A model generated the notes under the pieces. The model saw nothing but the letters and a program-made list of their open reading frames with translations. It ran no database searches and was not told the origin of the DNA. 41,950 bases of DNA from the IMG/VR virus record IMGVR_UViG_3300017963_000420, positions 1 through 41,950 of that record. One strand, 5' to 3'. Shown here in pieces: positions 1 to 41,950 of the stretch. The stretch comes from a virus. Positions within the stretch are counted from its first letter, which is position 1, and each line of letters begins with the position of its first letter. The position numbers and the translations under genes were made by a program.

Positions 1-44
1 GCACGATTTTTGCACAGACGCATTTCACCGGAGACAAAATCCAA
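1..44. other. Left-end non-coding region before terS
   Basis: Forty-four bases containing ACAGACGCA (14-22) and GGAGA (30-34), the latter being the ribosome site for terS. No coding frame is evident. Probably the other half of the packaging region. Confidence 0.5.
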
Positions 45-464
45 ATGGGACAGCGCGGACCGAAACCGATGCCCCGGAACATGCGCCTGGTCACCGGCGA
101 GACCAGGCCATCCAGGACCAACGAGGATGAACCGGTTCTGCCGGTCAAGATTCCCGACCCGCCTGAACACCTGACGGACCAGGAGTCCGACAAGTTCATC
201 GAGGTCGCCGGCAAACTCGCGCGGATGCGCGTGATCAGTGAAGTCGACGCCGACGCGGTTGCGATGTACGCAGTCGCCTGGTGCCGGATGCTGGAAGCGG
301 ACGAGAAAATCCGCGAAATGGGCGCGGTCGTCATCGCGTCGAAAGGTGCCCTGTCACACAATCCCTGGATCGCCGTTTCGAACAAATGTCGGGCGGACTG
401 CAAAGCGATCCTGTCCGAGTTCGGGATGACGCCGAGTTCCAGGACACGCGTCAAAGCGACATGA
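45..464 (+). CDS. terS: Terminase small subunit, P27 family
   Basis: 139-residue protein that begins with the RGPKP-type basic motif (residues 4-8) and continues with a proline-rich stretch and a helical core, which is the pattern of P27-type small terminases. It should bind the packaging site and load the large terminase onto DNA. Its length is normal for the family. The ATG at 45 lies shortly after a GGAGA ribosome site (near 30-34). Its stop overlaps the next start (ATGA at 461-464), so it is co-translated with the large subunit. The HNH gene at 41507 would lie directly upstream if the genome ends join, an arrangement common in HK97-like cos phages. Confidence 0.9.
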   Translation: MGQRGPKPMPRNMRLVTGETRPSRTNEDEPVLPVKIPDPPEHLTDQESDKFIEVAGKLARMRVISEVDADAVAMYAVAWCRMLEADEKIREMGAVVIASKGALSHNPWIAVSNKCRADCKAILSEFGMTPSSRTRVKAT

Positions 465-2155
465 TGGACGAACTGCGGGAGTCGGCACCGCACGTTTTCA
501 AGGCGGTCCAGTATGCGACCCAGGTCACGGACGGCACCCTGGTCGCGTGTGAACTGACACGCCTGGCAGCGCAGCGATTCCTGGACGATCTGGAGCGCGA
601 GGACGCGCCCTGGTATTTCAACACCGCTTCCGCCGAACGCGCCTGCCGCTACATCGAAAACCTGCCGCACATCAAAGGCGAATGGGCGAAGCGGCGCGAA
701 CTCCTGGTCCTGGAACCCTGGCAATGTTTCATCGTCTGCAACGTGTTCGGTTGGTTGCTGGTCGCGGACGACACCAGGCGTTTCCGGATGGCATACATCG
801 AGGTCGCCAGGAAAAACGCGAAATCCACCCTGGCGGCGGCGATTGGTTTGTACATGCTGGACGAGGATGGCGAGGCCGGCGCGGAGGTTTACAGTGCCGC
901 GACCACCCGAAACCAAGCCAAAATCGTGTTTGGCGTTGCCCAGGAAATGGCCAGGCGCACGCCGGAACTGCCCCTGGAGGTACGCGCGCACAACATCGCC
1001 AGGACCGATATGGCGTCGAAATTCGAAGCGTTGCACGCCCAGGGCGAAACGCTCGACGGTCACAACATTCACTGCGCGATCAACGACGAACTCCACGCCT
1101 GGAAAAACCGCGCCGTTTACGATGTCCTGGAGACCGCAACCGGTTCCCGCGTGCAACCGCTGATGTTCAACATCACCACCGCAGGCAACGACACGTCCGG
1201 AGTCTGTTACGACGTGCGGCGATATTGCGTCCGACTCCTGGAGGGGCACGCCGAGGACGATTCGGTGTTCGCGTTGATCTATACCCTGGACAAAAACGAC
1301 GACTGGTCGGACCGCGAGGTATGGCCGAAGGCGAATCCGAATTACGAGGTCAGCGTTTACCCGCTCGACCTGGAGGCGTTGTGCCGGAAGGCGACCGAAG
1401 TCGTCAGCCAACAGAACGCGTTCCTGACGAAGCGGATGAACGTGTGGGTCAACGCTGCGGAAGCCTGGATGAACATGCGGCAGTTCGAAGCGTGTTTCGA
1501 TTCCACCCTGGACCTGGCGGATTTCGAAAAGGAACAAACCTGGGCGGGAATCGACCTGGCGTCGAAAATCGACGTGTCCAGCCAGGCGCAGATATTCGCC
1601 AGGGAAATCGATGGCCAGGATCATTTGTTTTGCTTTATGCGGCATTGGCTACCGGAGGCCGCCGTCGAGGAAGACCCGAACGGTGTTTATGACGGTTGGG
1701 TGCGCGGCGGTCACATCCGGACGACGCCAGGCAACGTGATCGACGTGGATCGCATCGAGTCGGACACCCTGGAGGAAGTCGCCGCACCCTTCGACCTGGA
1801 ATGCCTGGCAATCGATCCTGGCCACAACTCGACGCAGTACGGCGTGCACATGGCGCAGGAATTAGGACCGATTGTTATCGACGTGCGTCCGACGGTGTTA
1901 AACTTTTCCGAGGCCATGAAGTGGCTGGAGGCATACGTCAAGGATGGACGGTTTCACTACAACTGCCCGGTGTTGACCTGGATGGTCAGCAACGTTGAAG
2001 TGAAGCGCGACCACAAGGACAATATTTATCCGAGGAAAGGCGCGGTAAACCGGAAAATCGATGGCGTGATTGCGCTGCTAATGGCGGTCAACCGATACCG
2101 TCTCGCTGCCGACAACGTGACGATATACGAATCTCGTGGAGTGATTACCGTATGA
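461..2155 (+). CDS. terL: Terminase large subunit (ATPase/nuclease)
   Basis: The DNA-packaging motor, 564 residues from ATG 461, chosen because it overlaps the terS stop in the ATGA pattern; the open frame itself extends further upstream without support. Visible motifs: Walker A-like ARKNAKST at 116-123, Walker B INDELHAWK with D209/E210, and a C-terminal RNase H-type nuclease with acidic residues D365 (GIDLAS), D452 (AIDPGH) and D534 (KIDGVIALL). This is the HK97-type (Terminase_1) pattern, which together with P27 TerS and a nearby HNH gene points to cos packaging. It ends in an ATGA overlap with the portal gene. Confidence 0.96.
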   Translation: MMDELRESAPHVFKAVQYATQVTDGTLVACELTRLAAQRFLDDLEREDAPWYFNTASAERACRYIENLPHIKGEWAKRRELLVLEPWQCFIVCNVFGWLLVADDTRRFRMAYIEVARKNAKSTLAAAIGLYMLDEDGEAGAEVYSAATTRNQAKIVFGVAQEMARRTPELPLEVRAHNIARTDMASKFEALHAQGETLDGHNIHCAINDELHAWKNRAVYDVLETATGSRVQPLMFNITTAGNDTSGVCYDVRRYCVRLLEGHAEDDSVFALIYTLDKNDDWSDREVWPKANPNYEVSVYPLDLEALCRKATEVVSQQNAFLTKRMNVWVNAAEAWMNMRQFEACFDSTLDLADFEKEQTWAGIDLASKIDVSSQAQIFAREIDGQDHLFCFMRHWLPEAAVEEDPNGVYDGWVRGGHIRTTPGNVIDVDRIESDTLEEVAAPFDLECLAIDPGHNSTQYGVHMAQELGPIVIDVRPTVLNFSEAMKWLEAYVKDGRFHYNCPVLTWMVSNVEVKRDHKDNIYPRKGAVNRKIDGVIALLMAVNRYRLAADNVTIYESRGVITV

Positions 2156-3435
2156 ATCTTTTCCGACCGTCGACCTGGTTCGAACGCAAATCAACGACTT
2201 TGACACTCGACCAGGCGGTGCAACGCTTGATGTTGTTGCGCCAAACGGTGTCCGGTGAACTCATCACGCCGGAAACCGCACTCCAGGCACCGACCGTTTT
2301 CGCAATTGCGACCGCCCTGTCCAGGGCGACGGCGATGCTGCCTTTCACGGTGCAAAAGGACGAGTCCGAACCTGGGAAACGCCAGGTGACGACGCAGGAT
2401 CAACACGCACTGATGCGACTAATGAAACGTCCGAATCCCTGGATGACGCCGTTCGAATACTGGTCCCTGGTAATGACCCGCCTGGCATTGCATGGCGAGT
2501 TTTACGCCGTGAAAAACCAGGCGACGAACGGACGGATCACCGCCCTGGTGCCGGTCGCACCTGGCAGCGTGGACGTGCAGCAAGGCAACACCGGACGCCT
2601 GACGTTCAACGTGACGCCGCCGAACGGCGAACCGATGGAAGTCACGCAGGAGAAAATGCACCGGATCGTGATGTTTTCGACCGACGGCATTCGCGGCACG
2701 TCGCCGGTTCAGCAGTGCAAAGAATCCATCGCAATGGAAATCGCTGCCGAAAAGTTTGGCGCTGCGACGTTCGGGAACAGCGCGATCCCGAATGTCGTGC
2801 TGACAATGGAGGGGCATTTCAAGGATGACGAGGCCGCGAAGCGTTTCAAATCATCCTGGCAGGACGCGTTCGGTGGCAAGAAACGCGGAACCGCCGTCCT
2901 GGAAGACGGGTTGAAAGTCGAACCGCTACAGATGAACAACGAGGAATCGCAATTCCTGGAAACCAGGAAACTGCAACGCTCTGTGATCGCCGGTGCCTGG
3001 GGCGTGCCGCCGCACGTCGTCGGCGACCTGGAACGCGCAACGTTCAGCAACATCGAGGAACAAACCCTGCAAATGCTCGTCGGCACCATGCAACCGTATC
3101 TGACCGCCATCACCAGCGCGTGCGACCGCGACCTGTTGTCGCAATCGGATCGCGACCAGGGCGTGTTCACGGAGTTCGACACAAAAGCGCGACTCCTGGG
3201 CGACGCGAAGTCGAGGGCGGAAGCGTTACAGATTCAACGCCAGAACGGGATCATCAGTGCGAACGAATGGCGAGCGATGGAAGGAATGGACGCCAGGACG
3301 GACGAAGGCGGCAACGATTACATCACGCCGTTGAATTTCCGAATCGAGGACGACGACGGATCGGTCGAAGTCGATCCAGACAATCCCGACGACGAAAAAC
3401 GTCGTGTACTTGGAACGTTCCGCATCGTGGCGTAA
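2152..3435 (+). CDS. Portal protein, HK97 type
   Basis: 427 residues with the HK97-type portal pattern: an N-terminal helical part, the wing region with MTRLALHGEFYAVK near residue 110, the conserved SPVQQCKESI segment near 183-192, and the late motif GVPPHVVGDLERATFSNIEEQ (about 282-302), followed by a variable acidic tail. It forms the twelve-subunit ring at the packaging vertex. The start overlaps the terL stop. After the stop there is a 42-base gap holding a short terminator-like hairpin before the protease gene. Confidence 0.95.
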   Translation: MNLFRPSTWFERKSTTLTLDQAVQRLMLLRQTVSGELITPETALQAPTVFAIATALSRATAMLPFTVQKDESEPGKRQVTTQDQHALMRLMKRPNPWMTPFEYWSLVMTRLALHGEFYAVKNQATNGRITALVPVAPGSVDVQQGNTGRLTFNVTPPNGEPMEVTQEKMHRIVMFSTDGIRGTSPVQQCKESIAMEIAAEKFGAATFGNSAIPNVVLTMEGHFKDDEAAKRFKSSWQDAFGGKKRGTAVLEDGLKVEPLQMNNEESQFLETRKLQRSVIAGAWGVPPHVVGDLERATFSNIEEQTLQMLVGTMQPYLTAITSACDRDLLSQSDRDQGVFTEFDTKARLLGDAKSRAEALQIQRQNGIISANEWRAMEGMDARTDEGGNDYITPLNFRIEDDDGSVEVDPDNPDDEKRRVLGTFRIVA

Positions 3436-3444
3436 ACTCCCGAC

Positions 3445-3465
3445 CAGGCACCCGGCCTGTTTTTT
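3445..3465 (+). terminator. Short terminator-like hairpin between portal and protease
   Basis: CAGGC (3445-3449) pairs with GCCTG (3455-3459) around a 5-base loop and is followed directly by six T (3460-3465). The stem is only 5 bp, so termination would be partial. It precedes the ribosome site CGGAGCG of the protease gene. Confidence 0.45.
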
Positions 3466-3477
3466 CGGAGCGAAAGC

Positions 3478-4107
3478 ATGTTGCAAAAAGGCCAGGCATT
3501 CGGCGTCGAGGTCAAGGACGTGACCAGCAAAGGCGATGTCGCCGGTTACGGGTCCGTCTTCAATAACGTCGACCAGGGATACGACATCGTAGAACCTGGA
3601 TCATTCGACAAATCCCTGGGCGAACGCGGTCTCCCGAAAATGCTTTTCGGTCACGATCACTGGTCGCCGCCTATCGGCAAATGGAACGTGGCGAAGGAAG
3701 ACGACCACGGTCTATATCTGGAAGGCGAATTGAATTTGCAAAGTCAGATGGGCAAGGAAGTCCACGCCGGTCTGAAAATGGGAACGATGGACGGTCTGTC
3801 CATTGGGTTCCTGATGAAAGATTACGAAATTGCCGAGTCGGGGATTCGGCACATCAAGGAAGCCGATTTGCTGGAGGTTTCCGTTGTCACCTTTCCGATG
3901 AACGAACTGGCGCGCGTCGATGCCGTCAAGAATCGGATTCAACAGGGAATCAGCAAACGGGAACTGGAGTGGATTCTGCGGGACGCAGGGTTCACCCGGT
4001 CACAAGCCAAGGCGTTTATTTCGCGAGGCTTTAACGGACTGTCGCAGTGCGATGCTGTTGACGAGGACGAAATCGACCTGGACCTATACCGGGAAATTTT
4101 TACGTAA
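3478..4107 (+). CDS. Prohead maturation protease, HK97 family (S78/U35 type)
   Basis: 209 residues. The family signature is clear: GYGSVFNN at 23-30, LFGHDHWSPPIGKW at 56-69 with candidate catalytic H59, DGLSIGF at 105-111 with candidate nucleophile S108, and LLEVSVVTFPMN at 131-142 where E133 may complete the triad. It would cleave the N-terminal delta domain of the capsid protein and itself during head maturation. The ATG at 3478 follows CGGAGCG. It lies directly before the capsid gene, as expected. The C-terminal 60 residues are polar and variable. Confidence 0.94.
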   Translation: MLQKGQAFGVEVKDVTSKGDVAGYGSVFNNVDQGYDIVEPGSFDKSLGERGLPKMLFGHDHWSPPIGKWNVAKEDDHGLYLEGELNLQSQMGKEVHAGLKMGTMDGLSIGFLMKDYEIAESGIRHIKEADLLEVSVVTFPMNELARVDAVKNRIQQGISKRELEWILRDAGFTRSQAKAFISRGFNGLSQCDAVDEDEIDLDLYREIFT

Positions 4108-4119
4108 CGGAGAACAGTT

Positions 4120-5436
4120 TTGGACATCAAGGAACTGAAATCCCTGCTCGACGGCATCAAAACGAATTTCGAGGAATTCAAGAAGACGAACGACGAGCGA
4201 ATCGACGCCATTGAAAAGGGCAATGGCATTGCCGAGGTAACGGAAAAACTGGAGAAAATCGAAGCGGACATCGCTTCCGACGAAACCAAGTACGACACCA
4301 TCATCGCCGAAGCGAAGGCGTTGCAGGATCGTCTGGAGGAATTGGAAGGCGCGTTCGACGGTTTCCAGATGACGAACCCGAAGGAAGGGAAGTCGAAAGA
4401 AACGGTCGAATACGAGAAAACGTTCGAAGCGTATCTTCGGTCCTGCAACCAGGTGAAGGGCGGCGACCCGACCATCCAGAAGCAACTGCGAGACCAGGAA
4501 AAAGCACTCCTGGAGTCGAAGGATTTCACGACGACCGTGAACGCTTCGGGTGGCTATGCCGTACCGGAAGACATTTCGACGATGATTCACGATCAGATGC
4601 GACTACTGTCGCCGCTGCGTGCACTGTGCCGTGTCGTCCAGGTCGGAACGCCGGACTATAAGGAACTTGTCAACATCCACGGCGAAAACAGTGGATGGGT
4701 CGGCGAGACGGGAACCAGGAATCAAAGCACGACTCCGAGTTTCCGCGAGCGCGCCCCGACGAGTGGCACCCTGTACGCGTACCCGCGCGCGACGGAGGAA
4801 TCAGTCGATGATGTCTTTTTCGACATCGGCGGCATGATTGTCGACGTAACGTCCACGGAGTTCGCCATCGCGGAGGCCATCGCGTTCCTTTCGGGCAACG
4901 GAACCAACAAGCCGACCGGCATGTTGAACACCGCACCGACGACCGACACCGACGACGCATCGCCGGCACGAAACGCCGACGCGTTCGAATACATCGCCCT
5001 GGACTCGTCTTCGCCGACGACTGCAATCGATCCGGATCGCCTGATCGACCTGGTGTATCGACTCCGCGCGCCGTATCGGGCGAACGCTTCCTGGATTATG
5101 AATTCCCTGACGATGGGAACGATCCGGAAACTGAAAGACGGGCAGAATCAATACCTGTGGGCACCTGGTCTCCAGCCAGGCCAGCCGGCATCCCTGCTCG
5201 GTTTCAGCACCAACGCCATCGAAGCGATGGACGACGCGGACACGGTGGGTAACCATCCGCTGGCGTTCGGCGACTTCCGTCGCGGCTACCTGATCGTTGA
5301 TCGGGTCGGTCTGCGGATCACGGTGGACGACAACATCACGACTCCCGGATATATCAACTGGTACATCCGGAAGCGCGTCGGTGGCATCGTCCTGGACAAC
5401 AACGCCGTCAAGTTCGGCAAGTACGCGTCCAGCTAA
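4120..5436 (+). CDS. Major capsid protein, HK97 gp5-like, with N-terminal delta domain
   Basis: 438 residues from a TTG start at 4120, supported by ACGGAGAA at 4106-4113. Residues 1 to about 120 are highly charged and helical, typical of the scaffolding delta domain removed by the protease. The mature HK97 fold follows: NASGGYAVPEDI near 141-152 (start of the N-arm/E-loop region), then P-domain and A-domain sequence ending in GGIVLDNNAVKFGKYASS. Because there is a delta domain and a protease gene, no separate scaffold gene is needed. Two hairpins follow the stop codon immediately. Confidence 0.95.
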   Translation: MDIKELKSLLDGIKTNFEEFKKTNDERIDAIEKGNGIAEVTEKLEKIEADIASDETKYDTIIAEAKALQDRLEELEGAFDGFQMTNPKEGKSKETVEYEKTFEAYLRSCNQVKGGDPTIQKQLRDQEKALLESKDFTTTVNASGGYAVPEDISTMIHDQMRLLSPLRALCRVVQVGTPDYKELVNIHGENSGWVGETGTRNQSTTPSFRERAPTSGTLYAYPRATEESVDDVFFDIGGMIVDVTSTEFAIAEAIAFLSGNGTNKPTGMLNTAPTTDTDDASPARNADAFEYIALDSSSPTTAIDPDRLIDLVYRLRAPYRANASWIMNSLTMGTIRKLKDGQNQYLWAPGLQPGQPASLLGFSTNAIEAMDDADTVGNHPLAFGDFRRGYLIVDRVGLRITVDDNITTPGYINWYIRKRVGGIVLDNNAVKFGKYASS

Positions 5437-5446
5437 CATCGGAACG

Positions 5447-6124
5447 ATGAAGGCATCGGAGCGGGGCGGCCTTTTTGGTCGCCCCGTTTCTGTTGGGGTT
5501 CCCCAACGCTACACGGACGGCACCGCCGTCATCATCGCGACCGGACCGTCCCTGACCAGGGAACAGGTCGACAAGTTCGCGCCCCTGAAACGCAGGAATC
5601 GGATCGTCGTCATCGGCGTCAACGACGCGTATCGGATTTGCCCCTGGCTGGACTATCTGTACGCGGCGGACTTCAACTGGATCGCCCATCACGACGCCCA
5701 GGTGCCGAAGCGACTGCGCGGTGGGTTCCTGTTCACGACACGCGACGAGCGGACGAACCAGTTTGCGTCCTGGCGACAGGTCGAGTCGAAAGCCGCGCAA
5801 GGGTTGTCCCTGGATCGCAACTTATTGCATCGCGGCAACAACTCCGGATACCAGGCAATCAACCTGGCGTATCTCCTGGGAATCCGGCGAATCCTGCTCC
5901 TGGGGTACGATCATCATTCCGGTGGCCATCACTTTTTCGGCAAACACCCGACGCCGGCGATGGACATCGAGTCGAATTATTCGAATTGGGTGCCTGGATA
6001 CCGCACGATCCGCGACCAGGACATCGATTTGACCATTGTCAATTGCACGCCTGGTTCAGCGATTGACGCTTTCCCGAAACTTGACATCGATGCGGCCATC
6101 GATTGCCTGGAGTTAAAAACATGA
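5447..6124 (+). CDS. GPSL-motif sugar-metabolism protein (DUF115/MptE-like; often called norphogenetic protein)
   Basis: 225 residues from ATG 5447, the only ATG before the conserved region; its ribosome site is weak. Motifs: IIATGPSLTREQ (29-40), the ATGPSL signature of DUF115/MptE-like Rossmann proteins linked to glycan or nucleotide-sugar chemistry; NNSGYQAINLAYLLG (131-145); and LLGYDHH (151-157) followed by a His-rich HHFFGKHP. Homologues are common in phage structural clusters with glycosyltransferases, but the reaction is not established. The first gene of a three-gene cassette with the methyltransferase and glycosyltransferase below. The capsid terminator hairpin overlaps its first codons, an odd feature that suggests low expression. 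Confidence 0.7.
   Translation: MKASERGGLFGRPVSVGVPQRYTDGTAVIIATGPSLTREQVDKFAPLKRRNRIVVIGVNDAYRICPWLDYLYAADFNWIAHHDAQVPKRLRGGFLFTTRDERTNQFASWRQVESKAAQGLSLDRNLLHRGNNSGYQAINLAYLLGIRRILLLGYDHHSGGHHFFGKHPTPAMDIESNYSNWVPGYRTIRDQDIDLTIVNCTPGSAIDAFPKLDIDAAIDCLELKT
5462..5494 (+). terminator. Intrinsic terminator after the capsid gene, inside the next reading frame
   Basis: CGGGGCGGCC (5462-5471) pairs with GGTCGCCCCG (5477-5486), a 10-bp stem with one G-T pair and a TTTTT loop, followed by TTTCTGTT. The stem is strong and GC-rich, but the T tract is interrupted. It lies only 26 bases after the capsid stop and within codons 6-16 of the following gene, so it would lower expression of downstream genes relative to capsid. 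Confidence 0.65.
5492..5507 (+). repeat. Second hairpin, tandem to the capsid terminator
   Basis: GTTGGGG (5492-5498) and CCCCAAC (5501-5507) form a perfect inverted repeat with a two-base centre. It follows the terminator hairpin within 6 bases and may stabilise the 3' end of the capsid message or shield the start of the next gene. Confidence 0.5.
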
Positions 6125-6678
6125 ATCACCCGGAAAAATGGAAGTACGACGCGGCATACGAAATCGAAACGTATCGCATGGGACCGAAGCGAGTCGCGGC
6201 AGCGAACGAATGGATCGGAAGCCTGGACCCGGACGGTCGTTCATATCTGGATGTCGGCACCGGTCGCGGCGAAACCCTGGATTGGGCGGAACGTCGCGGG
6301 ATGCTCGTCCAGGGCACCGAACTGGTGACCGAACTGTGCGACGGCGAGCGGATCATTTACGCCGAAATGGAATCACTGCCGTTCGATGATCACGCGTTCG
6401 ACTACGTGTCGACATTCGATGTTGTCGAACACTTGCTGCCGGAAAATACGCAGCAATGCCTGGACGAACTGTTCCGGGTCACGAAACGCGAACTGTGCAT
6501 CAGTACCAACGACCGCCCGTCCAGGTTGCCTGATGGGACGGACCTGCACATCAACATCCGTTCGCGCGACGAGTGGGAAAATGATTTGGTCGAGCGCGTC
6601 AACGCACGCGGCGGCAAAATCTTTTTCAGCACGTTCGGACTCGCGCAACACGACTGGATGTGGCGGATCGAACTGTGA
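6121..6678 (+). CDS. Class I SAM-dependent methyltransferase (small molecule or sugar type)
   Basis: 185 residues from ATG 6121, which overlaps the previous stop (ATGA) and has GGAG at 6109-6112; a TTG at 6103 is less likely. Motif I is LDVGTGRGE at 43-51, the acidic ribose-binding residue is E67, and a motif LPFDDHAFDYVSTFDVVEH follows at 86-104, matching the Methyltransf_11 group. It lacks the PCQ and ENV motifs of cytosine-5 DNA methyltransferases and the DPPY motif of N6-adenine enzymes, so a DNA target is unlikely. Its position between two sugar-related genes suggests methylation of a glycan or sugar. Confidence 0.8.
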   Translation: MNHPEKWKYDAAYEIETYRMGPKRVAAANEWIGSLDPDGRSYLDVGTGRGETLDWAERRGMLVQGTELVTELCDGERIIYAEMESLPFDDHAFDYVSTFDVVEHLLPENTQQCLDELFRVTKRELCISTNDRPSRLPDGTDLHINIRSRDEWENDLVERVNARGGKIFFSTFGLAQHDWMWRIEL

Positions 6679-7508
6679 TCGGTCACCTGTACTACAAGCC
6701 CGGACAAGGGCATCAACTGCACGCGATGGAATGCCTGGCAGCGGGACTCCAGGAACACGGAGTCGCGACCATCATTTCACCGTATTGGGACCTGACCGAA
6801 AACGTCGATTTCGTCGTTTGTTGGGGCGACAAGGTGCCAGCGAACATTCGACTCCCGCGCCTGATTTTGGAAGCGGGTTACATCAACGGGCAGTCGGGCG
6901 AATACGTCCTGGATCGCCTGCGATTCGTGTCTGCCGGGTGGAACGGATTGCATGGCCGCGCCGATTCGGGACCGCTCGACTGCCCACCAGACCGATGGAA
7001 CGCCCTGGACGAACCGATCCTGCCCTGGCGTGCCGACGACGGCGAATACGTGCTGATATGCGACCAGCACCCTGGCGACCAGTGCAGCGGTCCGCGCAAA
7101 TGGTGGAAGCCAATCGCCGACGACCTGGCGCACTTCCGCGTCGTGTATCGACCGCATCCGTTGTTCGCACCGAACCAGCGTCCATTGTCCGAGGCGTTGG
7201 AGGGTGCCGGCCTGGTCGTTACCTGGTCGTCAACCTGCGCGATCCGTTCCGTCCTGGACGGCATTCCGACGATTGCCCTGGATCGCGGGTCGATGGCATA
7301 CGATGTCGCGTCGCAGTCGATTGACGACGAAGTGTATTTGGGTCCACGCGAGCAATGGGCATACAATCTCGCGTATCGACAATTCACGCACACGGAACTG
7401 GCGGACGGGATTGCCTGGGAGGTTTTGAAAAATGGGATTGCGACGGACAACCGCACCAGTGAACGAACCGGTCACGATGACGGAGGCGAAACTACACCTG
7501 CGGGTTGA
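6675..7508 (+). CDS. Capsular-polysaccharide-type glycosyltransferase (GT-B-like)
   Basis: About 277 residues from GTG 6675, chosen because it overlaps the previous stop (GTGA); GTG 6660 is an alternative. Features: N-terminal GQGHQLHAMECLAAGL (10-25), a region LEAGYINGQSGEYVLDRLRF followed by GWNG (65-91) resembling KpsS-like capsule synthesis proteins, YRPHPLF (158-164), and the C-terminal nucleotide-sugar pattern TWSSTCAIRSVLDGIPTIAL (183-202). It probably transfers a sugar to a glycan or protein; donor and acceptor cannot be read. Its last 77 bases overlap the connector gene in another frame. Confidence 0.65.
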   Translation: MIGHLYYKPGQGHQLHAMECLAAGLQEHGVATIISPYWDLTENVDFVVCWGDKVPANIRLPRLILEAGYINGQSGEYVLDRLRFVSAGWNGLHGRADSGPLDCPPDRWNALDEPILPWRADDGEYVLICDQHPGDQCSGPRKWWKPIADDLAHFRVVYRPHPLFAPNQRPLSEALEGAGLVVTWSSTCAIRSVLDGIPTIALDRGSMAYDVASQSIDDEVYLGPREQWAYNLAYRQFTHTELADGIAWEVLKNGIATDNRTSERTGHDDGGETTPAG

Positions 7509-8034
7509 TCACGACGAGGAAGACGACGCGATTCGCACGTACATCGCCAGCGCGCGCGCCTGGGTCGAGGAATACACGAACCGCGCACTGATCAACCAAA
7601 CCTGGCAAATGACCCTGGCGGATTTCCCGCTGCGGTATCCATTCGAAATCGCGCTGCCCCTGGGTCGATGCTCGGCGATCAATTCGATTGCCTACACGGA
7701 CAGCGACGGCAATCCGCAAACGCTGACAGGTCCGACGAGTGGATCGCCTGCCGGCACCGATTACCAGGAAGATTTGTCCAGCGACGAGGGTGCCAGGATA
7801 CGACCACCCGTTGCCGGCGAATGGCCATCCGTCCAGGACGAAGCGATCCAGCCAGTCACCGTCGAATTCGTCGTCGGTTATGGCGCGAAGTCGTCCGATA
7901 TGCCTGACGCGATCCGAACTGCCGTCCTGTACCGCCTGACCGACCTGTACGAATACCGGGGATCGGTCGATGGAAACGGGACCGGCAACGCGAAGATGCA
8001 GGCGAGTCACTACAGGTTGCGGAAATTCGACTGA
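7432..8034 (+). CDS. Head-tail connector (phiE125 gp8 / HK97 gp6-like)
   Basis: 200 residues. The N-terminus TTAPVNEPVTMTEAKLHLRV (6-25) matches the conserved opening of the phiE125 gp8/gp6-like connector family, which confirms ATG 7432 even though it overlaps the glycosyltransferase gene by 77 bases; GGGAGG lies upstream near 7418-7423. The core AYIASARAWVEEYTNR-type helix and late IRTAVLYRLTDLYE helix are also typical. The protein attaches below the portal and forms the adaptor ring. It ends in a TGATG junction with the next gene. Confidence 0.9.
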   Translation: MGLRRTTAPVNEPVTMTEAKLHLRVDHDEEDDAIRTYIASARAWVEEYTNRALINQTWQMTLADFPLRYPFEIALPLGRCSAINSIAYTDSDGNPQTLTGPTSGSPAGTDYQEDLSSDEGARIRPPVAGEWPSVQDEAIQPVTVEFVVGYGAKSSDMPDAIRTAVLYRLTDLYEYRGSVDGNGTGNAKMQASHYRLRKFD

Positions 8035-8360
8035 TGCCTGGCAAATACCGACATCGGGCGACACTGGAACAGCGGACGACATCGCTGGATTCGTATGGCG
8101 AGGATTCCCGATCCTGGACGCAACTGGCGAAGGTGTGGGCGACCCTGGAGGCGGTAACCGCTTCCGAACGATTCGAATCGCAACAGGTCCAGGCCGACGT
8201 GACGCACCGGATCACGTTCCGTTTCGCCGAAGCGTATTTGTCCGGCATGGGACCGGAGGACCGCATCACAATCGAAGGGCGCACGTTCGAAGTGATTTCC
8301 CTGGTGGATCGCAAAGGACGCGAGCGCGAAATCGAAGTGATCGCCGTGGAAAGGCAATAG
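8034..8360 (+). CDS. Head closure / head-tail adaptor protein (SPP1 gp16-like)
   Basis: 108 residues with the small beta-barrel pattern of the head-tail joining family: RHRATLEQ at 6-13, a central QLAKVWATLEAVTASERFESQQ, and the late GRTFEVISLVDRKGREREIEV. Such proteins close the head channel after packaging. ATG 8034 overlaps the preceding TGA, and the next gene begins directly after the stop. Confidence 0.9.
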   Translation: MPGKYRHRATLEQRTTSLDSYGEDSRSWTQLAKVWATLEAVTASERFESQQVQADVTHRITFRFAEAYLSGMGPEDRITIEGRTFEVISLVDRKGREREIEVIAVERQ

Positions 8361-8849
8361 ATGGCCGACGTTGAATTACAACTCCGCAACCTGGGCAATC
8401 TCCAGGACGTGCTGAAAAAGGTGCCGCGCAAGGTCGCGAACAAACACGTCCGCCAGGCGACTGTCGAGGGTGCCAGGCGTGTCCGCGATTACATCAAGGT
8501 CACGGCACCGGTGCGCGACGGGTCGGTCACCGCATACCGCAAGAAACAGCAACGCCCGCCGCCTGGTCGACTGCGCCGCCTGGTGAAAGCGAAAACCAGG
8601 CGCGGCAAACGCGGATACCAAAAGGCGTCCGTCTACTACCCGACGGCAGGCGCGGGCAACGATCCGAAAAATGCGTTTTATTGGCGGTTCCTGGAGTTCG
8701 GCACGAAGCACATGCCACCGATCCCGTTCGTTAGCGTCGCCGCCGACACGATGTTCCGTCCCGTCGTCAATCACATCATCAAGCGAATCAACACTGGCGT
8801 CCGCGCGGAAATGTCGGACGCTCGTCGGAATAGGGTGGATAAATTATGA
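8361..8849 (+). CDS. HK97 gp10-like tail completion / neck protein
   Basis: 162 residues, very basic. The pattern of helical N-terminus, VEGARRVRDYIKVTAPVRDG (34-53) and the C-terminal FYWRFLEFGTKHMPPIPFVS (near 106-125) is characteristic of the HK97 gp10 family. It joins tail to head. The start abuts the previous stop codon, and the last four bases overlap the next start (ATGA). Confidence 0.92.
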   Translation: MADVELQLRNLGNLQDVLKKVPRKVANKHVRQATVEGARRVRDYIKVTAPVRDGSVTAYRKKQQRPPPGRLRRLVKAKTRRGKRGYQKASVYYPTAGAGNDPKNAFYWRFLEFGTKHMPPIPFVSVAADTMFRPVVNHIIKRINTGVRAEMSDARRNRVDKL

Positions 8850-9253
8850 CGGTCGAACAAGGATTGGTCGCCGAACTCCTGGCGGATTCAGGTGTTGCCG
8901 CCATCGTCGGAACGAAAGTTCATCCCGGCGCGATACCGCAGGGACAGTCGTTGCCGGCCATCGTTTACAACCGAGTCAGCACGCCGCGCGACGTGACGTT
9001 GAATGGATCGGTCCCGGTCGTCGGGATACGTTTTCGAATCGATTGCTGGCATACTTCCTACGCGCAGGTGAAAGCACTCGCAGACGCGGTTCGCAATGCT
9101 CTGAATGGACTTGCGTTCAGTAGTCCGCGACAACTCGGTTCGGAACCTGTCGACGCTGTTTATTTGATCGAGGAACAGGATTTGCCGGTGTACGACGGCG
9201 ATCAGCGCGATCAGAGGGTGTCCCAGGATTGGATAATCGTTGCAACGGAGTAA
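8846..9253 (+). CDS. Tail terminator / completion protein (DUF3168)
   Basis: 135 residues with the DUF3168 layout: LVAELLADSGVAAIVGTKV near 7-25, the IPQGQSLPAIVYNRVS strand, and a late helix YAQVKALADAVRNALNG. These proteins cap the tail tube and form the interface to the neck. ATG 8846 overlaps the gp10-like stop. It lies directly before the tail tube gene, as usual. Confidence 0.88.
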   Translation: MTVEQGLVAELLADSGVAAIVGTKVHPGAIPQGQSLPAIVYNRVSTPRDVTLNGSVPVVGIRFRIDCWHTSYAQVKALADAVRNALNGLAFSSPRQLGSEPVDAVYLIEEQDLPVYDGDQRDQRVSQDWIIVATE

Positions 9254-9260
9254 TTGAAAA

Positions 9261-9674
9261 ATGGGTGTGTTTAGAGGCACAGGCACGAGTTTCCAGCGAG
9301 GCGACGGCGCTTCGCCGGAAGTTTTTGGAACGGTCGGCGATGTCATCAGCATCAGCGGACCGCAGATCACGAAAGAGGAAATCGAAGTCACGGCGTTGGA
9401 TTCCAGTGCAAAGGAATACATCGGCGCGCTGGATGATCCCGGCGAAATTTCGATGGAACTCAACTGGAACCCGCAGGACACGGAACACGTCAATCTGCGG
9501 GCGGACGCGGAAGGCAACACACAAAGGAACTACCGGATCGTGTGGGGCGACGTGAGTTCGACGCAGGCAGATTTCAACGCCGAAGTGATGGAATTTTCCA
9601 TCAACACCGAACCGAACGACGCAGTGAAAGCGTCGGTCCGTTTGAAAATCAACGGCGCGATCACCTGGTCGTAA
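9261..9674 (+). CDS. Major tail tube protein
   Basis: 137 residues, acidic and beta-rich, with GVFRGTGTSFQRGDG at the start, the strand pair QITKEEIEVTALDSSAKEYI (35-54) and a loop GALDDPGEISMELNW typical of Phage_tail_2-type tube proteins. It should polymerise around the tape measure. Position between the terminator and chaperone genes is canonical. The short preceding gap holds a weak AATTGAAAA leader with no strong ribosome site. Confidence 0.9.
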   Translation: MGVFRGTGTSFQRGDGASPEVFGTVGDVISISGPQITKEEIEVTALDSSAKEYIGALDDPGEISMELNWNPQDTEHVNLRADAEGNTQRNYRIVWGDVSSTQADFNAEVMEFSINTEPNDAVKASVRLKINGAITWS

Positions 9675-9694
9675 ATCGAGGAAACTAAATCGAA

Positions 9695-10054
9695 ATGAAG
9701 GTACTGACACGCGACGCGATTCTCGGCGCGGAAGATTTGAAACGGGAACGCGTGGAAGTGCCCGAATGGGGTGGCGCAGTCTTTGTCCAGGAACTAACCG
9801 GCCAGGATCGCGACGAGTGGGAATCTTCCATCGTCAGCATCCAGGGAACCGAGGCAAAGATTGACTCCCGCAACTTACGGGCAAAATTGGTTTCACTTTG
9901 TGTCGTGGACGAGGATGGCAAACGCCTATTCACGACAAAGGATGTTCAGGCATTAGGACGCAAGTCCGCCGCCGCACTTGATCGGATCGTGGAAGTTTCC
10001 AAGCGGATGTCGGCACTGAACGACGACACCCTGGAGAATTTGGGAAACGATTAA
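9695..10054 (+). CDS. Tail assembly chaperone, short form (lambda gpG-like)
   Basis: 119 residues, acidic and helical, located between the tube and tape-measure genes. The normal product ends at TAA 10052-10054. A GGGAAAC slippery heptamer lies four codons before the end, and the -1 frame continues to 10311, so this is the short partner of a frameshifted pair like lambda G/GT. It would coat the tape measure before tube assembly. GAGG at 9678-9681 is a distant ribosome site. Confidence 0.85.
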   Translation: MKVLTRDAILGAEDLKRERVEVPEWGGAVFVQELTGQDRDEWESSIVSIQGTEAKIDSRNLRAKLVSLCVVDEDGKRLFTTKDVQALGRKSAAALDRIVEVSKRMSALNDDTLENLGND

Positions 10055-10311
10055 AGGGCAGTCCGTTTCGCCGGTTTTGTTTTTACCTGGCGATGCAACT
10101 CGGAATGACGGTGCCGGAACTGCTCGCCAGGACATCGAGTTCAGAATTGTCCGAGTGGATGGCGTATTTTCTGTTGAGTAACGCCGAACAGGAACCGAAG
10201 CAATCCAAGGATGATCAGATCGCGAGGTTAAAGGCAGCAAGTGGCGAACGCAGCGGACATCATCGTCAACCTGGTCGCGAAAACGGCGAGGTTCGAACGG
10301 GGAATCAATAG
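9695..10311 (+). CDS. Tail assembly chaperone, long G-T form by -1 frameshift (9695..10048 joined to 10048..10311)
   Basis: Predicted fusion of 205 residues: 118 residues of the short form, then, after a one-base backward slip on GGGAAAC, 87 residues in the -1 frame. The T part contains FYLAMQLGMTVPELLARTSS and LSEWMAYFLL, a DUF4035-like pattern known from T domains, which recruit the tube protein. The -1 frame has no credible start of its own: the ATG at 10093 has no ribosome site and lies inside the conserved motif. Its end overlaps the tape-measure start by 71 bases. Confidence 0.75.
10042..10048 (+). other. Slippery heptamer for programmed -1 frameshift
   Basis: GGGAAAC is phased as G GGA AAC in the zero frame, exactly the X XXY YYZ arrangement needed for tandem slippage. 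Lambda uses GGGAAAG at the same place in G/GT. The zero-frame stop follows two codons later. Confidence 0.75.
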
Positions 10312-12097
10312 GGCAAACCGTCGCCTGGGCACGATGGCGAAGGCAGCGCGGACGACTCAGTTCGCGATCAAATCACTTGCCGCTGGTCTCCTGGCGTTGG
10401 GTGCCGGGCGGATCGCCAGCGTCGCCAGGCAGCAATTGCAACTAGCCGCGAACCTGGATCGCGTCGCCAACACCGTCGGGTTCACCGTCGAGCAAATCCA
10501 GGAACTTCGATTCGCATCCGAACAATTGCAAATCCAGACCAACGTCCTGGACCTGGGTTTGCAGCGATTCTCCAGGCGGTTGGGCGAGGCCGCGCAGAAC
10601 ACTGGAGAACTCCTGACCGTCGCCAACCAGTACGGCGTCACACTCCGCAATTCCGACGGGTCGATGCGCGACAACATCGATCTCCTGGGCGACTTCGCCG
10701 AAATCATTTCGAAGACGACCGACGAACAGGAGCAATTGCGGATTGCGTTCAAACTGTTCGACTCGGAAGGCGCGTCCCTGGTCCAGCTATTGCGCCAGGG
10801 TCGATCCGGCCTTGATAGCTTCCGCCAGGGTGCCCGCGACCTGGGTGTCGTGGTCGACGCATCACTGATCGAAAAGGCAACCGAGGCCGAAAAGGAAATC
10901 GACGCGATGGCGTCGGTCCTGCGGGCGAAACTCCTGGTCGCCGTCACCGAGAACATCGAACCGATGTTGGAACTGGCGGAAGCGACGACAAAGGTCGCCG
11001 AATTCGCCCTGGACGCTGCGGCGGCATTCTCCAGGTTTGCCCAGGGATTGGGCGAGACGTTCGCGGAGGCCATCGTTGGCAACGTCGACGGCATGGACGC
11101 ACTGATCGAGGAAATCCGCGAACTAGAGGCGACCATCAACAAGGCGGAAGGAAGCGGAAAGTTTTACATCCCGATTTCGCCGGAACAATTGGCAGCGACG
11201 AAATCCCGCCTGGACTTCCTGAACGCTGCGTTCACGCAATCGTTGCTGGAATCAGCGAACGAATTTCAACGCCGGGCAGCGGAAGCGCGCCGCCAGGTGG
11301 CATTGTTCGAAAACGCAGCACCGGACGCGACACCGGTCGCGACGGACGTGTTCGGCGAAGTCGCCGAGGTTGACATCACCGACACGTTGTTGCGCGTCAA
11401 CCGGGTAATGAAGGATCGCCAGCGGATCGCCGCGTTGATTCAGCAGACCAGGACGCAAGAGGAAACGATTCTGGCGAACATCCGGTTCGTCACTGAACAG
11501 ATTCACAAGGGCGAAGGCGACATCAATCAACTATTGGAGGTCCGCGCCCGCCTGTTTGACGACTTGCAGGAAGCACTAGACAAAAACCTGGATGGGATGA
11601 CCGAACTGGAGGAATTCGGCGTCCAGGCAGCGCGCAACATGCAAACGGCGATGGCCGATTTCATCGCGAGCGGTGCCGATGGGTTCGACAATCTGTTGCA
11701 GAATTTCCGGAACATGCTGATCCGCATGGTGGCCGAACTCCTGGCGCGGAAAATCCTGTTGTCATTCCTGGGCGGACTGGCGGGCGGAACTGGACCGCTG
11801 GCCGACTTCGCATCGTCCGTCCTGAAACCGCTGACGGGTCGCGCATCGGGCGGACCGGTGTCCACCGGAAACGCGTTCCTGGTCGGCGAGCGAGGACCGG
11901 AACTGTTCGTCCCAAGTACGAACGGCAGCATCGTCCCAGGCGGCAGCATGGGCAACCAGGTTGTGATCAATCAGACCAACGTGTTCAACAACGACGGTGC
12001 AGTGCGTGCCGAGGACATGGTTCCGCTCCTGGAGGAAAACAGTCGCAAGATGAAATCGGAATTCCTGGATGAACTCGACCGGAGGGCGTTCGCGTGA
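10241..12097 (+). CDS. Tail tape measure protein
   Basis: 618 residues from GTG 10241, inside the end of the T frame. The protein is largely helical, with an N-terminal GINRANRRLGTMAKAARTTQ segment, a hydrophobic stretch SLAAGLLALGAG near 43-54, long coiled-coil regions, a late hydrophobic part (NMLIRMVAELLARKILLSFLG) and the C-terminal GGPVSTGNAFLVGERGPELF, which is typical of lambda-like tape measures. At about 0.15 nm per residue the tail would be near 90 nm. No lysozyme or peptidase domain is visible. It ends in an overlap with the next gene. Confidence 0.93.
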   Translation: MANAADIIVNLVAKTARFERGINRANRRLGTMAKAARTTQFAIKSLAAGLLALGAGRIASVARQQLQLAANLDRVANTVGFTVEQIQELRFASEQLQIQTNVLDLGLQRFSRRLGEAAQNTGELLTVANQYGVTLRNSDGSMRDNIDLLGDFAEIISKTTDEQEQLRIAFKLFDSEGASLVQLLRQGRSGLDSFRQGARDLGVVVDASLIEKATEAEKEIDAMASVLRAKLLVAVTENIEPMLELAEATTKVAEFALDAAAAFSRFAQGLGETFAEAIVGNVDGMDALIEEIRELEATINKAEGSGKFYIPISPEQLAATKSRLDFLNAAFTQSLLESANEFQRRAAEARRQVALFENAAPDATPVATDVFGEVAEVDITDTLLRVNRVMKDRQRIAALIQQTRTQEETILANIRFVTEQIHKGEGDINQLLEVRARLFDDLQEALDKNLDGMTELEEFGVQAARNMQTAMADFIASGADGFDNLLQNFRNMLIRMVAELLARKILLSFLGGLAGGTGPLADFASSVLKPLTGRASGGPVSTGNAFLVGERGPELFVPSTNGSIVPGGSMGNQVVINQTNVFNNDGAVRAEDMVPLLEENSRKMKSEFLDELDRRAFA

Positions 12098-12726
12098 GTG
12101 TCTACGATCTGACAATCGTCCCGAACAGTCTGCAAATGTCCCTGGAGACGCAATCCGCACTGTTCCCGTCGCCGCTGATCGCGAGCGCGCAAACCCTGGA
12201 TCGCGGTGGACAAAAATGGCGAGCGGTCCTGTCGTACATCAACATGACGACCGCCGACCGCGCGACCCTGATGGCGTTGATCGCCAGATTGCGCGGCCAG
12301 GCGCACCGGGTACGCATCCCGGCGCACGACAATCCCGCTCGTGGTTTCTACGGCGGCACGCCCCTGGTCAATGGCGCGTCACAGACCGGTTCGACTCTGA
12401 ACGTCGACGGTGTTGGCACGCAAGCGAATTGGATTCGCGCTGGCGATTACTTCAGCGTCGACGTAAACGGTGAACATGAATTGAAAATGGCGACGACGGA
12501 CGCGGACGCCAGCGGCGGGTCCATCACCTTAAATTTCGAACCACGGTTGCGCGAATCACCGCTGAACAATGCGGCGATATACGTCCAGGATGGATCGCTG
12601 CCGACGCCGACCGGCGTGTTCGTCCTGGAGGGCGACACACACGGATGGTCGTCAAAACCGTGGATCGACAAACCGATCAGTGATTTCCAGATGCGACTGA
12701 TCGAGGACGTGTTCGCGACGCAATGA
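12094..12726 (+). CDS. Tail tip protein after the tape measure (distal-tail/hub candidate)
   Basis: 210 residues, beta-rich, overlapping the tape-measure stop by 4 bases. It contains LETQSALFPSPLIASAQTLD, a central RVRIPAHDNPARG segment and a C-terminal TPTGVFVLEGDTHGWSSKPW that reads like a decorated beta-sandwich. By order (tape measure, two beta proteins, NlpC/P60-like, large tip protein) it corresponds to the distal-tail or gene-transfer-agent gp12-type position. The family is inferred from position more than from motifs. Confidence 0.7.
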   Translation: MSVYDLTIVPNSLQMSLETQSALFPSPLIASAQTLDRGGQKWRAVLSYINMTTADRATLMALIARLRGQAHRVRIPAHDNPARGFYGGTPLVNGASQTGSTLNVDGVGTQANWIRAGDYFSVDVNGEHELKMATTDADASGGSITLNFEPRLRESPLNNAAIYVQDGSLPTPTGVFVLEGDTHGWSSKPWIDKPISDFQMRLIEDVFATQ

Positions 12727-13373
12727 CTTCAAAGCGATCAGTTTCAGCGACAAACGAATCCGGGTTTCTCGACCAGGTTGTCAAAATCGTTTTGTTCGCG
12801 CGTCTGGATTTTTCTTCTGGCGTGCAGCGGTTGCACACGGAAATCGGCGACAAGACGATCACGCACCCGGTACACGGGTCGGAGACGTACACCGGGATCG
12901 GGGATTTCGGTGGTCTATCGTCGGAGGTAGTGGAATCGATTTCCGGTGCACCCGCTGCCCTGTCAATCAGTCTGACAGGCGTCAAATCTGCGTTCATCAA
13001 CGACGCCCTGGTGGACGATTACTTTCGAAGGGATGCCGACGTATTGATCGGCCTGGAAAATGCGTCTGGAACGCTTTTGGATGACCCTGAATATCTGTTC
13101 AGCGGATTCATGGACAAGGTTGATATTGTCCTGCAACGCGGCCTGGCGCAGATGACCCTGGTGTGCGAGTCCAGGGGAACGAACTTGCTGGAGGCACCCG
13201 ACCAGCGTTTCACCGACGAGGATAAACAGGCCGAAGTGTCCGGCGACCTGGCCGGCGAATACATTTTCCGCATGGAGGATTTGAACCTGTCCTGGGGCAA
13301 GTACGGCGCGACGCTCGCCGGTGCCGGTCGAGGCGGTCGCGGTCGCGGCGGCGGCGGAAGGCGACGCAAATGA
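12723..13373 (+). CDS. Tail tip/hub protein (DUF2163-like by position)
   Basis: 216 residues. The N-terminus contains VVKIVLFARLDFSSGVQRLHTE, then PVHGSETYTGIGDFGGLS, resembling proteins that open with 'surface measured on a ring' patterns such as DUF2163 or lambda gpL-like tip components. The C-terminus is odd: about 20 residues made almost only of Gly and Arg (near 198-216). This basic tail may contact DNA or the tape measure. Overlaps both neighbours by 4 bases. Confidence 0.65.
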   Translation: MTSKRSVSATNESGFLDQVVKIVLFARLDFSSGVQRLHTEIGDKTITHPVHGSETYTGIGDFGGLSSEVVESISGAPAALSISLTGVKSAFINDALVDDYFRRDADVLIGLENASGTLLDDPEYLFSGFMDKVDIVLQRGLAQMTLVCESRGTNLLEAPDQRFTDEDKQAEVSGDLAGEYIFRMEDLNLSWGKYGATLAGAGRGGRGRGGGGRRRK

Positions 13374-13747
13374 ACGTTCAGGCATTGTCCAACTACATGG
13401 CGGCGGTCGCGACGAAACCGTTTCGCCTGGGCAATTACGACTGCGTGCGGTTCGTCGCTGAATGTCTCCTGGTCGGATGGGACAGGGATTACCGGGACGC
13501 CCTGGGATACCTGGATCGGCGTTCAGCGGTGACCAGGTTGCGTCGTGATGGCGGTTTGCCGGAAGCGGTCGACAAGGTGTTGGGCGAGCGCATCGATTGG
13601 CAGGATTTGAAACCTGGCGACGTGGCGTTTTTCGATGATCCGCACGCGACCATCGGCCTGGTGATGCCTGGATACGTGGCGATCAAAACCGGGCGGTCGA
13701 TCCTGCGGATTCTCCCGGAATACTGCGAATTCGGTTGGAGGTCATAA
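13370..13747 (+). CDS. NlpC/P60-like tail peptidase homologue (DUF6950-like)
   Basis: 125 residues. A Cys in NYDCVRFVAECL (near 22-33) and a His in FFDDPHATIGLVMPGYVAI (near 82-100) are spaced as the Cys-His pair of a compact NlpC/P60 or DUF6950 domain, and a KPGDVAFFDD segment leads into the His. It lies directly before the large tip protein, as lambda gpK and gene-transfer-agent gp14 do. It probably cleaves peptidoglycan peptides during entry or assists tip assembly. Activity cannot be judged from sequence. Confidence 0.75.
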   Translation: MNVQALSNYMAAVATKPFRLGNYDCVRFVAECLLVGWDRDYRDALGYLDRRSAVTRLRRDGGLPEAVDKVLGERIDWQDLKPGDVAFFDDPHATIGLVMPGYVAIKTGRSILRILPEYCEFGWRS

Positions 13748-16700
13748 GTGGGCGGGTTTTTCGCGGCAGCGGCAAAATTCTTTGTGGCAGTGTTCGTCGG
13801 CGCTGGTGCCGGCGCGTCCGCTGCCTACGTGTTCGCCGTCAACGTCGCCCGCCTGGGGTTGCTCGCACTGACCGCGAAACTGGCGGCACCGAAACTCGAC
13901 TTCACTGACAAGGCGCGGAACAAAGCGTTGACGTTGCGCGACACCATCGCGCCGCAAAATTTCATCTATGGCGAGGACATGGTTTCCGGTCCGGTGATAT
14001 TCGGCAACGTCGCTGGCACCGACAACCGGGATTTGTACTACATGGTGGCCATCGCCGGGCACGAGGTCGATTCCGTCCAGGCGTATCGCATTGACGACAT
14101 CGACATCGACCTGGCCGATCTGTCCGGCAGCGAGGACGGAACCGTCAACGCCGGCAAGTTCAACGGCGTGATGGAAATCGAGTTCCTACACGGCGAGTCC
14201 ACGCAGGCAGCGTCGACACTTTTGAACACCGCGTTCGGATCACTGTGGACCGCCAATCACACGGCGCGCGGTTGGGCGACGATGGTTTTCAAAATGACCA
14301 TCGACGAAACGAACGACACGGCATACGAAAACGGCGTGCCGCGAAACTTCCGCGTCCTGGTCCGTGGTCGCCAGGTTTACGATCCGCGCCTGGACACGTC
14401 ACCTGGTGCGAACCCGACGAATCCGTCATATATCGCCTGGTCGGAAAACCCTGCCCTGGCGCTGGCGGATTACATCATGGACGACAAATTCGGAATGCGC
14501 GAAGACGCGTCCCGGATCGATTGGGACATGGTTGTCACCGCCGCCAACGTTTGCGACCAGACCGTTTCGGTTCCTGCGCCAGTCAATTCGCAAAAGCGAT
14601 ACACCATCAACGGCACGTTCAGCGCGAACGAGTCCAGGCGCGATGTCCGCGATTCCCTGGTCAACGCCATGATGGGACGCATGGTGTTTTCGCAAGGTCT
14701 TTGGAAAATGTGGGCGGGCGATACGGTGTCCGCCGATGTCACCCTGACCGAAGCGAATTTAGCCGGATCGATTCAACTCCAGGCCAGCGCCAGTTCGAAA
14801 GATAGATACAACCGCGTGCGCGGAAAGTTCGTGGACAAAGAGCGGAAATATACCGCCAGCGCGTACCCGGAAGTCCGCAACAGTGCATACGTCACGGAAG
14901 ACGGCGGCGAGGTCCGCGAACTGGTCGCCGATTTCACGACCGTCCAACAGGAATACGAGGCGCAGCGCAACGCAATAATCATGCTGCGGAAGTCCAGGAA
15001 TCAACGCGTCCTGATTTTCGAAGGCAACTGGTCCTGTTTCCGCATCCAACCTGGCGCGACGGTTTCCCTGGATATTGACGAACTCGGATTCGCCGGCGAA
15101 AAGTTTTTCGTGACCGAATGGAAATTCGGACCGAACGGAATTTCGCTGACGATGGTCGAGGAATCGGATTCCGACTGGAACGATCCACTCGTCGGCGACT
15201 ACACCACCAGGAGTCGCACCGGGACACTGAATTTCGCGGACCAGGCGGTCCAGGCACCGACGCTCGTGTCCGTGACGGCAGTCTATGGCGGCGCGTTGAT
15301 TTCCTGGACGAACCCTGCCCAGGCAACGTTCAGTCACATCGAAATATGGGTGGCGAACGAAAACGTCCGTGGTTCCGCGCTCCTGGTCGGCACCAGTCAA
15401 GGAACGACGTTTTACGACAACGTGTCCAGTCCGGAACGGGAACGGTACTACTGGATCAGGGCGGTCAACGTCGACGGCAAGGTGTCCGATTGGGACCCGG
15501 ATTTGACGACGACGACATTCACCGCGTTTCCGTTGATCCAGCCGCGACCCATCGTGCCCGATCCGTACATCCGCCAGGGATCGTCGTTGTGGGATTTGGT
15601 TCAGGGCGCGTCGTACTCGGTGGGCACCGGCACCGACGGCACCGACACGGTTCGCCTGTCGCCGGGTGTTAGTGACTTCGCCGCTGCCGAGTTCGTGAAG
15701 CGTCGCGGACCGAACGAGTGGGACGCCCTGGCATACAACGGCATGGTGATCGAGGTCCGTCACCGCGTCCAAATGTTGACGCAACCAGGCGGATCGTATT
15801 CCGGTCACGGCATCAAGTTCCGCGCCATCGTCACGGACGAGGGTTCACCGGAGAATCGGACCACGTACCTGGGCAAAGGCGGTCACGGATTCGATAACAC
15901 CAGTTCGGCGGGTGTCTGGTACGACGCCGTAGACACCATTTACATCGATCAAGAGGAAAACGAAACGCCGCCGCGATTCATCACGATCCAGGCATTCGCC
16001 GGCAAAAACATCGGTGGCACCCTGGCGCTTGATTTTGTGGAGGCCAGCGTTGTCGGTCCGTTGTTCGCGCCGAACCTAAGCACAGACGAAGGCAGGCCGG
16101 TCGGCCTGGTGCCTGATCCGACCGATTACGACAATCCGCAAAAGGACGGCATTCTGTCGGCGGACGGCAAATGGAAGGCAGCGCCAGGCGGCAAACTGAC
16201 TTCCAGGTTCACGTTCGACACGACGACGACAAGTGGCGACCCAGGCAGCGGGGAGGTCCGGTTCAACAACGCGACCCTGGCGAGCGTCACGAATATCTAC
16301 GTCAGCGCGACGACCGAATCCGACATCGACATGGACAACGTGTTCGGAATGCTCGTCGCCGGAAATCGAATCTACTGGCAAAACGGCACCGGTTTCAGTG
16401 ACGTTGCGGTGTTCCAGGTCAGCGGCGCACCAACGGACAACACTGGATGGTGGACGATCCCGGTCACAGTCGTTGACAGCAATGGATCGGTGCCAGGCGG
16501 CGCGGTTGCCGAACAAATGTTCGCGATTGACTGGAACGTCGACACCAGCGGCGGCAGCGGACCGGCAGGTACAACGGCGGGCGCGATCCAAACCTGGGAC
16601 ACCAGTGTTTCGCCGGACGCCTGGACGGAGGAAACCACCGTCCGCGTCGTGTCCGGTCAATTGCGGATATACGACGGACTTGGAACCGATTACCTGGGAG

Positions 16701-18520
16701 TCAGTCACGACGGAACGGACGTGAACATCGTCGGCGTCGGCACGACGGACATCAATATCACCGGGATCAGCGGATTCAATGTCGGGAATTACAATTTCGA
16801 CGTTGATCAAACAGTCGGTGCCGGCCAGGACAACTATGTCCTGACCTACAACAATTCGAACGGCCTGATTTCCCTGGAGGCGGCAACGGGCGGATCGCTG
16901 CCGACGGGAACGGTCAATGATTCGGTCCTGCGCTGGAACGGTTCTGCCTGGACGGAGGAAACCAGGGTCCGGGCATCCGGTGCCGGCGAACTGTCCGTGT
17001 TCAATACGGGCGGCACCGACGACGGTTCCTGGGATCACGATGGCACCGACTTGAACCTGCGCCTGACCAACACCGCCGCGTACAACATCATCGGCGCACC
17101 GCTGCGGATCAACAATTCGACGGGCGCGGATTGGGTCGAGGTCGAACACGACGGATCGAACGGATACATCCGGACAGGCGGTGCGGGCGGCGGCGATCTG
17201 CGCCTGGAACCGGCAGGCGGCGACGTCCAATTGCGTGGCGGTGCCGATCTGGTCATTTACAACGGCGGCAACACCGATTCGATTGAAATCAGTCACGACG
17301 GCACCGACTGCAATTTCACGTTTACCGGCACCACCGACCTGAACATGACCGGCCTGACAGCGATGAACCTGGCCAGCGGCACCGTGATCGAGTGGAACAA
17401 CGGTGCCAGCGGATCGATTGCCGAACTGCACGCTGACGACATGCTGTACCGGATGACGGGAACGACCAGGCAATTCCGGGTCGCGTCCGATACCGACGGC
17501 GCGCAATTCATGGTCGGCACCGTTGGCGATCCCGACAAATATTTCCTGGTTAGTCAGTCATCGATTACCTGGCTGACATATACGATCTGGAATTCCGGCA
17601 ACGACGGTGACGGTTCCGGCCTGGACGCCGACACCCTGGGCGGCATCCCGAACGCGAACGTGATGACGTTTGCCGGTGCCCAGGTGCCGGACTTCACGGA
17701 CATTGGCGACACCGATTTCGTTTCCCTGGCGAATGACGATTACGCGGTTTATGACGGCGCGCAGTGGCAAAACGTAAACATCCCAATCGTGACCCAGGCG
17801 CAGGCGGAAGCCGGCATCGATACGGCGCGCAAAATCTGGACGGCGCAACGCGTCAAACAGGCCATCGATGCCCTGGCACCTGGCGCATCGTTCACCGAGG
17901 TTTCCGATGACCTGACACCGCAACTCGGCGGTCAACTAGACGTGAACGGTCAGTCCATCCATTGGGCGGACAACGAGGAAGCGATTTTCGGAACCGGCAA
18001 CGATTTCCGGATCGACTACAACGGCACGAACGCGGTCCTGAATGCTATCGCCGGCGAAATCATTCTCCAGCGCAACGGGACGAATACATTCCGCACCGAG
18101 GACCACGACGGCACCGGCAACAGTTCCGGCGCGAAAGTGTTGGACCACGGTGGCACGCTGCGGTCGGTCGGTTTCAACGTCCTGCCGCTGTTCAATGACG
18201 ACGTGTCCGACACCCTGGAGGCACGCCACGTCGGGTCGATGAACGTCAAAGACACGACGACCGCCAGGACACTGACCCTGGAGGCCAGCACCGGCAGCGA
18301 CTTTGAACAGTACGGAATGGTGACGATTATGAATCTCGGATCGTCGGGCAACTATTCCGTCAACGAGGGCACCGGCGTCACCCTTTACGTCAACGATCCA
18401 GGCAGCGGACTGACGGACACGACGGGCGGACTGACGATTGGTCCTGGCGGGACCTGCAATATCTGGCGTCGGAACTCGACAACTTATATCGCCTGGGGCA
18501 CCGAACTGTCCTGGACATGA
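13748..18520 (+). CDS. Tail tip / host-specificity protein (lambda gpJ-like), long C-terminal fibre
   Basis: 1590 residues from GTG 13748, immediately after the peptidase stop. The N-terminus starts with a hydrophobic stretch (about 5-45, gpI-like) and then the conserved tip core (NFIYGEDMVSGPVIF near 75-89; the VYDPRLDTSP and SENPALALADYI segments near 212-240). A fibronectin type III-like domain follows at about 497-590 (ISWTNPAQATFSHIEIW). Residues about 980-1560 form a repetitive, Gly/Asp/Thr-rich fibre with recurring HDGTD-type units near 982, 1096, 1182 and 1453, interleaved with NSVLRWNG-like segments. It likely contacts the receptor. Confidence 0.85.
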   Translation: MGGFFAAAAKFFVAVFVGAGAGASAAYVFAVNVARLGLLALTAKLAAPKLDFTDKARNKALTLRDTIAPQNFIYGEDMVSGPVIFGNVAGTDNRDLYYMVAIAGHEVDSVQAYRIDDIDIDLADLSGSEDGTVNAGKFNGVMEIEFLHGESTQAASTLLNTAFGSLWTANHTARGWATMVFKMTIDETNDTAYENGVPRNFRVLVRGRQVYDPRLDTSPGANPTNPSYIAWSENPALALADYIMDDKFGMREDASRIDWDMVVTAANVCDQTVSVPAPVNSQKRYTINGTFSANESRRDVRDSLVNAMMGRMVFSQGLWKMWAGDTVSADVTLTEANLAGSIQLQASASSKDRYNRVRGKFVDKERKYTASAYPEVRNSAYVTEDGGEVRELVADFTTVQQEYEAQRNAIIMLRKSRNQRVLIFEGNWSCFRIQPGATVSLDIDELGFAGEKFFVTEWKFGPNGISLTMVEESDSDWNDPLVGDYTTRSRTGTLNFADQAVQAPTLVSVTAVYGGALISWTNPAQATFSHIEIWVANENVRGSALLVGTSQGTTFYDNVSSPERERYYWIRAVNVDGKVSDWDPDLTTTTFTAFPLIQPRPIVPDPYIRQGSSLWDLVQGASYSVGTGTDGTDTVRLSPGVSDFAAAEFVKRRGPNEWDALAYNGMVIEVRHRVQMLTQPGGSYSGHGIKFRAIVTDEGSPENRTTYLGKGGHGFDNTSSAGVWYDAVDTIYIDQEENETPPRFITIQAFAGKNIGGTLALDFVEASVVGPLFAPNLSTDEGRPVGLVPDPTDYDNPQKDGILSADGKWKAAPGGKLTSRFTFDTTTTSGDPGSGEVRFNNATLASVTNIYVSATTESDIDMDNVFGMLVAGNRIYWQNGTGFSDVAVFQVSGAPTDNTGWWTIPVTVVDSNGSVPGGAVAEQMFAIDWNVDTSGGSGPAGTTAGAIQTWDTSVSPDAWTEETTVRVVSGQLRIYDGLGTDYLGVSHDGTDVNIVGVGTTDINITGISGFNVGNYNFDVDQTVGAGQDNYVLTYNNSNGLISLEAATGGSLPTGTVNDSVLRWNGSAWTEETRVRASGAGELSVFNTGGTDDGSWDHDGTDLNLRLTNTAAYNIIGAPLRINNSTGADWVEVEHDGSNGYIRTGGAGGGDLRLEPAGGDVQLRGGADLVIYNGGNTDSIEISHDGTDCNFTFTGTTDLNMTGLTAMNLASGTVIEWNNGASGSIAELHADDMLYRMTGTTRQFRVASDTDGAQFMVGTVGDPDKYFLVSQSSITWLTYTIWNSGNDGDGSGLDADTLGGIPNANVMTFAGAQVPDFTDIGDTDFVSLANDDYAVYDGAQWQNVNIPIVTQAQAEAGIDTARKIWTAQRVKQAIDALAPGASFTEVSDDLTPQLGGQLDVNGQSIHWADNEEAIFGTGNDFRIDYNGTNAVLNAIAGEIILQRNGTNTFRTEDHDGTGNSSGAKVLDHGGTLRSVGFNVLPLFNDDVSDTLEARHVGSMNVKDTTTARTLTLEASTGSDFEQYGMVTIMNLGSSGNYSVNEGTGVTLYVNDPGSGLTDTTGGLTIGPGGTCNIWRRNSTTYIAWGTELSWT

Positions 18521-18969
18521 GTGTTTCGACCCAGGTCACCGCGAATATTCCCGAACCAGGCGCGTCCGGCACCGTCACGCTGTCCGGCGAGACAATCAAC
18601 GACATCGGTTCCGGCAACCGCCCATACCGCGCCGCCCTGGTTGTCTACACCGACGGCACCTGCGACAAAATCGAAAATCTCACGACGACGCAGATCGATT
18701 CGTCAACGGACTGGATCATTCCGAACGGTGATGCGTCATCGCTTCACGAAGTGCGATACACGAATCGAACCGGGTCGCCCCTGGACGTTACGACATCGCT
18801 TGCCGAAGACACTTGGGGATTCATCAGTTCGAACCGCTTTTTCGAACAACGCCTGGACGGAATTTCGATAGAGGGTTTTTCGTCGTCGTTTACGGTGGAA
18901 ATTCGTTACAACGGCGGGTCGGTGCTAGACTCCGCAACGTATGCACTCAACGTGGAGCGTTTGTTCTGA
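18517..18969 (+). CDS. Small beta-rich protein downstream of the tail tip
   Basis: 150 residues, overlapping the tip-protein stop by 4 bases. It is Thr/Ser/Gly-rich with alternating polar and hydrophobic residues and no signal peptide, so it is probably a virion component or an assembly partner of the fibre. No family recognised. Ends in a TGATG junction with the next small gene. Confidence 0.75.
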   Translation: MSVSTQVTANIPEPGASGTVTLSGETINDIGSGNRPYRAALVVYTDGTCDKIENLTTTQIDSSTDWIIPNGDASSLHEVRYTNRTGSPLDVTTSLAEDTWGFISSNRFFEQRLDGISIEGFSSSFTVEIRYNGGSVLDSATYALNVERLF

Positions 18970-19130
18970 TGGCAAAAGCAACTGGACCGGAATTTAATCC
19001 GAGGGAAGGAAGCGGCGGCGGCGTCGGCGCACGCCTGGCGAAGCGCGCGAAAAAGGTGCCGACGTTCGTGTGGGTCCTGGTCGGACTCCTGGTGATCGCA
19101 ACGATCTATGGTGCCGCGACCGCAGCATAA
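18969..19130 (+). CDS. 53-residue protein with one membrane helix
   Basis: ATG 18969 overlaps the preceding TGA. Residues 1-32 are basic and Gly-rich (GSGGGVGARLAKRAKKVP), followed by a single hydrophobic helix FVWVLVGLLVIATIYGAATA (about 33-52) ending near the C-terminus. The layout fits a small inner-membrane protein; it could be a virion tail-end membrane contact protein, or a holin-like helper at the border of the lysis block. Function is not shown. Confidence 0.65.
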   Translation: MAKATGPEFNPREGSGGGVGARLAKRAKKVPTFVWVLVGLLVIATIYGAATAA

Positions 19131-19316
19131 GTTTCGGCCTCGCGGGAAGGTATGGGAGTCGGTGTTCTTTTAACGATTGATTGTTCATAGGGGCAAATCG
19201 AAAGGATGACGCAAAGCCGATTTTTCAGGGAACTGACGGAAAGGGTTTGGGAATCCCGCTGTTAAAATGACCGGTGGCTAACCGCCGACACCCTAAAGCC
19301 ACCCGCGAGGCCGGAC
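19131..19316 (+). promoter_or_regulatory. Intergenic leader of the lysis block with candidate promoter
   Basis: The 186 bases between the structural and lysis genes hold an extended -10 match, TG-T-TAAAAT at 19260-19268, without a good -35 box. Its transcript would start near 19275 and include an inverted repeat GGTGGCT (19273-19279) / AGCCACC (19297-19303) just before the ribosome site GAGG (19307-19310). A near-palindrome GGGAATCCC lies at 19250-19258. No coding frame is evident. Confidence 0.4.
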
Positions 19317-19676
19317 ATGCAAGTCGAAGTAACCTGGCAAAAAGTGACCGCCGTCCTGGGAACAGTCGTACTGATCCCGACACTGATCGTCGTTTGGAAG
19401 CTCATCGGATGGATGACGCCCGACCAGCACGACGCGGACATCGTTGAAGTCGAGGCCACCGTCGCCACGCAGCAACAGGCGATATTGAATGCGATCAGTG
19501 CGCTGGAATTGAAAGCGGACACCAGGCACGAGCATTGGGAATGCGACGAAATGGGCGAGGAATTAGCCGACTGGCTGAAAGTCGAAAATCCGCCCGAATC
19601 TCTACTAGAAGACATCCGCCGACGGCGCGAGGCGATGACGCTTCGCAAGTGCGCGCGTTTTGACGACCCTGACTGA
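19317..19676 (+). CDS. Membrane-anchored lysis-region protein (holin or accessory candidate)
   Basis: 119 residues; ATG 19317 has GAGG six bases upstream. One hydrophobic helix spans about residues 10-32 (VTAVLGTVVLIPTLIVVWKLIGW); the rest is a charged, helical cytoplasmic or periplasmic domain with TVATQQQAILNAISALELK (near 49-67). This N-anchored, coiled-coil layout is seen in accessory holin-type proteins. No family recognised, so holin is inferred from layout and position. Confidence 0.6.
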   Translation: MQVEVTWQKVTAVLGTVVLIPTLIVVWKLIGWMTPDQHDADIVEVEATVATQQQAILNAISALELKADTRHEHWECDEMGEELADWLKVENPPESLLEDIRRRREAMTLRKCARFDDPD

Positions 19677-19769
19677 CCGCTGACTATGGCCGCGCGGCGA
19701 CCTATGCGACAATCCGCCCACTTACCGGGAACTGATTCCCAAATACCGAAGAATGGTGGAAGGCGTCGA

Positions 19770-20048
19770 ATGGATTCCGATACGCTCGTCAAACTGTTGG
19801 AATGGGCATGGGTGGGACTCGGCGGCATGGTTGCGTATCTGTGGCGAAAGGTGACCGGGATGGAAACCCGAACTGTTCTATTGGAAGCGCAGGCCGAACA
19901 CGCGGAGAAACAACGCATCGAGGACAGGCAGGCCAGGAACGAATCGAAACGCGACATCATTGAACGCATCGACTTCCATCACGCGGCGGTCGTTTCGCGG
20001 ATAGATCGCATCGAAAAGGAAATCAAAAACGGACACGGTTCCAAATAA
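19770..20048 (+). CDS. Small membrane protein with coiled coil (XhlA/holin-like layout)
   Basis: 92 residues from ATG 19770, supported by GGAAGG at 19757-19762; the open frame extends upstream but lacks a ribosome site. A hydrophobic segment LLEWAWVGLGGMVAYLW is at about 8-24, followed by a long charged helix with heptad pattern (LLEAQAEHAEKQRIED and RIDRIEKEIKN). The layout resembles XhlA-type or DUF2730-like lysis accessory proteins. Its TAA overlaps the next ATG (TAATG). An inverted repeat GGGAA/TTCCC at 19727-19740 lies upstream. Confidence 0.6.
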   Translation: MDSDTLVKLLEWAWVGLGGMVAYLWRKVTGMETRTVLLEAQAEHAEKQRIEDRQARNESKRDIIERIDFHHAAVVSRIDRIEKEIKNGHGSK

Positions 20049-20542
20049 TGCCGCAACTGCACCTGGTCCGATTCTCTTACTCCCCAACCGAAACCGAAGG
20101 ATTTTTATACCTGGATGATGGGTCCCGTCTCTTTACAATCGAACGACCTTGGCGGTCTTCTGCGCCGGGCGGGATGCCCTTCGAATCCTGCGTGCCCGAC
20201 GGCACGTATTCGCTCGTCCCGCATGTACGGTCAAACGGTGATGAAGTGTTCGCGTTGTGGAATCCCGATTTGCACGTATGGCACACGCCGCAGGAAAGAA
20301 ACGGACGACCAGGACGCGACCTGATCCTAATCCACGCCGGCAACCGAATCGATGACATTGTGGGTTGCGTAGCGCCCGGCCTGGCGCGCACAATTCACAA
20401 CAACCATCGGATGGTCACCAGGTCGCGCGCGGCGATGCAACGGATCATGTCGGTCGATTACGAATCGATAGTGATCGAACCCGGTTGCGGAGCAACCAAC
20501 AATGTCACAGTCCAATACGAAACCGACGGCGGCACCGACTAG
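20048..20542 (+). CDS. DUF5675 family protein, candidate lysis enzyme
   Basis: 164 residues. The DUF5675 signature is clear: LFTIERPW at 28-35, ESCVPDGTYSLVPH at 46-59 and DLILIHAGNRIDDIVGCVAPG at 91-111, with C48, H96 and C107 conserved. The pattern resembles L,D-transpeptidase-like folds, and these proteins recur in phage lysis cassettes. No lysozyme, amidase or chitinase gene is seen in the window, so this is the best endolysin candidate. It has no signal peptide or anchor and overlaps the next gene by 41 bases. Confidence 0.75.
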   Translation: MPQLHLVRFSYSPTETEGFLYLDDGSRLFTIERPWRSSAPGGMPFESCVPDGTYSLVPHVRSNGDEVFALWNPDLHVWHTPQERNGRPGRDLILIHAGNRIDDIVGCVAPGLARTIHNNHRMVTRSRAAMQRIMSVDYESIVIEPGCGATNNVTVQYETDGGTD

Positions 20543-20696
20543 AAAAGTCGCATACGGCGCAGCAATCAACGGCGTGATCGGAATCGCCGCCTGGTATCTC
20601 CGGACGTACCAGGCAATCGACATCCCTGGCGAGGTCCAGGGCATGGTGCACACGGTCGCCGTGTTCGCCGTCCAGTACATGGTTCCCGATGCTTGA
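20502..20696 (+). CDS. Small membrane protein, holin candidate
   Basis: 64 residues in a frame overlapping the DUF5675 gene by 41 bases. A basic N-terminus (TRKVAYGAAIN, 13-23) leads into a hydrophobic segment GVIGIAAWYLRTYQAI (near 24-39) and a second moderately hydrophobic segment VHTVAVFAVQYMV (near 49-61), so it could span the membrane twice with a short periplasmic loop. Size, position and topology fit a class II-like holin. It overlaps the next start by 8 bases. Confidence 0.6.
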   Translation: MSQSNTKPTAAPTRKVAYGAAINGVIGIAAWYLRTYQAIDIPGEVQGMVHTVAVFAVQYMVPDA

Positions 20697-21036
20697 TTGG
20701 CTAAAATCCGTCGGGACCGCTGTTTGGGTCGGTGCGCTCGCTTTCCTGGCATTCCTTGCCGCGACCCAGGCATCACGCGCAAAGCGTTCAGAACGGAAAT
20801 GGCGCGGCCAGGCAGAGCAATACCAGGCCGACGCCAGGGACGAATCTATACACGAGGCCGAAAACGCCCTGGATCGCGCTGCCCAGGCAAACGAGCGGGC
20901 GGAAGCGGCGCGCGAACGAACCAGGAGACGGATCGATGCGATTGCAGAACGTGACGACGAAATGCGCGACATTGTTGCTGGTTGGGGTGCTGACGGGGTG
21001 TTCCACGACTCCGACGAATCCCTGGGCGGAAATTGA
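20689..21036 (+). CDS. Inner-membrane spanin-like protein (Rz-like)
   Basis: 115 residues: one N-terminal membrane helix (WVGALAFLAFLAATQA, about 13-28) followed by a long, strongly charged helix rich in Ala, Glu and Arg (RDESIHEAENALDRAAQANERAEAARERTRRR, near 50-81). This is the i-spanin layout: a signal-anchor with a periplasmic coiled coil. The lipoprotein gene below starts inside its end in another frame, as in Rz/Rz1 pairs. ATG 20689 overlaps the previous gene. Confidence 0.72.
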   Translation: MLDWLKSVGTAVWVGALAFLAFLAATQASRAKRSERKWRGQAEQYQADARDESIHEAENALDRAAQANERAEAARERTRRRIDAIAERDDEMRDIVAGWGADGVFHDSDESLGGN

Positions 21037-21370
21037 AACTCCGACGGAACCGGCAACGCGGCCTGTCGACCTACCAGGATTCCCCAAACCGGTTTCAGCA
21101 GATCGCGAGTCGGTCACCTTCGACCTGGAAGGGGCGCGACAATTGCGAGCGTTCCAGGAAGCCGCAAAAGGAAACACGGAAATCGCCGCTGCCCTGGCTG
21201 ACCAGGTTGACGAACTTCAAAACGCTGCCGGGCATCTTGTCGAGGCGGGCGAAGCGCAGGCCGAACTGACCCGCATCCAGCGGGAAATCATCGCGGAGGA
21301 AAGGCAACGACACCTGGTCGAAAAGGGTGTTTTGTACCTGGGCGTGATCGCGCTGATCCTTGCGCTATAA
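20936..21370 (+). CDS. Lipoprotein spanin with an additional C-terminal membrane helix (u-spanin-like)
   Basis: 144 residues from ATG 20936, chosen for its strong ribosome site AGGAG (20923-20927, 8 bases upstream) although the frame is open further back. It has a lipoprotein signal LLLVGVLTGC with lipobox Cys22, then a Pro-rich part (TPTEPATRPVDLPGFPKP) and a helical region, and a hydrophobic C-terminus GVLYLGVIALILAL at 131-144. Outer-membrane lipid anchor plus C-terminal inner-membrane helix is the unimolecular spanin (T1 gp11) design, yet the overlapping upstream gene looks like an i-spanin. The overlap is 101 bases. Confidence 0.72.
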   Translation: MRLQNVTTKCATLLLVGVLTGCSTTPTNPWAEIETPTEPATRPVDLPGFPKPVSADRESVTFDLEGARQLRAFQEAAKGNTEIAAALADQVDELQNAAGHLVEAGEAQAELTRIQREIIAEERQRHLVEKGVLYLGVIALILAL

Positions 21371-21373
21371 AAA

Positions 21374-21404
21374 AAACCCGGACCGCTTGGGACGGTCCGG
21401 GTTT
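21374..21404. terminator. Strong bidirectional terminator between converging operons
   Basis: AAACCCGGACCG (21374-21385) and CGGTCCGGGTTT (21393-21404) form a perfect 12-bp stem with a 7-base loop. An A run on the left and T run on the right give a U tract for transcripts from both sides. It ends the rightward lysis operon and the leftward recombination operon. Confidence 0.93.
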
Positions 21405-21445
21405 CTTCGCTTGGGCACTCTCCCGACTTAGGAGGGTATGACCGC

Positions 21446-21505
21446 CCTGCCGGTGTCGGATGATTCAGCAGTTTTCCCAGGAGGGATTTTAGAATCGCCG
21501 GCAGG
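21446..21505. repeat. Inverted repeat just past the end of the leftward operon
   Basis: CCTGCCGG (21446-21453) and CCGGCAGG (21498-21505) are an 8-bp inverted repeat with a 44-base loop, between the exonuclease stop and the bidirectional terminator. The rest of 21405-21509 shows no gene. It may be RNA 3'-end structure; the long loop makes a terminator role weak. Confidence 0.3.
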
Positions 21506-21509
21506 ACCG

Positions 21510-22148
21510 TCAGCGCGGAACATAGCGACTTTTCCGCGACTCCACAAGTGCCTGGACATCACGCCACAACTTCACGAACGCCGGCAACAGAACGTTGTCG
21601 ATATATGCCTGATCGCGTTCGATCCTTTCGATGAACCCGCGTTCCAGTTCGACACCGGTCTCGTCGGACCGCCAATAGTTGACGTAATCGCACCACTTCC
21701 TGTCGGTGACGAATAGCTGCGTCTGCACCTGGTCGATGACGGATTTGTTCGCGCGTAGTGCCGAATGCGCCTTGAACGTTTTCAGTGTCTTCCGGTACTT
21801 GATTTCCACCAGACCGTCGTCGCCGACCAGACCGTCGGGCGAACACCCGATGAACGAATAGTCGTCATGGATGACGAACCCGGTTTCCTGGACATCGACA
21901 TCCTTTTTGAACGAGTACCAACCGCGCGCCCAGGATTCATAAAACCGTCCATCCGTGAACCAGGGCGGCGGTTCATCCTCGTCAAAGTTCGGAATTCCTT
22001 CCAGGTCATCCGCCAGGTGTTCGATGTACCCGATCCGGCCTTTCGTGTGATCGCCGGCCAGCGCCAGGCGCGCATTCGACGCCGAAATGACACCGCGTTT
22101 CGCCTGGTGCCACTCGTCGGTGCCCTGCGTCGTGCAAAGGACTTTCAC
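21510..22148 (-). CDS. YqaJ-like recombination exonuclease
   Basis: 212 residues from GTG 22148, which overlaps the previous stop (GTGA). Lambda-exonuclease-type PD-(D/E)XK core: TDEWHQAKRGVISASNARLAL near 10-30, then GCSPDGLVGDDGLVEIKYRK with the catalytic D and E-x-K (about 102-121), and a late QVQTQLFV helix (about 141-148). It resects 5' strands of linear DNA so that the annealing protein encoded upstream can pair the exposed strands. It is the last gene of the leftward operon. Confidence 0.88.
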   Translation of the reverse strand: MKVLCTTQGTDEWHQAKRGVISASNARLALAGDHTKGRIGYIEHLADDLEGIPNFDEDEPPPWFTDGRFYESWARGWYSFKKDVDVQETGFVIHDDYSFIGCSPDGLVGDDGLVEIKYRKTLKTFKAHSALRANKSVIDQVQTQLFVTDRKWCDYVNYWRSDETGVELERGFIERIERDQAYIDNVLLPAFVKLWRDVQALVESRKSRYVPR

Positions 22149-22477
22149 TGCGTTCGCCTGATCGCCACGATCCGCACGCCCATCGTCCGGTCGAACATCG
22201 CGCGCAACGTGCAATTTCGCATCGACGCCGCCTTTGCTGCCTGCTCGACCGACATCGAGGCTTTCAGCCAGGGCGGGTTGATTTGCTCGTCCGGTTTGTC
22301 CGACTTCAAAACCTGGAATGCGATGGCGCGCGCGTCTTCAACGCTGCCGGCGCTGAACGGTCCATGCACTTCCTCGCAAAATGGCGACTCGTGGGCTTCC
22401 TGGATGTCCAGCGGTCCGAAATACCGTTTCGTGTGGACGCTGCCGTTTGTGTGTCTGTAACCCCAGAATTGCATCAT
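22145..22477 (-). CDS. Unknown protein in the recombination operon
   Basis: 110 residues. The N-terminus reads MMQFWGYRHTNGSVHTKRYFGP, followed by GPFSAGSVEDARAIAFQVLK and a basic C-terminus. No known domain recognised. Start and stop overlap both neighbours by 4 bases, showing co-translation with the exonuclease. Confidence 0.8.
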   Translation of the reverse strand: MMQFWGYRHTNGSVHTKRYFGPLDIQEAHESPFCEEVHGPFSAGSVEDARAIAFQVLKSDKPDEQINPPWLKASMSVEQAAKAASMRNCTLRAMFDRTMGVRIVAIRRTQ

Positions 22478-22677
22478 TGTCGTTTCTCCGATTTGTACCC
22501 ATCAAGCGTTGACCGGATCAGTTCGTATCCGGTGTCCAATTCCTCGTTGATCCACTCGACCAGTGGCATGGCGTCGAGGTCACCGCCTTGTGCCAGGTAA
22601 TTGTTGATCCGCACCATGACGCGTTTTTGCACTGCCTTCACGAGCGCGTCGCGGATCGGGTCATTCTCCGTTGCCAT
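22474..22677 (-). CDS. 67-residue unknown protein in the recombination operon
   Basis: ATG 22677 lies inside the end of the annealing-protein gene (17-base overlap) with GGAG-like sequence upstream; the longer open frame to 22872 lacks a start of this quality and has low-complexity shadow sequence. The product is acidic-helical (MATENDPIRDALVKAVQ at the start; WINEELDTGYELI later). Function unknown. Confidence 0.72.
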   Translation of the reverse strand: MATENDPIRDALVKAVQKRVMVRINNYLAQGGDLDAMPLVEWINEELDTGYELIRSTLDGYKSEKRQ

Positions 22678-23629
22678 CGTCCGTCTCCTGTTCCGCCAAT
22701 TCTGCGGCCTTTTCTTCCAGGGACCTGATTGCGTCCTGGAGGCGATACGCGGGAATGTTGGATGGATCGCCGTTGTCGATGTGAAAACGCCGCCTGGCAA
22801 GCGAGGCGATGACAGACTGCCCCTTTTCGCCGAACAGTTCGGTCGCGGCGGCGAGCAGGTAGCGAACGCCATCCTCGTCCAGCGTCGTGTCTGTCGCCAA
22901 TTGCGCGGCGTCGTCGTCCTGGATGTCCTGGGTGAATACTTCGGACAGTCCGCAGGCGTTCAACACGGCGTCGATCAGCGAGGATTTTTTCGCCATTTTG
23001 AACACTTTGTTGATCGCGCCGTAATCGTCGTCCACGCCGCGTCCGCCGATTCCTTCGCTGACGACGTTGCCATCCGGGTTGACCAGGTGACACCGCAGGA
23101 TCACGTATTTGCATCCCGGCGTCATAACCTGTTCCCTGGCGTCGGCGAGGTCCGGCCATTCCGCGCGCAGTCCCAACATCCCGCAGATTTTCTCCGCGCC
23201 CGCCTTCCACAAACACGGTTTGGAATAGTGGTACTGATTGTCGCAACGATTGCCCTTGTCGCACTTGTCCCTGGGCATGATGTGGATGCGACCGAAATCG
23301 GTGCCTTCCACCAGGGCGGCGCGAACCCATTCCATCAGGTTCGCGCGGTTCGTCTTCCGGAGTTCCAGGGCGTGTTGCAACGCTTCCGGATCGGAGTCCA
23401 GCCAGGTGTGGACCGGTGCCGGCGCGCGCACCTGGTTCGGGTTGAATACCTGGACAGCGTTTTCCGCCAGGTCGGTCGAACGCCCGTTGGCGGTCTCGTG
23501 CGCTTCCAGGACGGTCCGTTGGTTGCCATCAGGGTCCAGGACAATGATTCCATCCAGGGATTCGGTGACGATCCAGTCTTCCGGGATGTCCCATTCCTGG
23601 CCATCCGGGTCGGTCAATTTTTTGCTCAT
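22661..23629 (-). CDS. Probable single-strand annealing protein (Rad52-like type)
   Basis: 322 residues. The central part has a Cys-rich turn CDKGNRCDNQYHYSKPCLWK (near 123-142), AEKICGMLGL, CHLVNPDGNVVSEGIGGRG (near 179-197) and KMAKKSSLIDAVLNACGLSEVFTQD (near 211-235). The last two resemble phage annealing proteins in which a lysine helix and the GLSxxFTQD turn close the beta-barrel ring. Two genes from the exonuclease in the same operon, it would form an exo/annealase pair. Family membership is inferred from motifs and context. Confidence 0.65.
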   Translation of the reverse strand: MSKKLTDPDGQEWDIPEDWIVTESLDGIIVLDPDGNQRTVLEAHETANGRSTDLAENAVQVFNPNQVRAPAPVHTWLDSDPEALQHALELRKTNRANLMEWVRAALVEGTDFGRIHIMPRDKCDKGNRCDNQYHYSKPCLWKAGAEKICGMLGLRAEWPDLADAREQVMTPGCKYVILRCHLVNPDGNVVSEGIGGRGVDDDYGAINKVFKMAKKSSLIDAVLNACGLSEVFTQDIQDDDAAQLATDTTLDEDGVRYLLAAATELFGEKGQSVIASLARRRFHIDNGDPSNIPAYRLQDAIRSLEEKAAELAEQETDDGNGE

Positions 23630-23904
23630 GGTTTTGTTTCTCCGTCGTCGGGTAAAGGAAACCGCGCAACGTGCGCGGCCAGGTTCATTTTCGCGATGAT
23701 CCGAACTTGCTTGTCCGGAATCCTGGACAGGATGTTGTGCATCGCGAAGGCGATCAGAAACGTGTCGACCGCCACGTCATCCAAACCGTTGTCCAGTTTG
23801 AATTGATAGGCGAATTCCTCGATGTCGCGATAGAGGACCGACGTTTGGTATTTGTCCATCGCTTCGAAAGGGTTTTTCGCCATGTAGTCGTCGGGTTTGC
23901 TCAT
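23626..23904 (-). CDS. Small unknown helical protein
   Basis: 92 residues beginning MSKPDDYMAKNPFEAMDK, with a helical core (DVAVDTFLIAFAMHNILSRI). Both ends overlap neighbours by 4 bases. No domain recognised. Possibly a partner of the annealing protein, by position only. Confidence 0.75.
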   Translation of the reverse strand: MSKPDDYMAKNPFEAMDKYQTSVLYRDIEEFAYQFKLDNGLDDVAVDTFLIAFAMHNILSRIPDKQVRIIAKMNLAAHVARFPLPDDGETKP

Positions 23905-24320
23905 TCGATTTTCTCCGTGATCAACTTCACGCAGTCGTCAGTGATTTCGCACCGCATGATCGCGATGCCTTCCGCCGATCCGTACTCGCTGACCCACAAG
24001 GGCGTGTCCTCGTCCATGTAAAAAAATCCGCCCTTGTATCCTTCGAAGTGGTCGCCCAGGGCACCGTCACACTGCCGCAGGAAGTCGCGAACGCGTTTGT
24101 CGCCGTGTGCGCGATCCAGTGCCAGGTCGCAGTAATATCCGCGATATGACCACCAGGTTCCCGGCGTGCACGACATGCCGTCGACGTACAGGTACACCGG
24201 CAGATCGGCAGGCGCATCCGCCAGGGTTTTGATCAGGTCGCCCAGGCAAAGGTGATACCGACCGCGCGTTTCGCGCATACCCAGGGACAAACCGTCGATG
24301 ATTCCTTGCAAAAATTTCAT
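23901..24320 (-). CDS. Unknown early protein
   Basis: 139 residues from ATG 24320, supported by GGAG about 9 bases upstream; the frame extends to 24404 but those codons cover the terminator hairpin and are not credible. The protein includes LCLGDLIKTLADAPADLPVYLYVDG and WWSYRGYYCDLAL, a pattern of small phage proteins of unknown function. It is the first gene after the internal leftward terminator, so it depends on read-through or a local promoter. Confidence 0.72.
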   Translation of the reverse strand: MKFLQGIIDGLSLGMRETRGRYHLCLGDLIKTLADAPADLPVYLYVDGMSCTPGTWWSYRGYYCDLALDRAHGDKRVRDFLRQCDGALGDHFEGYKGGFFYMDEDTPLWVSEYGSAEGIAIMRCEITDDCVKLITEKIE

Positions 24321-24332
24321 TTCCGATTCTCC

Positions 24333-24360
24333 AAAAAAAATGCCGCCCCGAAGGGCGGCG
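24333..24360 (-). terminator. Intrinsic terminator on the leftward transcript
   Basis: GCCGCCC (24342-24348) and GGGCGGC (24353-24359) form a perfect 7-bp stem with a CGAA loop (TTCG on the transcribed strand, a stable tetraloop), and eight A at 24333-24340 give eight U after the stem on the minus-strand RNA. It separates the DUF932-like gene from the exonuclease/annealase genes. Confidence 0.9.
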
Positions 24361-24376
24361 AAGCGCAGCGATTGAC

Positions 24377-25477
24377 TCAGGCAGCAACCGCCAATGTCTG
24401 CCATTGATTTTTCGGCAGATCGATTATGTCCGCGCCGATCTGTTCCAGTTCGGTCGCCCGGTCGTATGACTCCAGGTCGGCGGCAGCGCGCGTGACGGCG
24501 GCGTGCAGTCCGTATTTCGACAGGTCACCGCCCTGGATCAAGTGGTTCAGGATTCCACCGGTTTCCGCCTGGGTGAAACCGAATTTGTCCTGGACCTTTT
24601 CGATCATCACGGTCGGGTCGCCCTGGATCGTCTCGCCCCTGGACGCGCGCAGTTTGTCGACAATCTTGTCGAACAACGTGCCGTCCATGCTCGCGACCGT
24701 GAAGTCGCGGACCTGGGACCAAAGTGCCTCGTCTGACAGTTTCCTGGTGTTGTCGGACATCACGTCCCAAACCATCGACTCGGCGTCACCGCTGGCGCGT
24801 TTGCCCAGGTGTACTTTGTGATACCGACTATCCTGGAACGATGCCCAATTCGTGCAACGCTGCGTGAACACGGACGGTTGAACGTTCAGTCCGCCGCACC
24901 CGATTTCGCTGTTGCTGATCGTGATGCCTGCGGTCACCTTTTCGATGAAAAAGTGATGCCCGACGCCCATTTCCTTTCCTTCGGGCGGTCCGAACTCCGC
25001 TTGCAGATCAGGGCGCAGTGCCTTGATATACATTTTCCGTTCGGTCACGTCGCACGACACGACTTCCGCGCCGTGTTCGATCAGCACCGGCAGCACCGCC
25101 TGCGCCAGATCGAAATTGTCCATGATCCGATAACTGTCGGACATGAACGCGCGCAGGTTCGTATTGATCGTCCTGAACAACCGACGTTCCGGTTCCCGCT
25201 GGAACAGTTCGTTCACCAGGTCGCACAACAGATCGGGGTGGTCCTGGTACAGACGGTCCGCAAACTTCGCCGGCACTTTCAACCGGTCTTCCATTTGCCG
25301 AAGCGCGTGCGGTTGCACGACGAATTCCTGGGTGTCCATCACCTTGGCCACCAGGTTTTTGCCGGTGTCGACCGGTTCCAGTTTCACGCCACGCGTGTCG
25401 ATCAAAAAATCCTGTTTGGCGTTTTTGATGTCGTCCAAACGTTGCGCTAGTTGCTGAATTGTCAATCCTGATTTCAT
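24377..25477 (-). CDS. DUF932-like phage/plasmid protein
   Basis: 366 residues from ATG 25477 with AGGAG at 25490-25486 (8-base spacing). The central FRTINTNLRAFMSDSYRIMDN (near 101-121) is the hallmark of DUF932/plasmid-like proteins, and NVQPSVFTQRCTNW, KVHLGKR and FGFTQAETGGILNH follow the same family. These proteins occur in phages and plasmids, often near anti-defence or recombination genes, but their biochemical role is unclear. The gene is the second leftward gene, with an unusual structured leader upstream and a strong terminator downstream. Confidence 0.82.
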   Translation of the reverse strand: MKSGLTIQQLAQRLDDIKNAKQDFLIDTRGVKLEPVDTGKNLVAKVMDTQEFVVQPHALRQMEDRLKVPAKFADRLYQDHPDLLCDLVNELFQREPERRLFRTINTNLRAFMSDSYRIMDNFDLAQAVLPVLIEHGAEVVSCDVTERKMYIKALRPDLQAEFGPPEGKEMGVGHHFFIEKVTAGITISNSEIGCGGLNVQPSVFTQRCTNWASFQDSRYHKVHLGKRASGDAESMVWDVMSDNTRKLSDEALWSQVRDFTVASMDGTLFDKIVDKLRASRGETIQGDPTVMIEKVQDKFGFTQAETGGILNHLIQGGDLSKYGLHAAVTRAAADLESYDRATELEQIGADIIDLPKNQWQTLAVAA

Positions 25478-25519
25478 CTCGTTTTCTCCTGAGTAAAGGC
25501 GGCGGAATTGCCACCCGCA

Positions 25520-25550
25520 ACAGGGCACCCGACGGATGCCCTGTCGGGTG
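25520..25550 (-). promoter_or_regulatory. Mutually exclusive hairpins in the leader of the DUF932-like gene
   Basis: Two inverted repeats overlap: ACAGGGCA (25520-25527) / TGCCCTGT (25537-25544), and CACCCGAC (25526-25533) / GTCGGGTG (25543-25550). Both are perfect 8-bp stems, but they share bases and cannot form together. They lie directly after the previous stop codon and before the ribosome site at 25490-25486. The arrangement resembles an attenuator or translational switch. Confidence 0.6.
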
Positions 25551-25838
25551 TCAACTAAATGCCAGGACGGTCGCGGATCGCTTCGCCAGCTTGATCGAGT
25601 CGGTCAGTCGATCCAGTAACGAAATGACGTACTCCCGGTCCATCATGTCCGGGTTTCGCATGATCCATTGCGTGAACGCTTTTTGGACCGCGACGACGGA
25701 ATAGTGCGGAAGGGTTTTCGCGGACGGTTTGATGATCCGCTTGTCGATGTCGGGCGACTCCAGACACGCGTCGACAAGTAACGCCACGTCGACGGCGGTC
25801 AGTTCGATGCCCGCTTTCGCGAGGGTGAAAATTCGCAT
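25551..25838 (-). CDS. First leftward early gene, unknown protein
   Basis: 95 residues from ATG 25838 with AGGAG eight bases upstream; the frame is open to 25925 but upstream codons contain the promoter. The sequence is helical (RIFTLAKAGIELTAVDVALLVDA; KAFTQWIMRNPDMMDREYVISLLDRLTDSIK). No helix-turn-helix signature is obvious, but as the first leftward gene next to the control region it is the only local candidate for a small regulator. Function unknown. Confidence 0.7.
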   Translation of the reverse strand: MRIFTLAKAGIELTAVDVALLVDACLESPDIDKRIIKPSAKTLPHYSVVAVQKAFTQWIMRNPDMMDREYVISLLDRLTDSIKLAKRSATVLAFS

Positions 25839-25880
25839 TGGGGTGTCTCCTGGTTGCTGTGGTAAATCATCCGAGTCGCC

Positions 25881-25909
25881 AGAATAGCGGAATCCAGGTG
25901 GTCGGTCAC
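25881..25909 (-). promoter_or_regulatory. Leftward early promoter candidate
   Basis: On the minus strand, -35 GTGACC (25909-25904) and -10 TATTCT (25886-25881) are separated by exactly 17 bases. Transcription would start near 25874, about 36 bases before the first gene. Direct repeats GGAATCCAGG occupy the spacer and the region just upstream. Confidence 0.55.
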
Positions 25910-25993
25910 GGAATCCAGGCCGCAAAATGCGGAAATTCAGCGGAAAATCCGAAAAAAATGTGAAATCGCTGGCATTTTTCGATTTTCGTGCCT

Positions 25994-26245
25994 ATGTTCG
26001 GCGCGTCGGATGGGTCAGCGGTTGTTTTCTCCAACACTCCAAAATCGCTCTCCGCTGGTCCATCCGACCCAGGCGGTGCAACAGTCACACGGAAAGTTCA
26101 CAGTCCCGCCGCCTGGTATCAGGGCGAATTGCAGGCGGTAGTCGGGACGCAATCGTCCAGGAGAATGCGCGACAGGATGTCGCCAGGGACCGACGCTGCG
26201 AATGATGGGACCCGACGAAGCGGAACCAGGCAGTCGAACAGGTGA
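25994..26245 (+). CDS. Possible small early gene (83 residues)
   Basis: The frame from ATG 25994 is open to TGA 26243-26245. The product starts MFGASDGSAVVFSNTPKS and is rich in Ser, Gly and Arg, with one recognisably protein-like segment AAWYQGELQAVVGTQSSRRM (near 41-60). There is no ribosome site before the ATG, and a -10-like box overlaps it, so the stretch may instead be an untranslated leader. Codon use is plausible but not decisive. Confidence 0.4.
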   Translation: MFGASDGSAVVFSNTPKSLSAGPSDPGGATVTRKVHSPAAWYQGELQAVVGTQSSRRMRDRMSPGTDAANDGTRRSGTRQSNR

Positions 26246-26281
26246 AAGCCTGGGCGACTGCTATTCCCCAACAAAACGGAA

Positions 26282-26875
26282 ATGCTGATCAAACTGACTG
26301 ACTTCGAAATGAGATTGGCCAGGCACCTGGGAAAAGCCAGGCAGACGGCGAACCAGGTTGTGGGATCAACTGACATGCAACAGGGCAATCAAAATTCGAC
26401 CGACATCCACGTCCAGGGCGTCGCCGCCGAAATCGCTTTTTGTAAGGCGATGAACCTGTACCCGGATTTCGAATTGGGCGTGTGGGCGGATGCGGATGCG
26501 ACGCTGCCCTGCGGCGCGACCGTCGATGTCAAACACACCACTCGCGACAACGGTCGTTTGCTCGCGATCAAAAGCAAAGAAAACAAACCCGCCGACCTTT
26601 ACGTCCTGGTGACCGGTCTGCCGCCCGCACTCACGATTCGCGGCGGGATGCGCGCCGAACTATTGTTCCAGGAAAGCAACGTCCGCGACCTGGGACACGG
26701 ACCGACGTTCGCTGTCGATCAAGTCGATCTATGGGAAATCGCGGACCTGATTTGGGTGTTCGAATATGAAACATGGAAGCCACCGACACGCGATGATGCT
26801 CGCGACTCTGATCGCCCTGGTGTTCACCGTGGCGACAAACGAATTGCTTTCGGCCTTAACCGATCACCTGGCTAG
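26282..26875 (+). CDS. PD-(D/E)XK-like nuclease
   Basis: 197 residues from ATG 26282. Candidate active site: E50 in VQGVAAEIAFCKA, D82 and K84 in GATVDVKHTT, followed by GRLLAIKSKENKPADLYVLVTG (91-112). This is the restriction-endonuclease-fold order E...D-x-K. Similar small nucleases appear in phage early regions and may act in recombination, host DNA breakdown or genome exclusion. The last 30 codons (after about 165) use less typical codons and read as Asp/Arg-rich, so the true end could be earlier or shifted; an alternative frame with a membrane helix overlaps here. Confidence 0.65.
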   Translation: MLIKLTDFEMRLARHLGKARQTANQVVGSTDMQQGNQNSTDIHVQGVAAEIAFCKAMNLYPDFELGVWADADATLPCGATVDVKHTTRDNGRLLAIKSKENKPADLYVLVTGLPPALTIRGGMRAELLFQESNVRDLGHGPTFAVDQVDLWEIADLIWVFEYETWKPPTRDDARDSDRPGVHRGDKRIAFGLNRSPG

Positions 26876-26990
26876 ACCACCGGAGGAAAAACAATGTCGA
26901 AACGAGTTCGGCCACAAGACGGATTGCCCGACCAGTATCCATATCAAGGCGACGACATCGACGGGTGTCGCGGAATCTTCAACGCGATAG
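26793..26990 (+). CDS. Possible small membrane protein overlapping the nuclease end
   Basis: A frame from ATG 26793 encodes 65 residues with a hydrophobic start MMLATLIALVFTVATNELL, which could be a membrane helix or signal peptide. Its codons over 26793-26890 look more like the phage's normal usage than those of the nuclease frame, but the ribosome site is poor and the 3' half overlaps the small gene at 26894 in a third frame. Listed as a possibility only. Confidence 0.3.
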   Translation: MMLATLIALVFTVATNELLSALTDHLARPPEEKQCRNEFGHKTDCPTSIHIKATTSTGVAESSTR

Positions 26991-27037
26991 TGATCACCCT
27001 GGTCGTTGCCGGGATTTGCTGGTGGGCGTTCGCATGA
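26894..27037 (+). CDS. 47-residue protein with C-terminal membrane helix
   Basis: ATG 26894 has a perfect GGAGG ribosome site at 26882-26886. The product starts MSKRVRPQDGLPDQYPYQ, is polar for 28 residues and ends in a hydrophobic helix (IFNAIVITLVVAGICWWAFA). Its TGA overlaps the next ATG (ATGATG). The good ribosome site and tight junction support it despite the small size. A tail-anchored membrane protein of unknown function. Confidence 0.65.
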   Translation: MSKRVRPQDGLPDQYPYQGDDIDGCRGIFNAIVITLVVAGICWWAFA

Positions 27038-27237
27038 TGCGCGTGAACCTGGCGTGCGGGTGCGGCGCGAAACTGGAACTGGTCGACGCGATGTCGGAAA
27101 TCCTGACTGGCGCGGCGATCCGCGCGTTCCAGGATGATCACAAAGAATGCCCCAAGGTGTTGCAAAACATCGAAGGGCGGTTACGGTGCATCGAGGAATC
27201 GCTGCACGAAATAGCAATCAACACGGAGTCACCATGA
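27034..27237 (+). CDS. Small Cys-containing protein
   Basis: 67 residues from ATG 27034 (a second ATG at 27037 is equally possible). VNLACGCGAKLELVD at the start has a C-x-C pair that may bind metal, with further Cys residues at KECPKV and RLRCIEE. Probably a small zinc-binding or structural early protein. Overlaps both neighbours by 4 bases. Confidence 0.65.
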   Translation: MMRVNLACGCGAKLELVDAMSEILTGAAIRAFQDDHKECPKVLQNIEGRLRCIEESLHEIAINTESP

Positions 27238-27485
27238 ACTGGAATATATTTTCGAACAATAAACCCGGCGACGCCCTGGACGGTCGCTGGTGTTTGCTTT
27301 TCCTGGACGGCGGTGAATCGCCGAACCATTACGCGACCGCGACCTGGTTCGCGGAGGAAGGGCATTTCGTGGGCGCGTCGGAAAACGCGCCGCAGTGGAA
27401 AAACACCGTCATCGGGTGGCAGGTATTGCCCGACGTTGTTGAACTGTCGAAGCAATTCGACGGCGCTCGGAAGCAACTGCCGTGA
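27234..27485 (+). CDS. Unknown 83-residue early protein
   Basis: ATG 27234 overlaps the previous stop; GGAG at 27225-27228. The product has aromatic-rich segments (MNWNIFSNNKPGD, GRWCLLFLDGG, QWKNTVIGWQVLPD). No domain recognised. Its stop overlaps the GTG of the PagL-like gene, so the two are translationally coupled. Confidence 0.72.
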   Translation: MNWNIFSNNKPGDALDGRWCLLFLDGGESPNHYATATWFAEEGHFVGASENAPQWKNTVIGWQVLPDVVELSKQFDGARKQLP

Positions 27486-28015
27486 AGTGGGCAACGTTTC
27501 TGATGCTCCTGGTCGCCGGCGTCGCCGGTGCTGAAACCAGGGTGGGCGTCGGCGCTGGTCTCCTGTCAGATCAGTTTTCCGGTGGATTCACGCTGACCAT
27601 CACGGAACGCATCAACAAAAAATGGGAAGTCGGTTTGTTCTACGTGGACGAACAGGACGTGTGCCCGGCGTTCGAAGTGAAGCGCGGCAAACCCTGTCCC
27701 GTTTTCGTGGACCGGAATTGGGCGTTTTTCGGGAAGCGGATTTGGACGTTCCGTGGCGACGTGAATCCGGACTACCCGAACGGCGCGTTCCGAATGCACT
27801 TCGGCCTGGGCGTCGCGAAGTGGGCGGAAACGAATCGCGCCCTGGGCAGCGAGTGGACGATTCCAGTTTCCATCGGGATCGATCTGCCGCCGTTTTGGGG
27901 GCAGGAAAACGTCAGCCTATACATCCATCATTTCAGCAACGCGGGATCGCACACGCCGAACATGGGGCAGGACGCCATCGAACTGACCTGGACGTTCGGC
28001 GGGACGAATCGATGA
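27482..28015 (+). CDS. PagL-like lipid A deacylase (outer-membrane beta-barrel enzyme)
   Basis: 177 residues from GTG 27482. A signal peptide (residues 1-17, ATFLMLLVAGVAGA) is followed by amphipathic strands alternating to a C-terminal aromatic strand (ELTWTF), the look of a small 8-strand barrel, and the size matches PagL (about 170). The diagnostic motif is YIHHFSNAGSHTPNMGQD at 147-164. In PagL the catalytic His-x-Ser-Asn is followed 12 residues later by Glu; here H150, S152 and D164 occupy those positions, so the acid is Asp (E167 is near). It would remove an acyl chain from lipid A in the outer leaflet, altering the cell surface during infection. Confidence 0.75.
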   Translation: MKWATFLMLLVAGVAGAETRVGVGAGLLSDQFSGGFTLTITERINKKWEVGLFYVDEQDVCPAFEVKRGKPCPVFVDRNWAFFGKRIWTFRGDVNPDYPNGAFRMHFGLGVAKWAETNRALGSEWTIPVSIGIDLPPFWGQENVSLYIHHFSNAGSHTPNMGQDAIELTWTFGGTNR

Positions 28016-28233
28016 ACTGCGACTGGTGCGGCGTCGACCTGGGACACGCCAGGGCGAATAAAAAATACTGTGGCGCGGACTGCCGGAAAAAGGCGTTCGA
28101 ACATAGGTCGCACCAGGGCGAGGTCCGGTCCGTCCGCTTCCTGAAATCTGGCAGAATGTCGGTCGTGGTCTGGACGGATCACGATTCCGGCATTCGTCCA
28201 GGTATGCGGGTCAAAATAGCGGAGGACGAATGA
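28012..28233 (+). CDS. Small zinc-ribbon protein
   Basis: 73 residues from ATG 28012, overlapping the previous stop. CDWCG (3-7) and YCGADCR (19-25) give a C-x2-C...C-x3-C four-cysteine knuckle like those of small phage zinc fingers; the remainder is a beta-rich basic tail with WTDHDSGIRPGMRVKI. It may bind DNA, RNA or a host factor. Its stop overlaps the next start. Confidence 0.72.
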   Translation: MNCDWCGVDLGHARANKKYCGADCRKKAFEHRSHQGEVRSVRFLKSGRMSVVVWTDHDSGIRPGMRVKIAEDE

Positions 28234-28601
28234 TGTTTAGTTTCCTTGCCACCCTTTTGATGGTTCAGGCGGAATGCCAATACCGGCAGATTGAAATCCA
28301 TGATTTTGACGAGGCGACCGTGATCCACGTTCGCACCGTCAACCAGGACGGACGCCAGCGGTTTTTCGGATACCACGAGTCGGGTGTTTATCCCTGGCGC
28401 GTGAACTTCGAATGGTGCGGACCTGGCTGGACGGTTGAATACCGCCTGGGCAGCGAGTGCACATATTGGACCGGCGAATATATGACCAGTCGCAAGACAC
28501 CGGATGGACGCGCGGTGCCTTGCAATTGGTCACAGTGGCAACGAGTACCCGACCAGGTGTTGTTGCCGCAACCAAAACCGCCCGAAGTCATTCGGGTGTA
28601 A
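28230..28601 (+). CDS. Secreted small protein of unknown function
   Basis: 123 residues from ATG 28230 with GGAGG a few bases upstream. MMFSFLATLLMVQAEC is a short signal peptide with likely cleavage near residue 14 or 15, and the mature part has four Cys (C16, near 63, 77 and 98) that could form disulphides in the periplasm. A Pro-rich tail (LLPQPKPPEVI) ends it. It lies two genes from the PagL-like enzyme, so the two exported proteins may work on the envelope together (inference). Confidence 0.65.
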   Translation: MMFSFLATLLMVQAECQYRQIEIHDFDEATVIHVRTVNQDGRQRFFGYHESGVYPWRVNFEWCGPGWTVEYRLGSECTYWTGEYMTSRKTPDGRAVPCNWSQWQRVPDQVLLPQPKPPEVIRV

Positions 28602-28617
28602 CAACGGAGAAAATCGA

Positions 28618-29235
28618 ATGAGCAACGCTTACCCGGCGAAGTTTGAAGCGTTTTGGAAGGCATACCCGCGCAAGGTTGCGAAACCCGCTGCGGCGCGTGC
28701 CTGGGAAAAACAGGGTGTCGAGGACGATATGTACGCGGGCGCGGCGGCAGTCCAGGACGTTGAAAAGCGTCTGCGGCACAACTGGTTTTCCAGGGACAAA
28801 ACGAAAATCCCGCATCCCGCGACCTGGATCAATGCCAGGCGTTGGGAGGACGAAGGATGGGAGGACGAGTGCGGCAACGATGACAATCACACGCCCGTCA
28901 CGACCAACTACCAGGCAAAGCCAGAACCGGAACGACACGTTCCCTGGTACGAACTCGTCATCAATCGCCTGGTGAAAAACTACATTTTCGCGTCGGGTGG
29001 ATTGCCTGAGACCGACACGGCACTGAACGTCAAACACAAGATAATCAAAGACGACGCGCCGGCATTCGTCCAGGAAGTCACCGACGAAACGATGACGATG
29101 CGCGACGCGTCGTTGCAACTCGGCAAACTGTTCCTGCGGCACCTGGATCACGCGTATCAACTGAACCTGGCGACCAGGGTTTTCAAACAGTCGTTGTTGC
29201 CAGCGGACGCCAGGCATAAGCGGAAAGCGGCGTGA
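28618..29235 (+). CDS. Replication-related protein (O/DnaT-like motif)
   Basis: 205 residues from ATG 28618, with ACGGAGAA upstream. The N-terminus FEAFWKAYPRKVAKPAAARAW (near 9-29) is the motif that recurs in phage replication initiator and DnaT-like proteins, usually near their C-terminus. HPATWINARRWEDE (near 66-79) is a further typical segment. Because this is the only replication-like gene present, it is a candidate recruiter of the host helicase, but no helicase or primase motif is seen. Followed by RusA with a GTGA overlap. Confidence 0.6.
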   Translation: MSNAYPAKFEAFWKAYPRKVAKPAAARAWEKQGVEDDMYAGAAAVQDVEKRLRHNWFSRDKTKIPHPATWINARRWEDEGWEDECGNDDNHTPVTTNYQAKPEPERHVPWYELVINRLVKNYIFASGGLPETDTALNVKHKIIKDDAPAFVQEVTDETMTMRDASLQLGKLFLRHLDHAYQLNLATRVFKQSLLPADARHKRKAA

Positions 29236-29618
29236 GGGCATCAGGCGAATTCGTTCTGCCTTGGCCACCGTCGATCAATCATTACTACGGCGAGCGGCGG
29301 CGCGTGAAATGCGGCGTGTGTCGACAGTTCAACAAAGTGCCGCCCAGGTTCCTGACGAAAGAGGCGAAGCAATTCCGCAAGGATGTCGAATTCGCCCTGG
29401 CGATGGAACCAGGGTTCGGCGAATGCAAACTCGCGGTGCGGATCGACTGGTATCCGCCCAGGAATTCGGGAGACATTGACAACAACCTGAAACCATTGCT
29501 GGACGCATTGGAACACGCAAAAATGTTCGATAACGATAGGCAGATAAAGGACATCAGAATCGTTTGGCAACATCCCTACCCTGGCGGCAAATGCCAGGTC
29601 AAAATCTGGAGGATATGA
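29232..29618 (+). CDS. rusA: RusA-like Holliday junction resolvase
   Basis: 128 residues from GTG 29232. The RusA pattern is complete: LPWPPSINHYYGERRR at 9-24, GDIDNNLKPLLDALEH at 80-95 with candidate metal ligands D81 and D83, and D100/D102 in FDNDRQIKDIRI. RusA cuts four-way junctions during recombination or before packaging, which fits a phage with exo/annealase recombination and no polymerase. Confidence 0.92.
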   Translation: MRASGEFVLPWPPSINHYYGERRRVKCGVCRQFNKVPPRFLTKEAKQFRKDVEFALAMEPGFGECKLAVRIDWYPPRNSGDIDNNLKPLLDALEHAKMFDNDRQIKDIRIVWQHPYPGGKCQVKIWRI

Positions 29619-30083
29619 ATGTTCAAAATTGAAGCAAAAGCGGAACTCCGCAACATCAACTGCCGCGCCGAAGCGCATGGCGACGAAATGGTTCGGGCGA
29701 TTGATCTGAAACTGATCGCTATCGATGCCGACGCGTCCGCCCTGGACAGCGCGATCAACGGGTTCATCAACCTGTATTTCGACGGCGAAGGCAATCCGCA
29801 GGGCGCGGAAGCGTACCCGCTGCGAGTCCGACACAAACTGGACGGCGCGACGGTCACGTTGAAGCAAGGCAAACAGTCGGCGAAGTTCACCGACGCCGTG
29901 ATCAAGGGCATCCAATTGACACCGAAGACGGGTCGACGCACTGACGCGACGTTCGTCGTCCAGGCGCGCGACTACTCCGACGGCGTGATGGACATCATCA
30001 CGAAGTGGCAACGGGAAGTCGTGGAAATCCAGGTCGAGGAAAGGCAACTGGACCTGCCCGACATGGACCAGGCGGCGGCGTGA
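29619..30083 (+). CDS. Unknown early protein
   Basis: 154 residues from ATG 29619 directly after the RusA stop, with GGAGG near 29607-29611. The opening FKIEAKAELRNINCRAEAHGDEMVRAIDLKL is a pattern I recall from phage proteins of unknown function near replication genes. Beta-rich, no catalytic motif seen. Confidence 0.72.
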   Translation: MFKIEAKAELRNINCRAEAHGDEMVRAIDLKLIAIDADASALDSAINGFINLYFDGEGNPQGAEAYPLRVRHKLDGATVTLKQGKQSAKFTDAVIKGIQLTPKTGRRTDATFVVQARDYSDGVMDIITKWQREVVEIQVEERQLDLPDMDQAAA

Positions 30084-30325
30084 CTTCGCGGGTCAAAGTG
30101 ATACTGGACGCGCCCAATCGGGGGCGCGTCTGGATTGACGGCGAGGAATTGTCCAACGTCACGGACATCGCTATTCGCGCCGGCGTGGATCGTCCGACGA
30201 CTGCGGTGATCGAACTGTCGAACATCGAGGTCGAGGCGCACGCGTCGGCAAAAGTCAGCAAGAAAAAAGCGAAGCGCGCAAAGAAACCCGCGCGCGGTGC
30301 CCGGTCTGACCTGGAGACGAAATAA
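30080..30325 (+). CDS. Small unknown protein with basic tail
   Basis: 81 residues from GTG 30080, overlapping the previous TGA (GTGA); an upstream start at 30005 is less likely. It has a compact beta start (RVKVILDAPNRGRVWIDGEEL) and a Lys/Ala-rich tail KVSKKKAKRAKKPARGARS (near 57-75) suited to nucleic-acid binding. Its TAA overlaps the next ATG (TAATG). Confidence 0.65.
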   Translation: MTSRVKVILDAPNRGRVWIDGEELSNVTDIAIRAGVDRPTTAVIELSNIEVEAHASAKVSKKKAKRAKKPARGARSDLETK

Positions 30326-30579
30326 TGCCGATCCTGGAACACTGCAAAGTCCGCCACCATCAGGCGATGACCAGGTTGCGCGCGCACGCTGAAAACATCG
30401 TCCCGAAGGACCAGCGTTACGTGATCATGGTGTACGACGGTCCGGAGTCGGTCATTCGGGAACTGTCCTGGACGATCCAGGACGGCACCGCCGAAGACAT
30501 GAAAACGATCTGCGAGGCGGTCGCCGATCAGATACGCCAGGGCGGGCGACACGTTGCAGGGAAAGTCGCCAAACCGTAG
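30325..30579 (+). CDS. Unknown 84-residue protein
   Basis: ATG 30325 overlaps the preceding TAA. The sequence contains LEHCKVRHHQAMTRL, RYVIMVYDG and a helical C-terminal half. No domain recognised. The last 26 bases overlap the Ref-like gene. Confidence 0.65.
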   Translation: MPILEHCKVRHHQAMTRLRAHAENIVPKDQRYVIMVYDGPESVIRELSWTIQDGTAEDMKTICEAVADQIRQGGRHVAGKVAKP

Positions 30580-30952
30580 GCAGGCGATTCGGTTCCTGGA
30601 CATCCAGGATCGCGGGTGCGTTCCGTGTTTCCTGGAAGCCAGGTTCCGAGGTCGCGAGTGGACGCCCGAACCCTGCGACATCCATCACACCGACGGCGGC
30701 GACAACCACGACGCCACGTATGGCAATTGCCCCTGGCATCACCGAGGCGTTCCGAAATACCCGCTCGTGCCGGCACAGATGCACGAAATTTTCGGACCGT
30801 CGATGGCGCGCAGTCCGAACACGTATCGCGAACGGTACGGCGACGAAAAATCCTTGCTCGCGTTGCAAAACGGAATGTTGCTACAATCCGTTGCGTCACT
30901 ACTGGAGCGGGCAGATGGGTCGAGGACGAGACAAGGTTATCCACGGTTCTGA
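30554..30952 (+). CDS. Ref-like RecA-dependent HNH nuclease
   Basis: 132 residues from a TTG at 30554 (no ATG or GTG before the conserved region). Motifs GCVPCFLEAR (21-30), CDIHHTDGGDNHDATYGNCPWHHRG (41-65) and QMHEIFG follow the P1 Ref family, in which paired Cys and the HH-HDATxGxCPWHHRG block form an HNH zinc-supported active site. P1 Ref cleaves single strands at RecA-made D-loops. Here it stands close to RusA and opposite the exo/annealase operon, so it may process recombination intermediates. The basic tail TRQGYPRF is reasonable. Confidence 0.8.
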   Translation: MQGKSPNRRQAIRFLDIQDRGCVPCFLEARFRGREWTPEPCDIHHTDGGDNHDATYGNCPWHHRGVPKYPLVPAQMHEIFGPSMARSPNTYRERYGDEKSLLALQNGMLLQSVASLLERADGSRTRQGYPRF

Positions 30953-31118
30953 TATTGCGAACATGAGTCCAAGCGAGCGCGCGCGCCTGGGCAACCTGGC
31001 ATCAACAGGTCGGGCGAAAATTCGTGGCGCTGCCCTGGTCCGTGACAAAAAATCCGGCAATGCAAAGTATGGCGAAGGTGCCAAAAAAGGCACGTTCGGC
31101 GAAGACAAGTACGGATAA
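30915..31118 (+). CDS. Small basic protein
   Basis: 67 residues from ATG 30915 with GGAG about 8 bases before; it starts 38 bases before the Ref-like stop in another frame. The sequence is very basic and hydrophilic (MGRGRDKVIHGSDI, RARLGNLASTGRAKIRG, KKSGNAKYGEGAKKG) and lacks hydrophobic core. It may be a disordered nucleic-acid-binding or virion protein. Confidence 0.6.
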   Translation: MGRGRDKVIHGSDIANMSPSERARLGNLASTGRAKIRGAALVRDKKSGNAKYGEGAKKGTFGEDKYG

Positions 31119-31130
31119 CGGAGTCTCCGA

Positions 31131-31502
31131 ATGATCCTTGAAACTGTATTGCGGAATGTCCTGGCGGATGCCATCGACGCCGAAATCAACACCGGTGCCG
31201 GCACTGCGACACTTCTGTTCGAAACGTCGGCGGATGCGGAAGTCGCCACCATCAACCTGCAAAACCCTGCGTTCGGTGCTGCCGCGACCGGCGTGATCAC
31301 GCTCCAGGGTGTGCCGCTGTCAGACACCAGTGCGACGGGCGGTACGGTTGCCCAGGCGTCGATTTACGACCGCGATTCCACGAAACAACTGGAAATGACG
31401 GTCGGCACCAGCGCAACTGAAATCATCATCAGTTCCACGAGTGTCGCTGCGACTGACCAGGTTGATCTGAACTCGCTGACGATCACCGTTCCCGCATCGT
31501 AG
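31131..31502 (+). CDS. Beta-rich structural-type protein
   Basis: 123 residues from ATG 31131 with GGAG upstream at 31121-31124. The product is Thr/Ala/Ser-rich with short hydrophobic strands (GTATLLFETSADAEVATINLQN, GVITLQGVPLSDTSATGG) and no enzyme motif, the look of a small virion or fibre-associated protein. It opens the second, adhesin-like block. Confidence 0.62.
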   Translation: MILETVLRNVLADAIDAEINTGAGTATLLFETSADAEVATINLQNPAFGAAATGVITLQGVPLSDTSATGGTVAQASIYDRDSTKQLEMTVGTSATEIIISSTSVAATDQVDLNSLTITVPAS

Positions 31503-31511
31503 GTCGCGATC

Positions 31512-32630
31512 ATGCGTATCGTGACCGCACTCGGGGCGGTCTGCCTGGCAGCGCAGATTGTCGCCGCGCAGGAAGTCTCGTCCATCCGGGACAGTCAATA
31601 CGAATGGCAGTGCGAGGATTCGAATGGCAATCTCGTCAGCGGACACACCCGCCAGGACAAGGCGTTCCAATCCTGCTACAACCAGGCACTCGCCGATCCT
31701 GGAGGAATCTACATCGTCCGAGGCGGCACGTTTCGCGTCACCGCAACTGGAACGTCGCCGCCGCCAGAACCGCCGCCTGACCCGCCTGACCCGCCTGACC
31801 CTGGGACGCCTGATCCTGCTCCAAACCCGCAGGTTACATTCGGACCTGTCCAGTCTCTTACCGAATACCCGGCGACGATCAGCGCCCTAAAACAGAACGC
31901 GTTCACCTGGGAACTGACGTTCACGTTGAACAGCGTCGGCACCGCCCAGGGATTGGCGAGTCGGGACGAGTACGGCACCGCCGAAAAAGGTCACCTGTCG
32001 GTGTGGGTCGGCGAGGCCGGATTGATCAACGTCCGCAACCAGGACATCGATGGCGGTCAGTCGTCCATTTCCCTGCAATCCACAACCGTCGTCCAACCTG
32101 GCGTCGAACACATCGTTCAGATCGCCCTGGATGACGGCAACGGGATCGGCCTGTTTGTCGACGGCAACCTGGAGGCCAGCGAACCGAATGCGTTCGGCCT
32201 GGCTGACAATGACCTGGGCCTGGTCGTCGGTGGCGGGTGTTCCAGGTGTGGCGGACCGCCCGACGATCCCAGGAACGTTCCGGACAGACCAATCGACGGG
32301 ACCGTGTTTATGGCCATTTGGGACGATCCGTTGGAACTGCCTGGACCGAACGCGGCGAACCTGTCCTGGTTGGCACCGACGCACTATGTCGATTGCGAGG
32401 CCGACGAGGACACGGAGGTCACGAAGTGCGGCCAGCCGATTGCACCTGGCGACCTGGGCGAGTTCCGCGTTTACCTGACGGTCCCGGAAGCCAAACAGGT
32501 CGCAACGGTCGAGGGCGATGTCACTGGATACGAATACGTCACGACCAGGACGGGCGAACACTGTTTCGAAGTGACGGCGGTCGCCGACAAGGAATCGGAT
32601 CGATCGAACGCGGCGTGCAAAAACTTGTAG
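31512..32630 (+). CDS. Secreted lectin-like (ConA/LamG-type) protein with fibronectin-like C-terminus
   Basis: 372 residues from ATG 31512. Residues 1-19 form a signal peptide (VTALGAVCLAAQIVAA). A small Cys-containing domain (20-80) is followed by a Pro/Asp linker (82-106), then a concanavalin/LamG-like jelly roll (about 107-285: WELTFTLNSVGTAQGLAS, IVQIALDDGNGIGLFVDGNLEAS) and a fibronectin type III-like end (VYLTVPEAKQVATVEGD ... TGEHCFEVTAVADKE). Jelly rolls of this type bind glycans. Export by the host Sec system is unusual for a virion protein, so it may act at the infected cell's surface or be recruited to particles. Confidence 0.62.
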   Translation: MRIVTALGAVCLAAQIVAAQEVSSIRDSQYEWQCEDSNGNLVSGHTRQDKAFQSCYNQALADPGGIYIVRGGTFRVTATGTSPPPEPPPDPPDPPDPGTPDPAPNPQVTFGPVQSLTEYPATISALKQNAFTWELTFTLNSVGTAQGLASRDEYGTAEKGHLSVWVGEAGLINVRNQDIDGGQSSISLQSTTVVQPGVEHIVQIALDDGNGIGLFVDGNLEASEPNAFGLADNDLGLVVGGGCSRCGGPPDDPRNVPDRPIDGTVFMAIWDDPLELPGPNAANLSWLAPTHYVDCEADEDTEVTKCGQPIAPGDLGEFRVYLTVPEAKQVATVEGDVTGYEYVTTRTGEHCFEVTAVADKESDRSNAACKNL

Positions 32631-32947
32631 GAAAACCACCGAGGCAATGGAATCCCGAAAAATCAGTTCGCGATGCGGTCACGTCACGCCTGGCATGGGT
32701 GGCGGACTTCAATTCGGTGCGCGTCGCGCCAGCGCATCGGTGTCGTGAATGTTTCGGAACCGGACTCGACCATGAATTGATCGATCAAACGTTCCTGGTG
32801 TTAAAGGATTACCATTGCCACAAGTGCAACGGAACAGGGGATCGACGTGTTCAGAGTCAGAAGGACCAACCAACTAAAAGGCGAAACCGTCACTGCGCCG
32901 CAAGATTTTCAAACAGTGGTCGACGCATTCGACGCCGCCTGGGATAA
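32615..32947 (+). CDS. Small zinc-finger protein with two C-x2-C-x-GTG knuckles
   Basis: 110 residues from GTG 32615, in a frame overlapping both neighbours (16 and 101 bases). CRECFGTG (43-50) and CHKCNGTG (68-75) are the paired half-sites of DnaJ-type cysteine-rich zinc centres, with the correct spacing of about 25 residues between halves. A basic tail follows. Overlap of both ends with other genes makes the exact ends uncertain, but the double motif is unlikely to occur by chance. Confidence 0.55.
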   Translation: MQKLVGKPPRQWNPEKSVRDAVTSRLAWVADFNSVRVAPAHRCRECFGTGLDHELIDQTFLVLKDYHCHKCNGTGDRRVQSQKDQPTKRRNRHCAARFSNSGRRIRRRLG

Positions 32948-33173
32948 CTGCCAAACGTTCATCAAAAACAACGTCCGCGCCGGCAAGGATTGGGGCGACC
33001 AGGACGGACCGCAGTCGACCGGTCGTCGCTTCAAAATCCTTGTGGAACTTCGCCAGGCGACACACGCAGTCGGCCTGATCCTGCGATACGACTACCCGAC
33101 CGGCACGCCGCCGACTAATCCCGAAGGCACCTGGGAAACCAACGAAATCCGTTGGGAAGTGGTGGACGTGTGA
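32847..33173 (+). CDS. Small unknown protein of the adhesin block
   Basis: 108 residues from GTG 32847 with AGGGGA at 32834-32839. The sequence carries VVDAFDAAWDNCQTFIKNN and FKILVELRQATHAVGLILRY. No domain recognised. It ends in a GTGA overlap with the next gene. Confidence 0.6.
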   Translation: MFRVRRTNQLKGETVTAPQDFQTVVDAFDAAWDNCQTFIKNNVRAGKDWGDQDGPQSTGRRFKILVELRQATHAVGLILRYDYPTGTPPTNPEGTWETNEIRWEVVDV

Positions 33174-34507
33174 CCGAACTGAATCACGTTTACGAGGCGA
33201 GTTCGTCTGATTGGCAGACGACCAGCACGTCGTGGACTGACATCAACGCCGGGATCAACCTGGACGGTTCGAACCTGTCGGACTCGACGGAATACCTGTT
33301 GTTGTTCGCGCATTTCATCAACGGCAGCGACGCGACCAAAAACGAATATGAAACGCGGATCGAAACGGGCGGATTGGAAATCAGTGGCAGCGACCTGTCA
33401 TTCCACAAACAGGAACCGCGCCGCACGTCGACCATTTACGGTCATCCCTATTTTTACATGCAGCGGCACACGACGCCGGCAAGTGCAATCAACATCGACC
33501 AGCAATTCCGCGCCACCGCTGGCAGCACTTGCAGCGTCCGCGAACCCTGGGCGGTCGCACTCAAAATCGGCAACGACGCCGATGCGCTAAACGAAAACCT
33601 GGACATTTTTTGGGACGAGGATACGACCGATTACACGTCCCTGGACGACTCCGGATGGACGGACGGTCCGTCGGTAACCGTCGGCAATGGGTCGGATGAT
33701 TATCTATTTTTCGCGCACATCAAGGTCCGCGTAAATTCGACCAGCGCATCGATCCGGTATCGCCTAAACGGTGCCAGCTACCCGACCGGCGATTACGTCG
33801 AACTGGAAGGCGAGGACACGGACGAGGAATGGTCCATCGGCCTGGCGTGGACGCAGGGCGGTTTCGCGAACCAGGCGGTGACGTTGCAGTTCCAAACGGA
33901 CGACTCGACTGCCGGCGCGATGGATGTCCTGAACTCCAGGATCGTCGCGATCCGCCTGAACCGTTTCGAAAATCACGACATCGCCAACAACGGCGTGACG
34001 ACACAGTTCGCGGTTCAGGGCACCTGGTACGCACTACATGCGAACCAGGGATTCACGAACGTCGCCAGCGAACGGCAACTGATGGCACTCGGATCGCTGA
34101 TCTATAAGTCGGGCGACACGAACAAAACGATCCAGACGCGCGTCCAGGATGACGGAACGATGTCGATTATCGGTGCGTTCGCGGATTGGGGGATTTGCGT
34201 CCAGAACGGCACGACTGACCAGGTGCCAATGTTTTCACTTGGCAAGGAAACAATGTCGGCGAGTTACGACCTGTCGGTGGACATGGACGCGCGCGATCAA
34301 AACTCGGATGTCTCGCCGGCAGCGGAACGCGTGCACTCGTGCATGGCGTTATTTGTGACCGAACTCGGCGAACCGCTGGAGGTTTGCGACCAGGACATAA
34401 TTCCGACGGCAATCGAGGCGCAAACGTATTTGTCCGGGACAATTAACGATATTGACGAGGGTGTCGATTCGCCAGATGCGAACTGGCTGACACTGAATGC
34501 GCCATGA
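33170..34507 (+). CDS. Large beta-rich putative virion surface protein
   Basis: 445 residues from GTG 33170, chosen for the GTGA overlap with the previous stop; the frame is open to 33152. It contains many Asp/Asn/Ser/Thr-rich strands (LNHVYEASSSDWQTTSTSW, LGSLIYKSGDTNKTIQTRVQDDG, VTELGEPLEVCDQDI). The last part, SGTINDIDEGVDSPDANWLTL, reads as the start of a further domain cut short by the stop, and the giant gene resumes 240 bases later, so the C-terminus may have been lost. Likely a fibre or decoration protein. Confidence 0.6.
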   Translation: MTELNHVYEASSSDWQTTSTSWTDINAGINLDGSNLSDSTEYLLLFAHFINGSDATKNEYETRIETGGLEISGSDLSFHKQEPRRTSTIYGHPYFYMQRHTTPASAINIDQQFRATAGSTCSVREPWAVALKIGNDADALNENLDIFWDEDTTDYTSLDDSGWTDGPSVTVGNGSDDYLFFAHIKVRVNSTSASIRYRLNGASYPTGDYVELEGEDTDEEWSIGLAWTQGGFANQAVTLQFQTDDSTAGAMDVLNSRIVAIRLNRFENHDIANNGVTTQFAVQGTWYALHANQGFTNVASERQLMALGSLIYKSGDTNKTIQTRVQDDGTMSIIGAFADWGICVQNGTTDQVPMFSLGKETMSASYDLSVDMDARDQNSDVSPAAERVHSCMALFVTELGEPLEVCDQDIIPTAIEAQTYLSGTINDIDEGVDSPDANWLTLNAP

Positions 34508-34743
34508 GTAGACCAGCGGACGGACGGACAACTTACGAACGCGAGCGGGGCAACAAGCCTGGCAAAGCGAAATATAAACGCGGCGACACCGGCGCGGAAA
34601 TCGATTTCAAAAACGAGGGTTTGAATCCCAGGGGATGGGAATTCTGGCACGCCACGGATTGCCCCTGCACGATCTGCGGACACACACTCCAGGAGGAATG
34701 CGCCACGGCGGGATGCGATTGCTGCTCGTCTTTTTGCACGTAA
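34504..34743 (+). CDS. Cys-rich small protein, probable zinc binder
   Basis: 79 residues from ATG 34504. The N-terminal half is basic (TTYERERGNKPGKAKYKRGD) and the C-terminus holds eight Cys in 26 residues (C53, 55, 58, 66, 71, 73, 74, 78) plus His60. This fits two metal sites or a disulphide cluster. It lies between the two large surface proteins with 4-base or shorter spacing and may be a chaperone or cross-linking factor for them (inference). Confidence 0.6.
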   Translation: MSRPADGRTTYERERGNKPGKAKYKRGDTGAEIDFKNEGLNPRGWEFWHATDCPCTICGHTLQEECATAGCDCCSSFCT

Positions 34744-34746
34744 ACG

Positions 34747-37700
34747 ATGGCCGACAAAACCAGGTACACGAATTCCGGAACAACGGGCAATCAGTACGCG
34801 TCCGTCGGTGAAACCTGGGCGGCACTTCCGTCGGGATGCTTCCCGACCCAGGCGGTGCAAACGTTCGGCACGTTCAGTTCAACGACCAACATTTGGACGG
34901 CACCGTCATCAAACCTACCTGATGCCGTCCTGATCCTGATGTCGCTGACCGGCGACGACACGTCGAACGGTCGGTCGAATTTATGTTTGCGGGCGGTCAA
35001 CGATTCCGGCACCGGCACCATCATTTCCGCGCAGGGCGGCGGTTACTCCAGGGACACGTCCGAGGACCAATTGACCGCGCGTTCCTGGGCGGTGATCGAC
35101 AGTCCTGGCGCGTCGTCAACCTGGGAAATCCAGGGCATCACCGGCACCGACGATCCTGGCACCGGCGACGAGTTCGTCAACGGATCGGTCGAATTTATCC
35201 CGATCTACTATTCCGCCATCGGCCTTTACACCAGCGGCACGACGCAGACTTTCACCGGCACGTCGTTCACCAGGGCGACGGGTTGGAGTGCATCGGTTCA
35301 ATCCGACACGACCGCCATCGAATTGGGCGCGACGACTTCCAACGTCATCGACTGCAAAAACAACGGCAAACGATACCTGGTACTCGGCGGCGCGTATTTC
35401 AATTGCTCGGTGGGTCGCACGCAGCGCGTCGCCAACATCCGGCGCGATAGCGTAAACAGCGCCCAGGGCGTGATGTACCTGCGCTCGTCGTCCGTCGGCG
35501 AAATGGGAACGCCGATGTATGACCTGTTCGAAGGCGGCGCGTCCGCCATCGGCGTGGACATGGCGATTTGTCGCGGCATCGGCGTCGCGGCCAGGCAGGG
35601 CGGCGCGGACATTGATGGCAGTGTGACGACCGCCGACACCGAACTCGTCCTGGCGATTATCGAACTCAATGACAGCGCCGAAGTAATTCGGTCGCACTCG
35701 ACCAGTCAGCAGGAATGCGCGCTCACCGGTCCGGTGGACATCAACGCGCACGATGTTGTCGACTTGAATGACTCGGCGTCCTACACGAAAGCCAGCGCGA
35801 CGGCAGTCAACGTCGAAACCGCGCACGACGCCCTGGTCCTGGCGAACAACAACTGCCCGCGCAACGCGGGTGCCATCGGGTCCGGTTCCAGGTGGACCGC
35901 GTTCGGTCACATCACTTTGAACGGCACCGAACTGGCGTCGTCCGAGGATTGCGATTACAACCGAGGCAACCAGTCGACCACCGACACGCATGGATGGTCG
36001 ACGCATCCAGCGACGGTCGTCACGGTCGCAGTCAACGACGACCTGGGCGTGTCCATTACGGAACGCGTCGGAACGGAAGGCGGTGCCGGCGACATTGAAA
36101 CGGAACCCTTCGCGAACAACGAAGGCATGTCGTTCATCGCCATCAACCTGGACACCCTGGCGGACTCCGGTGTCAGCGCCAGCGGCGGCGCAACGATGGG
36201 TGCGGTCGAGGCCAGCGGCACCGCCACGAATCACATCGAGGCAAGCGACGGAACGCCGTCCCTGGCAGCGGTAACCGCCGCAGGCACCGCGAAAGTCGTG
36301 AAGCGGACCACCGCTGCCGCCGCTACGCTCGCCGCCCTGACCGCCGCAGGCACCGCCGACGTGCAGACCGGACCGGATGTCACGGCGTCCGGTGGTGGCA
36401 CCCTGGCGGCAATCGAGGCATCGGGCGGCGCTTCCCTGGCGCAGCAAGCGTCCGACGGCACGCCGACCCTGACTGCCCTGGAAGCCGCAGGCACATCGAA
36501 ACGCGTGATCGTCGCGTCCCTGGAGGACGACGCGGACGAGGCAACCGATTTCACAGATTACGAAAACGGACCTGGCGGATACGCGAACCTGGCCATCGCG
36601 TCGGGCAAATACCAGGACGACACCGGGTTATCGACCAACGCCGCCAGGAGAAACGACCGCACGTTCGCGGACGATCAGTGGGCGGAAATTGAAATCGACA
36701 CTGCCCTGGATACCGACAACGCGTATTTCCAGGTATTCACCCGATTCCAGGCGGCAGCGGCGGGCGCGTACATCGGCGTCATCCAGCCGCAGGACGACGG
36801 CACCTGCGATTTGTGGATCGAGGAATACGACGGATCGTCCTGGACGAACATTTCCGGCACCGTGTCGATCACGCACGACCTGGCTGACGGCGACACCCTG
36901 CGGATCGAGGTCCAGGGCGACCGGCAGCGTTTGTATTTCAACGGCACGTTGTATTGCCTATCGACCGACGCCAGTCACGCAAGCGGCACGCCGGGACTCG
37001 GCATTAACCGCAACAACGCCACGACCGCCACGGACAACCAGGTCGAGCGGTGGACGTTCGGCAACCTGGTCAACGTGCCCGGCCTGGAAATCGCCGGCAC
37101 CGCCAAGGTCATCAAAAACGCCAGTGATGGAACGCCGTCCCTGGGCGCAGTCGAGTCATCAGGCACCGCCAGCAAATACGACAAGCCGGAAACGTCCGTC
37201 CGGGTGTCATTCCCGACGCCGACGTATCCGCCGAAAGTCGGCGCGGACGAGCAAAAATTCAAAGCCTACGTCCGCAAGGATGCGAGTGGCGGCACCGACC
37301 CGACGTTGCGCGCGTACCTGTACGAATCCGGAGTCCAGCGCCAGGATTTGGGAACGGTCACGGTCACCAGCGAAACGGGTGTCCTGGTCTCCTGGACCTG
37401 GAACGCGACGAACCTGACAGTCGCCGACGGATCGGATGTCGAGGTTCTAATCGAAGTCGACACGATGGGCACCGGCAGCAATCGCCGGACCGTCGAATAC
37501 GGTGCAATCGAGTGGTGCTGCGTCTGGAGTTCAGCGGCGACGGGTGCTGCCACCCTGACCGCACTCACGGCGAGCGGTACTGCCAAAACTGTCAAGGCCG
37601 CAAGCGATGGAACGCCGACCCTGGCAGCGTTGGAAGCGTCTGGAACGACTACGCTGCGGCGGCAGGCATCTGACGGAACTCCCACCGTCCCACTACCTGT

Positions 37701-40700
37701 CGGCGACGGCGAGGCGTCGTCCAATATCTCGGCATCGGGTGCGGCTACCCTTCCCGCGCTGGAGTCGAGCGGAACGGCGACCGTCGTCCGCCAGGCGAGC
37801 GATGGAACACCCGCACTGTCACCAGTCAGTGCGGCGGGTACGGCGACGAATCACCGTACCGCCACGGATGGCACACCTACACTCGCGCCCGTCGAGGCCG
37901 CAGGCACCGCCGACATCACCGGCGTAATCACTGCGAGCGACGGCGCACCCGAAGTCCCGGCGCTAACCGCTGCCGGCACCACTACGCTGACCAGGCAGGC
38001 CAGCGGCACGCCATCCATTCCCGCAATAGAGGCGGCAGGCACCGCTGACACCGGTGGATTCCGAACTGCGTCGGGCAATGCCGACCTGACGTTGCCGGTC
38101 GGTGCTGGCACCGCGTCGCTGATCAGGAGTTCCAGCGGATCGGCAACGATCCCGGCAGTGGAGGCATCAGGCACCGCCACCAGGAGAATCCAGGCCAGGA
38201 CATCAGGCCGCAGGAACGAAATCGAATGGTCGAATGACGTTTCGAACGTCGCCTGGATCGAATCCGGCCTGGCGTCCAGGACGGCGAACAGGATTGTCGA
38301 GGACACGTCCACCGGCACGCACCTGATTCAAACCAGCGGCTATTTCACCGACGGCGTTGGCGTTGTCACCACGATCAGTTTCGAAGCGAAGGCGGACGGT
38401 CGCGATTCCATCCTGGTCCGGACGGCGGCAGCGGGATACCCGAACAACGTCGGCAAGTATTTCAACGTCAGTTTGGGCACCCTGGGCAACAACTATTCGC
38501 TCGCGCCGGATGCTGCCTACATCACGCCGGTTGCCGGCGACCCTGGATGGTATCTGTGCGAAATGGTCCTGACTGCGGACCAGTACAACGGCAACACCAG
38601 GGCGATCATCGGAATGGCCGATGGCAACGTGTCGTCCTATACCGGCGACGGCACCAGCGCCATCGAAATCCGCAAAGTCCAGGTCGAGCAATGGGCGGAC
38701 AGGCGGACCGACTACATCGAAACGACCGACGCGTCCCTGTTGGTCGAGGCACCGGAAATCCCTGGTGTCGAAGCATCCGGCCAGGCGACCAAACAGATCG
38801 AGGCCAGCGACGGCGCACCTGAAACGCCTGTCCTGGTCGCCAGCGGTGATGCGAAGGCATACACGCGATTTGATGCGAGCGGCACTGCGACGATTCCGGT
38901 GCTGGTGGCAAGTGGTACATCCAAAGTCGTCAAAAAAGCGTCTGGAACGGTTTCTGTGCCGTCAGTGGGCGCAAATGGCGTTTCCACTCGGCGCATTTAC
39001 GCCGGCCTGAATTGGTTCGATCCGCCCGAAACGTTCCTGGACGACTTCAATCGCGCTGACGGTCCTATCGGCAATTCCTGGGACGACTGGATTCCCGCTG
39101 GCTACGCGATCCCGGACATCGTGTCGGGGCAACTGCCCCTGCCGGTTTCCCTGGCGTTTGTTGGCGCGCATCGCGAGAACGGTCACGGACCAGCGCAGTT
39201 TGCGGAAATCGAGGTCAACAACTGGACGTATGTTTCCAACAATTCCGACACCGCGCCCTGGGTGCTGGTGCGCGGATCGGCGGATATGTCGCTGAACAAC
39301 GAGTCGGGATATTTCGGATATTTGTATTCGGACACCGACGGATCGACGGTTGCTGAACTGTATCGGTGGGACCCGAATTATTCTTACACCAGTTTCGGCA
39401 AAACGGTCGTCCTGCCGCATTCGAACGTCCCGGACGGCACGATCATTCGCATGGTCGCCAATGGCAACCGGATCGAGCAGTGGATCAATTGGGGTGGCGT
39501 TTCTGACGGGTGGACGTTCATCCATGCGGTGATCGACTCCACGTACCCGACGCAAACCAGGGTCGGTTTCGGTAACGACTCGTATGTGATCGGGGCGACC
39601 CTGGACAATTTCAGATCGGGCGACCTGGGACCAGGACCGCAAATGACGGTGCCGGTCGGCGACGGATCGATCAAGCGATACATTTCCGCCGACGGGCGTG
39701 GACGTTGCAATCGCGCCCTGGAGTTCGATGTCGAAGGCAGGGACCAGGGCGGCACCTGGTCGCATTGGTCGAATGCCGTCGATGATCTGACACCGGTCAC
39801 CGGGTTCAATCACGGCATCAAAATCGACAACGTTGGCGGCACGATCAATTCCTATGCCTACGGACCAGGCGGCGGACCGAATGGCGGTTTCCTGGGTGCG
39901 ATCCCTGCGGGAATGAAAATCCGCATGTCTGCCTACGTCGAAATGTTGGATGGCAGCGAACCGATGTGGAAGGGCGTCGATCCGAATCCAGTGGACGCCG
40001 GTTTCACGATGAACAGTTCGTGGTCCGGCACTGACGACGCCCTGCAAACGCAAAAGGAAAACGTTTGGGGCAACGTGTGGCGCATTTCGACATTCCGGGA
40101 AAGCAACGGCGGCAGCAATTACGGCGTCCTGAAATACTCCTGGAATTCGACCAGGGCGTTCCGGATCACCGGTTGGCAAATCGAGGAAGTCGCAGACAAG
40201 TTCCAGCCGGCATCCGACCCGATCATCACGACCGGCGAACACCTTTGCGTAATCGATGTCCCGCAAATCCAGGCAACGGGGCACGTCACCAGGGGCGAAG
40301 ACGGAACGATTTCACGCGTCGTTCCGCTGACGGGTATATTCGATTTCCGTGTTGTCGGCCTGGTTGGATTGTTCCCAGGACCGGCAGTGTTCCAGGACGA
40401 TTTCAACCGATTGGGTCCTGCCCTGGGCGTTCCCTGGGAACACGTTGGAATGGAAGTGCCGGACGGGTACATCCTGCCGCAGATCGACACCGGTGGCGCT
40501 TTCGTGCCTGGCAATCCGATCAGCGATCCGACGAACGGCGTGAACGGTTACGCCATTGGCGCGTACAACCAGGAATTGTCGGACGACCACTCTGTGATCC
40601 TGACCATCGGCACCATTGACGAAGCGGCATCGCCAATCGTGTGGCCTTGGACGCGCGCTGCCTGGGATGGAAGCGGCGAGAACCAGCGCGGATATTACTG

Positions 40701-41145
40701 CTACACCTACCCCTGGAGCGGGACGGTGTATTTCGACGTGTATCGATGGGAGTCGCCCAGGACGTACACGTACATCGGCGGCGGTGATCTGCCGGCAGCA
40801 TTCGGCAACCTGGCTGGATCGCAGATTCGATTCGAATCCATTGGCGATCAGCACGCCGCCTATTGGCGCGCATCCACCAGCGATCCGTGGACGCAGGTTG
40901 GCACGACGGTCACTGATGCGACGCACTCCGACGGGAAAACAGGGTTCGGTGTGGAACAGTTCACGACGGACAACGATGTTCGGATTCGTGAGTTTTACGC
41001 AGTCGAGGCACCGAGGTTCGGACTTGATCTGGAGGGCGAGTTCACGGATGCGCCTGTCGATGGTGTGTTCGATCCTGATTCCGACCTGGAAGGAACGTTC
41101 GATCCAGACCGTGTTGTTCCTGGCAAGGGTGATCCAGTAGACTAA
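34747..41145 (+). CDS. Giant modular adhesin-like protein (2132 residues) with about 23 short repeats and lectin-like domains
   Basis: No signal peptide. Order of parts: unknown N-terminal beta region (1-470); repeats of about 20-25 residues with consensus ASDGTPTLxALEASGTAT (474-589, 777-814, 932-1153, 1334-1418); a ConA/LamG-like domain (590-776); a beta-sandwich (815-932); carbohydrate-binding-module-like domains (about 1154-1333 and 1632-1831); two more ConA-like domains opening with DDFNR at 1432 and 1884; an acidic, Gly/Pro-rich tail. The repeats alternate Ala/Gly/Thr with a Pro-Ala-Val-Glu core and look like flexible spacers. The protein is probably a virion fibre that binds several glycans. 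Only the family-level reading of the lectin-like parts is inference. Confidence 0.7.
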   Translation: MADKTRYTNSGTTGNQYASVGETWAALPSGCFPTQAVQTFGTFSSTTNIWTAPSSNLPDAVLILMSLTGDDTSNGRSNLCLRAVNDSGTGTIISAQGGGYSRDTSEDQLTARSWAVIDSPGASSTWEIQGITGTDDPGTGDEFVNGSVEFIPIYYSAIGLYTSGTTQTFTGTSFTRATGWSASVQSDTTAIELGATTSNVIDCKNNGKRYLVLGGAYFNCSVGRTQRVANIRRDSVNSAQGVMYLRSSSVGEMGTPMYDLFEGGASAIGVDMAICRGIGVAARQGGADIDGSVTTADTELVLAIIELNDSAEVIRSHSTSQQECALTGPVDINAHDVVDLNDSASYTKASATAVNVETAHDALVLANNNCPRNAGAIGSGSRWTAFGHITLNGTELASSEDCDYNRGNQSTTDTHGWSTHPATVVTVAVNDDLGVSITERVGTEGGAGDIETEPFANNEGMSFIAINLDTLADSGVSASGGATMGAVEASGTATNHIEASDGTPSLAAVTAAGTAKVVKRTTAAAATLAALTAAGTADVQTGPDVTASGGGTLAAIEASGGASLAQQASDGTPTLTALEAAGTSKRVIVASLEDDADEATDFTDYENGPGGYANLAIASGKYQDDTGLSTNAARRNDRTFADDQWAEIEIDTALDTDNAYFQVFTRFQAAAAGAYIGVIQPQDDGTCDLWIEEYDGSSWTNISGTVSITHDLADGDTLRIEVQGDRQRLYFNGTLYCLSTDASHASGTPGLGINRNNATTATDNQVERWTFGNLVNVPGLEIAGTAKVIKNASDGTPSLGAVESSGTASKYDKPETSVRVSFPTPTYPPKVGADEQKFKAYVRKDASGGTDPTLRAYLYESGVQRQDLGTVTVTSETGVLVSWTWNATNLTVADGSDVEVLIEVDTMGTGSNRRTVEYGAIEWCCVWSSAATGAATLTALTASGTAKTVKAASDGTPTLAALEASGTTTLRRQASDGTPTVPLPVGDGEASSNISASGAATLPALESSGTATVVRQASDGTPALSPVSAAGTATNHRTATDGTPTLAPVEAAGTADITGVITASDGAPEVPALTAAGTTTLTRQASGTPSIPAIEAAGTADTGGFRTASGNADLTLPVGAGTASLIRSSSGSATIPAVEASGTATRRIQARTSGRRNEIEWSNDVSNVAWIESGLASRTANRIVEDTSTGTHLIQTSGYFTDGVGVVTTISFEAKADGRDSILVRTAAAGYPNNVGKYFNVSLGTLGNNYSLAPDAAYITPVAGDPGWYLCEMVLTADQYNGNTRAIIGMADGNVSSYTGDGTSAIEIRKVQVEQWADRRTDYIETTDASLLVEAPEIPGVEASGQATKQIEASDGAPETPVLVASGDAKAYTRFDASGTATIPVLVASGTSKVVKKASGTVSVPSVGANGVSTRRIYAGLNWFDPPETFLDDFNRADGPIGNSWDDWIPAGYAIPDIVSGQLPLPVSLAFVGAHRENGHGPAQFAEIEVNNWTYVSNNSDTAPWVLVRGSADMSLNNESGYFGYLYSDTDGSTVAELYRWDPNYSYTSFGKTVVLPHSNVPDGTIIRMVANGNRIEQWINWGGVSDGWTFIHAVIDSTYPTQTRVGFGNDSYVIGATLDNFRSGDLGPGPQMTVPVGDGSIKRYISADGRGRCNRALEFDVEGRDQGGTWSHWSNAVDDLTPVTGFNHGIKIDNVGGTINSYAYGPGGGPNGGFLGAIPAGMKIRMSAYVEMLDGSEPMWKGVDPNPVDAGFTMNSSWSGTDDALQTQKENVWGNVWRISTFRESNGGSNYGVLKYSWNSTRAFRITGWQIEEVADKFQPASDPIITTGEHLCVIDVPQIQATGHVTRGEDGTISRVVPLTGIFDFRVVGLVGLFPGPAVFQDDFNRLGPALGVPWEHVGMEVPDGYILPQIDTGGAFVPGNPISDPTNGVNGYAIGAYNQELSDDHSVILTIGTIDEAASPIVWPWTRAAWDGSGENQRGYYCYTYPWSGTVYFDVYRWESPRTYTYIGGGDLPAAFGNLAGSQIRFESIGDQHAAYWRASTSDPWTQVGTTVTDATHSDGKTGFGVEQFTTDNDVRIREFYAVEAPRFGLDLEGEFTDAPVDGVFDPDSDLEGTFDPDRVVPGKGDPVD
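36166..39003 (+). repeat. Array of about 23 related 20-25-residue repeats in four blocks
   Basis: Units recur at 36166-36513 (5), 37075-37188 (2), 37541-38205 (10) and 38746-39003 (4), with two more isolated copies near 39642 and 40249. DNA-level copies share GAGG/CGATGGAACGCCG-type words, so they arose by duplication. They separate the folded domains of the 2132-residue protein. Confidence 0.75.
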
Positions 41146-41150
41146 CCGGC

Positions 41151-41507
41151 ATGGGACAGGCACCGACACATCAATCGTTCCCGGTAATGAGTGGCGACCA
41201 GGTATCGCTGCCGATCACGGTGGTCGATAACGACGGCAACATCGTTGACCTGACAGCAGGGACCGGGCAATTCAAGATGGCACGCACGCCATCCAGTTCG
41301 CCCGTCATTGACAGCACGTCGTCACCTGCCACGGCAACCATCGACATCAGTCAACCGTTGCAGGGACTTATGACGGTCACCATCACCGACGAGAACACCG
41401 ACGCCCTGGAAGGCGATTACTACTACGAGGCCAAGTTCACGGACACGTTGGGACGCGAGGCAGTCGTCGCCCGTGGATGGATCACGTTCGAACCTAACCT
41501 GACTTAG
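41151..41507 (+). CDS. Small beta-rich tail-fibre-associated protein
   Basis: 118 residues from ATG 41151, five bases after the giant gene. The sequence VMSGDQVSLPITVVDNDGNIVDLT and a late LEGDYYYEAKFTDTLGREA resemble BppU/tail-fibre N-terminal domains that attach fibres to the baseplate. It may dock the giant protein to the particle (inference). The TAG overlaps the next GTG (TAGTG). Confidence 0.6.
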   Translation: MGQAPTHQSFPVMSGDQVSLPITVVDNDGNIVDLTAGTGQFKMARTPSSSPVIDSTSSPATATIDISQPLQGLMTVTITDENTDALEGDYYYEAKFTDTLGREAVVARGWITFEPNLT

Positions 41508-41899
41508 TGCCCCACAAACTGAAACGCCCCTGCACGTATCCAGGTTGCGCTGCCCTGGTGGACAGTGGACGTTGTAGCCAGCATCCCTATCCCGAACGAC
41601 CACGCAACAGAGCGAGCGCGCATCGGCGTGGATACGACACGACCTGGCACAAGGCACGATCCGTCAAACTGAAACGCACGCCATTCTGCGAATACAGGAT
41701 CAAGTGCCGTGGTGCCCAGGCGACGGAAGTGGATCACATCAAGCCACTAAGCCAGGGCGGAACACACGACCAGGCGAATCTGAAATCAGCGTGCAAACCC
41801 TGCCACTCCTGGAAGACCAACACGCAGGACCGTCCCAAAAAGAAACAAAGCGATGACCGCCCTGGTCGAAGCGAACGACCGCCGATCCGTTTCATCTAG
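41507..41899 (+). CDS. HNH endonuclease next to the terminase genes
   Basis: 130 residues from GTG 41507 (TAGTG overlap). Zinc ligands PCTYPGC (8-14) and RCSQH (22-26) precede a linker HRRGYDTTWHKAR (39-51) and the HNH core TEVDHIKPLSQGG (73-85) with NLKSACKPCHSWK (91-103). This is the terminase-associated HNH of HK97-type cos phages, which helps cut DNA at cos. It is at the right end of the window, while terS is at the left end, so the two would be adjacent in a joined genome. Confidence 0.9.
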   Translation: MPHKLKRPCTYPGCAALVDSGRCSQHPYPERPRNRASAHRRGYDTTWHKARSVKLKRTPFCEYRIKCRGAQATEVDHIKPLSQGGTHDQANLKSACKPCHSWKTNTQDRPKKKQSDDRPGRSERPPIRFI

Positions 41900-41950
41900 T
41901 GCACACGACAAGGGGGGGCGGTTAAGATAGCTGGAGGGCGTGCTACAGAC
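41900..41950. other. Right-end non-coding region, candidate cos/terminase-site side
   Basis: Fifty bases after the HNH gene contain a run of seven G (GGGGGGGCGG near 41911-41920) and end in ACAGAC. With the 44 non-coding bases at the left end, this would place the packaging region between the HNH and terS genes. Joining the ends creates ACAGACGCA, which occurs again at 14-22, 19 bases away. Confidence 0.45.

Follow-up and report, generated by a model that had tools for sequence, protein, structure and literature searches.

Genome organization

IMG/VR record IMGVR_UViG_3300017963_000420 represents an uncultured tailed siphophage, and "the window" refers here to the whole stretch of DNA analysed, 41,950 bp in length. 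The contig is linear and lacks terminal repeats; its first base lies within TerS or close to it, and a few kb may therefore be missing. Its features are collected in Table 1, and the tailed-phage genes also include TerS. Megablast of the first 20 kb against 50,697 phage records gave no close hit. Among whole relatives the nearest is IMGVR_UViG_3300022723_000019 (G001), which shows synteny over ~30 kb with 65% amino acid identity in the alignable regions, and shares the replication and accessory block from 27.2 kb onward. The 2132-aa ORF has no family match and is a probable tail or receptor-binding protein, as judged from its position and size. The initial annotation of this DNA had seen no cytosine-5 methyltransferase, and this agrees with the domain search, in which PF00145 had no match in the 41,950-bp window. 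A phage-encoded C5 methyltransferase was accordingly rejected as a candidate, the only methyltransferase-like ORF being a Methyltransf_11 protein.

Table 1. Features of the window
Feature	Position	Strand	Content
Structural operon	446..18969	+	TerL, portal, protease, HK97-type capsid, glycan-like cassette, tail genes, tape measure, tail fibre J; CCWGG-enriched across
Class-I Methyltransf_11 domain ORF	6118-6678		In glycan-like cassette; not PF00145
Tape measure	10241-12097		
J-like fibre	13748-18520		
Opposite-direction operon	21510..25925	-	YqaJ exonuclease, phrog_1362 protein, small genes; CCWGG-enriched likewise
YqaJ exonuclease	21510-22214	-	
phrog_1362 protein	24377-25528	-	
Intergenic/regulatory stretch	25926..26281	.	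Separates divergent operons; 356 bp, with 6 CCWGG and 0 CCSGG
Replication/accessory genes	26282..30083	+	DUF5843, PagL-like, HNH-like, replication initiation protein, RusA; CCWGG-enriched
2132-aa ORF	34747..41145	+	90 CCWGG

Extent of the CCWGG excess

By exact count, the window contains 566 copies of CCWGG (331 CCTGG and 235 CCAGG), or 13.5/kb, and 78 copies of CCSGG (CCCGG and CCGGG, 39 each). Relative to base composition, CCWGG stands at 4.36x and CCSGG at 0.42x, and CTWGG is present at 0.11 of its expectation. The initial annotation had described a window-wide over-representation of CCWGG with a preference for W at the centre. Both hold, as CCSGG is not equally enriched, but the quoted "20 per kb, six-fold" comes down to 13.5/kb and 4.4-fold. 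The four blocks counted by hand for that annotation were correct within one count (18:1, 17:2, 13:2 and 9:0 for CCWGG:CCSGG on exact recount) and are denser than the genome average. CCTGG and CCAGG are the top two over-represented 5-mers under a maximal-order Markov model. The proposed check by exact k-mers thus places CCWGG above expectation (566 vs 414), but by just 1.37x, a value that is over-conservative and is treated as a minimum, since CCWGG itself inflates the 4-mers from which the model is built. Among the palindromes of 4 to 6 bases tested, CCWGG is the sole extreme positive, and most GC-rich palindromes are avoided in this genome. The sites are placed evenly, in a Poisson-like manner (variance/mean of 1.00 for counts per 1 kb), with a mean gap of 74 bp and a maximum of 462 bp, and the sequence flanking them is unconstrained. 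A spacing-dependent function was rejected on the basis of this Poisson spacing.

Synonymous-codon shuffling, which keeps the proteins and the codon usage, was judged to provide a better null than the Markov model. In the long ORFs 506 CCWGG were seen, compared with about 177-180 in the shuffles (2.8-2.9x, z = 29.5); the second-highest palindrome reached z = 7.0, and CCSGG was depleted (69 vs 157). The excess occurs in all three codon phases (2.3-10x per phase), in both operon directions and in intergenic DNA (Table 1), the last two as originally claimed. Where the protein sequence permits a CCWGG, 64% of the opportunities are realised, vs 23% in the shuffles; the figures are 65% vs 23% in the plus-strand genes and 56 of 93 (60%) vs 26% in the minus-strand operon, and this similarity indicates that the effect is independent of the direction of transcription. 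Individual codon choices follow the word closely. In a C_G context leucine is encoded by CTG at 144 of 145 positions (45% elsewhere) and glutamine by CAG at 74 of 75; proline preceding glycine uses CCW (CCA or CCT) at 37 of 43 positions (86%), as against 57 of 302 (19%) elsewhere; and arginine following an xCN codon uses AGG at 48 of 102 positions, as against 19 of ~370 elsewhere. This rare codon completes CCAGG at 39-42% of [ASTP]-Arg positions and is used at ~4% elsewhere. The shuffling and these context tests reject both codon usage and composition as an explanation, which bears out the earlier exclusion of codon usage as sole cause. The CCWGG word itself is under strong, genome-wide directional pressure at the DNA level in this phage, and is favoured at every base, on both strands, outside genes and against codon preference.

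Near-misses, i.e. the one-base synonymous neighbours of CCWGG left in the window, were compared with the shuffled expectation. All seven classes are depleted, transversions included: inner T>C stands at 0.05-0.06, inner A>C at 0.17-0.47, inner G>C at 0.21-0.32, the centre S>W at 0.20-0.22, outer A>C at 0.20, and outer G>C and T>C at about 0.45. The same classes are mixed in G001, and in G002, a relative of 53 kb, most lie at 1.2-1.6, with outer A>C (0.82) and inner T>C (0.84) as exceptions. Vsr corrects T:G mismatches, turning CTWGG into CCWGG, and very-short-patch repair yields the inner T>C class only. The enterobacterial Dcm/Vsr system acts on the same word, depleting CTWGG and modestly raising CCWGG, but it predicts T>C changes only and a mild effect, and two phages of Dcm+/Vsr+ E. 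coli have no excess, their synonymous-shuffle ratios for CCWGG being 0.56 (lambda) and 0.81 (HK97). Because all near-miss classes are depleted and these two phages lack an excess, the attractor is the whole CCWGG word. Vsr alone is rejected on the same grounds, and the very-short-patch repair bias initially put forward is insufficient. Selection could produce such whole-word attraction, and a drive of mutation or repair alone that preserves each newly arisen CCWGG would leave an identical sequence pattern.

CCWGG in related phages and in bacteria

In G001, CCWGG stands at 0.41x. Over 19.4 aligned kb the window carries 261 CCWGG vs 21 in G001, with ~10 coinciding, and among 154 motif positions at which the two phages encode the same residues, the word is present at 96 in the window and at 6 in G001, so that the difference there is purely synonymous. 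Compared with the 64% in the window, the opportunities realised amount to 6% in G001, 0.4% in G002 and 0% in both L008 and L145. G002 has four CCWGG altogether, and uses the word at 0 of 47 Pro-Gly and 2 of 412 leucine contexts. CCWGG is absent from the DNA examined of L003, L008, L014, L025 and L030, and of the relatives of the J gene (L142-L145), and the CCWGG-free relatives carry CCSGG at 0.4-1.7x. Not all relatives are low, as L004, a fragment of 4.6 kb, has CCWGG at 2.24x raw and 1.31x over shuffles. An apparent recoding of stop codons in another relative, L002, was rejected as an alignment-start artefact. The pressure for CCWGG is thus lineage-specific, with G001 at 0.41x and several relatives at zero. 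Relatives that lack CCWGG but carry CCSGG suggest that defences aimed at CCWGG exist in the guild of hosts, and because several relatives have eliminated the word completely, it appears to be contested between this phage group and host defences. The avoidance of restriction sites by phages (here, of the EcoRII-type CCWGG) involves the same word, the same phage group and the same recourse to synonymous choice; it differs in that the window is opposite in sign and accumulates the word toward saturation. Below-expectation counts are seen in G002 (4 sites in 53 kb), and the window stands at 4.36x. In terms of restriction-avoidance theory, phages of this group have probably often faced CCWGG-specific restriction, and the window is the exception, opposite in sign.

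Relatives of TerL in bacterial genomes reach at most about 50% identity and come from Burkholderiales, Nitrosomonadales, other gamma- and some alphaproteobacteria; no prophage relative above ~50% TerL identity was found among them. In a survey of clusters of three CCWGG covering 369 genomes of one GTDB class, the best genome had 721/Mb, at ~69% GC, vs 906/Mb in the window. A second survey of the density of such triples proved to draw on the same class. High raw CCWGG occurs in bacteria (2.3-3.1x in G027 and 2.8x in G336), and the CCWGG-rich bacteria read in detail were at 1.2-1.6x over shuffles, mainly through codon usage, with CCSGG not strongly depleted. Both a PF00145 methyltransferase and Vsr were lacking in 7 of 8 CCWGG-rich genomes, and a PF00145 methyltransferase was present in 4 of 6 triple-free genomes, in a survey that is small, GC-confounded and based on draft genomes. 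A link between CCWGG richness in bacteria and Vsr or C5 methyltransferases was therefore rejected as absent or inverse in this small sample, and the side-survey weighs against a general methylation-driven origin of the CCWGG excess.

Possible sources of the pressure

The known phenomenon closest in form is found in cyanobacteria, where a short palindrome becomes grossly over-represented in step with the gain of its methyltransferase; these highly iterated palindromes include HIP1 (GCGATCGC) and, in exceptional genomes, GGCGCC, rCCGGy and GCsGC (PMC4390886). CCWGG is likewise a grossly over-represented short palindrome across a whole genome, is unique in this among palindromes, is the word of known methyltransferases, and exceeds codon usage by far (z = 29.5, in all phases and in intergenic DNA); the excess is one that works like a highly iterated palindrome. 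The differences are that the genome is viral, the word has five bases, its density is 13.5/kb vs about 1/kb, and close relatives have few copies or none. It is not filed under this class because the cognate methyltransferase is missing from the window, and because such palindromes are a property of the cellular chromosome. Targeted literature searches, with subscription papers and preprints outside their scope, found no described phage with comparable site accumulation, and we know of no published phage that accumulates recognition sites as CCWGG is accumulated here.

The phage could mirror, through shared mutation, repair or function, a host chromosome that is itself saturated with CCWGG, for example because of a HIP-like ratchet or because the word serves there in a Chi-like way. 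Some cyanobacteria are saturated with short palindromes (PMC4390886), the raw densities of G027 and G336 show that CCWGG can be abundant in bacteria, and the Pseudomonas phage Lebethron has CCWGG at 1.57x over shuffles. This explanation is nevertheless less likely than not, as the CCWGG-rich bacterial segments reach only 1.2-1.6x over shuffles vs 2.8x in the window and do not strongly deplete CCSGG, and as none of the 369 genomes, from one class that may not be the host's, reaches the density of the window. A CCWGG-specific drive in repair or mutation, of the Dcm/Vsr kind or a HIP1-type ratchet of methyl-directed mismatch repair, would need no benefit to the phage. The inner T>C class, which Vsr would correct, is indeed the most depleted, and CTWGG is correspondingly scarce, but this depletion is not diagnostic, since lambda shows an inner T>C of 0.10 with CCWGG below expectation (0.56). 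The depletion of transversion and centre near-misses, the mostly Vsr- and PF00145-free state of CCWGG-rich bacteria, and the saturation near 1/kb predicted by the HIP ratchet model (PMC4390886), as against 13.5/kb here, make such a drive quite improbable.

A binding or processing site multiplied by the phage, such as a Chi-like signal taming a host recombination nuclease or a site for a nucleoid protein, would fit the even, Poisson placement through an additive benefit per site, and the YqaJ exonuclease implies that end-processing matters to this phage. Known Chi sites are non-palindromic and directional. CCWGG differs from them in being symmetric, with unconstrained flanks and similar enrichment in both operon directions, and the syntenic G001 has the same recombination gene with CCWGG at 0.41x; the role is thus unlikely, and the recombination or protein-binding motif of the initial annotation draws no support from the spacing or the flanks. 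The excess might also be a by-product of codon usage, dinucleotide bias or the avoidance of other words, leaving CCWGG as the sole option. Several words are avoided in this genome (GGSCC, 1 vs 90; AGCT, 7 vs 66; many six-base palindromes at zero), and the AG/CT dinucleotide stands at 0.59 in the window. Against this, CCWGG is positively chosen, as seen in the CCW codons of Pro-Gly and the switch of [ASTP]-Arg to rare AGG, it lies above the synonymous shuffles by z of about 30, and CCGGG shows no avoidance in a different codon phase (12 vs 5.6), so that a by-product is very improbable. In particular, a generic avoidance of AG/CT with CCWGG as a refuge was rejected, because CAG/CTG contexts are near normal and the Pro-Gly and Arg choices show attraction.

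Since the pressure is lineage-specific, it is presumably imposed by the particular host of this phage. The likeliest of the mechanisms considered, although still less likely than not and barely ahead of a mirrored host chromosome, is that this host would methylate CCWGG as a self-mark and possess a defence that is relieved by methylated CCWGG, as has been proposed for DISARM. Every added site would then raise protection, and selection would push the phage to saturation rather than avoidance. Class-2 DISARM methylates CCWGG, and phages without the motif are still inhibited (PMC5957327); the ATPase activity of DrmAB is reduced by 5mC, and DISARM targeting is ~10x stronger in the absence of cognate methylation sites (PMC9142583). 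Under these published rules accumulation of CCWGG would help the phage and its avoidance would not. The likeness to class-2 DISARM (DrmMII) lies in CCWGG methylation as a self-mark and in a system that methylated DNA reportedly holds back, so that sites would be rewarded; the difference is that no DISARM gene is in evidence here, the link being drawn from the word and the published mechanism. The DISARM of another host marks other motifs, which counts against a self-mark (PMC9142583), as does the small side-survey of bacteria, and the variance/mean of 1.00 is compatible with an additive benefit per site without being specific to it. Of the causes originally listed, active maintenance for modification comes closest to this self-mark explanation, except that the modification would have to come from a host enzyme, as the window encodes no cytosine-5 methyltransferase. 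The benefit to the phage may tentatively be seen as camouflage by way of host CCWGG methylation. It is possible, if doubtful, that the phage beats a defence by saturating its genome with the recognition word, with host methylation painting the viral DNA as self, the reverse of avoiding restriction sites.

Loss of restriction words is well known in phages. Here CCWGG fills most of the positions that the proteins permit, in contrast to sister phages from which it has been erased; this implies selection in the opposite direction on the same word, and something in the host appears to reward CCWGG instead of punishing it. Were a repair drive the cause, this phage would offer a conspicuous, large-scale example of the ratchet suggested for HIP sequences. 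Should the host use CCWGG as a self-mark, accumulating the word would amount to a countermeasure, written in the sequence itself, to defences that read methylation, DISARM among them, and such defences would be predictable from phage genomes alone.

Short-word avoidance in the window

Avoidance of palindromes extends very broadly across the window (1-41950). Several palindromes have a count of zero, including CCGCGG, GGCGCC, CGGCCG, CCCGGG, CTGCAG, GGATCC, GGTACC and CAGCTG, and others are strongly depleted relative to the expectation from synonymous codon shuffling: GGSCC (1 observed vs 90 expected), AGCT (7 vs 66) and CGATCG (1 vs 27). The host or hosts of this phage probably carry many restriction systems.

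A second form of avoidance is restricted to one strand. By the same codon shuffling, CCTC is absent from the plus-strand genes (1-41950 outside 21510-25925; 0 vs 83.5), while its opposite orientation, GAGG, is not depleted in these genes (137 vs 120). In the minus-strand operon at 21510-25925, sense-strand CCTC occurs at a normal level (7 vs 7.3). AGTTG (0 vs 14.5) and GTCAGG (0 vs 8.1) exhibit similar one-strand avoidance, and no comparable CCTC avoidance was found in the closest whole relative, G001 (118 vs 173). The CCTC pattern is reminiscent of phage T7, in which Type III sites are held in a single orientation; alternatively, it is reminiscent of pressure acting at the RNA level.

Accessory genes

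Two predicted accessory functions were located in the window. The first, a cassette, is conserved in G001, and glycan modification of the capsid or surface is a possible role; the second, a single gene, may serve to remodel the LPS of a Gram-negative host or to exclude superinfecting phages from it.

Accessory genes of the window
Coordinates	Predicted content	Context or match
5483-7508	MptE-like, Methyltransf_11 SAM methyltransferase and DUF6716 glycosyltransferase-like ORF	cassette between capsid genes and tail-completion genes
27482-28015	PagL-like lipid A 3-O-deacylase	PF09411, 28.7 bits, above cut-off

Words in other phages and in bacteria

Four relatives sharing the J fibre (~53% identity; L142 1-6360, L143 1-5141, L144 1-4714 and L145 1-14974 were counted) contain no CCWGG, yet CCSGG is present at 0.9-1.7x; these are clean cases of W-specific avoidance. 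In the relatives G005 and G006 (L038-L041), other words are strongly strand-asymmetric, as in G006 with GTTG 16 vs CAAC 300 and GTTGC 2 vs GCAAC 110.

Five bacterial genomes (G027, G110, G310, G336 and G323) are CCWGG-rich, and neither a PF00145 C5-methyltransferase nor Vsr was found in them; for the CCWGG-rich genomes read in detail, shuffle ratios of 1.2-1.6 indicate a mild excess. Another sampled record, G013 (JASGCM01; L052/L074), is titled Alphaproteobacteria, but the GTDB class sample that it yields matches that of Limnobacter (G011), and this title is probably a mis-assignment. A moderate CCWGG excess (314 vs 200 by synonymous shuffles, 1.57x) was detected in Pseudomonas phage Lebethron (L170). 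As a cultured phage with a known host, Pseudomonas taiwanensis, Lebethron offers a weaker but tractable example of CCWGG excess.
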